A stretch of DNA of 64,000 nt, from the NCBI RefSeq assembly GCF_026738875.1, contig NZ_JAPQFJ010000014.1:1-64000 (forward strand), given 5' to 3'. The notes below the pieces were generated by a model, which saw only the letters and a program-made list of their open reading frames with translations, was not told where the DNA came from and made no database searches. This stretch comes from Clostridium brassicae. GTDB lineage: Bacteria > Bacillota > Clostridia > Clostridiales > Clostridiaceae. How positions within the stretch are numbered: the first letter of the stretch is position 1; every line of letters begins with the position of its first letter. The position numbers and the translations under genes are program-made. Below, piece by piece: positions 1 to 64,000 of this stretch.

Positions 1-125
1 TAAGGGTGGCAGGTAATAGTTAAATTGCGGCTGGCGAGATTTTTATACGTGCCTTAAGGCATAATGCTGGTAAAGTGCCCTTATAGGGCTTAAGAAAAAC
101 CACCAGCTAAGCTGGTGGATATTTA
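1..125 (+). other. Unidentified structured stretch ending in a perfect hairpin
   Basis: This segment is clearly more GC-rich than the DNA after it and has several possible hairpins: GTGCC/GGCAT around 50-64, GCCC/GGGC around 77-89, and a perfect eight-base stem CCACCAGC-TAA-GCTGGTGG at 100-118. No open reading frame is visible and the window cuts its left side. Palindromes like the last one occur at the ends of IS200/IS605-family elements, so it could be the right end (omega-RNA and subterminal palindrome) of such an element lying to the left. That is a guess from general appearance. The conserved parts of RNase P RNA, tmRNA and T-box leaders were looked for and not found. Confidence 0.3.
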
Positions 126-278
126 TTTGAAAAATTTTCATAGAAATACTTTTATTATTTAGCATTTAAGGTTACAATAGAAATATTACTATATAATAAT
201 TTCTGTTCTATATAGAATATATAGAAATAAGATAATAAGTCCTATTCTATTTAGAAAGAATATACCAGGAGGTAAAGT

Positions 279-623
279 ATGGATAAAGAAAAGTTACATG
301 AATGCGGATGTGGATGTGGATGCGAAAGCGAACACGAACATCACCACGAGCATGAACATGAATGTGGATGCGGATGTGGAGATCATGAACCACTAATTGT
401 TGAACTAGAAGATGAAAATGGTAATGTTGTACCATGTGAAGTAGTAGATGGATTTGAATATAATGGTAATGAATATGCGCTTGTACAAAATTCAGAAGAT
501 GAATCTGTTTATTTATTTAAAGTAGTTGGCGAAGGCGAAGAAGGGGAATTAGTGGTTCCTGAAGATAAAGAATTTGAAGAAGCTACAGCTTATTACGAAT
601 CACTATTAGAAGAAGAGGAATAA
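279..623 (+). CDS. DUF1292 family protein with Cys/His-rich N-terminus
   Basis: Small acidic protein of 114 residues. Residues 7-36 are almost only Cys, His, Gly and Glu: CGCGCGC at 9-15, a run of six His between 19 and 27, then CGCGC at 29-33. That gives seven Cys and eight His, an evident metal-binding patch. Residues 38-110 look like the DUF1292 (YrzB-like) fold: a short beta-rich region rich in Glu/Asp with the typical 'DENGNVVPCEV' and 'YNGNEYALV' stretches. The function of DUF1292 proteins is not known to me; the tail suggests metal storage, sensing or delivery. A good ribosome binding site (AGGAGGT) lies eight bases before the ATG. It is followed by its own terminator, so it is probably monocistronic. 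Confidence 0.75.
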   Translation: MDKEKLHECGCGCGCESEHEHHHEHEHECGCGCGDHEPLIVELEDENGNVVPCEVVDGFEYNGNEYALVQNSEDESVYLFKVVGEGEEGELVVPEDKEFEEATAYYESLLEEEE

Positions 624-630
624 TAATAAT

Positions 631-659
631 AAAAGTCGTTGCATTTGCATCGGCTTTTT
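631..659 (+). terminator. Rho-independent terminator after DUF1292 gene
   Basis: The stem AAGTCG(T)TGCA / TGCA(T)CGGCTT is followed by TTTTT, directly after the three in-frame or near-frame stops of the preceding gene. Its position shows that a start codon at 639 for the next gene would lie inside the terminator, which favours the GTG at 690. Confidence 0.8.
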
Positions 660-689
660 CCAATGTGGGAAGAGATTAGAGGTGATTTT

Positions 690-1343
690 GTGGAAAAATT
701 GGCTATATTTGATGTAGATTACACTTTAACTAAAAGAGAAACGTTTATAGAGCTATACAGGTTTATGTTGAAAAAAGATATAAAATTATTATTTCATTTT
801 CCAAACACTTTAAAAACAGCTTTTTTTTACTTATTTAAAATATATGATGCTGGAAAAGCAAAAGAGGCTTTTGGGAGATTTTTAAATGGAATCCATGAAG
901 AAGATTTGAAAAATATAGTGAAAGAGTTTTATGAAAAAAGATTAAGCAAAATTCTATATAAAGATGCAATAGAAACAATAAAAAAGCTAAAAACAGAAGG
1001 ATATAAAATTTATTTAATTTCAGCATCTCCAGAAATTTATTTAAAAGAATTATATAATATAAAAGAGGTTGATAAAATAATTGGGACTAAATTTAGATGT
1101 CAAAATGGTATATACCATAGTATAATAGAAGGAGAAAACTGTAAAGGTGAAGAAAAAGTAAAGAGATTAAAAGAAGTTTTAAAGAATGAAAATATGGAAG
1201 TAGATTTTAAAGAATCTTACATGTTTTCTGATTCTTTATCAGATTTACCTTTATTTAAACTTGTAGGAAAGCCATACCTTATAAATTATAGGGGTAATCC
1301 TAATAAAAATAAAGATAACATAGAGATGTTAAAATGGGAATAG
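690..1343 (+). CDS. HAD-superfamily (subfamily IB) phosphatase
   Basis: Protein of 217 residues from a GTG start with AGAGGTGA just upstream. A longer reading from 639 is open but begins inside a terminator. The N-terminus carries the HAD nucleophile motif DVDYTLT (Asp8 and Asp10). The middle has ISASPE (motif II) and the C-terminus has SDSLSDLPL (motif IV) with the typical 'FKLVGKPYLIN' that follows it in phosphoserine-phosphatase-like HAD-IB enzymes. It should hydrolyse a small phosphomonoester in the cytoplasm; the substrate cannot be read from the sequence. Only 15 bases separate it from the next gene, so the two are probably co-transcribed. Confidence 0.8.
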   Translation: MEKLAIFDVDYTLTKRETFIELYRFMLKKDIKLLFHFPNTLKTAFFYLFKIYDAGKAKEAFGRFLNGIHEEDLKNIVKEFYEKRLSKILYKDAIETIKKLKTEGYKIYLISASPEIYLKELYNIKEVDKIIGTKFRCQNGIYHSIIEGENCKGEEKVKRLKEVLKNENMEVDFKESYMFSDSLSDLPLFKLVGKPYLINYRGNPNKNKDNIEMLKWE

Positions 1344-1358
1344 AATTGGAGGGGTATT

Positions 1359-2183
1359 ATGGAGGAATGTTTTAGAGAAAAATTTATTTATAACAATGAT
1401 ATAAAATCTTCAAAGGAATTTGATTTATTTAACCCTAATGGTGGTAAATCTTTGTATGAAGTTTTAAGAATTGTGGAAGGGGTTCCATTGTTTTTAGAGG
1501 ATCACCTTGAAAGATTGGAAAATTCTGCAGAGGTTACTTCGTTAAAATTATGGATGAAAAAAGATGAAATTAAAAATAAAATTTATAAACTTTGTAAAGT
1601 AAACGATATATTTTTCGGAAATATAAAGCTTATATTTAACTACAAGGAAGATGAAAGTGAAAATTTTTTGGCTTATTTTATAAAACATAAGTATCCTTCA
1701 AAAGATATGTATGAAGAGGGAGTAGCTACAGCTTTATATCATGCAGAAAGAGAAAATCCAAATGCGAAGGTTATAAATTCAAAACTTAGAGAAGATACAA
1801 ATAATTTTATAAGAGAGAAAAATATTTATGAAGCTATTTTAGTGGACAATGATGGTTATATAACTGAAGGAAGCAGATCTACTATTTTTGCTATTAAGGG
1901 GGATAAGGTATACACTTCTCCTATAAAAGATGTTCTTCCTGGGATAACTAGAAAATATGTTTTAAAGGTATGTAAACAGCTAGACATAGATGCTATAGAA
2001 GAGAGAATACATCATACTAATATAGATGACATAGACTCGTTTTTTATTTGCGGCACTTCTCCAAAGATTCTACCTATACATAAAGTAGATCATATTAAGT
2101 GTGATATAAACAATTGTATTCTTGAAAAAATAAAACTAGGTTATGACAATATTATAAAACAATATATAAATTTTAATAAATAG
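1359..2183 (+). CDS. Class IV aminotransferase (aminodeoxychorismate lyase / branched-chain aminotransferase type)
   Basis: PLP enzyme of 274 residues. Fold-type IV hallmarks are visible: an N-terminal half with 'SLYEVLRIVEGVPLFLEDHLERL', the Schiff-base lysine in NSKLR (Lys142), and the cofactor-binding 'TEGSRSTIF' stretch around residue 170, followed by a C-terminal 'FICGTSPKILPI'. The length fits 4-amino-4-deoxychorismate lyase (PabC) or D-amino-acid/branched-chain transaminases, which cannot be separated by eye. The start ATG follows GGAGGGG. The gene closes a two-gene unit with the HAD phosphatase and is followed by a long palindrome. Confidence 0.75.
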   Translation: MEECFREKFIYNNDIKSSKEFDLFNPNGGKSLYEVLRIVEGVPLFLEDHLERLENSAEVTSLKLWMKKDEIKNKIYKLCKVNDIFFGNIKLIFNYKEDESENFLAYFIKHKYPSKDMYEEGVATALYHAERENPNAKVINSKLREDTNNFIREKNIYEAILVDNDGYITEGSRSTIFAIKGDKVYTSPIKDVLPGITRKYVLKVCKQLDIDAIEERIHHTNIDDIDSFFICGTSPKILPIHKVDHIKCDINNCILEKIKLGYDNIIKQYINFNK

Positions 2184-2188
2184 GATTC

Positions 2189-2229
2189 CTTTGTTTTAGA
2201 TGAAAATTTTTATTTCATCTAAAACAAAG
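2189..2229. repeat. Perfect 17-bp inverted repeat between aminotransferase and antiterminator genes
   Basis: CTTTGTTTTAGATGAAA (2189-2205) is repeated exactly in inverted form at 2213-2229 around a seven-base AT loop. Neither side is followed by a convincing T-run, so this may be a weak terminator, an mRNA 3' end structure or an operator. It is not a recognisable RAT sequence for the LicT-like protein encoded next. Confidence 0.6.
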
Positions 2230-2317
2230 AAAATTCTATAAGTATTATAAATAATATCTGCTAATTTTAAGAAACTAGAGAATATGATCTTTCATTTATT
2301 ATGGAAAGGAAAATATT

Positions 2318-3139
2318 ATGTATGTGATTAAAAAAATTTTAAATAATAATGTTGTTGTAGCTCAAAGGGAAAAGGATGAAGTAATAGTTGTTGGAAAAGG
2401 AGTTGGATATGATTTAAAAAAAGATATGCCTATTCCGGAGGAGAGAATAGAGAATCTCTTTATAAAGGAAAAAGGGGAAAATGGAGGCAATTACAGTAAA
2501 CTTTTTGAAAAAATTAATAATAAAGTAATTGCTATATCTGAAGAAATAATATCTTATTCTGAAAATGAACTAAATATAAAATTAAATGAATCTATACATT
2601 TGTCACTTGCAGACCATATAAATTTTGCTATTCAAAGAATAAAAAAAGGAATAAAAATAGAAAATCCTTTTTTAAATGAATTAAAAGTGTTATATCCTAA
2701 AGAATTTGAATTAGCACAAAAAGCTTTAGAAATTATAAATAAAGAATTTGACACAAAACTTCCAGAAGATGAGATAGGGTTTATATGCCTTCATATAAGA
2801 GCAGCTATAGAAAAACAAAATGTAGGTAGTTCTTTAAACTATACAAAAAAGATAAAGGATGTAATGGACTTCATATTAAAACTTATAGATAAAACAATAG
2901 ATGAAAAATCTTTTGAATATGTCAGAACATTAACACATATTAAGTTTATGTTAGATAGGTTAAATAATAATAAACCTATAAAAAATGAACTTTTAGAAGG
3001 GATAAAAAAAGACTTATACATTGAATACAATATAGCAATAAAGGTAGCAATGAAAATAGAAACTGTTTTTAATGTAAAAGTCCCTGAAGATGAAATTGGT
3101 TACATTGCTTTTCACTTAAGAAGACTTATAGCTTGTTAA
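2318..3139 (+). CDS. BglG/LicT-family transcription antiterminator
   Basis: RNA-binding antiterminator of 273 residues. Residues 1-55 form the CAT RNA-binding domain (MYVIKKILNNNVVVA, then 'VVGKGVGY'). PRD1 (about 65-170) and PRD2 (about 171-273) follow. The four phosphorylatable histidines sit at His100, His159 (GFICLHI), His207 (LTHIKF) and His266 (GYIAFHL), almost the same numbers as in LicT. Such proteins bind a ribonucleic antiterminator overlapping a terminator in the leader of sugar-uptake operons and are controlled by PTS phosphorylation. No PTS gene, beta-glucosidase or obvious RAT site is in this window, so the target must lie elsewhere. The gene stands alone before the chemotaxis operon. 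Confidence 0.85.
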   Translation: MYVIKKILNNNVVVAQREKDEVIVVGKGVGYDLKKDMPIPEERIENLFIKEKGENGGNYSKLFEKINNKVIAISEEIISYSENELNIKLNESIHLSLADHINFAIQRIKKGIKIENPFLNELKVLYPKEFELAQKALEIINKEFDTKLPEDEIGFICLHIRAAIEKQNVGSSLNYTKKIKDVMDFILKLIDKTIDEKSFEYVRTLTHIKFMLDRLNNNKPIKNELLEGIKKDLYIEYNIAIKVAMKIETVFNVKVPEDEIGYIAFHLRRLIAC

Positions 3140-3162
3140 AATTTTCATAAATATATAATCTA

Positions 3163-3189
3163 TAAAGTATGATGTATTAATAACGATAA
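3163..3189 (+). promoter_or_regulatory. Sigma-28 (SigD) promoter of the chemotaxis operon
   Basis: TAAA at 3163-3166 and CGATAA at 3184-3189 are separated by exactly 17 bases, matching the sigma-28 pattern TAAA-N15-NNCGATAA. It lies 69 bases upstream of the DUF342 gene start. Confidence 0.75.
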
Positions 3190-3257
3190 ATTTATTACTA
3201 TAGTAGATGCATTGTTGGAATATTTTGTTATACCATAAAATGGTAGGGGGTTATTAT

Positions 3258-5267
3258 GTGGCTGAAAAAATTTTCTGTGGTAAAGCCTTAGATGAATGTT
3301 TAGAATTAGCTAGTAGTGAATTGAATATTTCAAAAGAAAATATTCAATATGAAATTATAGAGAATAAACAAAGATTTTTTAAAAGAAAAGTTTCTATAAA
3401 AGTTAATGTTTATGAGGATGAACTTAGTTTTAATAAAGATGAATCAGATAAAAAAGAATCAAATGAGGAAGATTTAAAAATTCAAGATTTAGAACATAAA
3501 AAAACAAAAGTTCAAAATGGAAAAATAAAGGTTGAAAATGGAAAAATAATAGTTAAAGATCCTAAAGAAGATGGAAGACCAGCTATATTAAGAGTTCCTA
3601 AAGGAAATATGAAAGTTTTAGTAGATAATGTTGAAGTAGATTATCAAAAAGAGGTTTATGAGGAAAGCAATATAGAAGTTATTTTTGAAGAAAGTGTTGC
3701 ACAAAGAATAATGAATATAAGTATATCTCCAGATAACATGAAGGTTTTTATAAATATCAGTTATGTTCCTAAAAAAACATATAAACTTAAGGATTCTAAG
3801 GAGGAAATTCAATTAACTTTGGAGAATGAAGTAGACAAAATAGAAAATCCTCCTCTTTATAATCAAGATGAAATTAAACAAGAATTGCTGGCAAAGGGTA
3901 TTAAATTTGGTATAATAGAAGAAAACATAGAAAATTGTACTAAAATGGAAAATGTTGAAGAAATTTTAGTGGCAGAAGGTCTTTATCCAATAGATGGTGT
4001 GAATGATGAAATTCAAATAAAATTTAATACAAGAGAACAAATAAGTGATTTAGAGGAAGATAGTACTGGTAGAATAGATTATAAAAGTATTGGATATGTT
4101 AAAGAAGTAAAAAAAGGAGATATTTTAGCTGTAAACATAAAAGGTAAATCTGGGAAAGATGGACTAGATGTAAAAGGCAAAATTAAAAAACACATAGTTG
4201 GTAAGAAGCTCTTTCTTAAAGCGGGAGAGGGATGCGAACTTTTAGATGAAAATACTATAGTAGCTTCTATAGAAGGTAAGCCATATGCTAAAGGAAATTT
4301 ATTTGTTGTACATCAACTTCATGAAGTTAACAGTGATGTAGATATAAAAACGGGTAATGTTAAGTTTAATGGCGATATAATGATTCGTGGTAATGTAAAG
4401 GAAGGGATGATAGTAGAAGCTGGGCATAACTTGTTTGTAGAAAAAAATGTAGAAAAAGGCAATATATGTGCTAAAGGTGATTTGGAAGTATTAGGAAATG
4501 TTATTAATTCCACAGTATGTTCTGGGGGAGAAGAAATAACAAAAATCAGTAAAGTAAATGCTTTGGAAAAATTACACAAAGGATTAGTGACTCTTATAGA
4601 AACAGTAGAAAATATAAGAAAACTTAATCTTATAGAACAAAAAGTGCGTGATGGAGAAATGATTAAATTGCTCATTGAAAACAAATTTAAATATATTCCC
4701 GAAATTTGTTTCAAATATGTAAAACTTGTTGAGAAGGAATCAGTAGAGGATGAAGTAACACTTTCAAAGCTTATGAGTCAAAAACTTATAGATTTTGGAC
4801 CACTTAATATCAATACTTACAGAGAACTTAGTATTTTAGCTGAACTAGTAAACAAAAATATTAAAAAAATTCGTGATACTTTATCTATGCCTGTTAATAT
4901 TAGAATAAGTTATTGTCAAGATTCGGATTTAAGAAGTTCGGGTAGAATAACAATTACAGGGAAGGGAGAATATGTTTCAAATATTAAGGCAAGTGAATCT
5001 GTAATATTTGAAGATCCTCGTAGTGTAGTGAGGGGTGGTGTGATAAAGGCTAGTAATGAAATAAGATGTAAAGAAGTTGGAAGTGAAGGAGGAGTATCTA
5101 CCAAGCTTATTGTTAAAGATAAAGGTAATATATGGGTAGATAAAGCCTATCAAAATACATGTTTTATAGTTGGAGGAAAAGAATATGTATTGGATATTGC
5201 TAGTAAAGATATTCATGCATATTTGGATTCTAAAGGAGAACTGATTGTGGACAAGTTTATTCTATAG
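3258..5267 (+). CDS. fapA: FapA-type DUF342 protein with Jag-like N-terminal domain
   Basis: Protein of 669 residues from the GTG at 3258, preceded by GGGGG. An upstream ATG at 3207 has no ribosome binding site. Residues 1-55 ('AEKIFCGKALDECLELASSELNI...') look like the Jag-N domain that precedes RNA-binding domains in KhpB/Jag proteins. After a charged linker, a region around residues 75-180 recalls a KH/R3H-like beta-alpha segment. From about 260 to the end there is the DUF342/FapA beta-helix-like repeat region with many Gly turns ('VKTGNVKFNGDIMIRGNV', 'GGVIKASNEIRCKEVGSEGG'). In Vibrio, FapA influences flagellar assembly. Its place at the head of the chemotaxis operon, behind a SigD promoter, fits a motility role here; the biochemical activity is unknown. 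Confidence 0.75.
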   Translation: MAEKIFCGKALDECLELASSELNISKENIQYEIIENKQRFFKRKVSIKVNVYEDELSFNKDESDKKESNEEDLKIQDLEHKKTKVQNGKIKVENGKIIVKDPKEDGRPAILRVPKGNMKVLVDNVEVDYQKEVYEESNIEVIFEESVAQRIMNISISPDNMKVFINISYVPKKTYKLKDSKEEIQLTLENEVDKIENPPLYNQDEIKQELLAKGIKFGIIEENIENCTKMENVEEILVAEGLYPIDGVNDEIQIKFNTREQISDLEEDSTGRIDYKSIGYVKEVKKGDILAVNIKGKSGKDGLDVKGKIKKHIVGKKLFLKAGEGCELLDENTIVASIEGKPYAKGNLFVVHQLHEVNSDVDIKTGNVKFNGDIMIRGNVKEGMIVEAGHNLFVEKNVEKGNICAKGDLEVLGNVINSTVCSGGEEITKISKVNALEKLHKGLVTLIETVENIRKLNLIEQKVRDGEMIKLLIENKFKYIPEICFKYVKLVEKESVEDEVTLSKLMSQKLIDFGPLNINTYRELSILAELVNKNIKKIRDTLSMPVNIRISYCQDSDLRSSGRITITGKGEYVSNIKASESVIFEDPRSVVRGGVIKASNEIRCKEVGSEGGVSTKLIVKDKGNIWVDKAYQNTCFIVGGKEYVLDIASKDIHAYLDSKGELIVDKFIL

Positions 5268-5279
5268 GGAGGTATACTT

Positions 5280-5732
5280 ATGAATAATAGTGAAATAAAA
5301 GTATTGATTTTTAAAATAAATGATCAATATTATGCTACAGACATAATGGAAGTTGAAAGGATACTTGGTTATACTGAACCTACTAAGTTACCTGATTCAC
5401 CAGAGTTTGTAGAAGGAGTAATAAATTATGAAGGCAACATACTTCCAATAATGAGTTTAGTGAAAAAATTCAATATAGATTGTAAAGAGTCAGAAGGAGA
5501 TGCTAAAATTATTGTTGCGAAGCAAGAAGAAAATAAAATAGGAATAATTGTTGATATAGTATCAGAAGTTAGGGACGTTAAAATGGAAAATATTGAAGAG
5601 CCCCCAGAAATCGTAGCAGGAATATCAAAACGATATATAAAAGGATTAATTAAAACTAATGAACAAATAATAATCTTTTTAAATCTCTCTACTATATTAA
5701 CGAGAGAAGAAAAAGAACAAATTTTGAGATAA
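5280..5732 (+). CDS. cheW: Chemotaxis coupling protein CheW (first copy)
   Basis: Protein of 150 residues, one CheW domain. It shows 'KVLIFKINDQYYATDIMEVERIL', the 'LPDSPEFVEGVINYEGNILPIMSL' stretch that normally reads 'PEFVxGVINLRGxVIPVIDL', and 'GIIVDIVSEV'. It couples receptors to CheA at the membrane-proximal array. A second CheW lies at 11237; the two differ clearly, which suggests different receptor or CheA contacts. The ATG is preceded by GGGAGG, and the spacing of 12 bases after fapA points to one transcript. Confidence 0.88.
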   Translation: MNNSEIKVLIFKINDQYYATDIMEVERILGYTEPTKLPDSPEFVEGVINYEGNILPIMSLVKKFNIDCKESEGDAKIIVAKQEENKIGIIVDIVSEVRDVKMENIEEPPEIVAGISKRYIKGLIKTNEQIIIFLNLSTILTREEKEQILR

Positions 5733-5742
5733 GGTGTAGATT

Positions 5743-6231
5743 ATGAACAACGATGAAGTGAGGGTTGGAATTGCAGATTTAAATACTGCGTTACCACCAA
5801 AAAAACTTATAACTGTCGGACTGGGTTCTTGTATAGGAATAGCTCTTTATGATAAACATAAGAAAATAGGCGGGCTTGCTCATATTATGCTTCCAGATAG
5901 CTCTCAATTTACTAAGGTTAATAATCCTATGAAATTTGCGGATCTTGCTATACCTTTATTAATTGAAGAAATGGAGAAAAAAGGAGCAGTCAAGAGAAGT
6001 ATTGTAGCTAAAATTGCAGGTGGAGCATCTATGTTTAATTTTTCTGATAAAAGTATGATTATGGATATTGGAAATAGAAATGGTAATTCTGTTAAAAAAG
6101 TTTTGAAAGAATTATCTATTCCCTTATTAAGTGAGTCAATAGGGGGGAATAAAGGAAGAACAATGATATTCAATACTTTAGATGGAATGGTACAAATAAA
6201 AACCGTTGGTATGGAAATTAAAGAAATATAG
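5743..6231 (+). CDS. cheD: Chemoreceptor glutamine deamidase CheD
   Basis: Protein of 162 residues, the usual length of CheD. The catalytic set is visible: Thr24 and Cys30 in 'ITVGLGSCIGIAL' and His47 in 'GGLAHIMLPDS', each three residues after the Thermotoga numbering (Thr21, Cys27, His44). The enzyme deamidates specific receptor glutamines and forms a complex with CheC, which is encoded further down the same operon, so the Bacillus/Thermotoga-type CheC-CheD-CheY adaptation branch is present. Confidence 0.92.
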   Translation: MNNDEVRVGIADLNTALPPKKLITVGLGSCIGIALYDKHKKIGGLAHIMLPDSSQFTKVNNPMKFADLAIPLLIEEMEKKGAVKRSIVAKIAGGASMFNFSDKSMIMDIGNRNGNSVKKVLKELSIPLLSESIGGNKGRTMIFNTLDGMVQIKTVGMEIKEI

Positions 6232-6247
6232 ATGGAGTGATTTTATT

Positions 6248-7357
6248 TTGGACAAGATTAAGGTTATTGTAGTTGATGATTCTGCATTAATGAGAAAAAT
6301 TATTTCTGATATTATTAATTCTGATAATAGCATGGAAGTAATAGCTACTTGTAGAAATGGCGAAGACTTACTTATGAAATTACAGAAACTAAAACCAGAT
6401 ATAATAACTTTAGATGTAGAAATGCCAAAAATGGATGGCATAACAACTTTAAAAAATTTAAAATTGAATAGATACAATATACCTATAATAGTTTTAAGCA
6501 GCATATCTAAAAGGGGAACAGATTTAACCTTTGAATGTCTAGAAAATGGCGCCTTTGATTTTATACCTAAACCATCAGGGGCTATATCTTTAGATATAAA
6601 CAAGATTGAAGACGCCCTTAAAAGTAAAATAAAGCTTGCTTATAATAAAAATTATGATTCAGATAAAAAATATGACTTGGACAATAGAATTGAGACAGAA
6701 GAACCAAAAAAGGAGTTTATAAAAATTAAAGAGGATATAAAAAAAGAAGATATAAAAAGGGAAGTCATTTTTACTTCAAATGTTAGAAGTAAAAAAATTA
6801 ATGCTGTAGTTATTGGTGCATCAACAGGAGGACCAAAAGCATTATACAAAGTAGTAACAAAATTACCCAAAGATATAGGAATACCCGTATTTATAGTTCA
6901 GCATATGCCAGTTGGGTTTACTAAAGCTTTTGCTGATAGACTAAATGCAAATAGTGAAATTGAGGTAGTAGAAGCAACTGATGGAGAAAGCATTAGAAAT
7001 AATGTGGTTTATGTGGCAAGAGGTGGAATTCATATGGAAGTAGGTGGAGATAAAAAGATTCATTTTAATACAGATCCTCCTATTTGGGGAGTTAGACCAG
7101 CTGTTGATAAATTATTTATATCAGCTTCTAAGATCTATAAAGAAAATTTATTAAGTGTAGTTTTAACAGGTATGGGTAAAGATGGCGCTGAAGGCACAAT
7201 AGTAGTTAAAGATAATGGTGGAATTACTATTTCAGAGGATAAGTCTACATGTACTATTTATGGGATGCCTAAAGCTGCTTATGAAACAGGCAAAGTTGAT
7301 AAAGTATTTCCTATAGACTATATTGCAGAAGCTATAATAAAAATTATAAAGAGCTAG
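6248..7357 (+). CDS. cheB: Protein-glutamate methylesterase/response regulator CheB
   Basis: The likely start is TTG at 6248, eight bases after GGAGTG. An open frame from 6206 overlaps cheD by 26 bases and adds residues foreign to the family. The product has 369 residues. Residues 1-120 are a receiver domain with the acidic pair Asp10/Asp11 and phosphoacceptor Asp56 (TLDVEMPKMDG). A Lys/Glu-rich linker follows, then the methylesterase domain with the Ser-His-Asp triad in 'GASTGGPKAL' (about 191), 'VQHMP' (about 219) and 'GMGKDGAEG' (about 311). It removes methyl groups added by CheR and may also deamidate. Confidence 0.9.
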   Translation: MDKIKVIVVDDSALMRKIISDIINSDNSMEVIATCRNGEDLLMKLQKLKPDIITLDVEMPKMDGITTLKNLKLNRYNIPIIVLSSISKRGTDLTFECLENGAFDFIPKPSGAISLDINKIEDALKSKIKLAYNKNYDSDKKYDLDNRIETEEPKKEFIKIKEDIKKEDIKREVIFTSNVRSKKINAVVIGASTGGPKALYKVVTKLPKDIGIPVFIVQHMPVGFTKAFADRLNANSEIEVVEATDGESIRNNVVYVARGGIHMEVGGDKKIHFNTDPPIWGVRPAVDKLFISASKIYKENLLSVVLTGMGKDGAEGTIVVKDNGGITISEDKSTCTIYGMPKAAYETGKVDKVFPIDYIAEAIIKIIKS

Positions 7358-7367
7358 GAGAGAAGGT

Positions 7368-8135
7368 ATGGACTTAGAAAAATTTAAAGAATGGGTTTTA
7401 AAAGAATTTAATATAAATCTATTTGCATATAAATCTAATCAGCTTCATAGAAGAATTCTAAGCTTAATGTCTAGAGTGGGAGTTAATTCAGTAGATGAAT
7501 ATGTTGCTCTACTGAAAAAAGATAAAGAACAGAGACAAAAGTTTCTTGATTTTATAACGATAAATGTAACAGAGTTTTTTAGAAATCCTGAAATTTTTCA
7601 AGAATTAAAAGTTAAGATAGAAAAAGAATTACTGCTAAGAGAAAAGAACTTAAAAATATGGAGTGCAGCATGCTCTATAGGTGCAGAGCCTTATTCTATC
7701 GCTATGATTTTAGACAATCTAAAAGAAAAGGGAAGACATAGTATTTTAGCAACTGACTTAGATGAAAGTATTTTACAAAGAGCTAGAAAAGGTGAATATG
7801 TAAAATCTGAAATAAAAAATATTAGTAATGAGCATCTAAAAAAATATTTTACCGAAAATGGTGATAAATATTTGATTGATTCAAGAATAAAAAATATGGT
7901 AAACTTTAAAAAACACGATTTAATACTTGATTCTTATGAAAAGGGATTCGATTTAATAGTATGCAGAAATGTGGTAATATATTTTAACCAAGAAATTAAA
8001 GAAGAGATTTATAAAAAATTCAGTGCTTCTCTTAAACCAGGAGGATTACTTTTTGTAGGAGCTACTGAAAGTATATACAATTACAGAGATTATGGTTTTG
8101 AAAAGGCTTCTACCTTTATTTATAGGAAACAATAA
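7368..8135 (+). CDS. cheR: Chemotaxis methyltransferase CheR
   Basis: Protein of 255 residues, normal for CheR. The N-terminal helical domain has 'RRILSLMSRVGVNSVDEYVALL' and 'FITINVTEFFRNPEIF'. The SAM-binding domain has 'IWSAACSIGAEPYSIAM' (a variant of the usual GCSTGEEPYS) and ends in 'DLIVCRNVVIYF'. It methylates receptor glutamates with S-adenosylmethionine. The start ATG at 7368 follows AGGAGAGAAGG, and the gene sits 10 bases after cheB. Confidence 0.92.
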   Translation: MDLEKFKEWVLKEFNINLFAYKSNQLHRRILSLMSRVGVNSVDEYVALLKKDKEQRQKFLDFITINVTEFFRNPEIFQELKVKIEKELLLREKNLKIWSAACSIGAEPYSIAMILDNLKEKGRHSILATDLDESILQRARKGEYVKSEIKNISNEHLKKYFTENGDKYLIDSRIKNMVNFKKHDLILDSYEKGFDLIVCRNVVIYFNQEIKEEIYKKFSASLKPGGLLFVGATESIYNYRDYGFEKASTFIYRKQ

Positions 8136-8147
8136 GGAGGGAAAAAT

Positions 8148-10217
8148 GTGGACACATCACAATATCTATCAATGTTTCTTGAAGAATCAATGGATAATCT
8201 TCAAACTTTAAATGAATCTTTATTAGAGTTAGAGCAAGAACCTGATGATATAGATAAATTAAATGAAATCTTCAGGGTAGCCCATACAATAAAAGGTATG
8301 GCAGCAACTATGGGATACAACAATATGGCTGAATTAACTCATAAAATGGAGGATGTTTTATCTGAATTTAGAGAAGGAAAGCTAAAAGTAACTCAAAATG
8401 TTGTAACAGTATTATTTAAGTGTCTAGACACGCTTGAACAAATGGTTAACAATATATCAGAAGGTATAGAGGACGATGTTCATATAGATGAAATTATAAG
8501 TGGTCTAGAAAAAATTGTTAAGGAAGAAGAAGATAACGGTGAAGTAGAAGAATCAAAAGAAGCTGCAGAAACTGTTAATGAAACTCATAATAATGAGTCA
8601 GGGGAAGATTCAAAAGAAAGCTTTATTGAAATGAATGAATATGATGTTAATATCATAAGACAAGCTTTAGATAAAGGATTCAATCCTTATCAAATTAAAG
8701 TTGTACTGGATGAAAATACTTTATTAAAATCAGCTAGAGCGTTCTTGATATTTAAGGATTTAGAAGAGTATGGAGAAATAATAAAATGCATACCTTCTGC
8801 AGATGATTTAGAAAATGAAAATTTTGATTTAGATATAAGTATGATTTATTTAACACATAAAACAGAAGAAGAAATTTACAATGTTTTATCAAATATCTCT
8901 GAAGTTGAAGAAGTTATAATCGATAATGTAAATGTAGAAGAAAAAATGGCATCTAAAGTTGAGGAAAAGTCAGAGGAAAAGCAGCAACCAGTTGTACAGA
9001 AAAAAGAAGAAAAGAAAATTGAACCTCAAGTTAAGGTCAAACCAAAAGAAGTAGAAAAGAAACCAGAGGAAAGAAGAACTCACAAAAAAGTTCATCAATC
9101 TGTAAGAGTAGATCTTGAAAGATTAGATAAATTTATGAATATGGTTTCAGAACTTGTAATTCATAGAACTAGATTAGAACAAATTAGTTCTAACTATAAA
9201 TCTACTGAATTAAATGAGACTTTAGAGCAGGTCGCTAGAACTACTTCAGATTTGCAAGACTTAGTAATGAAAATAAGAATGTTACCATTAGAAACTGTAT
9301 TTAATAGATTCCCTAGAATGGTTAGAGATCTTTCTGTAGAATTAGACAAGGAAATTGATTTTATAGTAAAAGGACAAGATACAGAGTTAGATAGAACTGT
9401 TATAGATGAAATAGGAGAACCTTTGATTCATCTTATTAGAAATGCAGCTGACCATGGAGTAGAAAGTAAAGAGGAAAGAATAGCTAAAGGGAAAAATTCA
9501 ACTGGAACAATAAAGCTTATTGCTTATCAAGAAGGAACAAAAGCTATTATAAAAGTTGAAGATGATGGTGGCGGAATTCCTGTTGAAAAAGTTAGAGCTA
9601 AGGCTGAAAAAGTTGGTATAAGTACTGAAGGAATGAGTGAAGCAGATATCAGAAATCTTATTTTCGCACAAGGATTTAGTACAAATGAACAAGTTACGGA
9701 CATATCAGGAAGAGGAGTTGGTATGGACGTAGTTAAAACTAAAATTAACTCTTTGGGTGGTACAGTAGACGTTGTAAGTGAGATTGACAAAGGTACTACA
9801 TTTATTATAACATTACCTTTGACACTTCAAATAATACAAGCCTTATTAGTTAAAGTTGGAAATGAAACTATGGCTATATCACTAGGATATATTGATAGGG
9901 TTATTGATTATAAAGAAGAGAATGTTATGAAAACTAATAATAAAGAGGTTATTATCTATAATGATAATGTAATACCACTAATAAGAGTCTATGAAAAATT
10001 GGATATTGAAAAAGTGGACAATGGTAAGAAATACATTGTTATAGTAAAAGTTGGAGAAAGAACAGTAGGACTTTTAGTTGATGGTTTATTAGGCCAACAA
10101 GAAACAGTAATAAAATCTTTAGGAAAAACTTTAAAAGGACTAAAAGAGTATATTGGTGCTACTATATATGGAGATGGATTAGTAACGTTAATACTTGATG
10201 TAGCAGCTTTAATTTAA
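8148..10217 (+). CDS. cheA: Chemotaxis histidine kinase CheA
   Basis: Protein of 689 residues from a GTG start after AAGGAGGG. Domains in order: HPt/P1 with phospho-accepting His46 (FRVAHTIKG); a P2-like CheY/CheB-binding region around 165-270; a Glu/Lys-rich linker; P3 dimerization helices from about 320 ('VRVDLERLDKFMNMVSELVIHR'); the P4 ATPase with the N box 'HLIRNAADHGVE', G1 'EDDGGGI' and G2 'GRGVGMDVV'; and the C-terminal CheW-like P5 domain. It senses receptor state through CheW and phosphorylates CheY and CheB. Confidence 0.95.
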   Translation: MDTSQYLSMFLEESMDNLQTLNESLLELEQEPDDIDKLNEIFRVAHTIKGMAATMGYNNMAELTHKMEDVLSEFREGKLKVTQNVVTVLFKCLDTLEQMVNNISEGIEDDVHIDEIISGLEKIVKEEEDNGEVEESKEAAETVNETHNNESGEDSKESFIEMNEYDVNIIRQALDKGFNPYQIKVVLDENTLLKSARAFLIFKDLEEYGEIIKCIPSADDLENENFDLDISMIYLTHKTEEEIYNVLSNISEVEEVIIDNVNVEEKMASKVEEKSEEKQQPVVQKKEEKKIEPQVKVKPKEVEKKPEERRTHKKVHQSVRVDLERLDKFMNMVSELVIHRTRLEQISSNYKSTELNETLEQVARTTSDLQDLVMKIRMLPLETVFNRFPRMVRDLSVELDKEIDFIVKGQDTELDRTVIDEIGEPLIHLIRNAADHGVESKEERIAKGKNSTGTIKLIAYQEGTKAIIKVEDDGGGIPVEKVRAKAEKVGISTEGMSEADIRNLIFAQGFSTNEQVTDISGRGVGMDVVKTKINSLGGTVDVVSEIDKGTTFIITLPLTLQIIQALLVKVGNETMAISLGYIDRVIDYKEENVMKTNNKEVIIYNDNVIPLIRVYEKLDIEKVDNGKKYIVIVKVGERTVGLLVDGLLGQQETVIKSLGKTLKGLKEYIGATIYGDGLVTLILDVAALI

Positions 10218-10237
10218 TGTGAGGGGAGGGGATTAAC

Positions 10238-10843
10238 ATGATGTATATTGACATGACTCCCATGCAGTTAGATGCATTAAGAGAAGTTGGAAATATTGGT
10301 GTAGGTAATGCAGCAACAGCCTTATCTCAACTTTTAAATAAAAAAGTAGATATGACTGTTCCATCTGTAAATATAGTTCCTTTTGAAGATGTGTTTTCAG
10401 ATAGTGGAACAGAAAGAGTTGTTGCTGCAATTCTTGTAAGGGTACTTGGAGATACCCCAGGAAATATTTTATTTATACTTGAAAGGGAAACAGCATTTAG
10501 TATGATAAAAGCATTGACTGGGGAGGAAAGCGAGGAAATATCTGAAATGGGCAGCTCAGTATTATGTGAGATTGGAAATATTATAGCTGCTTCTTACATG
10601 AATGCTATTTCAAAGTTCACAGGACTTTTTATAACACCATCTGTGCCAGCTCTTTGCTATGATATGTTGGGTGCTATATTATCCACAAGTTTTATAGAAG
10701 CTGGTCAGTTTGATGAACAAGTCCTTGACATTGAGACAAGATTTTTAGAAGATGATAATGATAAGGGAATAAGTGGGCATTTTTATTATATTCCAATGCC
10801 TGGATCTTTAGAAAGAATATTGAGTACATTAGGAGTAAATTAA
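10238..10843 (+). CDS. cheC: CheY-P phosphatase CheC
   Basis: Protein of 201 residues. Two active-site regions of the CheC/FliY phosphatase family are present: 'LDALREVGNIGVGNAATALS' near the N-terminus and 'SSVLCEIGNIIAASYMNAIS' in the middle, each with the Glu-x2-Asn signature. CheC dephosphorylates CheY-P and binds CheD, also encoded in this operon. Two adjacent ATG codons (10238 and 10241) follow GGGGAGGGG; the first is used here but the second is equally possible. Confidence 0.9.
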   Translation: MMYIDMTPMQLDALREVGNIGVGNAATALSQLLNKKVDMTVPSVNIVPFEDVFSDSGTERVVAAILVRVLGDTPGNILFILERETAFSMIKALTGEESEEISEMGSSVLCEIGNIIAASYMNAISKFTGLFITPSVPALCYDMLGAILSTSFIEAGQFDEQVLDIETRFLEDDNDKGISGHFYYIPMPGSLERILSTLGVN

Positions 10844-10859
10844 TGGAGGTTATGAAGAC

Positions 10860-11222
10860 ATGGCAAAAGTATTAATTGTTGATGATGCTGCTTTTATGAG
10901 AATGATGATAAAGGATATTTTAGAAAAGAATGGATTTGATATTGTAGGAGAAGCTAGTAATGGATTAAAAGCTGTAGAACTTTATAAGGCTGAAAAACCA
11001 GACGTAGTAACTATGGATATAACAATGCCTGATATGGATGGTATTGAGGCTGTGAAGGCTATAAAAGAATTTGATCCTAATGCTAAAATAATAATGTGTA
11101 GTGCAATGGGACAACAAACAATGGTAATGGATGCTATAAAATCTGGAGCTAAAGACTTCATTGTAAAACCATTTCAAGCAGATAGAGTACTTGAGGCTAT
11201 TAGAAAAGTAATAGGTCAATAG
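10860..11222 (+). CDS. cheY: Chemotaxis response regulator CheY
   Basis: Single receiver domain of 120 residues. The acidic pair Asp8/Asp9, the phosphoacceptor Asp53 (TMDITMPDMDG), Ser81 in CSAMG and Lys103 in 'FIVKPF' are all present. CheY-P acts on the switch proteins FliM and FliY encoded 450-1800 bases downstream. The ribosome binding site GGAGGT precedes the ATG by nine bases. Confidence 0.95.
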   Translation: MAKVLIVDDAAFMRMMIKDILEKNGFDIVGEASNGLKAVELYKAEKPDVVTMDITMPDMDGIEAVKAIKEFDPNAKIIMCSAMGQQTMVMDAIKSGAKDFIVKPFQADRVLEAIRKVIGQ

Positions 11223-11236
11223 CCTAAAAGGGGGAA

Positions 11237-11644
11237 ATGAAAATGCAAGTTGTTATATTTAGACTTGGGGATGAACAGTTTGCAGTTGAAACTGCAAAAG
11301 TGCAAGGAATAAATGATATTATGGAAATAACAAGGGTCCCTAAAGCACCAGCTCATATAAAAGGATTGATTAATTTAAGAGGTAATGTTATTTCCCTCTT
11401 AAATATAAATCTTTTATTAGGTATACAAAAGTTAGATGATGTGGAGCAAAATAATATAATAATTTTAAATATGGAAGATGAACATGTTGGTATTACAGTA
11501 GATGAAGTTGATGAAGTACTTGAGATTGAAGAGAGTGTATTAGAAAAAGTTGAGGATAATAAGAAACCTTATGTAAAAGGAATTATAAATTTTAAGGATA
11601 GAGTAGTTAGTTTAATAGATATAGATAAACTACTTATAAATTAG
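11237..11644 (+). CDS. cheW: Chemotaxis coupling protein CheW (second copy)
   Basis: Protein of 135 residues with a single CheW domain: 'VVIFRLGDEQFAVETAKVQGI', 'VPKAPAHIKGLINLRGNVISLLNI' and 'GITVDEVDEVLEI'. It matches the CheW consensus more closely than the copy at 5280 ('INLRG' against 'INYEG') and is probably the main coupling protein. It starts after AGGGGGAA, 14 bases after cheY. Confidence 0.9.
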   Translation: MKMQVVIFRLGDEQFAVETAKVQGINDIMEITRVPKAPAHIKGLINLRGNVISLLNINLLLGIQKLDDVEQNNIIILNMEDEHVGITVDEVDEVLEIEESVLEKVEDNKKPYVKGIINFKDRVVSLIDIDKLLIN

Positions 11645-11665
11645 TAAAAGAAATGAGGGACAAAT

Positions 11666-12661
11666 ATGGCAGACGTTTTATCGCAAAGCGAAATAGATGC
11701 CCTTTTATCTGCCTTGAACTCTGGTGAATTAAATCCCGATGAAATTGAAGCGGAAGAAGAAAAACAAAAAGTTAAGCCTTATGACTTTAGAAGTCCTCAG
11801 AAGTTTTCTAAAGATCACATAAGGACACTAGAGCTCATACATGATAATTTTGCTAGGATAATTTCAAATTATCTGTCAGCCCAATTAAGAACTAACGTTA
11901 AGGTAAAGGTAGAAACGGTTCAGCAGATAACTTATGATGAATTTATTCATTCAGTTCCTAATCCAACTATACTGACTATATTCAAGATGCCTCCTTTAAG
12001 TGGTTCAATACTTTTTGAAAGCAATCCTCAATTTGTGTATAAGGTTATTGATATTTTGCTTGGAGGAGCAGGGACTAGTCAATATAAGGATAGAGAGTTT
12101 ACTGACATAGATAAAAACATTATAAAACAAGTAAATACAGGATTAATTGCAAATTTAAAACTTGCTTGGGAAGATGTTCTCGAAGTAGAGCCTGAAATAG
12201 AAGGGCTAGAGACAAACCCAGCTTTAAATCAAACATTAGCTCCAACAGAACCAGTAGCGTTGATAACTTTTTCTGTTGAGATGAATGGAAGTAGTACGTT
12301 TATAAATATTTGTATTCCTTATTTAAGTATAGAAAAGGTATTAGATAAGTTAGTAGTGCAATATTGGTTTAGAGAAAATGATACCTATATACTAGAAGAA
12401 TCTAAACAAAAGTTGCGTAAGAGAGTGAATGTTATTGATTTAGGAGTAACTGCTCAATTAGGAGTTACTAATATAACAGTAGAACAGTTTTTAGGATTAA
12501 CTGTTGGAGATGTAATAACTTTAGATACTACAACTAAGGAAGCAATAAAATTAAAAGTAGAGGATCAAGATTATATGTATGCTAAACCTGGGGTTATCGG
12601 GAAGTTTAAAGGTGTACAGGTATTAGATATTATTGATAAGGATGTGGGAAACTATGAGTAG
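11666..12661 (+). CDS. fliM: Flagellar motor switch protein FliM
   Basis: Protein of 331 residues. The N-terminal CheY-P-binding peptide reads LSQSEIDALL (residues 5-14). The middle domain follows from 'YDFRSPQKFSKDHIRTLELIHDNFAR', and a C-terminal SpoA/FliN-like domain includes 'VIDLGVTAQLGVTNITVEQFLGL'. It forms the middle of the C-ring. Its last eight bases overlap the start of fliY (ATGAGTAG), a sign of translational coupling. Confidence 0.95.
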   Translation: MADVLSQSEIDALLSALNSGELNPDEIEAEEEKQKVKPYDFRSPQKFSKDHIRTLELIHDNFARIISNYLSAQLRTNVKVKVETVQQITYDEFIHSVPNPTILTIFKMPPLSGSILFESNPQFVYKVIDILLGGAGTSQYKDREFTDIDKNIIKQVNTGLIANLKLAWEDVLEVEPEIEGLETNPALNQTLAPTEPVALITFSVEMNGSSTFINICIPYLSIEKVLDKLVVQYWFRENDTYILEESKQKLRKRVNVIDLGVTAQLGVTNITVEQFLGLTVGDVITLDTTTKEAIKLKVEDQDYMYAKPGVIGKFKGVQVLDIIDKDVGNYE

Positions 12662-13853
12662 CGATAACGGATTTCTTTCTCAGGAAGAAATAGATGCATT
12701 ATTAAATGGGGGAAGTGATTCTACACCTAGTGATGAAGTTGGAAACGATAAACCTGAGGAAAGCAATATACAAGGAGATATATCTCCTGTAGAAGAGGAA
12801 GATGGAATTTCTGACTTGGAAAGGGATTTACTAGGTGAAATAGGTAATATCTCTATGGGGTCAGCGTCTACTGCTCTTTCTACTATAATAAATCAGCAGG
12901 TAAATATCACTACTCCACAAGTTGAAATTACTACTTTAAATAAATTAAAAGACAGTTTTGAAGTTCCTAATATAGCTCTTGAAGTTCAATATACAAGTGG
13001 TATATTAGGCGAAAACTTACTTGTAATGAAAATAGATGATGCAGCAGTTATCGCCAATTTGATGATGGGAGGAGATGGTAAGATAGAAAAAACCACTTCT
13101 CTTTCTGAAATAGAAGAAAGTGCTGTATCAGAAGCTATGAATCAGATGATAGGTTCAGCTGCTACATCAATGGCGACAATGTTTGCGAGAGAGGTTAATA
13201 TTTCTCCGCCATTATCTAAAATATGGGAAGATACAACTGCTCCTTTAGCGGAAGGTATAACAGGTGATGAACCTATAGTGCAAGTATCTTTTAGATTAAA
13301 TATAGGTGAATTAGTTGATAGCAAAATTATGCAAATACTCCCAATAAAAACTGCAAAAAAAATAGTTTCTATAATGATGGGAAAAGAAGATGGTGAAAAT
13401 ATTCAGCCTATAAAAGAAGGTTCTAAAGTAAATATGGAAAAGATTGAGGTTAAACCTAAACCAGTACAACACCATGAAGAAAAACAATACATACAAGAAA
13501 CTAAGCCGCAACCACCACAACCACAGCCACAAGTTAATGTTCAAACAGCTAATTTCAAACCTCTTGGAGAGGCTGCAGTTAGCAATACTCCTCAAAATAT
13601 AGATTTAATACTTGATGTTCCGCTTGAAATTTCAGTGGTTCTTGGAAGAACTAAAAAGAGTATAAAAGAAGTATTAAGTTTGGGCGCAGGTTCTCTTATA
13701 GAATTAGATAAATTAGCAGAAGAGCCTGTTGAAATTTTGGTTAATGGTAAAAAGGTAGCTTATGGAGAAGTAGTTGTTGTAGATGAAAACTTTGGTGTTA
13801 GAATAGTAAGTATTGTAAGTGGTGAAGAAAGAGTTAAATCCCTTAGAGGATAA
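12654..13853 (+). CDS. fliY: Flagellar motor switch phosphatase FliY (FliN fusion)
   Basis: Protein of 399 residues from the ATG at 12654, which overlaps the fliM stop. The frame is open upstream to 12633, but GTGGGA lies at the right distance before 12654. It starts with a CheY-binding peptide LSQEEIDALL. Two CheC-like active-site repeats follow ('ERDLLGEIGNISMGSASTALS' and 'EESAVSEAMNQMIGSAATSMA'). A Gln/Pro-rich linker ('KPQPPQPQPQ') then leads to a C-terminal FliN/SpoA domain from about residue 310 ('LDVPLEISVVLGRTKKSIKEVL'). It both builds the C-ring and dephosphorylates CheY-P. Confidence 0.93.
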   Translation: MSSDNGFLSQEEIDALLNGGSDSTPSDEVGNDKPEESNIQGDISPVEEEDGISDLERDLLGEIGNISMGSASTALSTIINQQVNITTPQVEITTLNKLKDSFEVPNIALEVQYTSGILGENLLVMKIDDAAVIANLMMGGDGKIEKTTSLSEIEESAVSEAMNQMIGSAATSMATMFAREVNISPPLSKIWEDTTAPLAEGITGDEPIVQVSFRLNIGELVDSKIMQILPIKTAKKIVSIMMGKEDGENIQPIKEGSKVNMEKIEVKPKPVQHHEEKQYIQETKPQPPQPQPQVNVQTANFKPLGEAAVSNTPQNIDLILDVPLEISVVLGRTKKSIKEVLSLGAGSLIELDKLAEEPVEILVNGKKVAYGEVVVVDENFGVRIVSIVSGEERVKSLRG

Positions 13854-13888
13854 TATGATTTTAAAACAAAGTATTATAAAAAACACGA

Positions 13889-13946
13889 CATATGAAATAT
13901 AAAAATGCAATTTTGAAAAATCAAAATTGCATTTTTATTTCATATG
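13889..13946. terminator. Strong bidirectional terminator after fliY
   Basis: A stem of about 27 base pairs runs from CATATGAAATA to TCATATG, centred on the AAAA loop at 13917-13920, with a central AAAAATGCAATTTTGA / TCAAAATTGCATTTTT. A-runs and T-runs on both flanks let it work on either strand. It ends the chemotaxis/switch operon. Confidence 0.85.
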
Positions 13947-14100
13947 CTTAATATTATGTGAAAGTATGTTGTTCACAAATTGTTTATATTTTCGGAAAAA
14001 TATAAACGCTTTAAGTTGTATATAAATTTTAATGTAGTATAATTTAACATTAAAAATGAAATTACTATAGTAATTCCTTTTATTTTTTTATAAACTAATA
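13947..14100 (+). promoter_or_regulatory. Intergenic region with palindromes and a possible SigA promoter before flgM
   Basis: No gene is seen here. A perfect 11-bp inverted repeat GTTTATATTTT/AAAATATAAAC lies at 13982-14007. A possible SigA promoter has TTGTAT at 14016 and TATAAT at 14038 with a 16-base gap. AATTACTATAGTAATT at 14060-14075 is a perfect 16-bp palindrome immediately downstream of it and could be an operator. A sigma-28 promoter follows at 14101, so flgM may be expressed from tandem early and late promoters. Confidence 0.4.
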
Positions 14101-14127
14101 TAAACTTTATATATAGTAATTCGATAA
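14101..14127 (+). promoter_or_regulatory. Sigma-28 (SigD) promoter of the flgM operon
   Basis: TAAA at 14101-14104 and CGATAA at 14122-14127 with 17 bases between them. The flgM start is 41 bases downstream. Confidence 0.75.
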
Positions 14128-14167
14128 TATTAACAAGAAGATAAGAAATGGTTAAGGAGTGTCAGGA

Positions 14168-14452
14168 ATGAAAATATCAAGAACTGATATAAGTAAAGCT
14201 GTAAATTTATACGATAAGAATAATAATCAAATAGAGAAACAAAAAATAGAAAAAATTAAAGAAAAAAAAGATTCTATAGAGATTTCTAAGGCAGGGAAAG
14301 AACTGAGTACTTTAGATATTACTGATAATAAAACTTCATCTGCTGAAAAATTGGAAAAAATAAGAAAAGAAATTAAAAATGGAACTTATAAAGTAGATGC
14401 AAAACTTGTTGCAAAAAAGATGATAGATATAATGAAAGGAAGAGAGGGGTAA
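14168..14452 (+). CDS. flgM: Anti-sigma-28 factor FlgM
   Basis: Protein of 94 residues from the ATG at 14168, eight bases after AAGGAG. An upstream GTG at 14159 overlaps that ribosome binding site. The C-terminal half has the FlgM pattern 'EKLEKIRKEIKNGTYKVDAKLVAKKMIDIM', the region that binds sigma-28; the N-terminal half is Lys/Glu-rich and disordered-looking. FlgM holds SigD inactive until it is exported through the finished hook. It is itself behind a SigD promoter, giving feedback on the regulon described here. Its stop codon abuts the flgN start. Confidence 0.9.
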   Translation: MKISRTDISKAVNLYDKNNNQIEKQKIEKIKEKKDSIEISKAGKELSTLDITDNKTSSAEKLEKIRKEIKNGTYKVDAKLVAKKMIDIMKGREG

Positions 14453-14893
14453 ATGAGTTTAGAGTTTACAGTTTGCAGTTCACAATTGAAGGAGAATATG
14501 AAAAAACAATCTGAGGCTTTAAAGGGTTTACTTAAAGGTCTAGAAGAGCAACATGAATACATTGTCAAAAATGATGTATTTAAGATGGAAAGCTGTGTAG
14601 AAAAAATTCAAAAACATAATCAAAATATTGCAAATCTAGAGCTTGAGAGAAGAAGTATACTTAAAGAAGAGTTGAAACAAAAAACTATGAGCGGCTTAAT
14701 TGAAGAGATAGATGATAAGGATTTAGAAAAAACTTTTAGAGACATACAGAAATTGATCAATGAAGTTAAGCTTCAAAAAGATACGAATGAGCTTTTGATT
14801 AGACAAGGAATGGTTTTCACCAATAAAATGCTTATGATTCTAAATCCAGATAGACAAGCTAAAACTTACAATGGATACGGGAAGATTAGATAA
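14453..14893 (+). CDS. flgN: FlgN-family flagellar export chaperone
   Basis: Helical protein of 146 residues. It begins directly after the flgM stop, as usual for flgM-flgN pairs. Long amphipathic helices dominate ('LLKGLEEQHEYIVKNDVFKMESCVEKIQKHNQNIANLE'), matching the FlgN fold. It should hold FlgK and FlgL, encoded next, in the cytoplasm before export. The call rests on context plus helical pattern more than on fixed residues. Confidence 0.8.
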   Translation: MSLEFTVCSSQLKENMKKQSEALKGLLKGLEEQHEYIVKNDVFKMESCVEKIQKHNQNIANLELERRSILKEELKQKTMSGLIEEIDDKDLEKTFRDIQKLINEVKLQKDTNELLIRQGMVFTNKMLMILNPDRQAKTYNGYGKIR

Positions 14894-14897
14894 AAGA

Positions 14898-15106
14898 TTA
14901 GGTGCTAGGTACTAGGTACTAGGTACTAGGATTGAAAGACGGGTGTTAGGAACTAGATGCTATAGGTACTAGGATAGGAGGTAAAACTACATTTAAAGGA
15001 GCGGAGCTCCTTTACGCTCTTTGTAGTAAGCTACAAAGGCGGATTCAGTAATTGAGTGTTCTCAATTACTTCCTTTCCTAGTACCTAGCACCTAATACCT
15101 AGTACT
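14898..15106. repeat. Palindrome-bounded repeat element, copy A
   Basis: The outer arms are made of TAGGTACTAGG-like tandem units. TTAGGTGCTAGGTACTAGG at 14898-14916 is an exact inverted repeat of 15077-15095, and an inner arm AGGTACTAGGATAGGA at 14964 pairs with 15071-15086 at 15 of 16 positions. The core (14981-15079) shares most positions with copy B and folds into three hairpins: AAAGGAGC-GGA-GCTCCTTT, CTTTGTAG-TAAG-CTACAAAG and GTAATTGAG-TGTT-CTCAATTAC. It carries no open reading frame. It sits between flgN and flgK. It looks like a miniature inverted-repeat element or a structured RNA spacer. Confidence 0.8.
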
Positions 15107-15128
15107 TAAAAAAACGGGGAGTGATAAA

Positions 15129-17003
15129 ATGTCAGGATTGTTTGGGACTTTTAACATAGGAAAAAGAGGATTGTTTGCTCAACAAAGAGCTATAGACGTA
15201 ACTTCACATAATATAGGGAATGCTAATACAGAAGGGTATTCAAGACAAAGAGCTATTTTAGAAACTACAAGACCTTTTGGTATGCCTTCTATGGATAGTC
15301 AAATAGGACCAGGACAAATAGGAACTGGGGTTGATGTATCAACTATCCAAAGAGTTAGAGATGGGTTTATGGACTACCAAGTAAGAAGAGAGAAAAGTAC
15401 ATTAGGTCAATATCAAGCAAGAGATAAATATTTAAGTGAGATTGAGAGTATATTCAATGAGCCTTCAGAAAATGGTATTTCTAATTTAATAGGAAAGTTT
15501 TTTCAAAGTTGGGATGAACTTTCAAAACAAGCTGCAAATTCAAATGCTAGAACAGTAGTAGCCCAACAATCAGCAGCTTTAGCTAATGAGTTAAACCACA
15601 CATACAGTCAACTTGAAAAAGTAAAAGAGAATGCTCATGATAGTATAAAGCAAACGGTTTTTGAGGTAAATGGAATACTTGAGAGATTAGATAAACTAAA
15701 TCAGCAAATTATGAGTGTTAAGGTTTCTGGAATGGAACCCAATGACTTAATGGATCAAAGAGATTTGCTTTTAGACCAATTAAGTGAAAACTTTAACATA
15801 AAAGTAGAAAATGATAAATTTTATTCTGTCAATGTAACTCCAGGAGATGTAGATGGACTTGGAAGTGATGTAAACGGACTTCTTGTAAGGAAAAACCCTA
15901 ATGATGCTGTAAGAAGATTTTCTTATGTTACAGGTATGGAAAAAATTGAAGGAAAGACAGATTTATATAAGGTTACATACCTTAGAAATGGAGATAAAGA
16001 TAAGCCAGAAACTATTACTGTGAAAATGACTGAAGAAGAACATAAAAGATTAGATCAAACAAGAGTATTATGGTCTCAAAAGGATCCTAATAATGAAGAT
16101 AAAGATGGTTTAATAATAGATAAAAACGGCGGAGAAATAACTTCAGGAAGCACAAAGGAGTTTAAAGATTTAGCCATTTTTGCTTTAGATAATGATGAGG
16201 ATAGAGGATGTCTTAAAGGTTATATGTCTGTACAAAAAGATGTGGACAATTACATGGATCAATTAAATAAATTAGCTAAATCCATAGCTTTATCTGTAAA
16301 TACTATACACAGTGGACATACATCAGCAGGTGTACCGACAGATCCAATAGATCCATCAAGTGCAGATTATATGCCTTTCTTTGTAAATAAAGACAAAGCT
16401 AAGTATGAAAATGATAAAATAAATAATTTAGGTGACGTGTTAACAGGTGAAGCTGAAATAACAGCTAAAAACATAGCTGTTAATGAAGAAATATTAAAAG
16501 ATGTAATGAAAATAAAAACAAGAATACATGATGATCAATTTGCTTACGCAAAAGATAATGACATAGACGGAGAAAGTGATGGAAAAAGAGCTCTTGCAAT
16601 ATCCGAACTTAAAAACACTTTAATGAAAATTCAAGATATTGATCCTAAAAAAATGACTAGAGAAGAGTTTATAAAAAAGTGTACTGGTAAAGATGGATTA
16701 GTGGATGATGTAAATAGTGTTAAAACAATAAAAAGTGATATTAATGGTATGAAAACAGATAATTATTTTAAGGATTGTGTGAACAAGTTAGGAATACAAG
16801 AACAAGAAGCAAGAAGAGTTGTTAAAAATCAAGAAGTTCTTTTAAAGAGTTTCCAAGAAAGAAGAGATTCTATATCAGGAGTATCATTAGATGAGGAAAT
16901 GGCAAACTTAGTTCAATTCCAACATGCTTACCAAGCAAATGCTAAGATAATATCTACAGTGGATGAACTTTTGGATGTGGTTATTAATGGATTAAAAAGG
17001 TAA
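15129..17003 (+). CDS. flgK: Flagellar hook-associated protein 1 FlgK
   Basis: Protein of 624 residues. The N-terminus has the axial-protein pattern 'FGTFNIGKRGLFAQQRAIDVTSHNIGNANTEGYSRQR'. The C-terminus ends with 'GVSLDEEMANLVQFQHAYQANAKIISTVDELLDVVINGLKR', the heptad region shared by FlgK proteins. The middle is variable. FlgK caps the hook and joins it to FlgL and the filament. The ribosome binding site GGGGAGTG lies just after repeat copy A. Confidence 0.93.
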   Translation: MSGLFGTFNIGKRGLFAQQRAIDVTSHNIGNANTEGYSRQRAILETTRPFGMPSMDSQIGPGQIGTGVDVSTIQRVRDGFMDYQVRREKSTLGQYQARDKYLSEIESIFNEPSENGISNLIGKFFQSWDELSKQAANSNARTVVAQQSAALANELNHTYSQLEKVKENAHDSIKQTVFEVNGILERLDKLNQQIMSVKVSGMEPNDLMDQRDLLLDQLSENFNIKVENDKFYSVNVTPGDVDGLGSDVNGLLVRKNPNDAVRRFSYVTGMEKIEGKTDLYKVTYLRNGDKDKPETITVKMTEEEHKRLDQTRVLWSQKDPNNEDKDGLIIDKNGGEITSGSTKEFKDLAIFALDNDEDRGCLKGYMSVQKDVDNYMDQLNKLAKSIALSVNTIHSGHTSAGVPTDPIDPSSADYMPFFVNKDKAKYENDKINNLGDVLTGEAEITAKNIAVNEEILKDVMKIKTRIHDDQFAYAKDNDIDGESDGKRALAISELKNTLMKIQDIDPKKMTREEFIKKCTGKDGLVDDVNSVKTIKSDINGMKTDNYFKDCVNKLGIQEQEARRVVKNQEVLLKSFQERRDSISGVSLDEEMANLVQFQHAYQANAKIISTVDELLDVVINGLKR

Positions 17004-17109
17004 AAGAAATCGCTAATCTCTAGTCGTTAATTGCCAAAAGAGCCACATGAATTTTTGAAGAAAGCTTTTGGAATTAGAGATTAAGAAAATGTGAGCGGAG
17101 GTATAAAAA
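17004..17109 (+). repeat. Short intergenic palindrome between flgK and flgL
   Basis: TAATCTCTA at 17014-17022 pairs with TAGAGATTA at 17075-17083, and CCAAAAG at 17034-17040 pairs with CTTTTGG at 17065-17071, giving a nested stem. It has no T-run, so it is not a standard terminator. It may modulate the flgK-flgL transcript. Confidence 0.5.
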
Positions 17110-18495
17110 GTGAGAATTACAAATAAAATGTTAAGTAATACTTTTCTTTCAGATATGAGAAATAACTTGGAGAATATAAAAAAGCTTCAGGAACAGATGA
17201 CATCAGGTAAAGAAATTAGAAGACCTTCAGATGATCCTTTAAGGGTAGCTAGGGCAATGAATCTGCATACAGATATTGCTGAAAATAAGCAATATAATCA
17301 AAATATAAGTGATACAATAAATTGGTTAGATACTACTGATACTGCGCTAGGCCAAGTAGGGGATGTTCTTCATAGGGTAAGAGAACTTTTGATTTCTGCA
17401 GGTAATGCTGGATATAGTTCAAGTGAAAGAAGAGCTATTAAAGATGAGATAAATGAAAAGGTTGGAGAAATTAGCCAAATTTTAAATACAAATTTTGATG
17501 GTAAATATGTGTTTGGAGGAACTAGAGGAACTACAAAACCTGTAGATGTTGTAGGTGGAATTAACTACAAAGACGCTTTGAAAGTAAAAATAAACATTGA
17601 TGATCTAAATTCTTCCCTTAAAAGCAATGATGTAAAAATAGAATTAAAAAATAGTGGAACAGTAGTGCAAACAATTACTTTGCCAAAAGATACAAGTGGT
17701 AAAAAATTTAAAAATGTAACTGAATTAGCAAATGAGATAAATAAGCAGATAAATACATCGGGACAGCCTTTTGAAAACAAATTAAAAGCAGTGCCTGTTA
17801 TAAGCGAAGGCTCTATAACTTTTGTTTATGACAAATCTAAATTATCAACAGGAGATCCTGAAAAAATTGACATAAGTTCTGGAATTAGTGAATTAAATGG
17901 AAAAGAGATTAAAAAGGCAGAAGTTATTGATTCTGGAAATACAAATATCTTTTACAATAAAAGAGAAGGTGGAACATTAAAGACTACTGATGATCCTAAT
18001 ACAGATGATGGTAAACAGTATAATATGATAAATAAAAAATTAACAGTTCAAATATCTCAAGGAGTTAAAATGGACTATAATGTGTGTGCTACTGAGGTAC
18101 TTGAATTTACAAATGAAAAAGGTGAGAGCCTAGATTTAAGAGAAGTACTAAGGGGTATAACTAACCACTTAGATGGTAAAGATTCAGATGGAACAGCTTT
18201 AGATGAGAATGCTATAAAAGATTTAGTTAATGGAGATCTTCAAAAGCTCACAGATGCTATGAATAATGTATTGAAAATTCGTTCAGAAGTTGGAGCTAAA
18301 CAAAATAGAATGGATAGTGCTCATGAAAAGAATACAGATGCTAATTTCAACATGACAGAGATTCTTTCAAAGACAGAGGATATAGATATAACTGAAAAAA
18401 CAATGGAATTTGCAGTAATGCAGACGGTATACTTAGCGTCACTTCAAACAAGTGCTAGAGTAATACAACCATCTCTTTTAGATTATCTTAGATAA
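17110..18495 (+). CDS. flgL: Flagellar hook-associated protein 3 FlgL
   Basis: Protein of 461 residues from a GTG start after GGAGGT. It has the flagellin-like N-terminus 'MRITNKMLSNTFLSDMRNNLENIKKLQEQMTSGKEIRRPSDDPLRVARAM' (abridged in function to helices D0/D1) and the C-terminus 'TEKTMEFAVMQTVYLASLQTSARVIQPSLLDYLR'. The central 150 residues are variable. FlgL is the adaptor between FlgK and the flagellin filament and is a predicted FlgN client. Confidence 0.92.
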   Translation: MRITNKMLSNTFLSDMRNNLENIKKLQEQMTSGKEIRRPSDDPLRVARAMNLHTDIAENKQYNQNISDTINWLDTTDTALGQVGDVLHRVRELLISAGNAGYSSSERRAIKDEINEKVGEISQILNTNFDGKYVFGGTRGTTKPVDVVGGINYKDALKVKINIDDLNSSLKSNDVKIELKNSGTVVQTITLPKDTSGKKFKNVTELANEINKQINTSGQPFENKLKAVPVISEGSITFVYDKSKLSTGDPEKIDISSGISELNGKEIKKAEVIDSGNTNIFYNKREGGTLKTTDDPNTDDGKQYNMINKKLTVQISQGVKMDYNVCATEVLEFTNEKGESLDLREVLRGITNHLDGKDSDGTALDENAIKDLVNGDLQKLTDAMNNVLKIRSEVGAKQNRMDSAHEKNTDANFNMTEILSKTEDIDITEKTMEFAVMQTVYLASLQTSARVIQPSLLDYLR

Positions 18496-18509
18496 CAAAG
18501 CTAAGAGAT

Positions 18510-18672
18510 AGGTACTAGGTGGTAGGTGCTGGGTGCTAGGATAGGATGTTTTGCTTTGTAAAACTATATTTTAAGGAGCAAAGTTCCTTTACGCTCTTTG
18601 CAACTTGTTACAAAGGCGGATTCAGTAATTCAGCTAGCTCAATTACTTCCTTTCCTAAAACCTAGAACCTAG
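18510..18672. repeat. Palindrome-bounded repeat element, copy B
   Basis: Same architecture as the element between flgN and flgK. The left arm is GGTACTAGGT-like repeats (18511-18546) and the right arm is CCTAAAACCTAGAACCTAG (18654-18672). The shared core is 18558-18656. The three hairpins are kept even where bases differ. GGAGC/GTTCC keeps its stem through a G-T pair. The third hairpin reads GTAATTCAGC-TA-GCTCAATTAC, with one mismatch. It lies between flgL and fliW. Confidence 0.8.
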
Positions 18673-18767
18673 ACAAGGGGTTGTTATCAAAAATAAAAAT
18701 TTATTTCAAACCACTAAATTTAAGATATAATGAAAAAACTATAAAGTACAAAAAGCGAGGAATGTTT

Positions 18768-19205
18768 ATGAGATTAAATACAAAGTATCATGGTGTTCAT
18801 GAGTATGAAGAAAAGGATGTTTTCACTTTTAAAAAGGGAATACCAAGCTTTGAAAATTTAACAAAGTTTATAATATTTCCTGTAGAAGAAAATGAAATTT
18901 TTAGTGTACTTCATTCTATTGAAGATAATGAAGTTGGATTTATAATTATGTCTCCTTTTGATGTACTAGAAAGTTATGAGTTTAAGCTTGATGATGAATT
19001 GATAAAAAGATTAAATATACAGAAGGCAGAAGATGTAGTAACAATAAGCATTGTTACTTTAAATTCTAAAGTTGAACATATAACAACAAATTTACGTGCT
19101 CCTATAATAATAAATATAAAAGAAAAATTAGGGGAACAAATAATATTGAATAATGAGAAATATATGATAAAACATCCATTATTCAAGGAGGATGTTCAAT
19201 GTTAG
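18768..19205 (+). CDS. fliW: Flagellar assembly factor FliW
   Basis: Protein of 145 residues from the ATG at 18768, six bases after GCGAGGA. The frame is open from 18681, but the upstream residues are not FliW-like. It matches the family: '[29 protein letters not shown]', '[33 protein letters not shown]', and '[23 protein letters not shown]'. FliW binds CsrA and releases it from the flagellin mRNA; free flagellin titrates FliW. It overlaps csrA by seven bases, which couples the two. Confidence 0.93.
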
Positions 19206-19417
19206 CTATAAAAAGAAAAAAGGGAGAGTCTATATTAATAGGAGAAAATGTGGAAATTACAATAGTTGATATAGCAAATGGTTCAGTAAAAATTGCAATA
19301 GAAGCTCCTAGAGATGTAACTATTTTAAGAAAAGAGCTTTATAAAGAAGTAGAAGAAGAAAATAAGCAAGCTATAAATGTAGATATTTCTGTATTAAAAA
19401 ATATAAAAAAAAGATAG
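19199..19417 (+). CDS. csrA: Carbon storage/translational regulator CsrA
   Basis: Protein of 72 residues with the CsrA core '[20 protein letters not shown]', '[19 protein letters not shown]'. It binds GGA motifs in hairpin loops and Shine-Dalgarno sequences; candidate sites are visible in the flagellin leader near 24105-24145. FliW, its antagonist, is encoded immediately upstream. The N-terminus reads [10 protein letters not shown] rather than the usual MLVLTRKxGE, a mild change that leaves the RNA-binding Arg near residue 44 in place. Confidence 0.95.
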
Positions 19418-19574
19418 TATAATAAGTATTTAAGGGAGTGAATCTTATTATATCTATAAAAATATGTTTAAAAATTGTTGAATGCATAAAATTTTAAGTT
19501 ATTTAAGGTATTTTAGAATAATATAAAAACATTATTTTAAGATATAATTTTATAAAACAAGGGAGTGTGTTAAT

Positions 19575-19967
19575 ATGGTTGATCCTATAATAAGTCAAGG
19601 AAGACAAGTCAACCCTGTGACAATAGCCAACAATTTTTCTAATAATTCAGTAGACACAGAAGTTATTTCAATACCAATTGGTGAAAATCAGAATATAGAC
19701 AGTGAAGTGGAGCACGGAAAAGAAAATCAAAGTAATATAGAACATAAACAGATAAAAAATGCTGTAGACAAATTAAATAAATTTCTTCAAGGAGAAGCTA
19801 CTCACATAGAATATGAAAGGCATGATAAATTAAAAAGTGAATTTGTTATTAAAATAGTAAATAATAAAACAAAAGAGGTTATAAAAGAAATACCGCCCAA
19901 AAAAATATTAGACATGGTAGCAGAACTTTGCAAATTAGCAGGAGTTATTGTGGATAAAAAAGTATAA
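19575..19967 (+). CDS. flaG: FlaG family flagellar protein
   Basis: Protein of 130 residues. The C-terminal half has the FlaG pattern 'VDKLNKFLQGEATHIEYERHDKLKSEFVIKIVNNKTKEVIKEIPPKKILDMVAEL' (read as beta hairpins followed by a helix). The N-terminal half is low-complexity and probably unstructured. FlaG influences filament length in other bacteria. The start ATG follows AAGGGAGTG. The 157 bases upstream are AT-rich and show no clear sigma-28 site. Confidence 0.85.
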   Translation: MVDPIISQGRQVNPVTIANNFSNNSVDTEVISIPIGENQNIDSEVEHGKENQSNIEHKQIKNAVDKLNKFLQGEATHIEYERHDKLKSEFVIKIVNNKTKEVIKEIPPKKILDMVAELCKLAGVIVDKKV

Positions 19968-19986
19968 TATCAATGGGGGTATTCTT

Positions 19987-20295
19987 ATGGAGTATAGATT
20001 AAACAAAATAGATACTGAACTTCGTCAGATAGTTAATGATGCTACTAAGGAAGGAAAGGTTCATGGAAACAAAGGAATAGCCAAAGTAGATAAAGATAAA
20101 AAAGATCAAGGCAATAATAAAAATAAGCAACATAAGAAAAAAGATGAAGAAGAATTTGAAAAAGAACTAAAAAAGTACAGTAATGGCAAAATACTAGTAG
20201 ATGCAGTTAAGGTAAATGAGGTAGAAGTAGATGCTTTTAAAGGAAAAGAAGCAGAAGATTCAATTCACGGAAGGTTTCTTGATACAAAAAGATAA
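19987..20295 (+). CDS. Small Lys/Asp-rich protein of the flagellar cluster
   Basis: I do not recognise this 102-residue protein. It starts at the ATG after GGGGGT, 19 bases beyond the flaG stop, so it is co-transcribed with flaG. Residues 35-72 are almost all Lys, Asp, Glu, Asn and Gln and are likely disordered. The C-terminal 30 residues ('ILVDAVKVNEVEVDAFKGKEAEDSIHGRFLD') are more ordered. Position between flaG and fliS suggests a flagellar accessory or regulatory role. Confidence 0.6.
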   Translation: MEYRLNKIDTELRQIVNDATKEGKVHGNKGIAKVDKDKKDQGNNKNKQHKKKDEEEFEKELKKYSNGKILVDAVKVNEVEVDAFKGKEAEDSIHGRFLDTKR

Positions 20296-20502
20296 TTAGA
20301 TTCTTAATAAAGATATACCAATATCCAGTATTAAGTAACTAATGGGAGTTGTTATATGGTAATTAACTATTAGATTTGATTTTTTATGAAACAGAAAATC
20401 TTATAAGTTGATTATTAGAAATGATTATTTGGCTATTAGAGAATAGCTGATAGTTACTATAAAATTGTTTGCTGAAAGGAATTTTTAAAACAAAAATTGG
20501 AT
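20296..20502. repeat. Palindromic intergenic repeat, second family, copy 1
   Basis: This non-coding stretch upstream of fliS has a central hairpin GATTTT (20378-20383) / AAAATC (20395-20400). It is flanked by AT-rich repeats of TAGTTACT and ATTATTAG type. It resembles the region downstream of fliS (20964-21170) in layout and partly in sequence. No reading frame is seen. Confidence 0.45.
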
Positions 20503-20529
20503 TAAAGTTATGTTTTTTGGTTACGATAA
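20503..20529 (+). promoter_or_regulatory. Sigma-28 (SigD) promoter upstream of fliS
   Basis: TAAA at 20503-20506 and CGATAA at 20524-20529, 17 bases apart; the fliS ATG lies 48 bases downstream. It would drive fliS, and possibly fliD and the fliT-like gene. Confidence 0.75.
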
Positions 20530-20576
20530 ACTTTATATAAATAGATTAAAGCTCATTAATTAGGAGGTTTACGTAA

Positions 20577-20963
20577 ATGTACGCAAGTAATGCATATAAC
20601 GCTTATAAGAATAACAGTGTAAATTATGCTTCAAAAGATCAGCTTCTACTAATGTTAGTAGATGGAGCTGTTAAATATTCAAAAATAGGTAGACAAGCTA
20701 TCATAGATAAAAATATTGAAAAAGCTCATAACAATATAACTAGGACTCAAGATATATTTTATGAGCTTATGGCGACTTTAGATATGGCTAAAGCTGGGGA
20801 GTGGGGACAAAAACTTATGTCAATCTATGAATTTATAGTAAGAAGATTAGCCGATGCTAACATAAAAAAAGATATAGCTATTATGGATGAGGTTATTCCA
20901 CTGATAGAAGATATTAGAAATACTTGGACAGAGGCTGAAAAATTATCTAGAGGAAGCAGATAA
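20577..20963 (+). CDS. fliS: Flagellar export chaperone FliS
   Basis: Four-helix protein of 128 residues. It has 'NAYKNNSVNYASKDQLLLMLVDGAVKYSKIGRQAI' and 'NNITRTQDIFYELMATLDM', the FliS consensus. It binds the flagellin C-terminus and prevents early polymerisation; in Bacillus it also helps FliW and FlaG balance. The start follows TAGGAGGTTTACGTAA. Confidence 0.93.
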   Translation: MYASNAYNAYKNNSVNYASKDQLLLMLVDGAVKYSKIGRQAIIDKNIEKAHNNITRTQDIFYELMATLDMAKAGEWGQKLMSIYEFIVRRLADANIKKDIAIMDEVIPLIEDIRNTWTEAEKLSRGSR

Positions 20964-21170
20964 TTTTTAGTAGCTATCCAAGATAGATGTTAGTATCCAG
21001 TTACTAGTGGTAAATTATTAAATTACAAATAATTGTTGTTTTGGATTTTCTACAAAATAGAAAATCCTTGAAAATAATTATTATAAATATCAGTTGCTTG
21101 AAATAAATCACTAGCTATTATAAAAGCTGGTGATTAGGGATTAGTTACTTGGTGATAAAAAAGTAAGGAG
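20964..21170. repeat. Palindromic intergenic repeat, second family, copy 2
   Basis: This non-coding stretch between fliS and fliD has a perfect 10-bp stem GGATTTTCTA (21043-21052) / TAGAAAATCC (21058-21067). A second stem AATCACTAGCT (21106-21116) / AGCTGGTGATT (21125-21135) has one G-T pair. The outer GTTACT units and the central hairpin correspond to the region before fliS. Confidence 0.5.
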
Positions 21171-21178
21171 GGATATAT

Positions 21179-23671
21179 ATGAGTTACATGGGAGTAAGTC
21201 CATCTAGCAAATTAAGAATTACAGGGCTAGGCGCAAATATTGATACAGATAATGTTATAAAACAAATGATGACTGGATATTATGCTAAAGTAGATAAGAT
21301 GAAACAACAACAACAAATTTTATCATGGAAACAGGAAGCATATAGAGATATAATAGGGCAGGTTAATTCTTTTAAAACTAAATATTTTGATCCTTTATCT
21401 AGGGATTATTTACTATCAGATAATAATTTTTCATCATTTCAGGTAACTCAAACAGGAACAACAAGTGATAATATTACATTAAAAGCTACTTCTGGAGCAA
21501 TAGAAGGAAAGTATACTGTAGAAGTAACTTCTAGTGATATAGCAACAAAAGCATCGCTTGATGCAACTAAGACTATAAATGTAAAAGAAGCATTAGGAGA
21601 AGTGCAATTCCCTATATCTATAAAACATATAGATGATAGTAATTTTAATGATAACTTAATTGTTGAAGGACAAAATGTAAATATAACTTCAGGGACATAT
21701 AGAAATCTTACTGAATTAGCAGCGCAGATTAATAAAGATATGTCCTCCGTAGATGTGGGAGGAGACAAAAAACTTAGTGATAATGTGAAAGCTGTTGTAA
21801 AGAATGATAGTATAAAGTTTTTTAAAAAAGTTACTATAGATGATACTAATAACAAGTTAACAATAGATGTTGATGGTACAACAAAAAATATAACTATAGA
21901 CAAAGGAAATTATACTTTAGAAGAATTATCATCTAAAATAAGTGGAAGTTTAAATGGGGAATATATTGCTCAGTCAACTGATGGATTAAATATAACTTTT
22001 ATTAATAAGGATAAACAGCCTGTAACAGGCACAGTTAAATTCGAAGGGGGCAGTGAGGTAAAATTTGATTCTGATGTAACACTAAATAGAACTGGCCCTG
22101 ATAGTGATCAATTTTCAAATCCAACTATTGTAGGTAATTCATTATCTTATGATAAAAAAATAATTGCTGGAGTAAATGATACGTTGACGTTTGATATATT
22201 TGATGGAACATCACAAACTAAGACTGTAACCTTAGATCCGGGCACATATGATAAAAGTACCCTTGTTACAGCAATAAACGATAAGTTAGGAGTAGGTAGT
22301 TCAATAAAAATAGAGGAGTCTGTTAATGGCAAAATACTATTCAAGTCTACTACTAGTGCTCAAGTAACTTTAACAGGTAATGCTGCTGGAACATTAGGAG
22401 TTTCAAGTGGCTTTAAGATAGAACAAAGTATTAATGACCAAATGGCCAATATCATAAACCCTGAAGGAAAAGAAAAGGTTTCATTCACTATAAATGGTAA
22501 GAAATATAATTATGATTTTACTAGTATAAGTGATAGAACTGAAGGTGATGTAACTTATATTGGAGCAAAGAATAAAAGTATATCTGATATATTGAGAGAT
22601 ATAGAAAAAGGATCAAATGTTGATATTTCTTATAGTCAACTAGATAAAAAATTTCATATGACTTCGAAAGATACAGGGTCTAGTCAAAATATTTCAATAA
22701 CGGATGATCCAACAAATAAATTTATGGAGAATTTATTTGGAACAACAACAGCTAAGGCGGGCGAAGATGTTACATTAAAAATAACTCAGCCAAATGGCTC
22801 AACTAATACTATTAAACAAAGTTCTAATAATTTTAGTATAGATGGTATTAATTATAATCTAAATTCTAAACCAACTGAACCTGTTACATTTGAAGTTAAG
22901 GGAAATACAGACAGTACTTTTGATAAAATAAAGTCATTTATAGATAGTTATAATGACCTAGTAGGTAAAATAGGTAGTAAGGTTGAGGAGAAAAAGCAAT
23001 ACAAGTATCTTCCGCTTACTGATGAACAAAAAGAGGCAATGAAAGAAGATCAAATTAAAAAATGGGAAGACAAAGCCAAACAAGGATTACTTTCAGGTGA
23101 TAGTAATCTTGAAAGTATGCTATCAAAAATGAGAATAGCATTCTTTGATAATGTTGAAGGAAGTGGAACTAATTTATTTGGCATAGGACTAAATACTTCT
23201 AATGATGTTTCTCAAAGAGGAAAAATAATTATAGATGAGGAAAAATTAAGACAGGCTTTAAAAGATGAACCTGATAAAGTTATGGATTTATTTATTCAAA
23301 AATCAGAAAATCATAAATATTATTCAAGAACTATGTCAAGTTCAGATAGATCTGAAAGATATAAGGAAGAGGGGATTTTAAACAGAATAAGTGATATTAT
23401 TGAGGATAATGTATCAACATTTAGAGATGCTAATAGTAAAAAAGGAACTCTTCTTGAAATAGCAGGAATAAAAGGTGATTTCACTGAATTCAAAAATACT
23501 CTTACTGATCAAATAAAGGAAAAAGAAGATAAAGCCAGTGAAATGTTGAAGAGGATATATGAAAAAGAAGATAGATATTATAAACAATTTGCTCGTTTAG
23601 AAACTGCCATGAACAAATTGAATTCTCAAACTAATTGGTTATATAGTCAATTAGGAATGAGTCAAGGGTAA
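21179..23671 (+). CDS. fliD: Flagellar filament cap protein FliD
   Basis: Protein of 830 residues, longer than the common 450-700. The N-terminal FliD domain has 'LRITGLGANIDTDNVIKQMMTGYYAKVDKMKQQQQILSWKQEAYRDII' (helix pattern), and the C-terminal FliD domain runs from about 600 with 'FDKIKSFIDSYNDLVGKIGSK' to a long coiled coil ending in 'NWLYSQLGMSQG'. The extra length is in the centre, which holds at least three short repeats of the flagellin-hook IN type ('ITSGTYRNLTELAAQIN', 'IDKGNYTLEELSSKIS', 'LDPGTYDKSTLVTAIN'). FliD caps the filament and helps flagellin insert. Confidence 0.92.
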   Translation: MSYMGVSPSSKLRITGLGANIDTDNVIKQMMTGYYAKVDKMKQQQQILSWKQEAYRDIIGQVNSFKTKYFDPLSRDYLLSDNNFSSFQVTQTGTTSDNITLKATSGAIEGKYTVEVTSSDIATKASLDATKTINVKEALGEVQFPISIKHIDDSNFNDNLIVEGQNVNITSGTYRNLTELAAQINKDMSSVDVGGDKKLSDNVKAVVKNDSIKFFKKVTIDDTNNKLTIDVDGTTKNITIDKGNYTLEELSSKISGSLNGEYIAQSTDGLNITFINKDKQPVTGTVKFEGGSEVKFDSDVTLNRTGPDSDQFSNPTIVGNSLSYDKKIIAGVNDTLTFDIFDGTSQTKTVTLDPGTYDKSTLVTAINDKLGVGSSIKIEESVNGKILFKSTTSAQVTLTGNAAGTLGVSSGFKIEQSINDQMANIINPEGKEKVSFTINGKKYNYDFTSISDRTEGDVTYIGAKNKSISDILRDIEKGSNVDISYSQLDKKFHMTSKDTGSSQNISITDDPTNKFMENLFGTTTAKAGEDVTLKITQPNGSTNTIKQSSNNFSIDGINYNLNSKPTEPVTFEVKGNTDSTFDKIKSFIDSYNDLVGKIGSKVEEKKQYKYLPLTDEQKEAMKEDQIKKWEDKAKQGLLSGDSNLESMLSKMRIAFFDNVEGSGTNLFGIGLNTSNDVSQRGKIIIDEEKLRQALKDEPDKVMDLFIQKSENHKYYSRTMSSSDRSERYKEEGILNRISDIIEDNVSTFRDANSKKGTLLEIAGIKGDFTEFKNTLTDQIKEKEDKASEMLKRIYEKEDRYYKQFARLETAMNKLNSQTNWLYSQLGMSQG

Positions 23672-23676
23672 TATAT

Positions 23677-24030
23677 ATGGATACTGATACTATGGGATTG
23701 AGAGATAAGTTAAAAGAGTATGCAGATATAACAGTAAAAATAATTGTTGAAATCGAAAATGAGGATTACCAAATATTGGACGAATTATTATCTAGTAGAC
23801 AAGATGTAATAGATTTAATAGAGAAAATAGATTATTCTAAAGAAGAGTTTTTGTTTTTATGTAAAGATTTAGATGTATTAGTTCTTAATCAAAAGCTAAT
23901 AAAACTAATGAATGAAAAAAAAGCTGATTTGCGTAATAATATAACCAATTTAAATAATTTACAAAATGCAAATAAAGGTTATAACAAGCGTTTTGCAGTA
24001 GATTCTGTATTTTTTAATAAAAAAATCTGA
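23677..24030 (+). CDS. FliT-like flagellar protein
   Basis: Helical protein of 117 residues, five bases after the fliD stop. It has no fixed motif that I can name, but its size, helical content ('LDELLSSRQDVIDLIEKIDYSKEEFLFLCKDLDVLV') and place after fliS-fliD match FliT-type chaperones of FliD. The function is inferred from context. Confidence 0.6.
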   Translation: MDTDTMGLRDKLKEYADITVKIIVEIENEDYQILDELLSSRQDVIDLIEKIDYSKEEFLFLCKDLDVLVLNQKLIKLMNEKKADLRNNITNLNNLQNANKGYNKRFAVDSVFFNKKI

Positions 24031-24050
24031 AAAAAATTATAAAAAGCTAT

Positions 24051-24076
24051 TAAGTGATTTAAAAAATCACCGATAT
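24051..24076 (+). promoter_or_regulatory. Sigma-28 (SigD) promoter of flagellin
   Basis: TAAG at 24051-24054 and CGATAT at 24071-24076, 16 bases apart. It is one base shorter and one base off the strict pattern seen at the other sites, but it is the only candidate before the flagellin gene. The leader would be about 70 bases. Confidence 0.6.
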
Positions 24077-24104
24077 AATATATGTAAACAAAAATAAAAA
24101 CAAA

Positions 24105-24145
24105 AATAATGGGAAAGGATTCCTATTATTAAAATTCAAGGAGGA
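24105..24145 (+). promoter_or_regulatory. Candidate double CsrA-binding site in the flagellin leader
   Basis: A nine-pair hairpin AATAATGGG/CCTATTATT (24105-24113 with 24122-24130) shows AAAGGATT in its loop, the classical CsrA recognition site. A second site, AAGGAGGA at 24138-24145, is the Shine-Dalgarno itself. The two GGA motifs are about 26 bases apart, suitable for bridging by one CsrA dimer. This is the same design as the hag leader of Bacillus subtilis. Confidence 0.7.
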
Positions 24146-24153
24146 ATTTTATT

Positions 24154-25110
24154 ATGATTATCAATCACAATCTTAATGCAATGAATGCTCACAGACAAAT
24201 GAGTGCTAACACAGTTAATTCAGGAAAATCAATGGAAAAATTAAGCTCAGGTTTAAGAATAAACAGAGCTGGAGATGACGCTGCAGGACTTGCAATCTCT
24301 GAAAAAATGAGAGGACAAATCAGAGGGCTTGATCAAGCTTCAAGAAACTCTCAAGATGGTATCTCAATGATCCAAACTGCTGAAGGTGGATTAAATGAAA
24401 CTCATGCTATTCTTCAAAGAATGAGAGAATTAGCAGTACAAGCATCTAACGATACAAATGTAACAAAAGATAGAGATGCTATACAAGGAGAAATGAATCA
24501 GTTAACAGCAGAAATAAGCAGAATTGGTAACACAACTGAATTTAATACTCAAAAAATATTAAATGGTGGTAGTGTAAGTGTAAAAGGTAATTCTAAAAAT
24601 GTAACTTTACAAATTGGAGCTAACGAAGGACAAACTTTCCAAGTTTCTATTACTGATATGAGAAGTTTACAACTTGCATTATCTACAGTAACTTCAGGTG
24701 CAAAAGCTGGAGCATCAACTACATTAGGAACAGCAGGTACAGTGTCATATGTTAGCGCAGGTACAATAAAGGGTAGTACAGATGTAACTAAGTCAGCAGG
24801 AGAATATGCATTAAATATAGGAAGTGCAAAGGCTGCTGGAGCTGCAGCATCTGTTATAAACACTGCTATAAACACTGTATCAAAAGAAAGAGCAAAACTT
24901 GGTGCATACCAAAACAGATTAGAACATACAATAGCTAACTTAAATACTTCAAGTGAAAACTTAAGTGCATCAGAATCAAGAGTAAGAGATGTAGACATGG
25001 CAAAAGAAATGATGGGATTCTCAAAGAATAATATATTAACTCAAGCAGCTCAAGCTATGCTTGCGCAAGCTAACCAAGCTCCACAAGGAGTACTTCAATT
25101 ATTAAGATAA
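24154..25110 (+). CDS. fliC: Flagellin
   Basis: Protein of 318 residues. The conserved N-terminal 140 residues include 'MIINHNLNAMNAHRQM', 'SSGLRINRAGDDAAGLAISEKMR' and 'SRNSQDGISMIQTAEGGL'. The C-terminus ends in 'AKEMMGFSKNNILTQAAQAML' and 'VLQLLR'. The central part (about 140-225) is short and rich in Ser, Thr, Ala and Gly, the exposed region where O-linked sugars would be placed by the island that follows. It has its own SigD promoter, a CsrA-type leader and a terminator at 25201. Confidence 0.96.
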   Translation: MIINHNLNAMNAHRQMSANTVNSGKSMEKLSSGLRINRAGDDAAGLAISEKMRGQIRGLDQASRNSQDGISMIQTAEGGLNETHAILQRMRELAVQASNDTNVTKDRDAIQGEMNQLTAEISRIGNTTEFNTQKILNGGSVSVKGNSKNVTLQIGANEGQTFQVSITDMRSLQLALSTVTSGAKAGASTTLGTAGTVSYVSAGTIKGSTDVTKSAGEYALNIGSAKAAGAAASVINTAINTVSKERAKLGAYQNRLEHTIANLNTSSENLSASESRVRDVDMAKEMMGFSKNNILTQAAQAMLAQANQAPQGVLQLLR

Positions 25111-25200
25111 GTAACACTCTAAATCTTCGATTTAGCTAGCGGAACTTACTCAGCGACTAGAGGAGTGGAGTTTCCTTTAAAGTTATTATAGTAACTATTT
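25111..25200 (+). other. Flagellin 3' untranslated region
   Basis: A short hairpin CTAAATC-TTC-GATTTAG lies at 25119-25135. Around 25162-25196 the bases GGAGTGGAGTTTCCTTTA ... ATAGTAACTAT loosely recall the core of the two repeat elements at 14981 and 18558 (GGAGCGGAGCTCCTTTA ... GTAGTAAGCTAC). It may be a degraded third copy. No gene is present. Confidence 0.35.
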
Positions 25201-25236
25201 AAAAGGCCAGAAAGAAATTTCTGGCCTTTTTGTTTT
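25201..25236 (+). terminator. Rho-independent terminator of flagellin
   Basis: AAAAGGCCAGAAA/TTTCTGGCCTTTT stem with a short loop and a TTTTTGTTTT tail. Confidence 0.92.
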
Positions 25237-25312
25237 ACTAGGGATACTTTAAATTTAAAATTACTGTTAAATTTAACCTAACAAATTATTAAAACATATT
25301 ATTGCATGAGTT

Positions 25313-25339
25313 AAAGCATAGAACTAAAAACACGATAAA
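25313..25339 (+). promoter_or_regulatory. Sigma-28 (SigD) promoter of the 1540-residue transferase gene
   Basis: TAAA at 25313-25316 and CGATAA at 25334-25339 with 17 bases between. The gene starts 43 bases downstream. Confidence 0.78.
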
Positions 25340-25381
25340 TAATATACATAGTAAATTCATAATATTTTTGGAGGGGAATTT

Positions 25382-28300
25382 ATGAAAGACTTAAGTATAG
25401 TTATAAGAGCTAGTGAAGAAGAAATTTATGAATATGTAAGAATTCTTAAACCTTTAATGGAAGAAAATAAACCCCAATTAATACTAATAAATAACATTGT
25501 AGAAAAATTTAATTTATCTTATGAATACTCCGTTTATAAGTTTAGTGAAGATTATAGTAAATTTAACGAATATTATAAAGTTATTTGTAAAAATCACAAT
25601 ATATTACTAATTGAGTCTGGTATGGTGATTGATAAACAGTTTACTGATAAAATTCGAGAAACTATTAAAAATGAAATAAATATAAAAATAAAATGTAAAA
25701 AATTTCTAAGCCAAAATAAAAGTAAATATATTATGCAAGATGTTACCATGATTTATAATAAAAATTCAGAAGAAGATAGCTATTTAAATGGATTAAAATT
25801 GGAAGATTATAGTTTGATGAACTTTGAATATGAAAATATAAAGATTTGCTTATATAAACTATTAAAAGATAATTTGTATAGAGAGATTTACTATTGGTAT
25901 GACTACCTTATCAAGGGGAAGGAATATAATGTTGAAAAATTATTTATACAAGAGTTAGAAAAGTTTAAGAGTAGTTTGAAAGTGGAAGAAGTTGAAAAAA
26001 TCAACAAGGTATTTTTACAAAATGATATAGACAATAACTACAAAAATTATATGATAATAAAAGAAATGTATAATAAAAAAGAAGAAGGCTATTATTTGAA
26101 AATTTTAGATTTGTTAAGTGAAAGCAAATTTAGTCAAAAAGATAGTTATTTTGCTAATTTTATTAAAGATATATTCACTAATAGAGATTATTCAGTAGAA
26201 ATTTTAAGAAATATCAACTGGAAATTGCTAAATCTATGTATAAACTATCTATTAGAAATAGATGAAAAATTTTATCTAACATTATATAATTTTATGACTT
26301 CAATAAATTTAGAAAAAGAAATTTCTGTTGAAAATAATATTAATATGCTTTTGTATATTAATATTATAAAATCTTATATTAAATATATGGGAGATAAGTC
26401 TGCTGATATTGAAAAAAAGAATATGCTTATTCAAATGTTTTTAGATTATACTAATTATGGATTTTATAAACTAAGTTATACTATAAATAATAATACCTCT
26501 TTAGTATTAGATGATGAAATGAGGTTTCTAATAGAAATAAATAATGCAGTAGATAAGTTAAATAAAAATAATATACACGAAGCTATAACAATATTAAGGA
26601 AGGTGAGTGAAGAATATACATTATTTGAAATGCCTTTAAGATATTATATTCAAAAGCTTATTAGAGAAAATAATATGTATCCATATAAACTAAGTATATG
26701 TATGATGGCTAAAAATGAGGAAAAATATCTAAATAAATGTTTGAGTAGTATCAAGCCAATTATAGATAGTGGTATCGCTGAATTGATTTTTGTTGATACT
26801 GGATCAACTGATAGAACAGTTGAAATAGCAAATAAATATACACAAAAAATATATCACAAGGCTTGGGAAGGTAATTTTTCGAGAATGAGAAATTATACTA
26901 TATCTTTAGCTCAAGGTGAATATTTATTTATTCTTGATGCTGATGAAGAATTTGAAAAAGGAGAGCCTGAAAAGATCATTCAATTGTTCACATCAGAAGA
27001 ATATAAGAAATATAGTACATTTGTATGTACAGAAAAAAACTTTCATGATGAAACCTATGAAGGTTATTCGATATTAAGTAGATTATTGATATTTAGAAAT
27101 AACGACGAGTTTTACTATTTTGGTAGTGTTCATAATCAAGCTAATAGGGCAGAACCAACTAAAAATTTAGATATTAATCTATTACATTATGGATATATAA
27201 TGACTGAAGACATTAAAGATAAAAAATTTAAAAGGACAGCTACTTTGTTAAAGAAGGAATTAGAGAAAGATCCTAATAATTTATATTATAGAATGCAACT
27301 AAGTACAAGTTATTCTATGCATGGAGACCATAAAGAAGCATTAGAACAAGTAGATATATATATAAGGGCACTACAAAATAAAAAAATAGGAAAAGGATTT
27401 GAGTTAATGGCTCTTAATAATGCAGTTGCAATTTATTCTGATAATGGTTTCTACGAAAAAACTTTAGAATTGTGTAATAAGGCATTAGAAGTTGAACCTA
27501 TATTTATAGACTTTGTTTATAATAAAGGACTAGCTTTCTTTGCTTTGAAAAATTATTTACAAGCAGCCGAAAGTTATGAAAAATATTTAGAATTAATGGA
27601 TGATATTCATAATATATCTATTATTAATGATGATAGATATATATTTTATAGCTTAAGTTCGGAAAATGAGGCTTTGGCCAAATTATTAGTTTGTTATTAT
27701 GAAACAAAAGATTATGAGAATTTTAGAAAAACTACTTTAAGAATAAAAGATGATAACTTCATGAAAAATTGCATATATACTATAGTTAAGTCTTATGTAG
27801 AAAGTAGTCAGTATTTTTATTTGACAGAATTTTTCAAGAAAAAAATAATGAATAGTGAAAACTATGAGTTGAGATATTTATTTTTTTATTTTATAGCAGA
27901 GATAGTTAGTGAATGTAATATAGAAGAAAAAGGAAGTATACTAAAACAATTTGAAGTAATAGAAGAAGAAAAAGAATGTGTGGATATTATAAAAGGATTA
28001 ATAAATACTGAAAATGATGATTTAAAAGTCTTAGAATTAGTCAATAAATATGACTTAGAAAAATTAGATATTGTAACATCTAAAATGATTTTAGATAAGA
28101 CATATGCTATTTTATTGTTTTTTGATAAAAACAATAAATTTACATTAGAGCAGATAAAAGCTTTAAAGGATAGTGCATTGTTTATGTTAAATAAAACCAT
28201 TAATACAAGAGTATTTAAAGGATTATCCAAAAAAAATATATTAACTATAACTAATAAGTATATTGATTTATGTGATGTTTTAATACAAAACAATAGAATG

Positions 28301-30004
28301 GACATGGTAACTTATGAAGAAACTCAATTTGTAAAACATATATTAGATGCATTTAAAGAGTTAAATAATAACAATTTAATTGGGGCAATAAGAGAACTAA
28401 AAGAGTCTGTTTTAATACACAAGGATTTAGCTAGGGCAATACAATTATATTTAGAAACAATTATACCAGAATATAATGCTGAACTTGAATATTTTAATGA
28501 GGACAAAGAAGATGAAAAGGACGAAGAGGATAAAAAGATGAATAATAAGTTCTTAGAATATAGTAATAACTTAAAGAAGAAAATAGAAGAATATATAAAT
28601 AGTGATTCTTTAGATGAAGCTATGGAGATTATTGAAGAGTATGAAAAAATAGTTGAAAAAGATATTGACGTTTATTCTATGAAAGCTGTTGCTTTAATCA
28701 TGAAAAATGAATTAGATAAAGCAGAAAAAGTTTTATTAGAAGCGATGCAATTAGACCAACATAACTTTGATATAAATTATAATCTAGGGTATCTTTATCA
28801 ATTAAAGGACAAAAATAAATTATCCAAAGAGTATTATAATAAGGCATGTAAGCTTACTAACTCTAATGAAATAAAAGATCAGATTAATGACATGATTAGT
28901 AAGTCAGTTATTAATCAAATGTTAGATGAGGATATAAATAGATATTTTGTAGATGGTAATTATAGTGAAATTATCAATACATTAAATAAATATTCACTAA
29001 AACGAGAATATCAAAAAGTAATAAACATATGCAATTATTGGTTAAATAATGTAGCACCAGACACAGGTATAATATTCTATTTTAAAGCTTTAGCCTATAA
29101 TGGATTGAAAGAATTTAAAGATGCTCTAGCTTATCATAAAAAAGCACTTGAACTAGATAATTCACTGGCTGATATTAAAAATAAAAATTCAAAATATAAA
29201 TATAATTATCCAGAAAAACAAGTTAATTGTATAGGATGTGGAAATTCTGAGTATGAGGTAGTCTGGGTGGGTAATCAGTCTATAAGTGAAGATAATAAGG
29301 AGCTAATAAATCCCATAAGAGCATGGGTTAAATGCAAAAAATGTGGGTTGATATATGCAAATCCTCAACCAAAAGAAGAGAATTTAAATAAATATTACTC
29401 TATAATAGCTGAAGAAAAATTTGGTGGAATTTATGGAGACATTAATGATAGATTAGGTTTTTTGATAGACTTAGCTAATGACAGACTAACTAAAATTGAT
29501 AAATATAATAAAGGAGAAAAAATACTTTTAGATATAGGAGCAGGGATAGGTACTTTTGTTGGAACAGCAGTAGATAGAGGGTGGAATGCTGTTGGGTTAG
29601 AATTGACAGAGGAAGACTGTAAGTATGCAAAGGAAAATTATGATATAGAACACTTACAGACAAATTTTTATTCTTTTGATGACAAAATAAAATATGATGT
29701 TGTAACTTTATTTGAAGTCATAGAACATCTCCATAAGCCGTTGGAAGACTTAAAGAGAATAAATAAACTAGTAAAAGAAAATGGGTTACTTGTGGTTGCT
29801 ACTCCTATAGTTGATAGTTTATATGGTAAAAGTGCTAAAGAGAGTAATGTATTTTGGCATGTAGTTACACACTTATCATATTTCAGTAGAAAAGTTATGA
29901 TAGATTATTTAGAAGAAGCAGGCTTTGGAGTTTTAGAAACTAATATGTCAAAGGAACAGCTTGGGAGAATGGAGTTTTATTGTAGAAAGATAAAAGAAAT
30001 GTAG
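25382..30004 (+). CDS. Giant GT2 glycosyltransferase with TPRs and C-terminal methyltransferase
   Basis: Protein of 1540 residues. Residues 1-150 look like a worn GT2 fold without a clear DxD ('LSIVIRASEEE', 'PQLILINN', 'NILLIESGMVI'). About 150-430 is helical. A full GT2 catalytic domain runs from about 436 ('KLSICMMAKNEEKYL', 'LIFVDTGSTDRTVEIA', 'GEYLFILDADEEF' with the DAD metal site). TPR-like helices follow at about 620-760 and 1060-1260, with a Glu/Asp/Lys-rich hinge near 1040. A zinc-ribbon pair (CIGCGN at about 1283, CKKCGL about 38 residues later) leads into a SAM methyltransferase ('LLDIGAGIGTFVG' near 1381, 'DVVTLFEVIEHLHKPL'). Placed right after flagellin with its own SigD promoter, it probably glycosylates flagellin and modifies the glycan. 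The acceptor is inferred, not shown. Confidence 0.85.
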   Translation: MKDLSIVIRASEEEIYEYVRILKPLMEENKPQLILINNIVEKFNLSYEYSVYKFSEDYSKFNEYYKVICKNHNILLIESGMVIDKQFTDKIRETIKNEINIKIKCKKFLSQNKSKYIMQDVTMIYNKNSEEDSYLNGLKLEDYSLMNFEYENIKICLYKLLKDNLYREIYYWYDYLIKGKEYNVEKLFIQELEKFKSSLKVEEVEKINKVFLQNDIDNNYKNYMIIKEMYNKKEEGYYLKILDLLSESKFSQKDSYFANFIKDIFTNRDYSVEILRNINWKLLNLCINYLLEIDEKFYLTLYNFMTSINLEKEISVENNINMLLYINIIKSYIKYMGDKSADIEKKNMLIQMFLDYTNYGFYKLSYTINNNTSLVLDDEMRFLIEINNAVDKLNKNNIHEAITILRKVSEEYTLFEMPLRYYIQKLIRENNMYPYKLSICMMAKNEEKYLNKCLSSIKPIIDSGIAELIFVDTGSTDRTVEIANKYTQKIYHKAWEGNFSRMRNYTISLAQGEYLFILDADEEFEKGEPEKIIQLFTSEEYKKYSTFVCTEKNFHDETYEGYSILSRLLIFRNNDEFYYFGSVHNQANRAEPTKNLDINLLHYGYIMTEDIKDKKFKRTATLLKKELEKDPNNLYYRMQLSTSYSMHGDHKEALEQVDIYIRALQNKKIGKGFELMALNNAVAIYSDNGFYEKTLELCNKALEVEPIFIDFVYNKGLAFFALKNYLQAAESYEKYLELMDDIHNISIINDDRYIFYSLSSENEALAKLLVCYYETKDYENFRKTTLRIKDDNFMKNCIYTIVKSYVESSQYFYLTEFFKKKIMNSENYELRYLFFYFIAEIVSECNIEEKGSILKQFEVIEEEKECVDIIKGLINTENDDLKVLELVNKYDLEKLDIVTSKMILDKTYAILLFFDKNNKFTLEQIKALKDSALFMLNKTINTRVFKGLSKKNILTITNKYIDLCDVLIQNNRMDMVTYEETQFVKHILDAFKELNNNNLIGAIRELKESVLIHKDLARAIQLYLETIIPEYNAELEYFNEDKEDEKDEEDKKMNNKFLEYSNNLKKKIEEYINSDSLDEAMEIIEEYEKIVEKDIDVYSMKAVALIMKNELDKAEKVLLEAMQLDQHNFDINYNLGYLYQLKDKNKLSKEYYNKACKLTNSNEIKDQINDMISKSVINQMLDEDINRYFVDGNYSEIINTLNKYSLKREYQKVINICNYWLNNVAPDTGIIFYFKALAYNGLKEFKDALAYHKKALELDNSLADIKNKNSKYKYNYPEKQVNCIGCGNSEYEVVWVGNQSISEDNKELINPIRAWVKCKKCGLIYANPQPKEENLNKYYSIIAEEKFGGIYGDINDRLGFLIDLANDRLTKIDKYNKGEKILLDIGAGIGTFVGTAVDRGWNAVGLELTEEDCKYAKENYDIEHLQTNFYSFDDKIKYDVVTLFEVIEHLHKPLEDLKRINKLVKENGLLVVATPIVDSLYGKSAKESNVFWHVVTHLSYFSRKVMIDYLEEAGFGVLETNMSKEQLGRMEFYCRKIKEM

Positions 30005-30006
30005 AT

Positions 30007-30046
30007 AAATAACCTTTATATTCTTTTAAGAGTATAAAGGTTATTT
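30007..30046 (+). terminator. Hairpin terminator after the giant transferase
   Basis: AAATAACCTTTATA/TATAAAGGTTATTT, a perfect 14-bp stem, followed by AT-rich bases rather than a clean T-run. It separates this gene from the maf transcript. Confidence 0.65.
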
Positions 30047-30071
30047 ACTATATATACTAAGAGAGTAGATA

Positions 30072-30098
30072 TAAAGAAGATAAGATTAAATACGATAA
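30072..30098 (+). promoter_or_regulatory. Sigma-28 (SigD) promoter of the first maf gene
   Basis: TAAA at 30072-30075, CGATAA at 30093-30098, 17 bases between; the start codon is 95 bases downstream, leaving a fairly long leader. Confidence 0.75.
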
Positions 30099-30193
30099 AT
30101 AATATAACAATGAGTTTTTAATTACAGTGAAGCAAAATAAAAAAGATACTAATAAGTTACACATTAATATAATTTTAATGGAGAATTAATCTT

Positions 30194-31450
30194 ATGACAA
30201 GAATCATAAAAATTATAGAAACAAAAGAAAATGTGCCTACTATTCAAGTAAATAATAAATTTATTCATAGCAAATACTTTCCACAAAAAGATGCTAAAAC
30301 TTTTATAGATAATAATGCATTTATTTATAAAGGAAAGCAGCATATGTTGTCATATGGAATTGGATTTGGGTATCATGCTAAAGAGCTTCTAAGAAGAGTA
30401 GATAAAAACTGCAAAGTATATATTTTTGATGTGGACGAAGAGATATTTAATATTGGTAATGAATTAAACTTATTTGAAGATATAAAAAAAGATAATAGAG
30501 TAGAATTATTTATAGGATATTCAAAAGACTTTATGGACAAATTCTATGAAAAGTTGCAATTAATTGATGATATGCTAGTGTACAATCCTTCTATTGAAGT
30601 ATTGCCTAAAAACATGGAAAGATTTAAAGTGGCTTTGAAAACTTTCTCTATTAGTAGAACGGGAATGAGTAGTTTTAGGGAATTAGCTCAACAAAATTAC
30701 GAAAGTAATATTAAAGAAAGTTCCCAATCAATAAAAACGTTCTACGAAAAAAATAAGTTTAATGACAAACCTGTAATAATAGTATCATCAGGGCCTTCCT
30801 TAGATTATAATGTTAAATATTTAAGTGATTTTAAAGGAGAAGTACAAATATTTGCAGCAGGTAGTGCACTTAAAACTTTAATAAACAATGAAATAACACC
30901 AGACATGATATGCATTATAGATGCTCATGAGATTATTGCAAATCAAGTAAAAGGCTATGAAAATTTAGATGTACCGTTATGTTTTTTAAATACAGCTTCA
31001 CGTGAAGCTGTAGAAATTTATAAAGGCCCTAAATATATATTTTATAATGAACCGCATGAAGAAAATATTGTTATAGATACAGGAAAATCTGTTGCAACAG
31101 CAATATTAGATATAGCAATAAAGGGAGGAGCGAATCCTATAATATTTATAGGACAAGATTTAGCTTTTTTAAATAATAGAACTCATGCAAAAGCCTACTC
31201 GAAAGTTCACAATTTAGATATAACGGTCCCAATTAATAAAGAATATGAAAAGGTACAAGGAGTAAATGGAGAGTTACTAGATACCAATATTACCTTATTA
31301 TATTTTAAAACTTGGATAGAGAATAAAATAAGTGAATATCCTAATATAAATTTTATAAATTGTAGTAATGGTGCTAAAATAAAAGGAACAACATATATGG
31401 AATTAGAAGAGGCATACAGGTTGATAAAAAATAATCTTGTTTTAAAATAG
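30194..31450 (+). CDS. maf: Maf-type (DUF115) flagellin glycosyltransferase, first copy
   Basis: Protein of 418 residues of the motility accessory factor family (DUF115, also labelled 6-hydroxymethylpterin diphosphokinase MptE-like). The N-terminal domain has a Rossmann-like 'MLSYGIGFGYHAKELL'. The core has 'KPVIIVSSGPSLDYNVKYL', 'ITPDMICIIDAHE', and 'GGANPIIFIGQDLAF', the characteristic DUF115 motifs. Maf proteins move nonulosonic acids (Pse/Leg) onto flagellin Ser/Thr before export. The nonulosonate genes at 56-62 kb would supply the donor. Confidence 0.85.
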   Translation: MTRIIKIIETKENVPTIQVNNKFIHSKYFPQKDAKTFIDNNAFIYKGKQHMLSYGIGFGYHAKELLRRVDKNCKVYIFDVDEEIFNIGNELNLFEDIKKDNRVELFIGYSKDFMDKFYEKLQLIDDMLVYNPSIEVLPKNMERFKVALKTFSISRTGMSSFRELAQQNYESNIKESSQSIKTFYEKNKFNDKPVIIVSSGPSLDYNVKYLSDFKGEVQIFAAGSALKTLINNEITPDMICIIDAHEIIANQVKGYENLDVPLCFLNTASREAVEIYKGPKYIFYNEPHEENIVIDTGKSVATAILDIAIKGGANPIIFIGQDLAFLNNRTHAKAYSKVHNLDITVPINKEYEKVQGVNGELLDTNITLLYFKTWIENKISEYPNINFINCSNGAKIKGTTYMELEEAYRLIKNNLVLK

Positions 31451-31490
31451 AGCACAAATAACAAAAATAATTAACTTTGGAGGTTAGAAA

Positions 31491-31868
31491 ATGGAACCAA
31501 AATTTAATGTAGAGGAATATATACAGCAACAATTTGAAACTCTTCAAACAGCTAGTGAGTATATAGAAAAACTAGAAGCGGGCATAATAGAAACAGTAAG
31601 ATTATTCAAAAGTGATGAAGAAGGTAAAGCTACAAAAATGATTGCTCATATAATAGACGGTATGGAGTGGATTAGTGATGCTATGAGATTAACAGGAGGA
31701 GTACACAAGAAGAATATAGATTGTAGTGAAATAAATGATAAGCTTTTAGAAATTGTTGAAGCCTTTAATAATGAAGATTATATCTTAGTTGGAGATTTGT
31801 TGGAATATGAAATATTACCTATAATAGGTCAGTGGAAGTCAATTATAAGAAATGCTATATTAAACTAA
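31491..31868 (+). CDS. Small helical protein of the flagellar glycosylation island
   Basis: Protein of 125 residues, 40 bases after the first maf gene and before a terminator, so it shares the maf transcript. It has no motif that I can name. It is acidic and helical ('IQQQFETLQTASEYIEKLEAGIIETVRLFKSDEEGKATKMIAHIIDG' is mostly amphipathic helix), without Cys pairs or a signal peptide. The layout suggests a partner or chaperone of Maf or of flagellin. The start follows GGAGGTTAGAAA. Confidence 0.6.
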   Translation: MEPKFNVEEYIQQQFETLQTASEYIEKLEAGIIETVRLFKSDEEGKATKMIAHIIDGMEWISDAMRLTGGVHKKNIDCSEINDKLLEIVEAFNNEDYILVGDLLEYEILPIIGQWKSIIRNAILN

Positions 31869-31914
31869 TAAATAAATCCTGTGTACATTTAAGTACATGG
31901 GATTTATTATTTTA
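31869..31914 (+). terminator. Terminator after the first maf operon
   Basis: AATAAATCC-TG-TGTAC / GTACATGGGATTTATT stem with an ATTTA loop and an ATTATTTTA tail. Confidence 0.75.
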
Positions 31915-31958
31915 GAAAATGATTATATTATATAAAGTAGCATAACTTATTTTAATTT

Positions 31959-31985
31959 TAAAGATAAAAGTAATTTATACGATAA
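31959..31985 (+). promoter_or_regulatory. Sigma-28 (SigD) promoter of pseB
   Basis: TAAA at 31959-31962, CGATAA at 31980-31985, 17 bases between; the pseB ATG is 45 bases downstream. Confidence 0.78.
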
Positions 31986-32029
31986 ATTAATGTATAAATG
32001 AACAATGGAAGGTTTGGAGGCAATAACTA

Positions 32030-33028
32030 ATGAGTTACTTTACAGATAAAAATATTTTGATAATTGGTGGTACAGGTACCATAGGAAAAGGACTAGTTAA
32101 AGAACTTATTAAACATAAGCCAAGTGTAATTAGGATATTTAGTAGAGATGAATATAAACAGTTTTTAATGGAACAAGAATATACTAATTCTGGAATGTTT
32201 CGATTTCTAATAGGAGATGTAAGAGATTATGATAGATTAGAAAGAGCTATGAATGGAATAGATATAGTTTTTAATTTAGCAGCTATGAAGCATGTACCAG
32301 CATGTGAATATAATCCTACTGAAGCTATAAAAACTAATGTAGGTGGAATGGAAAATGTAATAAAAGCAGCTCAATATCATAATGTAGAATGCGTACTTTT
32401 TACTAGTTCAGATAAAGCTATAAATCCTACAAATTCTTATGGAGCAACTAAACTCCTTGCAGAAAAATTAGTGCAAGCAGCTAATTACAGTAAAGGGAAA
32501 ATAAGAACAAAATTTGTTGCAGTTAGATTTGGAAATGTTATGGGATCTAGGGGATCTGTCATTCCTTTATTTAAAAGACAAATATTAGAACAAGGGAAAA
32601 TTACAGTAACTGACCCAAACATGACTAGGTTTATGATGACTTTAGATCAAGCTGTAAATCTTATTATGCATGCAGTGGAAAATTCTGTAGGAGGCGAACT
32701 ATTCATTTTAAAAATGCCCGTAATAAAATTAAAAGATTTAGCTGAGGTTATAATAAAAAATACAGTAAATAATTTAAATATATCTTCACAAGATATAAAA
32801 ATAGAGCAAATAGGTCTTAGAGCTGGTGAGAGAATGTATGAAGAATTAATGACAGAAGAAGAATCTCTTAATGCCTATGATTTAGGAAATATGTATGCAG
32901 TTCTCCCAACAGCTTTTTATATAGGAGTACATAGCTATTATAAAGATAAGAAAAAGGTAAAACCAGGAAGTTATAATTCAATGGATATAAAACCTATATT
33001 AAGAGAAGAGATTAAGGTGGAAATATAA
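32030..33028 (+). CDS. pseB: UDP-GlcNAc 4,6-dehydratase, PseB/CapD type
   Basis: Extended SDR enzyme of 332 residues. It has the NAD motif 'IIGGTGTIGKGLVKEL', the family marker 'FSRDEYKQFLMEQEY', 'AAMKHVPACEYNPTEAIKTNV', and the active-site stretch 'SSDKAINPTNSYGATK' (Ser where many PseB enzymes have Thr; the Asp-Lys and YxxxK are intact). 'LRAGERMYEELM' near the C-terminus is typical. It should make the 4-keto-6-deoxy intermediate for pseudaminic-type acids or a related acetamido sugar. It is alone between its own SigD promoter and a terminator. The matching aminotransferase (PseC) is not beside it. Confidence 0.82.
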   Translation: MSYFTDKNILIIGGTGTIGKGLVKELIKHKPSVIRIFSRDEYKQFLMEQEYTNSGMFRFLIGDVRDYDRLERAMNGIDIVFNLAAMKHVPACEYNPTEAIKTNVGGMENVIKAAQYHNVECVLFTSSDKAINPTNSYGATKLLAEKLVQAANYSKGKIRTKFVAVRFGNVMGSRGSVIPLFKRQILEQGKITVTDPNMTRFMMTLDQAVNLIMHAVENSVGGELFILKMPVIKLKDLAEVIIKNTVNNLNISSQDIKIEQIGLRAGERMYEELMTEEESLNAYDLGNMYAVLPTAFYIGVHSYYKDKKKVKPGSYNSMDIKPILREEIKVEI

Positions 33029-33080
33029 AATGGCAAGGTTGTTAGTGGTAATGAGACAAAATAATGTTGATATGAAAAGA

Positions 33081-33108
33081 CATTCATACTAAAATATGGA
33101 TGTTTTTT
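33081..33108 (+). terminator. Terminator after pseB
   Basis: CATTCATA-CTAAAA-TATGGATG with one G-T pair, followed by TTTTTT. Confidence 0.82.
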
Positions 33109-33116
33109 GTATGTTA

Positions 33117-33143
33117 TAAAGTTTTATAAATTAATTTCGATAA
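33117..33143 (+). promoter_or_regulatory. Sigma-28 (SigD) promoter of the second maf operon
   Basis: TAAA at 33117-33120, CGATAA at 33138-33143, 17 bases between; it begins nine bases after the T-run of the pseB terminator. It could transcribe the second maf gene and the Fuc4N genes that follow. Confidence 0.78.
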
Positions 33144-33241
33144 AAGAAATGTAGAAATTATTTTAAATTAAGCATTTGGTACAATAATATGTGAAGTACA
33201 AATAAAGCTTCATTACCTAAAATATTAGATAAGGTGATTTT

Positions 33242-35071
33242 ATGAATAAAATAACTAAAAGAACAATTCAGTTAATAAATAGTATAGAATCAAAAGAAAA
33301 GTGTTATATAGAAATTAGTAAAGATAATAAATATGTAATCCAAATTGATAAAAACGGTAAGCTAAGGTATGTAGGCAGTAAATATTCAGTACAAAGAGAT
33401 ATAGAAAAGTTTTATGATTATATATTAAAAGAAGCAAATGCTGAAACAATTTTTCTTATCTTTGGCTTAGGATCAGGAGAACATATTAAGTATTTATTTG
33501 ATAGAATTACAAATTCAAATAAAGTATTAATAATAGAACCTAGTTCAGTTGTAATAAAGGAAGTTTTACAGAAAAATCATATTAACTACATATTACAAGA
33601 TGAAAGAATAGGTCTTTGCTATTTTGATTATGGCATAAGAAAAAATTTAAAGGATTTTATAGGAGAACATTCTATAGATAATACTAAATTTATGGCGTTT
33701 TCAAATTACAATGTAATATTTGAGGAAGAGTATGAAAAAGTGTTTACTGAGCTTAAAGCTATTAAAAATGTGAAAGATGATACATTTAACGTTTTTTCTC
33801 ATATATTCTTTAATAACTTTATTGAAAACATATTTAGCTTAGATGAATTTTATACTGTTAGTCAGTTGAAGAATTTATATAAAAATAAACCGGCGGTAGT
33901 AGTGTCAGCTGGACCATCTCTAAATAAAAATATACATTTATTAAAAGAGGTTCAAGATAAATTTATAATAATATGCGGACCTAGAACGATAGGCACATTG
34001 ATAAATAATGGGATAAAACCAGATTTTCTATGTTCGGTTGATCCACAGGATGAAGCATATGAACTTATGAAGGACTATATAGACTCTGAAGTACCTCTTG
34101 TTTTTATGGATTCTACAAGTAATAAAATAGTAAAAAAACACAAAGGGTTAAAAGTAATTGCTGCAAATCAAGGTATGGAAAGTTACTTAGAAGAAATTCT
34201 TGGAATAAAGGTAGATTCGCTTATGCAAGGTGGGTCAGTAGCTCATTTTTGTATGGGATTAGCTGTTTATATGGGTTGCAAAAATGTAATATTTATAGGA
34301 CAGGACCTTGCATACACCAATGAAAAATTCCAAGCAGAAGGAACTTATTCTAAAAGCGGAATTGATGATTTAAAATACAAATATGAAGAAGACAAAGAAG
34401 AATGGGATAAAGATAAAGCTTATAGCATATATGTACCAGATATAAATGGACAAATGGTTAGAACAAGTACTATGCTAAACTCATATAGACAAGAGTTTGA
34501 AGAACTTATATATATTTGTAATGAAGTTGAATTTATAAATAGTAGCCAAGGTGGAGCAAACATTAATGGTACTAAAGTAATGGATTTGAAAGATTCAATT
34601 ACAATGTATGCAAAAGAGAATATAAATAAAAATATAGAAGAATTATTAGGTAACAAAATTATATTAGATGAAGATTCTTTTATTGAAAATATGTTTAAAA
34701 TAATAGACAAACTGAAAGTAATAAAAAAAGCTTGTGAAGAGGGATTAGAATACTCAGATAAAATGTTACACTTTTATAAAGATAATAAGTATTGTGATAT
34801 GAATGAAGTACTTAATAAATTAGACAAAATAGATGCTATGATAAATGATAAAAAGAAGTTAGGGTTTATTGCATACAAAACCGTTGCATTAATAAATAAT
34901 ATTCTGGAAAATGATTATTATAAAGAAAAAGCAAATGAAACTGAAAAAGAGTTAGGTATAAGGCTTGCCAAAAGAAGCTTTAATATGTACTTAGCAGTGC
35001 TTCAGCCGGCAGAAGAAGCGATTTTTAGGATAAAAGATAAGTTTATGTATATAAACATTATTGAAATTTAA
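33242..35071 (+). CDS. maf: Maf-type (DUF115) flagellin glycosyltransferase, second copy
   Basis: Protein of 609 residues, the common full length for Maf. It has the N-terminal Rossmann-like 'AETIFLIFGLGSGEHIKYLFDRI', then 'KPAVVVSAGPSLNKNIHLL', 'IKPDFLCSVDPQD', 'GCKNVIFIGQDLAY' and 'GANINGTKVMDL'. About 150 residues of C-terminal helices are absent from the shorter copy at 30194. The two copies are distantly related, so they may place different sugars or act on different sites of the flagellin. Confidence 0.87.
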   Translation: MNKITKRTIQLINSIESKEKCYIEISKDNKYVIQIDKNGKLRYVGSKYSVQRDIEKFYDYILKEANAETIFLIFGLGSGEHIKYLFDRITNSNKVLIIEPSSVVIKEVLQKNHINYILQDERIGLCYFDYGIRKNLKDFIGEHSIDNTKFMAFSNYNVIFEEEYEKVFTELKAIKNVKDDTFNVFSHIFFNNFIENIFSLDEFYTVSQLKNLYKNKPAVVVSAGPSLNKNIHLLKEVQDKFIIICGPRTIGTLINNGIKPDFLCSVDPQDEAYELMKDYIDSEVPLVFMDSTSNKIVKKHKGLKVIAANQGMESYLEEILGIKVDSLMQGGSVAHFCMGLAVYMGCKNVIFIGQDLAYTNEKFQAEGTYSKSGIDDLKYKYEEDKEEWDKDKAYSIYVPDINGQMVRTSTMLNSYRQEFEELIYICNEVEFINSSQGGANINGTKVMDLKDSITMYAKENINKNIEELLGNKIILDEDSFIENMFKIIDKLKVIKKACEEGLEYSDKMLHFYKDNKYCDMNEVLNKLDKIDAMINDKKKLGFIAYKTVALINNILENDYYKEKANETEKELGIRLAKRSFNMYLAVLQPAEEAIFRIKDKFMYINIIEI

Positions 35072-35092
35072 TGTAGCTTGGTTGGTGATATT

Positions 35093-35932
35093 ATGAAAAG
35101 AGTATTTTTTAAGAGAAATTTAAAAGAAAAGATAGCACAGTTAAAAAAAGAATATCCTGATGCTAAGGAAATTGATTATGAAAAAGATCTAGATTGGGAA
35201 GAAATGAAAAGACAAGGAATTAGATCCATAATCAATGAGGATAGAAGGATTGAGGCACTATATAAGATAAAAGAAAAAATTGATGTAAATGATTTGGAAA
35301 TGTTGTATGGTGATAAAAAAGTTAAAAATGGAAAAATTTCAATTTATCCAAAAGAATTTGAGACACTATCAGGAAATATAATAAATCATAGTAGTATTTT
35401 AGTTACGAAAAATTTTAAATTAGAAAAAGATAATGTTTTATATTTGAAATTAAATATAAATAAAAAAGATGATTATGTTTATTTTAGATTTTTTGATAAA
35501 CAGAACTTTGTTTTCTTTAAAAAAATGTTTAATGAAAGTACGTTGGTAGACATTAATACTTATTTTGATGTTTACATAGGAAATAATATAATAGGATATG
35601 CACTAAAAAAAGGAAATCAGGTTTTGTTTGATTATAAGATAGCAAGTAATTACTCTAATAATATTGAAGTGATTTTTGATTTAAATGACAATGGTATTAT
35701 AATAAATAATCAGAAATTTTTTATTAGCCAATTTATGATAAATAAATATATAAGGAATAATGTTTTTACTATTAGATTAGCTTCATTTAATAGACATAAG
35801 TATGAATTATATTGTATCGAATATAGAACACAAAATATTAATGTGGATGAAATGTTATTCAAAAAAGATAAGGATATACTGTGCTTCAAAGATGATTTGT
35901 ATTTTTATCGAAAGGAAAAGATTGAACTATGA
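35093..35932 (+). CDS. Unknown protein with helical N-terminus and beta-rich C-terminus
   Basis: I do not recognise this 279-residue protein. The ATG at 35093 follows GGTGA; a TTG at 35078 is in frame but less likely. Residues 1-75 are helical and charged. From about 85 the sequence alternates in the manner of a beta sandwich ('VLYLKLNINKKDDYVYFRFFD', 'NNIEVIFDLNDNGIIINNQKFFI', 'FTIRLASFNRHKYELYCIEYRTQ'), which could be a lectin- or laminin-G-like fold. It has no signal peptide. The ATGA overlap with rfbB shows translational coupling with sugar biosynthesis. Confidence 0.65.
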   Translation: MKRVFFKRNLKEKIAQLKKEYPDAKEIDYEKDLDWEEMKRQGIRSIINEDRRIEALYKIKEKIDVNDLEMLYGDKKVKNGKISIYPKEFETLSGNIINHSSILVTKNFKLEKDNVLYLKLNINKKDDYVYFRFFDKQNFVFFKKMFNESTLVDINTYFDVYIGNNIIGYALKKGNQVLFDYKIASNYSNNIEVIFDLNDNGIIINNQKFFISQFMINKYIRNNVFTIRLASFNRHKYELYCIEYRTQNINVDEMLFKKDKDILCFKDDLYFYRKEKIEL

Positions 35933-36987
35933 AAACTTATTTAGTAACAGGTGGTGCAGGATTTATTGGATCTAATTTTATAATCTATATGCTAAGTAGA
36001 TATAGGAACATAAATATTATAAATTTAGATAAGCTAACTTATTCAGGAAATTTGAGTAATCTTACAAGTATAGTGGATAATTCTAATTACAAATTTGTAA
36101 AAGGTGATATATGTGATAAAGATTTATTAGAGAATATATTTAATAAGCATAATATAGACTATGCTATTAATTTTGCAGCTGAGTCTCATGTGGATAGAAG
36201 TATATTAGAACCAGAAATATTTGTAAGAACAAATGTTTTGGGAACGGTAAATTTATTAAATATAGCTAAAAAATATTGGCGGTTAGCAGATACTTTTGAG
36301 AGTGATAAAAGATTTATACAAATTTCTACAGATGAAGTTTATGGTGCATTAGGAACAAGTGGATGTTTTACAGAGAATATGCCATTAGATCCTCATAGTC
36401 CATATTCATCCAGTAAGGCTTCTGCTGATTTAATAGTAAAGTCTTACTATGATACTTATAAAATGCCTATAAATATAACAAGATGCTCAAATAATTATGG
36501 ATCATATCAATTTCCAGAAAAATTAATTCCCCTTATAATAAATAATTATTTAAACAACAGACCTATTCCTGTATATGGAGATGGTAAAAATATAAGAGAT
36601 TGGTTATATGTTGAGGAACATTGTAGAGCTATAGATATGATTATACAAAAAGGGAAGATAGGAGAAGTATATAATATAGGTGGACATAATGAAAGAGAAA
36701 ATATATATATAGTAAAGTACATAATAAACGTTTTAAACGAAGTGACAGGAAATAATAAAATATCTAATAAACTAATAAAGTATGTGAAAGATAGAAAAGG
36801 ACATGATAGAAGGTATGCTATAGATCCATCAAAAATAGAAAATGAAATAGGATGGAAATCGGAAATTGCATTTGAAGATGGAATTTTAAAAACAGTAAAC
36901 TGGTATTTAAATAATAAAGAGTGGCTTAATAAAATAACTTCAGGGGAGTACCAAAAATATTATGAAAATATGTATAAAGATAAATAA
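35929..36987 (+). CDS. rfbB: dTDP-glucose 4,6-dehydratase
   Basis: Extended SDR enzyme of 352 residues. It has 'VTGGAGFIGSNFI', 'NLDKLTYSGNLSNL', 'ESHVDRSI', the catalytic 'STDEVYG' and 'YSSSKASADL', then 'RCSNNYGSYQFPEKLIPL' and 'RDWLYVEEHCRAID', all RfbB/RffG hallmarks. It converts dTDP-glucose to dTDP-4-keto-6-deoxyglucose, the substrate of the WecE-like transaminase at 42725. It overlaps the preceding gene by four bases and lies 24 bases before rfbA. Confidence 0.93.
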   Translation: MKTYLVTGGAGFIGSNFIIYMLSRYRNINIINLDKLTYSGNLSNLTSIVDNSNYKFVKGDICDKDLLENIFNKHNIDYAINFAAESHVDRSILEPEIFVRTNVLGTVNLLNIAKKYWRLADTFESDKRFIQISTDEVYGALGTSGCFTENMPLDPHSPYSSSKASADLIVKSYYDTYKMPINITRCSNNYGSYQFPEKLIPLIINNYLNNRPIPVYGDGKNIRDWLYVEEHCRAIDMIIQKGKIGEVYNIGGHNERENIYIVKYIINVLNEVTGNNKISNKLIKYVKDRKGHDRRYAIDPSKIENEIGWKSEIAFEDGILKTVNWYLNNKEWLNKITSGEYQKYYENMYKDK

Positions 36988-37011
36988 AAATTATAGGCTG
37001 GTGACTTGTTA

Positions 37012-37869
37012 ATGAAAGGAATAATACTTGCAGGAGGTAGTGGTACAAGGCTTTATCCCTGCACAAAGGCAATAAGCAAACAAATAATTCCCGTATATGA
37101 TAAGCCTATGATATATTACCCATTATCTGTGCTTATGTTAGCAGGTATAAAAGATATTCTTATAATATCTACTCCAAGGGATATAGAGCATTTTAAAGAA
37201 TTATTAGGAGATGGAAGTCAGCTTGGAATAGCTTTTTCATATAAGGTTCAAAAAGAACCTAAAGGTATAGGAGAAGCCTTTATATTAGGAAAAGAGTTTA
37301 TAGGAAATGACTCATGTTGTCTTATACTTGGAGATAATATATTTTATGGACAAGGGTTTACCCCAATACTTAAAAAAGCAGCCTCTATTAAAAAAGGTGC
37401 TGCTATATTTGCATATTATGTAAACAATCCCTGGGATTATGGGATAGCGGAATTTGATAAAAATAATAATGTTATTTCTTTGGAGGAAAAACCGAAGGAA
37501 CCAAAATCTAATTATGCAGTGCCCGGATTGTATTTTTATGATAATTCTGTAATAAATATAGCATCAAATATAAAGCCTTCTCTTAGAGGAGAATTAGAAA
37601 TAACAGATATAAATAGAATTTATTTAGAACAAAAAAAACTTAAAGTTCAAGTTTTAGGAAGAGGTTTTGCTTGGCTTGATACTGGTACTCATGAATCTAT
37701 GTTAGAAGCTGGTAATTTTGTGCAAACTGTTCAGAAAAGACAAGGGCTTTATATAGCTTGCATAGAGGAAATAGCTTATAGAAATGGATTTATAGATAAA
37801 GAACAGTTAAATAAACTAGCTAGGTGTTTAGATAAAACAGAGTATGGAAGATATTTAATGATGCTTTAG
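37012..37869 (+). CDS. rfbA: Glucose-1-phosphate thymidylyltransferase
   Basis: Protein of 285 residues from the ATG at 37012 after GGCTGGTGA. The nucleotide-binding '[19 protein letters not shown]', '[16 protein letters not shown]' and '[13 protein letters not shown]' are present, as is '[15 protein letters not shown]' near the C-terminus. It makes dTDP-glucose from glucose-1-phosphate and dTTP, the step before RfbB. No rfbC or rfbD is present, so rhamnose is not the product here. Confidence 0.94.
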
Positions 37870-37883
37870 AGGGAGATATAATA

Positions 37884-39386
37884 ATGAGTAAAAAAGAAAA
37901 GATAATATTCTTTGGAGCCTCTAAGATGGGGGAAGCGGCATATGTTTTACTTAAAGATAACTATGATATAGTTTGTTTTTGTGATAATGATAAAAACAAA
38001 TGGGGAAAAAATTTTTGTGGAGTAGAGATTATTTCTCCAGAAAGCTTAAAAAAAGATGAACTTAAAAATATACAAGTAATAATAACTAGTATGTACTATA
38101 AGGAAATAGGTAAACAACTTGAAATGATGGAAATTCAGAATTATCAGGTTTTTGATTTCAAGTTTAGATATAAAGAAGAAGTACAATATTGTAATGAGAG
38201 ATATAAAGAATTTAAGCATATAATAGATAATTCTTATTTCAATAATAAAAACCATATTAAGAATTTACATTTGATGCAGGATAGCTTTTATAATAAAAAA
38301 TTTATAGAGTTTGTAAATGAAAATTTCCTACAAGATGAACATAAGTTTATTATAATAAAGCCTTCAGATTATGAGTTAAAGTACATAGATAATATTGATA
38401 ATTATGATAATGTAGAAATACTGTATCAAGAGTATTTTGAACCCAAACTTTATTATTATGTAAAAAGTTCTGAAAAGGTATTTATACATTATTTATATGA
38501 TTATATTTGTGAATTTATATATAAATATGATATTGGAAAAAATGTAGAGTTGAATTGGAAAGTTTGGGGTGGAGACTTTTATAATATAGAAGATTTTTGT
38601 TTATATGATGAAGGAACTAAACAGTTATTAAGAAATTTAGGATTAGGTAATCTATTAGAAAAACAAGTTGATAAAAAATATAAAAATTATAGAAAAAAAA
38701 CCTTAGAAAATATTACATATATTTTATGTGGATTTAAATATGATTATGATTTAATTATTAATCAGTATAAATGCGATGCAGTATATAGGAAGATGTTTTA
38801 CCAAAATCCAATTGATTTTGAGAAATTAGACAACATAAAAAATAAATCACCTTTGAATCTTAAAGAAAAGTATAAGTATGTTATAATGGTAGGAAATTCA
38901 GCAGACCCAAGCAATAACCACATAGAAATATTAGAACAACTAAAAAGATTTAGAGATGAGGACTTATGCGTAATAGTTCCACTTTCTTATGGTGTGAAGA
39001 AATATGCGGATTACATTAAAAAAGAAGGTGAAAGGATTCTGGGGGATAAATTTATTGCTTTAATGGAGTTTTATAGTTCTGAAGATTATTATAATATTTT
39101 GAATGAAGTTGACGTGTGTATAATGAATCATAATAGACCACAAGGAGTGGGAAATATATTTACACTGATGTATCTTGAAAAAAAGGTTATGATTAAACCT
39201 AATGTTTCAACTTATAAAGGAATAAAAGAGTTGGGAGGTAATGTATTTGATGTAAGTGGTATATCGAATAGTTTAGAAAAGTTAATTTATATAGATGATA
39301 ATAGCAAGTTTATGAATAGAAATATATTTTTTGAGAATTTAAAAAAAACAATAAGCAAAGAGGCTTATTTAAAGATATTTGAGTAA
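37884..39386 (+). CDS. Rossmann module fused to WecF-like Fuc4NAc transferase
   Basis: Protein of 500 residues. Residues 1-95 are the recurring Rossmann-like module of this island (IFFGASKMGEA ... CDNDKNKWGK ... IISPESL ... TSMYYKEIGKQLE). From about 320 to the end it resembles 4-alpha-L-fucosyltransferase/WecF of family GT56: 'YKYVIMVGNSADPSNNH', 'VIVPLSYGVKKYADYI', 'LMEFYSSEDYYNIL', and 'NHNRPQGVGNIFTLMYLEKKV'. In enteric bacteria WecF moves Fuc4NAc from its dTDP form to a lipid-linked sugar. The rfbA, rfbB and wecE neighbours would supply dTDP-Fuc4N. The fused N-terminal module is unusual for this family. A flagellin or lipid acceptor is inferred. Confidence 0.78.
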   Translation: MSKKEKIIFFGASKMGEAAYVLLKDNYDIVCFCDNDKNKWGKNFCGVEIISPESLKKDELKNIQVIITSMYYKEIGKQLEMMEIQNYQVFDFKFRYKEEVQYCNERYKEFKHIIDNSYFNNKNHIKNLHLMQDSFYNKKFIEFVNENFLQDEHKFIIIKPSDYELKYIDNIDNYDNVEILYQEYFEPKLYYYVKSSEKVFIHYLYDYICEFIYKYDIGKNVELNWKVWGGDFYNIEDFCLYDEGTKQLLRNLGLGNLLEKQVDKKYKNYRKKTLENITYILCGFKYDYDLIINQYKCDAVYRKMFYQNPIDFEKLDNIKNKSPLNLKEKYKYVIMVGNSADPSNNHIEILEQLKRFRDEDLCVIVPLSYGVKKYADYIKKEGERILGDKFIALMEFYSSEDYYNILNEVDVCIMNHNRPQGVGNIFTLMYLEKKVMIKPNVSTYKGIKELGGNVFDVSGISNSLEKLIYIDDNSKFMNRNIFFENLKKTISKEAYLKIFE

Positions 39387-39648
39387 AAGCTGAATTTATA
39401 TTCTTTTATGATATTCAAATTTAGTAAAATATTTAACTACTAGATAGAAATAAATGTAAGTTCAACCATAAAGATAGTAATCAAGACAAAATATAAAAAT
39501 ATTATTGCATATAGATAACAAATTATAGATAAAAAATATTATTATAATATATCAATTTAGGATTAATATAAAATCCTATTTTAGCAATTAAAAGCAAAAG
39601 AGTTGATGAAATATTATAGATTATATAAAAAAAGCGTGAGGTGAAAAA
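39387..39648 (+). other. AT-rich gap before the radical SAM gene
   Basis: A very AT-rich stretch of 262 bases. I see no reading frame, no sigma-28 match and no strong hairpin. It may hold an AT-rich promoter that cannot be told from background. Confidence 0.4.
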
Positions 39649-40581
39649 ATGAATTACAAAGATATAATAAATTCTAGTGATTTAAATAAACAGTTATACA
39701 ATAAAAATGAGGAATTTCCACCAGCGGTTATAGTAGGAACTACAGAATATTGTAATCTAAAATGTAATTATTGTGGACATTCAAGGATGACAAGAAAAAA
39801 AGGTGTAATGAGTATACCCTTATATAAAAAAATAATTAATGAAATAGCAGTAAAGAATTCATATACTGATTTGTGGATGGTTTATTATGGAGAAGCTTTA
39901 ATGTTAAAATATAAAATGGTTTATATGATACAGTATGCTAAAAAGCAAGGACTTAAGAATGTATTTATGAATACAAATGGCATTTTGCTTGATACAGACT
40001 TATCAGAAGCAATTATTGATTCGGGATTAGATAAAATTATATTTAGCTTGGATGCATATTATGAAGAAACCTATAAAAAAATTAGAAATAATGACAATTT
40101 TGAATTAGTTAAGAAGAATATAAAGGATTTTATTGAAATAAAAAAAAGGTTAAATTCAGATATAAAAGTAGAGATTCAACTAATTGAAATACCAGGATTG
40201 CATAAAAAAGGCGAAATTGAACTATTTGAAGAGTACTGGGGAAAGTTTGATGTAGTAACTAAAAGAAAAGAATATCTTACATGGACAGGAGTGATAGAGA
40301 TAGATGGAATTAGGCATAAAAATAGATATCCATGTTCTTGGCTTTTTAGAACTTTTGTAATAACATATGATGGAAAGGTAAATCAATGCGGTTGTGATTA
40401 TGATTGTAAGGCTATCACAGGAGATCTTAAGGAAGATACAATTGAAAATATTTGGCAAACAACTTTAAAGAGAACAAGAGAACTACATCTAGAAGAAAGA
40501 TATAACGAAACCTCAATATGTGAACAGTGTAAAGATTGGGATAGTTATGAAATTATGCCATTTTTGAAATTGAGAAAATGA
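39649..40581 (+). CDS. Radical SAM/SPASM-like protein
   Basis: Protein of 310 residues. The iron-sulfur motif C-x3-C-x2-C is intact at Cys35, Cys39 and Cys42 ('TEYCNLKCNYCGHSR'). A TIM-barrel-like run follows ('VYYGEALMLKYKMVYMIQYAKKQGLKNVFMNTNGILLD', 'KIIFSLDAYYEETYKKIR'). The C-terminal part has further cysteines (QCGCDYDCKAITGD and CEQC at 291-294) typical of SPASM-type auxiliary cluster domains. Such proteins in glycan clusters often modify sugars or peptides; the substrate here is unknown. It precedes a methyltransferase and a formyltransferase, and a broken paralogue lies at 43873. Confidence 0.82.
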   Translation: MNYKDIINSSDLNKQLYNKNEEFPPAVIVGTTEYCNLKCNYCGHSRMTRKKGVMSIPLYKKIINEIAVKNSYTDLWMVYYGEALMLKYKMVYMIQYAKKQGLKNVFMNTNGILLDTDLSEAIIDSGLDKIIFSLDAYYEETYKKIRNNDNFELVKKNIKDFIEIKKRLNSDIKVEIQLIEIPGLHKKGEIELFEEYWGKFDVVTKRKEYLTWTGVIEIDGIRHKNRYPCSWLFRTFVITYDGKVNQCGCDYDCKAITGDLKEDTIENIWQTTLKRTRELHLEERYNETSICEQCKDWDSYEIMPFLKLRK

Positions 40582-40624
40582 GTTGTTTAGAATTTGTGAA
40601 ATTATTTACAAAAGGAGCAAAAAT

Positions 40625-41320
40625 ATGTTGTTGAATGATATTAGTAAAGAACAAATCGTTAATGCACACAAAGATAGATTTAAACAATATGGATATTCAC
40701 CTAAGTCATTATTTTGGGATAAGAATAGGCAAAATATAAGATTTGATGTTCTTACTTCAAATTATGATTTTAGTAATAAAAAGATATTAGATATTGGGTG
40801 TGGATTTGGTGATTTAAATAATATATTGAGTTTAAAAGCTGACAGATATATATATATGGGAATAGATATTGTTGAAGATTTTATTGCGTATGCCCAGGAT
40901 AAATTTAAAAATGAAGAAAATATTAGTTTCAAGTTAGGGGACTTTCTAAGCGAAAAATTCATTGCTAATTATGATTATATAATTGCATCTGGTACATTTA
41001 ATTATAAATTAAAAAATATGGATAATTATGATTATATTGAAGCTATAATTAATAAATCTTTCAATACATGTAATTCAGGTATAGCCTTTGATTTTTTATC
41101 AGACAAAGTTGATTATAAATATGATTTTAATTTTTATTATTCTCCTGAAAAGATATTATCAATAGCTTATAAATATTCTAAGAATATAGTATTAAGAAAT
41201 GATTATATGCCATTTGAATTTAGTTTATTCATAAATAAAGATGATTCTTTTAAAAAAGAATATCCTATATTTAACGAATATAGACATTCTCATTCTATTT
41301 ATAAAAAGGAGATGTATTAA
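40625..41320 (+). CDS. Class I SAM-dependent methyltransferase
   Basis: Protein of 231 residues from the ATG at 40625 after AAAAGGAGC. An open frame from 40583 lacks a good site. SAM motif I is 'KKILDIGCGFGDLNN' at about 52-66, with 'YIYMGIDIVEDFIAYAQDKF' (acidic end of strand 2) and 'ISFKLGDFL' after it. There is no SET or zinc part. It is likely to methylate a sugar or sugar intermediate in the same cluster. Only four bases separate it from the formyltransferase gene. Confidence 0.8.
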   Translation: MLLNDISKEQIVNAHKDRFKQYGYSPKSLFWDKNRQNIRFDVLTSNYDFSNKKILDIGCGFGDLNNILSLKADRYIYMGIDIVEDFIAYAQDKFKNEENISFKLGDFLSEKFIANYDYIIASGTFNYKLKNMDNYDYIEAIINKSFNTCNSGIAFDFLSDKVDYKYDFNFYYSPEKILSIAYKYSKNIVLRNDYMPFEFSLFINKDDSFKKEYPIFNEYRHSHSIYKKEMY

Positions 41321-41324
41321 ATTT

Positions 41325-42035
41325 ATGAAGAAAATAGTTTTTTTAGTATCTGGAGATGGAGGTACTTTAAAGTTCATAAAAAAATGCATTGATAACAATA
41401 TTTTACAAGGATTTGTTATTCAGTGCGTAATTGCTGATAGAGAGTGTGGAGCTTTAGAATTTGCAAGAAATAATGGTATAAATAATTATAAGATAACTTA
41501 TGATAAAAATAATGATACTGAATTAAAAGCGATATTGGATGAAAATACTACAGTAGATTATGTTATAACCAATATACATAAGATTATTTCAGAACAATTA
41601 GTAGAACAATATTATGGAAAGTTAATTAATTTACATTATTCCTTACTACCTGCCTTTAAAGGTTTTAATTCTGTAAAAAGAGCATTTGATAAAGGATGTA
41701 GATTCATTGGAACTACAGTACATTATGTTGATAAAGATATAGATAACGGAGAGATAATATCACAAACAATCATGAGTATTGATAGAAATATGAAGTTTCA
41801 TTTGACAATGAATAAAATTTTTCAAGCTGGTTGTTTAAATCTTTTAAATACAATAGTAAGAATGACAAATTTAAATAATGTTGAGAGCATAAATAAAGTT
41901 GAGGAATATGATGGAATCATTTTTTCACCACAGTTTGTTATAGATACACAAAAAATAGACTTTGAATTTTGGCAAGAAATTAGGGGTGGCAGAGGTGAAT
42001 TAAAAAATGCACAAAATAGCAATTCTTCAATCTAA
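41325..42035 (+). CDS. PurN-like formyltransferase (putative sugar N-formyltransferase)
   Basis: Protein of 236 residues from the ATG at 41325, which follows the AAAAGGAGATG end of the previous gene. It has the formyltransferase pattern 'KIVFLVSGDGGTLKFI', and the catalytic Asn102, His104 and Asp140 ('INLHYSLLPAFKG', 'VHYVDKDIDNGEII') match PurN Asn106, His108 and Asp144. PurN uses 10-formyltetrahydrofolate. In this context, next to WecE- and WecF-like genes, the acceptor is probably the amine of dTDP-Fuc4N rather than GAR. Its 3' end overlaps the next gene by 29 bases, which is against a free-standing purine gene. Confidence 0.78.
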   Translation: MKKIVFLVSGDGGTLKFIKKCIDNNILQGFVIQCVIADRECGALEFARNNGINNYKITYDKNNDTELKAILDENTTVDYVITNIHKIISEQLVEQYYGKLINLHYSLLPAFKGFNSVKRAFDKGCRFIGTTVHYVDKDIDNGEIISQTIMSIDRNMKFHLTMNKIFQAGCLNLLNTIVRMTNLNNVESINKVEEYDGIIFSPQFVIDTQKIDFEFWQEIRGGRGELKNAQNSNSSI

Positions 42036-42738
42036 TTATCTCCCATGGAAAGGTGTATTTGATATGATACATCAAGTAGATACATTTGTATTCCTAGAAG
42101 ATGTTCAATATACAGAGCATGATTGGAGAAATAGAAATAAGATTATAACTAAAGATGGAGTTAAGTGGATTACAGTTCCTGTTAATCATAGTAATAGAAA
42201 AGGACAAAAAATATATGAAGCAGAAATTAATGATAAAATAAGTTGGCAGAGAAAACATTATAATGCTTTTGAATTAAATTATGCTAAAACACCATATTTT
42301 AAACAATATAGATGGATTCTAGAGGATTTATATAGGAATAAAAAGTGGAGCAAAATATCAGATTTCAACATTTATGCTATAGAGCTTATTGCTAAAGAAT
42401 TAGGAATAAAAACTCAGTTTATAAATTCATTAGATTTAATAGCTAAAGGAACAAAGGATGATAGGATAATAGGGATATGTAAAAAGTTAAATGCAACTCA
42501 TTATTTATCAGGAACAGCGGCAAAAAACTATATTATACCAGAAAAGTTTGAAAAAGCTAACATAAAACTTGAATATATTAAGTATGAATATCCAAGATAT
42601 AAGCAACTTTATGGATCTTTTAATCATTTTGTTACAGTGCTTGATTTGATTTTTAATTGTGGGACTAAAGCTCCTTATTACATATGGGGATGGAGAGAAA
42701 AAAAAGAAAAAGGAGTTATTGAGTATGATACCCTTTAA
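42007..42738 (+). CDS. WbqC-family protein
   Basis: Protein of 243 residues with the WbqC pattern: 'IAILQSNYLPWKGVFDMIHQVDTFVFLEDVQYTEHDWRNRN' (start), 'WITVPV', 'YAKTPYFKQYRW', and 'ATHYLSGTAAKNYI'. WbqC-like proteins occur in O-antigen and other polysaccharide clusters; an enzymatic role is proposed but not well defined. It starts inside the formyltransferase gene after GAGGTGA and its last 14 bases overlap the aminotransferase, so the three are translated together. Confidence 0.82.
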   Translation: MHKIAILQSNYLPWKGVFDMIHQVDTFVFLEDVQYTEHDWRNRNKIITKDGVKWITVPVNHSNRKGQKIYEAEINDKISWQRKHYNAFELNYAKTPYFKQYRWILEDLYRNKKWSKISDFNIYAIELIAKELGIKTQFINSLDLIAKGTKDDRIIGICKKLNATHYLSGTAAKNYIIPEKFEKANIKLEYIKYEYPRYKQLYGSFNHFVTVLDLIFNCGTKAPYYIWGWREKKEKGVIEYDTL

Positions 42739-43852
42739 TAAGCTATATATAACAGGAAAAGAAGAAATATATGTAAAAGATTGTTTGAAAAGAAAACATA
42801 TTCATGGAGATGGGTATTACACTAAAAAGGTAAATAAATTTATAGAAGAAAAATTTAATACTAGAAAAGCGTTAATGACAACATCATGTAGTTCTGCGCT
42901 TGATATTGCTGCAATTTCACTAAATTTAAAAGAAGGCGATGAGGTGATTATGCCTTCATATACTTTTGTATCTACAGCTAATGCAGTTGTTTTAAGAGGT
43001 GCTAAACCTGTTTTTGCAGAAATAAGTAAAGATACGCTTAATATAGATCCACGAGATGTAGAAAACAAAATAACAAATAATACAAAAGCAATTTTCCCAG
43101 TACACTATGCAGGGGTAAGCTGTGACATGGATAGTATTATGGATATAGCAAAAGAGTATAATTTAAAAGTAGTAGAAGATGCAGCACAAGGAGTTAATGC
43201 TAGGTATAAAGGGAAGTATCTTGGAACAATAGGGGATATAGCATGCTATAGTTTTCACGAAACTAAAAATTATTCTTCAGGAGAAGGGGGAGCTATTCTT
43301 GTAAATAATGACAATGATTTATGCAAGAGAGCTGAAATAATAAGAGAAAAAGGAACTAATAGGAGTCAGTTTTTTAGGGGAGAAGTGGATAAGTATACAT
43401 GGGTAGATGTAGGTTCAAGTTATTTACCTTCAGATATGTTAGCTGCATTTTTATGTGCACAATTTGAAAAGATAGATGAAATACAGGAAAGTAGAAAAAA
43501 AGTTTATGATGCATATTATGTTGGATTAAATGAATTAGAGAAACAAGGGAAACTAAAGTTGCCTATAATACCTGAACATTGTGAGAGTAATTATCATATG
43601 TTCTATATATTGCTGAATTCAGAAAAAGAAAGAGATAGCTTAATGTATAAACTTAAAGAAAGAAATATAGGAGCAGTATTTCATTATATTCCTTTGCATG
43701 AATCGCCTATGGGACAGAAATTTGGATATAAACAAGGTGATTTGAATATAACAGAGGATTTAAGTAGACGGATATTAAGATTGCCTATGTACCCAGAATT
43801 AAAAGCACAAGAAATTGAATATATAGTAAAAAATATTAAAGGTATTTTATAA
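42725..43852 (+). CDS. wecE: dTDP-4-amino-4,6-dideoxygalactose transaminase (WecE/RffA)
   Basis: Protein of 375 residues from the ATG at 42725; an upstream in-frame ATG at 42659 lies in the previous gene. It is very close to enteric WecE: 'GDGYYTKKVNKF', 'PSYTFVSTANAVVLRGAKPVF', 'VVEDAAQGV', 'SFHETKNYSSGEGGAI' with the PLP lysine at 181, 'REKGTNRSQFFRGEVDKYTWVDVGSSYLPSD', and 'VFHYIPLHESPMGQKFG'. It uses dTDP-4-keto-6-deoxyglucose and glutamate to make dTDP-Fuc4N. Together with rfbA and rfbB it completes that route. Confidence 0.92.
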   Translation: MIPFNKLYITGKEEIYVKDCLKRKHIHGDGYYTKKVNKFIEEKFNTRKALMTTSCSSALDIAAISLNLKEGDEVIMPSYTFVSTANAVVLRGAKPVFAEISKDTLNIDPRDVENKITNNTKAIFPVHYAGVSCDMDSIMDIAKEYNLKVVEDAAQGVNARYKGKYLGTIGDIACYSFHETKNYSSGEGGAILVNNDNDLCKRAEIIREKGTNRSQFFRGEVDKYTWVDVGSSYLPSDMLAAFLCAQFEKIDEIQESRKKVYDAYYVGLNELEKQGKLKLPIIPEHCESNYHMFYILLNSEKERDSLMYKLKERNIGAVFHYIPLHESPMGQKFGYKQGDLNITEDLSRRILRLPMYPELKAQEIEYIVKNIKGIL

Positions 43853-43872
43853 ATTAAGCAAGAGTTGATTTT

Positions 43873-45003
43873 ATGAAAAATGTGTGATTCTATTTGGAGC
43901 ATCCAACTTAGTGAATATGCCTATAATAATTAAAAAAACGATAATGATATTTGCTTTTTTAGTGATAAAGACTCAAAAAAATGAGGAGAAAAGTTTTGTG
44001 GAATTGATATAGTTTCAATAATATTATTATAACTAGTATTCATTGGAAAGAAATATATAAACAAATGAATGAACTAGGATTTGAAAATATCTATGTATAT
44101 ACAAATAATAATGAAACTTTTGAAGAATATGATAATGAATATCCTGAATCAATATGGATAGAAACAACAAATTACTGTAATGCAATGGTAAGAAAAAAAG
44201 GATATATGTCTTTAGATTTATATAAGAAAATAATAAATGAACTTAAGTTTTTTAAGCCAATGATAAATCTCCATTACTCAGGAGAAACTTTTCTACATAA
44301 GGATTTATATGAAATTATAAACTACGCTAAAGGATTTAATTTAGATGTAGGATTTACTACTAACGGAACACTAATAGATAAAGATAATTATTGTATTTTA
44401 AAAACAGGAATAGATAGAATAAACATTTCCCTTGCAGGAGTAGATAAAGAAGATTATGAATTTATAAGAAAAAATTCAAGTTTTGATGAAATAGAAGAAA
44501 AGATAATTAAACTTGCTAATTTGAAAAAAACAAATAATTTTAATACTAAAATTTATATAAATGTAACGAAAACAGAAAAAAATAAAGATAGGATAGAAAA
44601 CTTTGTAAGTAAGTTTAATGGTGTTGATGGTATAGATGAAGTAATAGTAAGAAATCTTATGACATGGTCAAAAAGTGTAGATGTATCTGGAATGAAGGTA
44701 AATAATAATGAAGAGATAGATAACTCTAGGAATTATGAAATTGTTAAAATTAGTAGTTTGCATCCTATTAATTTTTTACTTTGCAAGGCTATGTATAAAA
44801 GTTTAGCTGTTTTATGGGATGGAACTGTTGTGCCTTGTTGGTTAGATTTTCAAGGATATAATAGCTTTGGAAACTTATTAGAAGAAAGTTTTATATAGAT
44901 ATATATATAATGGAGAAAAGAGAAAAAAACTATTAAAAGTTATGCAAGACAAAAGTTTAGTCAAAGATAGTAATGAATTTTGTAAAAATTGTATGAATTT
45001 ATA
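43873..45003 (+). pseudogene. Decayed fusion of Rossmann module and radical SAM enzyme
   Basis: The first 200 bases still read, in pieces and in different frames, as the island's Rossmann module (ILFGASN ... SDKDSKK ... GEKFCGIDIVS ... ITSIHWKEIYKQMNELGFENIYVY). They run into an intact frame from 44065. That frame is a radical SAM protein like the one at 39649, but about nine residues are missing: 'YCNLKCNYCGHSRMTRKKG' there is 'YCNAMVRKKG' here. Two of the three cluster cysteines are therefore gone. The frame stops at 44898, and the SPASM tail (... EFCKNCMNL) continues in another frame to 45003. The lesions make function unlikely. Confidence 0.82.
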
Positions 45004-45015
45004 AGGAGGAAGCTT

Positions 45016-47076
45016 ATGTCTTTACTTTTAGTTAACCAATTAAAAAATAATAATAAATTATTTGAACTAGCTAATTATGGAAAACATAAATATCTCACAT
45101 GTCTAGCTAAAGAAATTAATATTGGTTTTATTAATGATGAGGTTCTTTTTAAACAGGATGATATTGTAAGTAACGAATCCGATACTCTTATAGGTTTTAT
45201 GTTAGGTGAAATTTATGATACTGAAGATAAAAAATATGATTTAAAGTCTAAAGGACACATATTTAAGTCTAATTTAGATATAGAGTACGTAATGCATCTA
45301 TATGAGGAGTATGGGGAAGATGAATTAAAAAGATTCAATGGTAAGTTTATAATATGTATTTATGACAAAGTAAAAAAAGAAACAATAATTGTGAATGACA
45401 GATATGGATATTATACATATTTTTACTCCGTAAATAAAGGAAAATATACATTTTGTAATGATCCTAATGTATTGTTATATTATATTGAAAAAAGGGAATT
45501 AAATCAGGAGGCAGTAAATGAATTTTTTAATTTTGGATATCTTTTAGATAATAAAACTCTTTTTAAGAATATAAATAAACTTGAACCAGCCTCTATAGTT
45601 AAGTTAAAAAATAATGAAGTGTTGTTTGATAAATATTGGGAGTGGACTGATATTAAGAAAACTATAGATATAACTTACGAACAAGCGGTAGAAAAGCTAG
45701 GATTACTTTGGATTAAATCTATTAAGAAAATAATGAATAAACATGAAAAATTTATTTTACCATTAAGCGGTGGATTGGATTCTAGAGCAATTTTAGCAGC
45801 AATAGATTTTTTAGGATTCAATAATAAAATAGAAAAAGCTGTAACTATAGGACAAGAGAACTGTTGGGATTATTTGATTGCTAAGAAAGTATGTGAAATT
45901 TCAAATATTAAACATGAATTATTACATATAAATGAGAAAATTTGGTTACAAGTAGTAAATGAAACTATAGTAAATTCTATAGGAGGAATATATTGTGCAT
46001 GTGGAATTATAGAAAAAAGCATAGGAAGAGACATATGTCGATATCCAATCTTAAATGGGTTAGCTGGAGATTTAGTATTAGGAGGGAGCTTTTTATCAGA
46101 GAAAGTACTAAGTAGTAAAGTGAAGTACAATGAATATTGTTATAAATGTTTAAAAAGTAGTGGATTAAGTAACATTAATGTTATAAAAAAATTAAATAAT
46201 ATAAATTTACAAATTGATGATGTGGATTTTATAAAAGGTTCAATTGATTATTATTTTTTAAATAATAGTAGAGTTAAAAATTTTACTGTTACAGGAGCTT
46301 TGACTCATGGTACAAATTATAATGATATTATACCTTTTTTTGACAATGATTTAATAGAATTTATCTATTCCTTGCCTGATAAATGGAAACTGGATTCACA
46401 GTTATACAAAAATATGTTAATTAAATTTTTCCCTAAATTTTATTTAGATATACCTTGGCAGAAAACTGGCAAATCTATAAAAAAAATAGGAATATATACT
46501 TTTAACTTAAAAAAAATAAAAATAAAAAAATATAATGAAAAATTAGTAAAAATGCAAAAATCAAATAAATCAATAGTTTTATTTGGAGCATCTAATTATG
46601 GGAAAAAATCACTATTACTGCTTAAATTAAAATATAAGAATATTGTGTTTTGTGATAATGATAGTAGTAAATGGGGAAAGTATCTAGAAGGGTATAAGAT
46701 AATTTCACCAAAAGAGTTATTAAAATATAAAAGTGATTTTATATTTATTACTAGTATGTATTACAAAGAGATATCAATACAGTTAGAAACGTTTAATATA
46801 TATAATTATCGATATTTTAGTGTGGCAAATAATAAAAAATTTTTATATTCTTCTAACTTTATACATTTTAGTGATTGGATAAAAAAGGATAATATCAGAA
46901 AAGAAATTTATAACACATTATTAGATAATGATTGTAGTGGCTTTTACAATACATATGAAATAAAGAAATTATTAGATAATCATATGAATAGAAATGTAGA
47001 TTCATGGATAGATATATTAATTTTGTATACTTTTAAAAAATTTTATCAGATATACTTCGATACAAATTTGAAATAA
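45016..47076 (+). CDS. Asparagine synthetase-like protein fused to Rossmann module
   Basis: Protein of 686 residues from the ATG at 45016 (AAGGAGGA upstream); a start at 44989 would lie in the old SPASM tail. The N-terminal glutamine amidotransferase-like domain lacks the catalytic Cys2 (it begins MSLLLV), although 'FNGKFIICIYDKVKKE' and 'YGYYTYFYS' of the fold remain. The synthetase domain has the ATP PP-loop 'LPLSGGLDSRAILAA' at about 250. From about 518 a Rossmann module is appended (VLFGASNYGKK ... CDNDSSKWGK ... IISPKEL ... TSMYYKEISIQLE). It probably forms an amide or similar bond on a glycan acid, with ammonia from elsewhere. That is inference. Confidence 0.75.
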   Translation: MSLLLVNQLKNNNKLFELANYGKHKYLTCLAKEINIGFINDEVLFKQDDIVSNESDTLIGFMLGEIYDTEDKKYDLKSKGHIFKSNLDIEYVMHLYEEYGEDELKRFNGKFIICIYDKVKKETIIVNDRYGYYTYFYSVNKGKYTFCNDPNVLLYYIEKRELNQEAVNEFFNFGYLLDNKTLFKNINKLEPASIVKLKNNEVLFDKYWEWTDIKKTIDITYEQAVEKLGLLWIKSIKKIMNKHEKFILPLSGGLDSRAILAAIDFLGFNNKIEKAVTIGQENCWDYLIAKKVCEISNIKHELLHINEKIWLQVVNETIVNSIGGIYCACGIIEKSIGRDICRYPILNGLAGDLVLGGSFLSEKVLSSKVKYNEYCYKCLKSSGLSNINVIKKLNNINLQIDDVDFIKGSIDYYFLNNSRVKNFTVTGALTHGTNYNDIIPFFDNDLIEFIYSLPDKWKLDSQLYKNMLIKFFPKFYLDIPWQKTGKSIKKIGIYTFNLKKIKIKKYNEKLVKMQKSNKSIVLFGASNYGKKSLLLLKLKYKNIVFCDNDSSKWGKYLEGYKIISPKELLKYKSDFIFITSMYYKEISIQLETFNIYNYRYFSVANNKKFLYSSNFIHFSDWIKKDNIRKEIYNTLLDNDCSGFYNTYEIKKLLDNHMNRNVDSWIDILILYTFKKFYQIYFDTNLK

Positions 47077-47119
47077 GAAGATTATGTGAAAAAAAAGATA
47101 GAAGAAGGGAATGTTAGTC

Positions 47120-47275
47120 TTGAAGGAAGATATAGTTATATTTGGAGCATCTAAGTTTTGAGAAATAGCTTATATACTATTAAAAGATGAGTATAACATT
47201 TTATATTATTGGGATAATGATATCAATAAGGTGGGAAAAACTATAAATGGCATCACTAGTGTTTAATTATTAGAA
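47120..47275 (+). pseudogene. Decayed Rossmann module beside the IS4 remnant
   Basis: From the TTG at 47120 (GAAGGGA upstream) the bases read KEDIVIFGASKF-stop-EIAYILLKDEYNILYYWDNDINKVGKTINGITSV-stop. This is the first half of the island's module with two stop codons. The rest is missing; the IS4 remnant lies just to the right, so the insertion or a later deletion probably removed it. It sits 44 bases after the asparagine-synthetase-like gene. Confidence 0.75.
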
Positions 47276-47457
47276 AATATTTTCATTGATATTTATATTT
47301 TAATAATTTTTATAGATAAGTTTCTAAATTAAACTATCTTGGTATAAAATTCCTATAGAAAAGGGCAGACTTGCCCTCATAGCGATAGCTTGCGTGGAAA
47401 TATATGGGTTTAAACTACTATTAACTATCTAGCCACTTATCCCAAGAAAATAAGCTA
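47276..47457. other. Left flank of the IS4 remnant
   Basis: No reading frame. A GGGCAGACTTGCCC hairpin lies near 47365, and the sequence is less AT-rich than its surroundings, so at least part belongs to the insertion element. I could not fix a clear terminal inverted repeat. Confidence 0.4.
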
Positions 47458-48529
47458 CTATCCACTAATTTTGCAAGTGAGTGTTTTATTAATCTCTTTA
47501 TTTTTAATAAGCCGTAGGCTGTTTTGGTTACGTCTTGTATTAGTTTTTGCTATAATAAATGTTATTATTGCAGAAACAATTTGCATCATGACTGCATTGA
47601 GACTATGACCTATGAATCTTTTTATTTTTAAATTTTGTTTAATCCATTTGAAGAATAGCTCGATATCCCAATGTTTTTTATATAACCATGCTATATCTTC
47701 ACTGGTATATTGTAGTATGTTAGTTACAAAGGTTAGTATCTGACCTTCAGAATCAACTACGGTTATAACCCTATACTGATTTTTTGTCATATTAATATCT
47801 TCTGTACCAAGATAGCAAACAATATCTTCAATGATATTTATAGAATCATCTAGTAGGGTAACGTCAGAGTAAGTTATTTCAAGCTTACTTACTTCAGTTA
47901 TAGCAGCATTATCTTTTAATCGCGTGATAAAGCGTATTCCTTTATTGCTAAACTCATCAAACTTTTTAAAGACAGCATAGCCTTTATCAAAGACATATAT
48001 ACAATTGTTTTCTGTAATAAGTTCTTTCATCTTAGTTCTATCATGCGGTTTAGCATTAGACACAATTATAAGCTCTGGAACTCCTTTGCTTAAGTTAAAT
48101 TTTGTATGAAGCTTTATTCCTGCTTTTGTAGAGCGAAATTCTGCCCATTGAAAATAAGTTTTAGCCATACTTTATTAACTTTATGGTTCCAAACTTTTTT
48201 ATTTTCTCACTTACAGGCAGTTGTTCTAAAGCGTTAGAAATTAGTTCATTCAATATTGGAATGTAAACATTATAATCAATATGATTGTTATAATTAGATA
48301 ACATTCCCAAGCTAACGCTTTTTATTGACTCCTTTAGCTTAGAGTCTGATTGCATGAAATCATCAATATCCCTTAAGCTATCTAGCTTCGCTAAATGAAA
48401 GTAGAGATGAGTTTTTAAATGATTTCATGCTATATTATAGTCAACATCTAACTTATACGTAGATTTTTTCAAAGTGTTCCAGTTAACAATATCTAATAAT
48501 TTTTCAAAAATAGTGATATAATTACCCAT
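47458..48529 (-). pseudogene. IS4-family transposase, broken
   Basis: Read on the minus strand from 48529 ('MGNYITIFEKLLDIVNW'), the frame meets a TGA at 48425-48427. It resumes as '...DSLRDIDDFMQSDSKLKES' and stops again at 48161. The C-terminal 230 residues continue in another frame from 48168 ('WAEFRSTKAGIKLHTKF', 'VFDKGYAVFKKFDEF', 'HWDIELFFKWIKQNLKIKRFIG'). The latter carry the second Asp and the Glu with the K of the YREK signature. The stretch with the first catalytic Asp (normally 'LIDSSTISL...') is missing at the junction. The element cannot move by itself. It lies between two decayed genes. Confidence 0.85.
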
Positions 48530-48531
48530 AG

Positions 48532-48598
48532 ATAGTCAGCACCTTTCTTGCTTTTTTATGGTTAGTGGTAATTATATTAAAGCAAGGTTGCTGGCTAT
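48532..48598. repeat. Imperfect inverted repeat at the right flank of the IS4 remnant
   Basis: ATAGTCAGCACCTTTCTTGCTTT (split as 48532-48543 and 48544-48554) pairs with AAAGCAAGGTTGCTGGCTAT at 48579-48598, with two or three mismatches. It probably marks or lies inside the element's right end. Confidence 0.5.
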
Positions 48599-48679
48599 TT
48601 TCATTTATATATTGATGGTATAAATAGAAGCTTATTACATAAGATTATTGTCAATAGTATTTTAAATCCATTAATTAAA

Positions 48680-49490
48680 CACTAGTGAGAAAATTTAAAG
48701 TATAAAAAAGCTATTAATGCTTATAAGATTATATTTAATCATGTGCTAAGTAATATTAATTATGAGAAAGATCCTTTTTTTACGTTTAACTATATTAGAG
48801 ATATAGAGAAAAAATATAATTTTAAATCTTCTTTCTATTTTATGACAGGAGGAAATTCTGACAAAGATAATTTTTATAAGATAAATGATACTAGAATATT
48901 AGAACTTATGTATAAGCTATATAAAGAAAATTGTGAGATAGGTTATCACTATAGTTTTAATTCTTTTGGTAACTTAGAACAAAGAGAAAAAGAAAAAATA
49001 TTAGACAAGCATGTTGAAAATAAGATATATGGTGGAAGAAACCATTATTTAAGGTTTAAAGCACCTGAAAGCTTTAGAATAAGTGAAACAGTAGGATTAT
49101 TATATGATACTACATTATCTTTTGCAGATTATGATGGCTTTAGGTGTGGTATATGTATGACGTATAAACCTTTTGATGTACTAGAAAATAGGAAATTAGA
49201 TATCTGGGAAATTCCCCTTATTGTAATGGAAGGGACTTTAAAGGATAAGAAATATAGAAATTTAAGTAAAAAAGATGGGTTTTTAGCAATCAAAGAAAAG
49301 ATAGATATTTGTTAAAAAGCATAATGGAGTTTTTACTTTGCTTTGGCATAATTCATCTTTTGATAAAGAAAATTGGAATGGTTGGAAAGATGTATTTGAA
49401 AATACTATGAAGTATTTATATAAAAACAATGCATTTGGAACAAGTGGTGAAAAAATAATTAGTATGTTAGAAAATAAGAAGCAAAGGTGA
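48680..49490 (+). pseudogene. Broken polysaccharide deacetylase-like gene
   Basis: A frame without a proper start runs from about 48680 ('AYKIIFNHVLSNINYEKDPFFTFNYIRDIEKKYNFKSSFYFM') through 'EIGYHYSFNSFGN' and 'YLRFKAPESFRI'. It stops at 49315. The C-terminus continues one base out of frame ('KKHNGVFTLLWHNSSFD') to 49490. The pattern is that of a polysaccharide deacetylase-type fold used in glycan clusters (NodB-like, with the His in 'GYHYS' and the C-terminal 'LLWHNSS'). The N-terminus was lost beside the IS4 remnant, and a T-run near 49311 holds the frameshift. Confidence 0.7.
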
Positions 49491-49494
49491 TTAA

Positions 49495-50003
49495 ATGAAA
49501 ACCATATTAATAATGAGAATTGCTAATATGCAGACTATGGAGCAACTTATAAGTTATCTAAAAGAACATAATAAGAAGGATAACATCTATTGTTTAATAC
49601 AAAAAAGCTCTATTGAAGCTTTTAAAGAGAAATATCCTCATATAAATTATATAGAAAAACAGAATGGTTTTTTTAAGTATAAAGAGTTTAAAAAAGATAT
49701 AAATTTGAAAAGTAAATTAAAGTGTGTAAAAGCTGATGAAATGTATATCCCATCTTCTTATATAGATTTTCCTGATTTTCAAGATGCTTTTTGATAGCTT
49801 CAAAGATAAACTGTAAAAAATACATTTTATTTAATGTAAATGGGGAAATGCAAGAAGAAAAATTAAATTTTGTTTCTTTATGTATAGATAAATATTTAGG
49901 TGAAATAATTTATTTTGTAAAAGTATTATTTGCTTTAATAGGAATATTTATAATATACATTTTTGCATATCCTTATTATTTTATAAAAAGAAAATTATTT
50001 TAA
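49495..50003 (+). pseudogene. Frameshifted small membrane protein of the island
   Basis: Two frames join here: 'MKTILIMRIANMQTMEQLISYL...' to a stop at 49794, and 'IASKINCKKYILFNVNGEMQ...' from about 49790 to 50003. Adding one T in the TTTTT at 49783-49787 restores one protein of about 170 residues. It has an N-terminal Rossmann-like beginning and a C-terminal transmembrane segment ('ALIGIFIIYIFAYPYYFI'). I do not recognise the family. It may be a pseudogene, a slippage-controlled gene or a sequencing error. It starts four bases after the broken deacetylase. Confidence 0.6.
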
Positions 50004-50011
50004 AATTTATA

Positions 50012-50035
50012 GGCACTCACTTATGGGTGCTTTTA
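50012..50035 (+). terminator. Terminator ending the decayed zone
   Basis: GCACTCA-CTTA-TGGGTGC with one mismatch-type G-T pair, followed by TTTTAATTTT. Confidence 0.7.
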
Positions 50036-50039
50036 ATTT

Positions 50040-50066
50040 TAAAGATTTAGTATAAATAAACGATAA
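50040..50066 (+). promoter_or_regulatory. Sigma-28 (SigD) promoter of the wecB operon
   Basis: TAAA at 50040-50043, CGATAA at 50061-50066, 17 bases between; the wecB start is 47 bases downstream. It overlaps the tail of the terminator above, so it starts a new transcript. Confidence 0.77.
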
Positions 50067-50112
50067 AATTAAAGATGATGACAATAAAATATTAAGTACC
50101 AGAGGTGATAAT

Positions 50113-51195
50113 GTGAAATTTTTAACAGTTATTGGTGCTAGGCCACAATTTATAAAAGCTACATTAGTTTCTAAAAAATTAAGAGAATCGCATAATGAAA
50201 TAATTGTTCACACGGGACAACACTATGATAAAAACATGTCAGAAATATTTTTTAAAGAACTAGCAATACCAAAACCTGATTATAATTTAAAAATTGGCTC
50301 TGCCTCTCATGGAAGACAAACAGGAGAAATGCTTATAAAGATTGAAGAAGTAATTTTAAAAGAAAAGCCAGACTCTGTCATTGTATATGGTGATACTAAT
50401 TCCACATTGGCAGGAGCTTTAGCAGCTTCAAAACTACATATTCCAGTAATTCATATAGAATCAGGTCTTAGGAGTTTTAATAAAAAAATGCCAGAAGAAC
50501 AAAACAGAATACTTACTGATAATATATCCACATATTTGTTTTGTCCTACAAAAACAGCAGTAGATAATTTACGTAATGAAAGAATAATAGAAGATGTTTA
50601 TAATACTGGTGATGTTATGTATGATTCTACTTTGTTTTTTGGAGACATGGCACAAAACAAATTTAAAGAAGGTTTAGCTGTAAATGATGTAAAAATAGAA
50701 GAGAAAAATTATTATTTAGCTACATTACACAGAGCTGAAAATACGGATAACATAGAAAAGATAACAACACTATTAAATACTTTAAATAAACTAGATAGTA
50801 AAGTTATAATTCCAGTTCATCCAAGGATCAAAAATATAGTAAAAGAGTTAAATAAAAAGTGTGAATTTAAAAATATAAGTATAATTGAACCGGTTGGATA
50901 TTTGAAAATGCTTTATTTAATAAAAAATGCTAAAAAGGTTTTAACAGATTCAGGAGGAATGCAAAAGGAAGCTTACTTTTTAAATACTCCGTGTATAACC
51001 TTAAGAAATGAAACAGAATGGATAGAAACTTTAAATGGAAATTTGAATGTTTTATGTAAAATTGATTGTGAAGATATAATTGATAAGGCGTATAATACTA
51101 ATATTGATTATAATATGATAAATAAAAATTATTTTGGAAAAGGGAAGGCAGTTATAGATATTATTAATTTGATAAATACGAGAGTAAGGTGTTAA
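50113..51195 (+). CDS. wecB: UDP-GlcNAc 2-epimerase (non-hydrolysing)
   Basis: Protein of 360 residues from a GTG start after GAGGTGATA. It has 'VIGARPQFIKATLVSKKL', 'HTGQHYDKNMSEIFF', 'VYGDTNSTLAGALAA', 'HIESGLRSFNKKMPEEQNRI', 'ATLHRAENTDN', and 'LTDSGGMQKEAYFL', all WecB hallmarks. It interconverts UDP-GlcNAc and UDP-ManNAc. No ManNAc dehydrogenase (WecC) is nearby, so ManNAc itself, or a derivative, would be used in the glycan. Confidence 0.9.
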   Translation: MKFLTVIGARPQFIKATLVSKKLRESHNEIIVHTGQHYDKNMSEIFFKELAIPKPDYNLKIGSASHGRQTGEMLIKIEEVILKEKPDSVIVYGDTNSTLAGALAASKLHIPVIHIESGLRSFNKKMPEEQNRILTDNISTYLFCPTKTAVDNLRNERIIEDVYNTGDVMYDSTLFFGDMAQNKFKEGLAVNDVKIEEKNYYLATLHRAENTDNIEKITTLLNTLNKLDSKVIIPVHPRIKNIVKELNKKCEFKNISIIEPVGYLKMLYLIKNAKKVLTDSGGMQKEAYFLNTPCITLRNETEWIETLNGNLNVLCKIDCEDIIDKAYNTNIDYNMINKNYFGKGKAVIDIINLINTRVRC

Positions 51196-51200
51196 AAGTG

Positions 51201-51659
51201 ATGGATAAATTTGGTGATAAAGAATTATTAAATTTATATGTAAATACTTTAGATGAAGTAGATTCAATGAACTATAGAAATAAAGTATACTATAGTATAC
51301 TTTATTTATGGTTAAAAAATAAATTAAATAATAAAAATATAGAAGATTATTTTTTGAAAAATAAAATAAAGACTATTGCTGTTTATGGAGCAGGAAATTT
51401 AGGTGAACTTTTATATGATGAATTAAAAAATAGTAATAAGGTATATACTAAGTATTTAATAGATCAAGGCAATGTAAATAAAAAAAATTATCAAATACCA
51501 ATAATAAAATTAGAACAATTAAGTAATATGGAAGAAGTAGATTGTATTGTTGTAACGCCAATTTATGCCTATGATCAAATAAAAGAAAACTTAAGTAAGT
51601 TAGGACTTAACAAAATTATGTGTATTGATGATATTGTAACTGAAATATATTATGAATAA
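51201..51659 (+). CDS. Stand-alone Rossmann-like module protein
   Basis: Protein of 152 residues; the ATG at 51201 is chosen, although the frame is open from 51189 across the wecB stop. After about 55 helical residues it carries the island's module in a more divergent form: 'IAVYGAGNLGELLYDEL', 'YLIDQGNVNKKNYQIPIIKLEQL', 'CIVVTPIYAYDQIKENL'. The DNDxxKWG part is replaced. No other domain is attached. It may serve as a free partner of the transferases, binding the same ligand. Confidence 0.65.
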   Translation: MDKFGDKELLNLYVNTLDEVDSMNYRNKVYYSILYLWLKNKLNNKNIEDYFLKNKIKTIAVYGAGNLGELLYDELKNSNKVYTKYLIDQGNVNKKNYQIPIIKLEQLSNMEEVDCIVVTPIYAYDQIKENLSKLGLNKIMCIDDIVTEIYYE

Positions 51660-51695
51660 TATTACAAATTAAAAAAAGAAAAAGGAACTGATTTT

Positions 51696-52796
51696 ATGAA
51701 GTTATTAATGATGTCTAATTTGGATGTTACAAATAAAAATAGTTTAGGGGTCTTAAATAAAATATTTGGACAAGTTGATGCATTTAGTAATTATGGAATT
51801 GATATAGATTTAATATACAATAAGCTTCATTTTATAATGGTAAAGAAAATTTGCAGCAATAAAGAAATAAAGTTTAGACCTAGTAGTACAAGGGATTATT
51901 ATAATAAAATATTAAATTTAATTAACATAAATAAATATGATGTTATATATGTAAGATATCCACTAAGTAATTATTATTTTTTAAATTTCTTAAAAAGTAT
52001 AAAAGATAGTAATTCTAAAGTAAAAATTATATTAGATTTTCCTACATATCCATATGAAGAAGAGTTGAATAATGAAAGAATATTACAAATAGATAAATTT
52101 TTTAGAAGATATATTAATAAATTTGTTGATTTTGGAGTTTGTTACAATAATTTAAATTCAATTTTCTCTATTCCAGTATTAAAATTAGGGAATGGAATTA
52201 ATTTAAAAAAAATACCACTGAAAAATCAAATAGAACAAGATAGAAAAGAATTAAATCTTATAGCTGTTGCCAATATATCTAAATGGCATGGATATGATAG
52301 GTTGATATTAGGATTAAGTGAATACTATAAAGAAAAACCAGAGATAAAAGTTTATTTTAATATTATAGGTAATGGAAATGAACTAGAAAATTTAAAGAAT
52401 CTTGTGTATAAGTTGGAATTGGGAAAATATGTAGTATTTCATGGTATAAAGGATGGAAATCAGTTAAGTGAAATGTTTGATAAAAGTCATTTAGCTATTG
52501 GAAGCTTAGGTATGTATAGAATAGGCTTAAAAGATGGTGCGACATTAAAAGTAAGAGAATATTGTGCGAGAGGAATACCATTTGTTTTAGGCTATGATGA
52601 TTTAGATTTTTCATTAGATTTTAAATATGCTTTTAAAGCAACAAATGATAATACACCAATAAATATACATAATTTAATTGAATTTTGTAATAAAATACAT
52701 GAAAATGGAGATGTTGCCAAAGAGATGAGAAACTATGCTGAAAAAAATCTTTCATGGGAATTTAAATTAAAGGCAGTGATAGAGAAAATAATATAA
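51696..52796 (+). CDS. Glycosyltransferase family 4 protein
   Basis: Protein of 366 residues with GT-B architecture. The N-terminal domain ends near 'LKLGNGINL', and the C-terminal domain has 'AVANISKWHGYDRLI', 'FNIIGNGNELENLKNLV', 'VVFHGIKDGNQLSEMFDKSHLAIGSLGMY' and 'LKVREYCARGIPFV'. The E-x7-E signature is replaced by a shorter 'KVREYCARGIPF' version. It should add a sugar to the growing glycan; the donor is unknown. The start follows AAAGGAACTGATTTT. Confidence 0.78.
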   Translation: MKLLMMSNLDVTNKNSLGVLNKIFGQVDAFSNYGIDIDLIYNKLHFIMVKKICSNKEIKFRPSSTRDYYNKILNLININKYDVIYVRYPLSNYYFLNFLKSIKDSNSKVKIILDFPTYPYEEELNNERILQIDKFFRRYINKFVDFGVCYNNLNSIFSIPVLKLGNGINLKKIPLKNQIEQDRKELNLIAVANISKWHGYDRLILGLSEYYKEKPEIKVYFNIIGNGNELENLKNLVYKLELGKYVVFHGIKDGNQLSEMFDKSHLAIGSLGMYRIGLKDGATLKVREYCARGIPFVLGYDDLDFSLDFKYAFKATNDNTPINIHNLIEFCNKIHENGDVAKEMRNYAEKNLSWEFKLKAVIEKII

Positions 52797-52842
52797 TGTA
52801 GGATGATAAGAAAAACTAAATTTTATACATGGAGGAATAAAG

Positions 52843-53769
52843 ATGAAAGTTTTAGTAACAGGGGGAGCAGGTTTTGTAGGTTCTCATATAGTTGATTTGT
52901 TAATACAAAGAGGTTATGAAGTAGTTGTGGTTGACAATTTATATCATGGTAATCTAAAAAATATTAATTCAAGAGCTGTATTTTATAAAGTAGATATAAG
53001 AGATAAATATAAAATAAAAGATATATTTGATAAAGAAAAACCAGATTATGTTATACATGAAGCTTCACAAATAAGTGTGGAAAATTCAATAGAAAATCCT
53101 ATATTAGATGCAGAGATAAATATATTAGGAACTATAAATGTTTTGGAATCTTGTAAAGGAAGTAAAGTGAAAAAAATAATATATCCGGCTTCGGCAGCTA
53201 TATTTGGGGAGCCAGAATATTTACCTATAGATGAAAAGCATCCTCTAAGTATGCTTTCACCTTATGGTGTAAGTAAACATACAGTGGAGCATTATTTAGA
53301 TGTATATAATAAAATTTATGGGATTAATTATGTTTCGTTAAGATGCTCTAATGTATATGGACCGAGACAAGATAGTTCAGGAGAAGGGGGAGTGGTATCG
53401 ATATTCTGTAATAAGATGTTTAATGGAGAAAGACCTATAATTTTTGGAGATGGCGAGCAAATAAGGGATTTTATTTATGTAACAGATGTTGCAAGAGCTA
53501 CTTTAATGGCAATGAGTGGTAATATTAATGGCATTTTTAATGTGTGCTCTGGTACAAAGACAAGTATTAATAAATTAGTTAAGTCTATTAATAAAATATT
53601 GGATCAAGATATTAAGGCTATCAATAAAGAAGAAAGAAAAGGTGATATTAAATTTAGTTTTATGAGTAATGTGAAAATAAATAGTATATTAAAGTGGGAG
53701 CAAAAGATACGTCTAGAAGATGGTCTTAGAAACATGTTAAAATATCTTGAAATGGAAAAAAAAGTATAA
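52843..53769 (+). CDS. NAD-dependent sugar epimerase/dehydratase (GalE-like)
   Basis: Extended SDR enzyme of 308 residues. It has 'VTGGAGFVGSHIVDLL', 'VVVDNLYHGNLKNI', 'HEASQISVENSIENP', the catalytic Ser in 'PASAAIFGEP', 'LSPYGVSKHTVEHYL' (YxxxK), 'CSNVYGPRQDSSGEGGV' and 'RDFIYVTDVARATL'. It most resembles UDP-glucose/UDP-GlcNAc 4-epimerases. A GlcNAc-to-GalNAc type step for this operon is a reasonable guess. The start ATG follows TGGAGGAATAAAG. Confidence 0.82.
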   Translation: MKVLVTGGAGFVGSHIVDLLIQRGYEVVVVDNLYHGNLKNINSRAVFYKVDIRDKYKIKDIFDKEKPDYVIHEASQISVENSIENPILDAEINILGTINVLESCKGSKVKKIIYPASAAIFGEPEYLPIDEKHPLSMLSPYGVSKHTVEHYLDVYNKIYGINYVSLRCSNVYGPRQDSSGEGGVVSIFCNKMFNGERPIIFGDGEQIRDFIYVTDVARATLMAMSGNINGIFNVCSGTKTSINKLVKSINKILDQDIKAINKEERKGDIKFSFMSNVKINSILKWEQKIRLEDGLRNMLKYLEMEKKV

Positions 53770-53789
53770 AGACAAATGAGGTGTATATT

Positions 53790-55232
53790 TTGGAAAATAA
53801 TATAAAAAAAATAATTATTTTTGGAGCATCCAAAGCGGGTCAGAAAATGTTTAATATTTTAAGAAACTTTAATTATAAAGTTGAATTTTTTGTGGATAAT
53901 GATGAAAATAAATGGGATACCATGGTTTGTGGAAAACCCATAAAATCACCTAAAACGTTAAAAAATATAGATTTGGGAAGATATTATATAATTATAGGCA
54001 GTATGTTTATAAATGACATATCTAATCAATTAGAGACAGTGGGGTTATTATATAAAATTAATTTTGATAATATGTATAACTATACAAAGATGCTTATAGA
54101 GGATAATATTAACTATTTCATAAGTAGAATTAAAAAAGAGAAAGTTATCTATTTAAATAATAAAAGTGTATTTATGGCACTACCTTGTGGGATTTCTTTA
54201 GGGGGAGTAGAGACTTTATCCTCTACAATAAGTAATGCACTAAACGAGAAATATGATAATACATATTTATTGAATTTAAAACCAAGAGAGGGTGATAATC
54301 CAGAAGTGATAGGATTTAAATTTAAAGAAAAAATATTAGACTTTTATATAGATGATAATAATTATTTAAATTCATTAATTGAAGGATGCGTAAAGTTACA
54401 AAAGTACCTACCTATTACTATTATTCCTAATCATTCTGAAGAAGTTTTTTTAATAGCTAATATTTTAAAAAAAATATATCCAGACTTTGTTAAAGTGATA
54501 TCTATACTTCATTCTATATCTGACGATACATATGAGAAAAATATTAATTACTCTAAAATTATAAGTAAATTTATATGTGTTAGTGATGAGATTTCTAATA
54601 AATTCATAAAATTATTGCCACAAAGAAATGAGGATATTATTACAAAAATATCTCCAGTAGTAATAGAAGGAAAAAGAAATAGCTATTCTAACGAAGAAGA
54701 GCCTTTAAAAATTGGGTTTGGAGGTAGGCTTGTAAAAGAAGCAAAAAGATGCGATCTATTAATTAATCTTATAGATGATTTAGAAAGTAGAGAAATAAGC
54801 TATGAAATTCATATTGCTGGAAACGGTGACTACTATAATATAATAAATGAGTTTATTATAGAGAAAAAACTTAATAATAAAGTGTTTTTATATGGACAAA
54901 TACCAAATAATAAGATGAATTATTTTTGGAGGCAAATGGATGTTTATATTAATACATCAGATTTTGAAGGAACAAGTATTGCTATGTTGGAAGCTTTAGG
55001 AAATGGATGTGTACCTATTGTTACAAATGTTAGTGGTGTAAAAAAATTTATATCAAATGGTATTAATGGCTTTGTTGTAGAGGTAGGAGATTTTGTTGGA
55101 ATGGCAAATAATATTGAGTTTTTATACTTTAATAGAGAAAAATTATATAAATTTGGGATGAAATGTATTGATAGAGTGAAAGAAGCATGTTCAATAGAAG
55201 ATTATATTAATCATATTTACAGTATAATATAA
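53790..55232 (+). CDS. Rossmann module fused to GT4 glycosyltransferase
   Basis: Protein of 481 residues from TTG at 53790, five bases after GAGGTGT; a GTG at 53781 is in frame but overlaps that site. Residues 5-100 are the island's module ('IIIFGASKAGQKM', 'VDNDENKWDTM', 'PIKSPKTL', 'IGSMFINDISNQLE'). A GT-B fold follows: 'LPCGISLGGVETLSSTISNAL' at about 133, then 'IGFGGRLVKEAKRCDLLI' at about 306, and 'DFEGTSIAMLEALGNGCVPIV' with E-x7-E at about 392. It transfers a sugar in the glycan made by this operon. The module is again at the N-terminus, as in the WecF-like protein at 37884. Confidence 0.82.
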   Translation: MENNIKKIIIFGASKAGQKMFNILRNFNYKVEFFVDNDENKWDTMVCGKPIKSPKTLKNIDLGRYYIIIGSMFINDISNQLETVGLLYKINFDNMYNYTKMLIEDNINYFISRIKKEKVIYLNNKSVFMALPCGISLGGVETLSSTISNALNEKYDNTYLLNLKPREGDNPEVIGFKFKEKILDFYIDDNNYLNSLIEGCVKLQKYLPITIIPNHSEEVFLIANILKKIYPDFVKVISILHSISDDTYEKNINYSKIISKFICVSDEISNKFIKLLPQRNEDIITKISPVVIEGKRNSYSNEEEPLKIGFGGRLVKEAKRCDLLINLIDDLESREISYEIHIAGNGDYYNIINEFIIEKKLNNKVFLYGQIPNNKMNYFWRQMDVYINTSDFEGTSIAMLEALGNGCVPIVTNVSGVKKFISNGINGFVVEVGDFVGMANNIEFLYFNREKLYKFGMKCIDRVKEACSIEDYINHIYSII

Positions 55233-55248
55233 TTAATGGAGGATCTTT

Positions 55249-56370
55249 ATGGTTACTATAATTATACCTACATTTAATTCAAAAAAATATATAATACAGG
55301 CAGTAGAAAGTGTGTTAGACCAAACTTATAAAGATATAGAAGTAATAGTTGTTGATGATGGTTCTACAGATGGTACTTGTGAAAAATTGGAGAAATATAG
55401 AGATGAAATTAAGTATTATTATAAGGAAAATGGAGGAGTAGCATCGGCTAGAAATTTTGGAATTTTAAAAGCAAAAGGTGATTACATATGTTTCTTAGAT
55501 GCAGATGATATTTATGAAAAAGATAAATTAAAGGAACAAGTTAGATTTTTACAAGATAATCCACAAATAGATGTAGTTTACAATGATATTCAGGTAGAAG
55601 ATGAAAAATTAAATTATATAAATACTTTAAAAAGTGAAGGTGTTTATAATGACAGAGAAGATTTTTTATCTATGATGCTTATAAGACAGATAATACCAGG
55701 ACCGGCTTCTATAATGTTTAGAAGAAGATGTATAGAGGATGGATTAAAATATAATGAAGAATATACTAATGCAGAAGATTATGATTTCACATTAAGACTA
55801 GCTGAAAAATTTAACTTTGCATATATACCAAAATCTTTGTATGTCTATAGAAGGCATCAAAATAATTTAACTAACAATCATAAAAAACAATTTGATAATG
55901 AAATAGAAATAATAAAAAAAATAGGAATTGAAAAAATAAAAAATATAGTTTGGCAAAGTAGCTTTGATGAACTTGAGAAAAAACAATTATTTTCCAAAAT
56001 ATTAATAAAGATTCGTGAATGGCAGAAAGCAAAAGAGGTTTTAATTGGCATTCTAAAATATGAAAAGATAGCAGCAGTTTATTTTTTTCTAGGAAATTGC
56101 TATTATTTTTTACAATCTTATGAGGAAGCGAAAGAATATTATGAAAATGCTATCAAACTTAATCCTAATATGGCAGAAGCTTATAACAATTTAGGGTGTG
56201 CTCTATCGAGTTATAATAGTACATATGCTATTGATATGTTTAAAAAAGCTTTAAATATAAGACCAGGGTATATGGATGCAGAAATCAATATAAATAAAGT
56301 TAATGAAAAAAATACTGATTATAAATTAACTGAAAGAGAATTAAGAAAAACTTTAACTATGTATAAATAG
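55249..56370 (+). CDS. GT2 glycosyltransferase with C-terminal TPR repeats
   Basis: Protein of 373 residues. The GT2 domain (1-230) has 'VTIIIPTFNSKKYIIQAVESVL', 'VIVVDDGSTDGT', 'GGVASARNFGILKAKGDYICFLDADDIY' (DADD metal site) and 'YTNAEDYDFTLRLAE' (ED catalytic base). From about 270 there are two TPRs ('YFFLGNCYYFLQSYEEAKEYYENAIKLNP', 'AEAYNNLGCALSSYNSTYAIDMFKKALNI'). The GT2-plus-TPR layout is a small version of the protein at 25382. It is the last gene of the wecB operon before a 127-base gap. Confidence 0.87.
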   Translation: MVTIIIPTFNSKKYIIQAVESVLDQTYKDIEVIVVDDGSTDGTCEKLEKYRDEIKYYYKENGGVASARNFGILKAKGDYICFLDADDIYEKDKLKEQVRFLQDNPQIDVVYNDIQVEDEKLNYINTLKSEGVYNDREDFLSMMLIRQIIPGPASIMFRRRCIEDGLKYNEEYTNAEDYDFTLRLAEKFNFAYIPKSLYVYRRHQNNLTNNHKKQFDNEIEIIKKIGIEKIKNIVWQSSFDELEKKQLFSKILIKIREWQKAKEVLIGILKYEKIAAVYFFLGNCYYFLQSYEEAKEYYENAIKLNPNMAEAYNNLGCALSSYNSTYAIDMFKKALNIRPGYMDAEININKVNEKNTDYKLTERELRKTLTMYK

Positions 56371-56497
56371 AATTTATCTTTACAATGAAGTTCATAAAAT
56401 ATTATTAAAAGTCGAAACCGACTAGTTAAAAGATATTAAGGATCGAAGTGTTAGTGATGTTAAATATAAGATAAAATTTTTGAAACGAGGAACAAAT

Positions 56498-57421
56498 ATG
56501 AAAATTTTACTAACTGCTATAGGCAAAAGAGTTCAACTTATAGAATATTTAAAAAAAGACTGCTGTGTTATTGGTGTAGATTGTGGGGATTTGGTACCAG
56601 CAGAAAAATTTGTAGATAAATTTTATAAGGTGCCAAAAATAAGTCACCCACTTTATATAAAGAGTCTTTTAAAGATTTGTAAGGAAGAAAAAGTTGATTT
56701 ATTAATACCTCTTTATGAAAAAGAGTTTATTAATCTATGTAATTTTAGAAATAGATTTGAAGAGCAAGGTACAAAATTATTGTTAAGTAATCTAGATGTA
56801 ATAAATACATTTAATAACAAGTATAGTACCTATGAATTTTTTATAAATAACAATATAGATACACCTAAAACTTATTTGAAAGACAGTTTACCCAATAAAT
56901 TAGATTATCCTTTAATAATAAAACCTATTGATGGAATGGGAAGTAGTAATGTTTTTAAAATTAAAAATGAAAAAGAACTACATTTTTTTATTGAATACAT
57001 AGAAAAGCCTATAATACAAGAATGTATAGAAGGAATAGAATATACAATAGATGTATTATGTGATTTAAATGGAGTAGTTATATCAGCTGTCCCAAGAGAG
57101 AGAATTGAAGTGCGTTCTGGAGAAGTTTCTAAAAGTAGGACTGTTAAAGATTTTCCAATAATAAATGATGTTTTGGATTTATGTTCTAAAGCTAAGTTTA
57201 TAGGTCCTATAACTATTCAATGTATAGTGACTAAAGATAAAAAAATTAAATTTATAGAGGTGAATCCTAGATTTGGTGGAGGAGTTCCATTGTCTTTTGA
57301 AGCAGGAGTTAACTACGGAAAATATTTTAACCTTATGTGTAATAAAGGAAAAATAAATCCTATAGTAGGTGACTTTAAAGAAATTACTATGTTAAGATAT
57401 GACGAGGCGGTATTTATATGA
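56498..57421 (+). CDS. ATP-grasp ligase of the nonulosonate operon
   Basis: Protein of 307 residues from the ATG at 56498 after GAGGAAC. The N-terminal pre-ATP-grasp part has 'MKILLTAIGKRVQLIEYL'. The ATP-grasp core has 'DYPLIIKPIDGMGSSNVFKI', 'PIIQECIEGIEYTIDVL', and 'KFIEVNPRFGGGVPL' (metal-binding Glu-x-Asn-x-Arg). It is like the carbamoyl-phosphate-synthase L-chain fold. It should join a carboxylate to an amine, possibly attaching an amino acid to a nonulosonic acid. Its last four bases overlap the next gene. Confidence 0.8.
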   Translation: MKILLTAIGKRVQLIEYLKKDCCVIGVDCGDLVPAEKFVDKFYKVPKISHPLYIKSLLKICKEEKVDLLIPLYEKEFINLCNFRNRFEEQGTKLLLSNLDVINTFNNKYSTYEFFINNNIDTPKTYLKDSLPNKLDYPLIIKPIDGMGSSNVFKIKNEKELHFFIEYIEKPIIQECIEGIEYTIDVLCDLNGVVISAVPRERIEVRSGEVSKSRTVKDFPIINDVLDLCSKAKFIGPITIQCIVTKDKKIKFIEVNPRFGGGVPLSFEAGVNYGKYFNLMCNKGKINPIVGDFKEITMLRYDEAVFI

Positions 57422-58089
57422 TAAAAGTAGTGGTTTTTGATTTAGATGATACATTGTATAATGAAAAGGACTTTGTGTTTGGAGCTTTTAAGGAAGTAGC
57501 AATATATTTATCTAAAAAATATGGAATTAGTGCTAACATATTATATGAAGATATGCTTAGTATTTTACATAAAGAAGGCAGAGGTAAAATATTCAACATA
57601 ATATGTGATAATTATAATATAAATGAAGACATTAAGGCTTTGGTTCAGGTGTATAGAAACTCCAAACCAAAGCTAAATTTATATGAGGATAGTATAGAGA
57701 TATTAAATAAGCTAAGGTGCAAATATAAATTAGGACTTATAACTGATGGGTTAGCTTATGTTCAATGGAATAAAATCAAAATTTTAGATTTAGAAAAACA
57801 TTTCGATAATATTATAGTAACTGATGAATTGGGAAGAGAGTATTGGAAACCTCATATAATGCCTTTTCAAAATATGGCAGATAAATTTAAAGTTTCACCA
57901 AAGGAATGTATCTACATAGGAGATAATCCTAGTAAGGATTTCTTTGGAGCAAAAAAGATCGGATATAAGACAATAAGAATAATTAGACAAGAAGGGGATC
58001 ATATTAAAGCAAGACTAGATAAAAATTATGAAGCTGATTACGATATAAGTAGTTTAGATGAATTAATTCCTATAATTCAAGACATTTGA
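57418..58089 (+). CDS. HAD-superfamily hydrolase (subfamily IA)
   Basis: Protein of 223 residues, translationally coupled to the ATP-grasp gene by ATGA. Nucleophile motif 'VVFDLDDTLYNE' (Asp8, Asp10), motif II 'LGLITDGLAYVQ', motif III lysine in 'YWKPH', and motif IV 'IYIGDNPSKDFFGAKKIG'. A cap domain lies at 20-85. It may dephosphorylate a nonulosonate-9-phosphate or act with the ATP-grasp protein; the substrate is inferred. Confidence 0.85.
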   Translation: MIKVVVFDLDDTLYNEKDFVFGAFKEVAIYLSKKYGISANILYEDMLSILHKEGRGKIFNIICDNYNINEDIKALVQVYRNSKPKLNLYEDSIEILNKLRCKYKLGLITDGLAYVQWNKIKILDLEKHFDNIIVTDELGREYWKPHIMPFQNMADKFKVSPKECIYIGDNPSKDFFGAKKIGYKTIRIIRQEGDHIKARLDKNYEADYDISSLDELIPIIQDI

Positions 58090-58109
58090 TTTAAAAGGTG
58101 GGATTATTA

Positions 58110-58832
58110 ATGAAAGTATTAGCTATAGTTCAAGCAAGAATGGGTTCAGAAAGGTTACCAGGAAAAGTTGTAAAACCTATTTTGAATAAGCCTATGATAA
58201 TGCATACTCTAGATAGATTAAAAAAGAGTAAATACATAGATAAAGTTGTATTGGCAACTTCAGATTTAGAAAAAGATGATATTTTAAATAAAACAGTAAA
58301 AGAAGGTTGTTATGATGTTTTTAGAGGTAGTGAAGACAATGTTCTTGAGAGGTATAAAATAACTAGTGATAAATACTGTGGAGATATAATAATAAGAGTT
58401 ACAGGGGACTGTCCCTTAATTGATCCTGTAATAGTGGATAATGTAGTAAGTTATTTTTTAATGAATAATTTTGATTATGTTAGGCTAGATGTTCCAGAAA
58501 GTTTTATTAGAGGTTTTGACGTAGAAGTGTTTTCGAAAGAAGCTTTAGATAAAACCTTTAAACTAGCTAAAGAGGAAAAATATAAGGAACATGTAACACT
58601 TTATATGTATAATCATCCAGAGATATTTAAAATAGGTTATGTTAAAGGGAATAGTTTTTATAAAAAAGACTATAGATTGTGTGTTGATACAGAAGAGGAT
58701 TTTAAGTTAGTAAGTTTAATATATGAAAATTTCAATGATGAAAATGTATCAGCTAAAGATGTAGTTGAATTTTTAGATAAAAATAGAGAAATTGCAAATG
58801 TAAATAAACAAGTTGTTCAAAAGAATGTTTAA
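58110..58832 (+). CDS. SpsF-type cytidylyltransferase
   Basis: Protein of 240 residues from the ATG at 58110 after AAAAGGTGGGATT. It has 'VLAIVQARMGSERLPGKVVKPI', 'PMIMHTLDRLKKSKYIDKVVLATSD', 'VFRGSEDNVLERY', 'RVTGDCPLIDP' and 'YRLCVDTEEDFKLV', the COG1861/SpsF pattern. It should activate a nonulosonic acid as its CMP-sugar, the donor form used by Maf. It stands with spsE- and spsG-like genes as in Bacillus. Confidence 0.85.
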   Translation: MKVLAIVQARMGSERLPGKVVKPILNKPMIMHTLDRLKKSKYIDKVVLATSDLEKDDILNKTVKEGCYDVFRGSEDNVLERYKITSDKYCGDIIIRVTGDCPLIDPVIVDNVVSYFLMNNFDYVRLDVPESFIRGFDVEVFSKEALDKTFKLAKEEKYKEHVTLYMYNHPEIFKIGYVKGNSFYKKDYRLCVDTEEDFKLVSLIYENFNDENVSAKDVVEFLDKNREIANVNKQVVQKNV

Positions 58833-58854
58833 TTAAATGTAAGGAAGTGAAGGC

Positions 58855-59865
58855 ATGAAAATATTAGTAACAGGTGGAACGGGATTTATAGGTAGATGGG
58901 TAGTGAAAAGATTATTAGAAGATGGACATAATGTCTTAGCATTAGATAATTTATCTAATGGAAGACTTGAAAATATAGAAGAATTCAAAAGTAATGATAA
59001 ATTTAAATTTATAAAAGGAGATATAAAAGACAAGAAAACTTTAGATGAAATATTCAATGGGGATAAGTTTGATATTGTATATCATTTAGCTGCCTCCATA
59101 AATGTACAAGATAGTATAGATGATCCCGCAACAACTTTTTATAATGATACAGTGGGAACTTTTAATATTTTAGAAAAAGCTAAAATTCAGATGTTTGGAA
59201 AAAATGCTAAGATGGATGGGGATGAATGGGTAATAGATGAGAATGAAGATACTTACCCTTGCAAAGTTGTATTTATGAGTACATGTATGGTTTATGATAA
59301 AGCAGGAGAAGAGGGTATAAATGAAATTCATCCAACGAAACCAGTATCTCCTTATGGAGGTGCTAAAATAGCAGCTGAAAATATGGTGCTTTCATATTAT
59401 AATGCATATAAAATTCCTACAGTAGTAATAAGACCGTTTAATACTTATGGACCTTTTCAAAAGACAGGAGGAGAAGGTGGCGTAGTAGCTATATTTATAA
59501 AAAATGCTTTAAATAATAAGACGTTGAATATATATGGGACAGGAAATCAAACAAGAGATTTACTTTACGTAAAAGACTGTGCAAGATTTGTAGTCATGAC
59601 AGGTTACTCAAATAAAGTATATGGGGAAATAGTAAATGCAGGCACAGGAAGAGAGGTAACTATAAATGAACTTGCAAAAATTATTTCAAAAGGTAGAGTT
59701 GATATTAATCATGTAAAACATATTCATCCTCAAAGTGAAATAATGAAATTAAAGTGTAATTATGAAAAAGCAAAAGAAATTTTAAATTGGAATCCTGAGT
59801 ACACTTTAGAAGAAGGGATAAATGAAACGGAAGAATGGATAAAAAGCAATATGCTATCAATATAG
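58855..59865 (+). CDS. NAD-dependent sugar epimerase/dehydratase of the nonulosonate operon
   Basis: Extended SDR enzyme of 336 residues: 'VTGGTGFIGRWVVKRL', 'ALDNLSNGRLENI', 'HLAASINVQDSIDDP', 'MSTCMVYDKAGEEG' (catalytic Ser/Thr), 'VSPYGGAKIAAENMVLSYYNAY', and 'RPFNTYGPFQKTGGEGGVV'. An insert of about 25 residues after 'GTFNILEKAK' (around 105-130) is unusual. It could be the LegB-like dehydratase or an epimerase for this operon. It lies between spsF- and pseI-like genes. Confidence 0.78.
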   Translation: MKILVTGGTGFIGRWVVKRLLEDGHNVLALDNLSNGRLENIEEFKSNDKFKFIKGDIKDKKTLDEIFNGDKFDIVYHLAASINVQDSIDDPATTFYNDTVGTFNILEKAKIQMFGKNAKMDGDEWVIDENEDTYPCKVVFMSTCMVYDKAGEEGINEIHPTKPVSPYGGAKIAAENMVLSYYNAYKIPTVVIRPFNTYGPFQKTGGEGGVVAIFIKNALNNKTLNIYGTGNQTRDLLYVKDCARFVVMTGYSNKVYGEIVNAGTGREVTINELAKIISKGRVDINHVKHIHPQSEIMKLKCNYEKAKEILNWNPEYTLEEGINETEEWIKSNMLSI

Positions 59866-59884
59866 TATATGTTTTGTATTAAAA

Positions 59885-59934
59885 TTTTAAAGAATCATAA
59901 AGAATGTCATATGATTAGGATGATTCTTTTAAAA
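59885..59934 (+). promoter_or_regulatory. Hairpin before the nonulosonate synthase gene
   Basis: TTTTAAAGAATCAT (59885-59898) pairs with ATGATTCTTTTAAAA (59920-59934), followed by the ribosome binding site AAAGGAG. It could terminate or attenuate transcription before pseI, or just stabilise the upstream message. Confidence 0.5.
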
Positions 59935-59951
59935 TGAAAGGAGTTGACTTT

Positions 59952-61004
59952 ATGGGCGATTTAATAAAAATTCAAGATAAAATAATAGGAGAGAACAACT
60001 CTACATTTATTATAGCTGAAATGTCAGCAAACCATCTTCAAAACTTTGACAGAGCAGTTGAAATTATAAAAAAAGCCAAGTGGGCAGGAGCAGATGCTAT
60101 AAAACTTCAAACATACACACCAGACACAATAACTTTAGATTGTGATAATGAGTATTTTCAAATCAAGCAAGGAACAATTTGGGATGGAACTACTTTACAT
60201 AAATTATATGAAGAAGCATATACTCCTTGGGAGTGGCAGCCTAAATTAAAACAAATAGCTGAAGATGAAGGTTTAATTTGGTTTTCATCTCCTTTTGACA
60301 AAACAGCTGTTGAGTTTTTAGAAGATATGGATGTGCCAGCATACAAGATAGCTTCTTTTGAAATAACAGATATACCTTTTATAGAATATATAGCATCTAA
60401 AGGAAAACCTGTAATAATGTCAACAGGTATAGCAACTCTTTCGGATATAGAAGAAGCTATAAATGCTTGCAGGAAAGTTGGAAATAATCAAATTGCTTTA
60501 TTAAAATGTACAAGTGCTTATCCAGCGCCTGTAGAAGAAGCAAATTTAACAACTATTCCTAATATAGCTGAAACTTTTGATGTTGTAACTGGGCTTTCAG
60601 ATCATACTTTAGGTAGTGCGGTATCTGTAGCTGCTGTAGCCTTAGGAGCTAAAATAATAGAAAAACATTTTACTTTAAGTAGAGAAGATGGTGGACCTGA
60701 TTCAGCTTTTTCTATGGAACCTCATGAGTTTAAACAAATGGTTGTAGACATAAGAAATGTAGAAAGAGCTTTAGGGAAAATCAGCTATGATCTTACTGAA
60801 AAACAACAGAATAGTAGACAACATTCGAGGTCATTGTTTGTAGTAAAAGATGTAAAAGAAGGAGAAGAATTTACTGAAGAAAATGTAAAAAGTATAAGAC
60901 CAGGGTTTGGTATGAAAACTAAATATATAAAAGATGTTATTGGTAAAAAAGCTAGTTGTAATATAAGTAAAGGAACTCCAATGGATTGGAAGTTTATAAG
61001 ATAA
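59952..61004 (+). CDS. pseI: Nonulosonic acid synthase (PseI/SpsE/NeuB family)
   Basis: Protein of 350 residues from the ATG at 59952 after AAAGGAGTTGAC. It has 'FIIAEMSANHLQNFDRAVEIIKKAKWAGADAIKLQTYTPDTI' (NeuB barrel start), 'KLYEEAYTPWEWQPKL', 'MSTGIATLSDI', 'LKCTSAYPAPVEEANL', 'GLSDHTLGS', 'EKHFTLSREDGGPDSAFSMEP', and a C-terminal antifreeze-like SAF domain. The 'SANHLQNFDRA' and 'YTPDTITLD' forms favour pseudaminic acid synthase over NeuB. It condenses a hexose with phosphoenolpyruvate. Confidence 0.9.
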   Translation: MGDLIKIQDKIIGENNSTFIIAEMSANHLQNFDRAVEIIKKAKWAGADAIKLQTYTPDTITLDCDNEYFQIKQGTIWDGTTLHKLYEEAYTPWEWQPKLKQIAEDEGLIWFSSPFDKTAVEFLEDMDVPAYKIASFEITDIPFIEYIASKGKPVIMSTGIATLSDIEEAINACRKVGNNQIALLKCTSAYPAPVEEANLTTIPNIAETFDVVTGLSDHTLGSAVSVAAVALGAKIIEKHFTLSREDGGPDSAFSMEPHEFKQMVVDIRNVERALGKISYDLTEKQQNSRQHSRSLFVVKDVKEGEEFTEENVKSIRPGFGMKTKYIKDVIGKKASCNISKGTPMDWKFIR

Positions 61005-61019
61005 AAACAGGTGATATAT

Positions 61020-62033
61020 ATGAAAATAGCGATTCGAGCAGATGGTGGAAATAAGATAGGTATGGGTCATGTTATGAGAACATTGGTTTTAGCGAAAGAG
61101 CTTGCTAAGACCAATGATGTTTTTTATGTATGTAAAGTAGATAATTCTTTCTCAGACAGGTATAAGCAAGGTATAGATAAAATTAGATCTCAAGGATTTA
61201 ATGTGGTGACTATTGATGAAAATAATGTTTTCAATGAACTAAAAAACATTTTAGCAGATTGTTTAATAACTGATAGTTATGATGTGAATGAAGATTATTT
61301 TAATGAAACAAAAAAATATTTTAAATTAACAGGTTATATAGATGACATGAATTTATATTACTTTAATGTTGATTTTATAATAAATCAAAATATTGGGGCA
61401 GAGGATTATGTATATAAAACAAACAAGGATACTAAATTATTTTTAGGAACTCAATATGTTATGTTAAGGAAAGAATTTAGAAATATTTCTAATAGAGTTA
61501 TTAATAAAAAAGTTTCTAATGTTATGATAACTCTAGGTGGATCCGATACTAATGGAATTACAAATATGATTTTAGATTATGTAAAAGATTCAGAACTTAA
61601 TTTTCATGTTGTAATAGGTCCGTCTTTTGAAGAAAATAATATACAGAAGCTAAGAGAATTAGAAAAACTGAAATCTAATATAAAACTATATTTTAATGCT
61701 AATATGATTGAGATAATGAATAAATGTGATATTGCAATATCAGCTTGTGGAAGCACATTATATGAGTTGACAGTTTGCCATGTGCCTACTCTTGGAATAA
61801 TTGTGGTAGATAATCAGCAACAAATAGCTAGGAAGATGGATGAATTAGGTATGATAAAAAATATGGGATGGTATGATAAATTACTTAAAGATAAGTTTGT
61901 TAATAGTTTAAACATCTTATGTAATGATTTTGTAATGAGGAGAGAAATCGCTATAAAAGCTAAGAAATCTATTGACGGTAATGGAGTAGCAAGAATAGCA
62001 AAAGAGTTAAAGGTACAATTACATATAAAATAA
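61020..62033 (+). CDS. pseG: PseG/SpsG-type UDP-sugar hydrolase
   Basis: Protein of 337 residues from the ATG at 61020; the GTG at 61011 is inside the ribosome binding site AGGTGA. It has the PseG start 'IAIRADGGNKIGMGHVMRTLVLAKEL', 'ADCLITDSYDVNEDYF', 'NVMITLGGSDTNGIT', 'ANMIEIMNKCDIAISACGSTLYEL', and 'PTLGIIVVDNQQQIA'. It removes UDP from UDP-2,4-diacetamido-trideoxy-altrose just before the synthase. It ends the operon. Confidence 0.87.
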   Translation: MKIAIRADGGNKIGMGHVMRTLVLAKELAKTNDVFYVCKVDNSFSDRYKQGIDKIRSQGFNVVTIDENNVFNELKNILADCLITDSYDVNEDYFNETKKYFKLTGYIDDMNLYYFNVDFIINQNIGAEDYVYKTNKDTKLFLGTQYVMLRKEFRNISNRVINKKVSNVMITLGGSDTNGITNMILDYVKDSELNFHVVIGPSFEENNIQKLRELEKLKSNIKLYFNANMIEIMNKCDIAISACGSTLYELTVCHVPTLGIIVVDNQQQIARKMDELGMIKNMGWYDKLLKDKFVNSLNILCNDFVMRREIAIKAKKSIDGNGVARIAKELKVQLHIK

Positions 62034-62147
62034 TAATATAGTATGGATGATGCTAAGAAATACATAAAAGTATTGAGTGTGTTATAAAATATACAAAATC
62101 TTAAATTAATATTTTTAATATAATTGATATTTAAGGAGATGAAAAAC

Positions 62148-63035
62148 ATGGATAAATTAAAAATTTTAAATAGAATTAAGGAATTGTATCTTAAGGATAC
62201 AAATATAATAAAGTATTTAAAAATAATGGAAAATAATGACTATAATAGTATTGAGGACATTATGATAAGTTATGATTTGCAAGCGGGAACATATAGTGAT
62301 TACTATAAAAAAAATCCAATATTAAAAAATAAATATTGTAATTATCTTGCTGATATAATTAATAAACTAGAAGAAGTTAATTCATTATTAGAAGTAGGTA
62401 TTGGGGAAGCAACTACTTTAGGGCCTTTAATGCTAGCTTTAAATAAAAGACCTAAAAATTGCTATGGATTTGATGTATCTTGGTCAAGAATAAAATATGC
62501 TAAGAGGTTTCTAAATGAATTAAACTTAAATGAAGTTGAGTTATTTACAGGAGATTTATTTTGTGCTCCATTTAAAGATAATTCTATAGATATAGTATAT
62601 ACTTCTCACTCAGTAGAGCCTAATGGAGGAAAAGAGAGAGAAGCTTTGGAAGAATTATATCGTATAACAAATAAATATCTAATTTTATTAGAACCGGATT
62701 ACGAATTAGCAGATGAGAAGTCACAGAAGAGAATGATTGAACATGGATATGTAACTAAACTATACTCCACAGCTATAGAGCTTGGTTATAAAGTAATTGA
62801 ACATAGATTATTTGATATTTGTGCAAATCAACTAAATCCTACGGGATTAATAATAATTGAAAAAGAATCTAAACAACAGGTTGAAAATCCTATATGTTGT
62901 CCTATTACAAAAACAAATATGATTAGAAAAAATAATGCTTATTATTCACCTGAAAGTCTTCTTGCTTATCCAATAATAGACGATATACCATGTTTATTAT
63001 CTCAAAATGCAATTATTGCAACAAAATTCTTATAA
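62148..63035 (+). CDS. SAM-dependent methyltransferase with Trm112-like C-terminus
   Basis: Protein of 295 residues from the ATG at 62148 after AAGGAGATG. The core has 'SLLEVGIGEATTLGPLMLAL', 'GFDVSWSRIKYAKRFLNEL' and 'VELFTGDLFCAPFKDNSIDIVYTSHSVEPNGG'. The last 50 residues ('ICCPITKTNMI...LLAYPIIDDIPCLLSQNAI') follow the Trm112/UPF0434 pattern but lack its zinc-binding Cys pairs. The 'SVEPNGG' stretch is like several glycan-cluster methyltransferases. It could O- or N-methylate the flagellin glycan. Confidence 0.78.
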   Translation: MDKLKILNRIKELYLKDTNIIKYLKIMENNDYNSIEDIMISYDLQAGTYSDYYKKNPILKNKYCNYLADIINKLEEVNSLLEVGIGEATTLGPLMLALNKRPKNCYGFDVSWSRIKYAKRFLNELNLNEVELFTGDLFCAPFKDNSIDIVYTSHSVEPNGGKEREALEELYRITNKYLILLEPDYELADEKSQKRMIEHGYVTKLYSTAIELGYKVIEHRLFDICANQLNPTGLIIIEKESKQQVENPICCPITKTNMIRKNNAYYSPESLLAYPIIDDIPCLLSQNAIIATKFL

Positions 63036-63116
63036 TAATATCACTGGTGTGTTTTTTCAAAACTCATCTAATGGACGCCTAAAGATTGAAAAACATATAA
63101 AAGGTGGAGAAATAAT

Positions 63117-63644
63117 TTGAAAAAACTTTCAAACAAACAAAAAATGATTTTTGTACTTTCTTTAATTTTCTTTTGTACTTCTATAGCTGTTAAAATTAAA
63201 AATTTTAATAATAATATTCAAGCTATAAAAAAGAAAGATAGCATAGAAGAAAAAGGTAAACAAAATTTAAAAAACTCTTCATTAAATATTACACCAAAAA
63301 AATTAAAAAATCAGTTTGTATTAGATAATAATAAAGAAGTGCAAAATGGCATAGATATCAAGAATAGAGTATCAGAGCTTTTGGGTACTTTAGATAAAGC
63401 TATAAATTATTTAAAAAATAATATAGATAATAAAAATAAAAAAGAAGAAATTATAATTTTAATAGATGATTGTATAAATGCTTTAAATAGTATAGAAAAT
63501 GCTTTAGTGAAGGTTAAAACTAAAGATGATACTATTAATGCAAAGAAAGATATTAAAAAATTAAAAGAGGATTTTAAGGAACTTAAAAAAGTTTTTAAAG
63601 AGGGTAACTTAAAGAAATGTAAGGAGATTTTAGATAAAAGCTAA
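63117..63644 (+). CDS. Small membrane-anchored coiled-coil protein
   Basis: I do not recognise this 175-residue protein. It starts at a TTG after AAGGTGGAG. Residues 8-24 are a single hydrophobic segment ('KMIFVLSLIFFCTSIAV') that can be a membrane anchor or signal. The rest is Lys/Asn-rich and helical, with a repeated 'LDKAINYLKNN' and 'KKLKEDFKELKKVFKEGN' pattern of coiled-coil type. No Cys pairs. Function unknown; it lies between the glycosylation island and a chemoreceptor gene. Confidence 0.6.
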   Translation: MKKLSNKQKMIFVLSLIFFCTSIAVKIKNFNNNIQAIKKKDSIEEKGKQNLKNSSLNITPKKLKNQFVLDNNKEVQNGIDIKNRVSELLGTLDKAINYLKNNIDNKNKKEEIIILIDDCINALNSIENALVKVKTKDDTINAKKDIKKLKEDFKELKKVFKEGNLKKCKEILDKS

Positions 63645-63672
63645 TAAGAGATTCAATCCCCTAATATTTGGA

Positions 63673-63699
63673 TTAAGTTTTAAAGAAAATTTGCGATAA
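63673..63699 (+). promoter_or_regulatory. Sigma-28 (SigD) promoter of the last chemoreceptor
   Basis: TAAG at 63673-63676, CGATAA at 63694-63699, 17 bases between; the receptor ATG is 84 bases downstream. Confidence 0.7.
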
Positions 63700-63782
63700 G
63701 TATAGGAAGAGAAACTATTATTTCACAAACAAAGTAAAGTAATGTTTAAAGTTTAGTAATTTTTAGGGGAGTTGGATAAGTA

Positions 63783-64000
63783 ATGAGCGTAAACGAAGAT
63801 TTTAAGACAAATGAGGAAATATTGGCTGCATTTAAGCTTGTATTACCTTACATTAACAAAATTATACATGATGACATGGTAGTGGGATTAACAGACTTAG
63901 AAAAGTATATTGGATACCATAGAGCAAATGATTTTGAATTGGATTTACCAGAAGGAAAACCAATTGAGGGAATTGACACTATTAAAGAGTGTATTAAATA
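63783..64000 (+). CDS. Start of a soluble methyl-accepting chemotaxis protein (partial)
   Basis: The reading frame starts at ATG 63783 after GGGGAG and runs off the window end after 72 residues. The visible part ('AAFKLVLPYINKIIHDDMVVGLTDLEKYIGYHRANDFEL') lacks a membrane segment and looks like the N-terminal sensing domain of soluble clostridial chemoreceptors. The HAMP and signalling hairpin are beyond the edge, so the call is by appearance and by its SigD promoter. Confidence 0.6.
   Translation, partial: MSVNEDFKTNEEILAAFKLVLPYINKIIHDDMVVGLTDLEKYIGYHRANDFELDLPEGKPIEGIDTIKECIK

Follow-up and report, generated by a model that had tools for sequence, protein, structure and literature searches.

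In FlmG, an N-terminal flagellin-binding domain confers specificity (PMC7591256), and flagellin binding is likewise the role given for the TPR part of Maf-1 and for GlfM of Maf-2 in work cited in PMC13317340. The background questions here are how the acceptor is chosen in cytoplasmic flagellin glycosylation and what keeps hypervariable glycan islands functional despite the turnover of their enzymes. For the structurally characterised relatives of the domain that we describe, nucleotide binding is better known than recruitment. Searches of an open-licence library gave no description of this domain, and neither 'Rossmann' nor 'fused' occurs in the main text of PMC13317340 or of PMC5109656.

The window, by which we mean the whole stretch of 64,000 nucleotides of Clostridium brassicae DNA that was analysed (contig NZ_JAPQFJ010000014.1), is a glycosylation island for flagellin, with flagellin, fliD, fliS and Maf genes present alongside glycan genes. 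Its landmarks include:

24154..25110, + strand: flagellin gene (PF00669, PF00700), the anchor of the island
30194-31450 and 33242-35071, + strand: two Maf-type (MptE-like) proteins (PF01973)
32030-33028, + strand: PseB-like dehydratase (TIGR03589, 341 bits, below the equivalog cut-off of 407.75)
35929..43852, + strand: variable cassette of RmlB, RmlA, module-GT56, radical SAM, methyltransferase, formyltransferase, WbqC and WecE-type transaminase
59934..62033, + strand: PseI and PseG, pseudaminic acid genes (TIGR03586, 521.9 bits; TIGR03590, 242.9 bits; both above cut-off)

PseI and PseG represent nonulosonic acid genes in the island, and the content of the variable cassette implies a putative synthesis of a dTDP-Fuc4N-type sugar. 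In a close relative (G005), the stretch 35.9-48.7 kb is swapped for other DNA with both flanks kept; gene content thus varies, as in the Clostridium flagellar hypervariable region. Between 37.9 and 54.1 kb the window contains six homologous copies of one module, four intact and two decayed:

37893..38201, + strand: copy 1, intact, N-terminal in a GT56/WecF-like protein (gene 37884-39386)
43888..44149, + strand: copy 2, decayed by several stop codons and frame breaks, on the N-terminal side of a radical SAM pseudogene (44065-44898)
46564..46851, + strand: copy 3, intact, towards the C-terminal end of an AsnB-like (asparagine-synthetase-like) protein (gene 44989-47076)
47123..47305, + strand: copy 4, decayed and truncated, adjoining a transposase remnant
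51366..51629, + strand: copy 5, divergent, within a protein of 156 aa that has no other recognised domain (gene 51189-51659)
53799..54101, + strand: copy 6, intact, N-terminal in a GT4 glycosyltransferase (gene 53781-55232)

An independent profile, drawn from other genomes alone (36 of 41 A3 rows, omitting the four window rows and that of G005), matches the intact copies with E-values, scaled to a search of 4000 proteins, of 2.7e-32 (copy 1), 3.5e-28 (copy 3), 4.4e-09 (copy 5) and 2.2e-26 (copy 6). With a 3-row profile, the E-values were 5.5e-54 for copy 1, which is itself in that profile, 5.7e-42 for copy 3 and 5.7e-49 for copy 6, and only 0.03 and 0.04 for copies 2 and 5 in a genome-wide search. 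Read in a single frame with stops as X, copy 2 scores 23.7 bits with the independent profile, compared with 10.7 for the best of 300 dinucleotide shuffles, and the direct repeat families D1 and D3 are present in it; copy 4 (E 6.1e-10 with the 3-row profile), interrupted by one TGA and one TAA, likewise scores 43.6 bits against 8.7 for the best of 300 dinucleotide shuffles. The homology of six copies claimed in the initial annotation is thereby borne out, and the independent profile together with the shuffles rules out that unrelated families had been grouped by eye. Two points need correction: the module of copy 3 lies at 46564-46851, 45016 being just the start of its gene, and copy 5 is without most of the sequence marks then quoted, lacking DNDxxKWG, ISPxxL and SMYYKEI. 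The partner of copy 1 matches PF07429 (54.5 bits) and that of copy 6 PF00534 (85 bits); no Pfam family exceeds its cut-off in the copy 5 protein. Because L014 too has an AsnB-like protein with a C-terminal module (691 columns, 42% identity), and the GT56 and GT4 module fusions recur in other genomes, an assembly artefact is ruled out.

At the protein level, copies 3, 6 and 5 are 49%, 38% and 23% identical to copy 1. The DNA identity between copies is ~62-71% in the main alignments, which marks them as old paralogues, not recent repeats; recent DNA duplication in the locus is ruled out by this divergence and by the module tree. On this tree, built by a quick method with the 17 of 101 modules above E 1e-5 left out, the genome label (84 modules) undergoes 66 changes versus 68.2 when shuffled, 32 of 200 shuffles being as low, and the partner label (57 modules) undergoes 19 versus 37.4, a value as low as which occurs in none of 200 shuffles. 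The clustering of the genome label seen after merging three pairs of close relatives (56 versus 65.2 changes, 0 of 200 shuffles) is due to shared ancestry. Recent copying of a recombination cassette inside the locus, the mode of spread initially put forward, would account for the many copies at both termini and for one clear swap, in which the module of the window GT56 protein shares 58-61% identity with modules carried by an unrelated partner but 30-35% with the modules of its GT56 homologues. This model is, however, mostly refuted by the DNA divergence, by the strong clustering of the tree by partner and not by genome, and by the orthologues that copies 5 and 6 have in G005 (68% and 79%); moreover, among the 42 modules that have a module on another partner as their nearest one, the two share a genome in 3 cases (7%), compared with 4.8% of random pairs. 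We therefore hold it to be very improbable. Module phylogeny tracks the partner rather than the single genome; fusions have been kept or transferred whole, with occasional swaps.

The module is a Rossmann-like domain of ~84 residues (predicted structure, pLDDT 94.5), whose closest folds are the N-domain of UDP-QuiNAc dehydrogenase (3nkl), 2g6t, the WbaP accessory domain and Rex, and it falls within the Rossmann-like accessory folds of the CapD N-domain/WbaP type. Foldseek matches were re-examined with VIA-align, where succinyl-CoA synthetase too scores about 9-10. Among 84 modules, G6 is conserved in 97% and D30 in 89%, and a nucleotide pocket of the glycine-loop/Asp kind is probably present, judging from these residues. 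The likeness to nucleotide-sugar-binding folds that had been pointed out at the start is upheld by fold and profile matches, among them VioB (profile E 0.006) and PerB, related folds whose entry titles name nucleotide sugars. Such relatives would suit a nucleotide-linked acceptor handle, that is, a glycan partly built on a nucleotide-activated sugar, with the module of each enzyme gripping the same nucleotide. The match of copy 3 to a C-methyltransferase C-terminal family and the occurrence of the module mostly on acceptor-side enzymes are in line with this idea, but the usual view is that flagellin glycans grow on the protein itself, and we regard the handle as distinctly improbable.

The search of other genomes and the tabulation of partners that the initial annotation had suggested yielded 101 module proteins in 21 genomes, often densely clustered; the module is N-terminal in 48, C-terminal in 45 and internal in 8, and the 51 BLAST partner groups overstate the number of superfamilies, since such groups split remote homologues. 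One Rossmann-like module is thus indeed carried by several glycosylation enzymes. In 20 genomes, where ORF classes are best BLAST matches to window proteins and not curated names, the module is found on 24 of 45 GT2-type ORFs, and on none of 126 precursor-pathway ORFs, none of 17 Maf ORFs, none of 17 ORFs most like the GT2-TPR-methyltransferase protein of the window and none of 5 most like its intact radical SAM protein; other radical SAM enzymes do carry it. The GT56 class was excluded from the enrichment because the module is part of its query, so that partial overlaps might raise the count. These figures bear on our main rival explanation, an allosteric sensor that would bind a nucleotide or nucleotide sugar and tune the attached enzyme, comparable to what has been proposed for the WbaP accessory domain. 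Precursor-pathway enzymes are the usual targets of feedback, and their lack of the module in the 20 genomes argues against a sensor, even though CapD-type dehydratases, which are precursor enzymes, carry a related domain elsewhere (L051, L052, G459). The module also occurs on radical SAM and AsnB-like proteins and in free-standing copies that have no enzyme to regulate, and we consider the sensor unlikely. One free-standing copy of 85 aa, the sole copy at E 1e-10 in its genome, lies between flgL- and fliW/csrA/flagellin-like genes (L016); around another (L012), no flagellar gene is found in its 10 kb. A common sensor or docking unit, as first suggested, is possible, its context being proximity to flagellin and Maf genes and a bias towards transferases.

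The census is biased, as its profile was seeded from a flagellar island; within it, each of the 20 genomes read in detail has a module that shares its contig with a flagellin(-like) or Maf gene no more than 50 kb away, with the link in G059 and G079 given only by flagellin-like BLAST matches of 32-39%, and with the flagellin/Maf neighbour in G155 located on contig C64 instead of the contig that was read. Left out of this set were G037, owing to fragmented contigs, and G136, with a 214-aa frame that we take to be Rex. In G037, a module is located at C27:62242 and a Maf at C27:53174. In a contig scan of 43 loci, 27 of which were taken as genome handles and may overlap the 20 detailed genomes, 19 of 27 genomes have Flagellin_N (flagellin or the hook-associated FlgL) at no more than 50 kb, versus 3.6 expected under a rough null, this count and the null cluster numbers having been tallied by hand; the remaining 8 have no Flagellin_N nearby, several of them on short contigs. 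Maf is present in 13 of 15 module genomes, including that of the window, compared with 29 of 81 others (p 4e-4). Flagellin_N as such is present in 27 of 27 contig-scan and 7 of 7 Pseudomonadota module genomes (G258 belongs to both sets), but so it is in 125 of the 149 genomes in the phylum draw; presence alone was therefore rejected as weak evidence and distance used instead. By distance, the link to flagellin is weak in the Pseudomonadota, whose seven module genomes comprise G258, chosen as the centre, and 6 of another 248: only two have Flagellin_N within 50 kb, and two more have it at 62 and 67 kb, the module protein at 67 kb being of the CapD type.

At a cut-off of E 1e-6, the flagellar island accounts for all 38 module matches of eight genomes, even though 86 of their 115 GT2 matches are outside it. 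Compared like for like at this cut-off, the module is on 5 of 27 island GT2 and on 0 of 86 others (p 6e-4; 29 island and 86 other GT2 were tallied by hand, and 2 of the 29 left out); at a cut-off looser than that used outside the island, 8 of the 27 carry it and most are without. Both observations count against a general role in the dimerisation or folding of surface-glycan enzymes, in which case the flagellar location would reflect the seed subfamily. Such a role would agree with the WbaP domain, which makes most of the inter-chain dimer contacts (PMC10942596), with the EpsZ domain, predicted to take part in dimerisation (PMC12802240), with fold relatives in non-flagellar proteins and with the weak flagellar link in Pseudomonadota; overall we judge it improbable.

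From homology, fold, clustering with flagellin and Maf genes, partner bias and inheritance pattern we infer, tentatively and with slightly less than even confidence, a portable recruitment domain for cytoplasmic flagellin-glycan assembly that has one common partner and probably a nucleotide-type ligand. This Rossmann-like accessory domain, enriched in flagellin-glycosylation islands and placed at either end of glycan-building and tailoring enzymes (glycosyltransferases, methyltransferases, the AsnB-like protein and some radical SAM enzymes), would recruit its carriers to a single cytoplasmic partner, for which flagellin, its chaperone, Maf or a hub complex, and the free-standing module are candidates. 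Recruitment would probably proceed via a nucleotide-type ligand in the glycine-loop/Asp pocket. Counted in favour of recruitment is the genome of the window itself, where a search at E 0.1 gave eight matches, six of which are the island copies, one a 618-aa open frame that we take for a CapD-type protein and one a weak match. It is conceivable, if somewhat doubtful, that the module acts as an interchangeable tag, fused or free-standing, which gathers the variable enzymes of a strain on flagellin or a hub, with tagged newcomers working at once; if so, enzymes could be exchanged in hypervariable islands without loss of function. A single domain shared across enzyme types also offers a practical handle, as it can mark unidentified glycan enzymes in genomes and be deleted, moved and tested for a common partner or ligand.

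Pfam covers the module piecemeal, by PF08484, PF22674 and sub-threshold PglD_N and CoA_binding, and annotation can therefore miss it; in the scan of 100 module proteins, 25 of 61 families are among the matches listed, and 1 of the 101, crossing a piece boundary, was left out of A4. The C-methyltransferase C-terminal domain PF08484, whose likeness to the module had been recognised in the initial annotation, is matched by copy 3 at 24.2 bits, above the gathering cut-off of 23.5, and by 6 of 100 scanned module proteins at E 1e-4, copy 3 among them by E-value; copy 6 stays below the cut-off (17.2) and copies 1 and 5 are unlisted, and in the window the module is joined to glycosyltransferases and to an AsnB-like protein rather than to C-methyltransferases. 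For PglD_N (PF17836), copy 5 reaches 14.5 versus a cut-off of 23.4, the other copies are unlisted and no acetyltransferase domain is listed.

WbaP-type large phosphoglycosyl transferases, with an accessory domain described as PF13727, and PglF/CapD-type dehydratases, with the N-domain of 3nkl, share a similar fold with the module. In contrast, PF13727 and phosphoglycosyl transferase or dehydratase partners are unmatched at E up to 1 in the four intact window proteins, HMMER filters dropping most matches above 0.1. The C2185-like N-terminal domain (PF22674; 2g6t, C. acetobutylicum) is a near fold matched by 7 of 100 module proteins, yet by no window copy at E up to 1; we take 2g6t to be CAC2185, encoded in a flagellar island, and PF22674 to be named after it. 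The NAD(H)-binding domain of Rex is also similar, but its weak matches to copies 1 and 5, none over cut-off, span the Rossmann part only, no DNA-binding part is matched, and the window module is fused to glycan enzymes. The N-terminal domain of FlmG, the Maf-1 TPR and GlfM are accessory parts through which a flagellin glycosyltransferase reaches its acceptor; the TPR fold differs from that of the module, and the cited papers do not report such parts as shared among many unrelated enzymes. Contact with flagellin, a feature of those parts, would be one candidate role for the present module.

All six copies of a Rossmann-like module of about 84 residues that the initial annotation placed at 37.9-54.1 kb proved real, with corrected coordinates; position 45016, assigned to copy 3, is only the start of its gene. 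Four copies are intact:

37893-38201: copy 1, at the N-terminus of a GT56/WecF-like protein
46564-46851: copy 3, near the C-terminus of an asparagine-synthetase-like protein
51366-51629: copy 5, a distant member (23% identity), in a 156-aa protein
53799-54101: copy 6, at the N-terminus of a GT4 enzyme

Copies 1, 3 and 6 belong to one family (38-49% identical to copy 1); copy 5 is without most of the sequence marks quoted as shared by the set, and copies 2 and 4 have decayed. A profile built solely from other genomes' sequences detected the four intact copies with E values of 2.7e-32, 3.5e-28, 2.2e-26 and 4.4e-09 (the last being copy 5) and scored decayed copies 2 and 4 at 23.7 and 43.6 bits, respectively, against maxima of 10.7 and 8.7 in 300 shuffles. 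A whole-genome search (E up to 0.1) yielded eight matches, six of which are these copies. The fold of the module is already known; searches of an open-licence library gave no description of a module common to many enzyme types of flagellin-glycosylation islands.

The window is such an island, encoding FliS, FliD, flagellin and two Maf-type proteins, together with PseI and PseG, which score over their cut-offs, and a PseB-like dehydratase, which scores under its own. Its variable cassette (35.9-48.7 kb) comprises RmlB, RmlA, a WecE-type transaminase (589 bits versus a cut-off of 375), a formyltransferase, WbqC and the GT56 protein, from which we infer a dTDP-Fuc4N-type sugar transferred by the WecF-like enzyme. 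In the same-genus relative G005 both flanks of the cassette are conserved, with orthologues of copies 5 and 6 at 68% and 79%, and other genes replace the cassette itself, three of them also bearing a module. Hypervariability of this region in Clostridium has been published (PMC13317340).

The island is decaying at 47458-50003, where a transposase-like remnant lying in two frames (called IS4-type in the initial annotation) adjoins copy 4. Compared with their longer G005 counterparts (478 and 172 aa), the genes at 48743 and at 49495/49791 are shortened or split. Upstream, a broken fused module precedes a radical SAM pseudogene (44065-44898) missing the CxxC part of the cluster motif (CNA), which the paralogue at 39649 keeps (CNLKCNYC). 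The AsnB-like protein (44989-47076) has no Cys opening its amidotransferase-like domain (MSLLLVN...; MSLMAIF... in the counterpart at L014, a locus from another genome), and for this reason may be an ATP-dependent amide ligase and not a glutamine-using enzyme.

The module occurs in 15 of 96 genomes of the family (E up to 1e-10) and in 9 of 149 of a phylum-wide draw, a total that includes the window's genome and one probable Rex match. Often there are several copies in clusters, the module being present on all seven ORFs of a 7.8-kb span in one genome (G045), on 8 of 10 cluster ORFs in another (G090) and on 13 of 20 ORFs over 23.6 kb in G240 (C18:668932-692493, L164-L165), the most of any cluster compared in detail. 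At E 1e-10, at least two matches were found in 21 of 27 contig-scan genomes; single copies also exist (the other 6 of the 27; G101, G164).

All 20 genomes studied in detail have, on one contig, a module and a flagellin(-like) or Maf gene no more than 50 kb apart. In this count G059 and G079 enter on flagellin-like BLAST matches of 32-39% alone and G155 through a contig other than the one studied in detail, and the distance is 41 kb (flagellin) in G240 and about 37 kb (Maf) in G076. Within the same 50-kb limit, and again on one contig, a Flagellin_N gene (flagellin or FlgL) neighbours the module in 19 of 27 contig-scan genomes versus 3.6 expected from a rough null. Of 15 module genomes 13 have Maf, versus 29 of 81 others (p 4e-4). 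Against a flagellar link counts the weak nearness in Pseudomonadota: a draw of 249 genomes contained seven with the module, among them the chosen centre G258, and although every one of the seven has Flagellin_N genes, in only two is one within 50 kb of the module. Three of the remaining five carry the module on short contigs, in our reading in another type of locus.

A quick tree of 84 modules was compared with 200 shuffles of its labels. Partner identity, assigned to 57 modules, changed 19 times versus 37.4 when shuffled, and N/C position 18 times versus 32.7 (0/200 as low in both). Genome labels changed 66 times versus 68.2 (32/200 as low); with three close-relative pairs merged they cluster (56 versus 65.2, 0/200), as expected from shared ancestry. 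The pattern means that a fused gene is passed on as a unit, by descent or by transfer, and that fusion took place repeatedly and long ago. Module swaps between partners also happen: the window's GT56 partner is 36-37% identical to two other GT56 partners, but the identity between its module and their modules is only 30-35%, against 58-61% to modules that an unrelated protein carries in those two genomes. The initial interpretation is partly supported: one module on several glycosylation enzymes is borne out, and its spread by recombination within the locus is not supported.

The 101 module proteins in 21 genomes carry it N-terminally (48), C-terminally (45) or internally (8) and form 51 BLAST partner groups, a grouping that splits remote homologues. 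Pfam names for 100 of them include GT2 (26), FkbM (6), GT1-type (5), GT56 (3), radical SAM, TylF and DltD (2 each) and further methyltransferases. Across the 20 genomes, the window's excluded, 24 of 45 GT2-type ORFs bear the module versus none of 126 precursor-pathway ORFs (Fisher p 3e-17), a class defined by best likeness to RmlA, RmlB, other SDR, DegT, PseI, PseG, CMP-synthetase and WecB queries, to which the neighbouring ATP-grasp and HAD proteins were added as queries. None of 17 Maf, 34 flagellin-like and 5 radical SAM ORFs in this set carries it. Beyond those genomes, a related domain occurs on CapD-type dehydratases (L051, L052, G459). In eight genomes (E 1e-6), all 38 module matches lie inside the island, as opposed to 86 of 115 GT2 matches outside it; none of these 86 carries the module, versus 5 of 27 island GT2 matches.

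On these sequence comparisons we favour recruitment: the module would bring transferases and tailoring enzymes, whose folds are unrelated and which bear it at one end or the other, to one common partner or hub. The unrelated folds, either-end fusion and free-standing copies fit such a partner. The simplest test case is a free-standing 85-aa module (L016:4998-5252) between flgL-like and fliW/csrA/flagellin-like genes (fliW and csrA being our reading of the ORFs), in a genome with no second module at E 1e-10; another, of 89 aa, lies in L012, whose 10 kb contain no flagellar gene. A nucleotide would be a likely co-ligand, because the pocket is conserved. The strongest rival would make the module a nucleotide sensor, by analogy with the WbaP domain, an experimental precedent, which UMP, UDP and UTP stabilise in an enzyme inhibited by UMP (PMC10942596); scarcity on precursor enzymes argues against feedback control of supply, though not against control of transferases. 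More boldly, the module might grip a nucleotide-linked acceptor.

The window's 1540-aa protein (25382-30004), which adjoins the flagellin gene, combines many TPR with GT2 and methyltransferase domains; none of the 17 ORFs most like it in the 20 genomes, the window's excluded, bears the module, a hint that TPR and module may be alternatives. Precedents for recruitment come from known systems. Flagellin is modified in the cytoplasm by FlmG (PMC7591256), and the action of Maf precedes both chaperone binding and export (PMC4065374). Known enzymes of this kind reach flagellin through accessory parts: FlmG through its N-terminal domain (PMC7591256), others through the TPR of Maf-1 or through GlfM (cited in PMC13317340).
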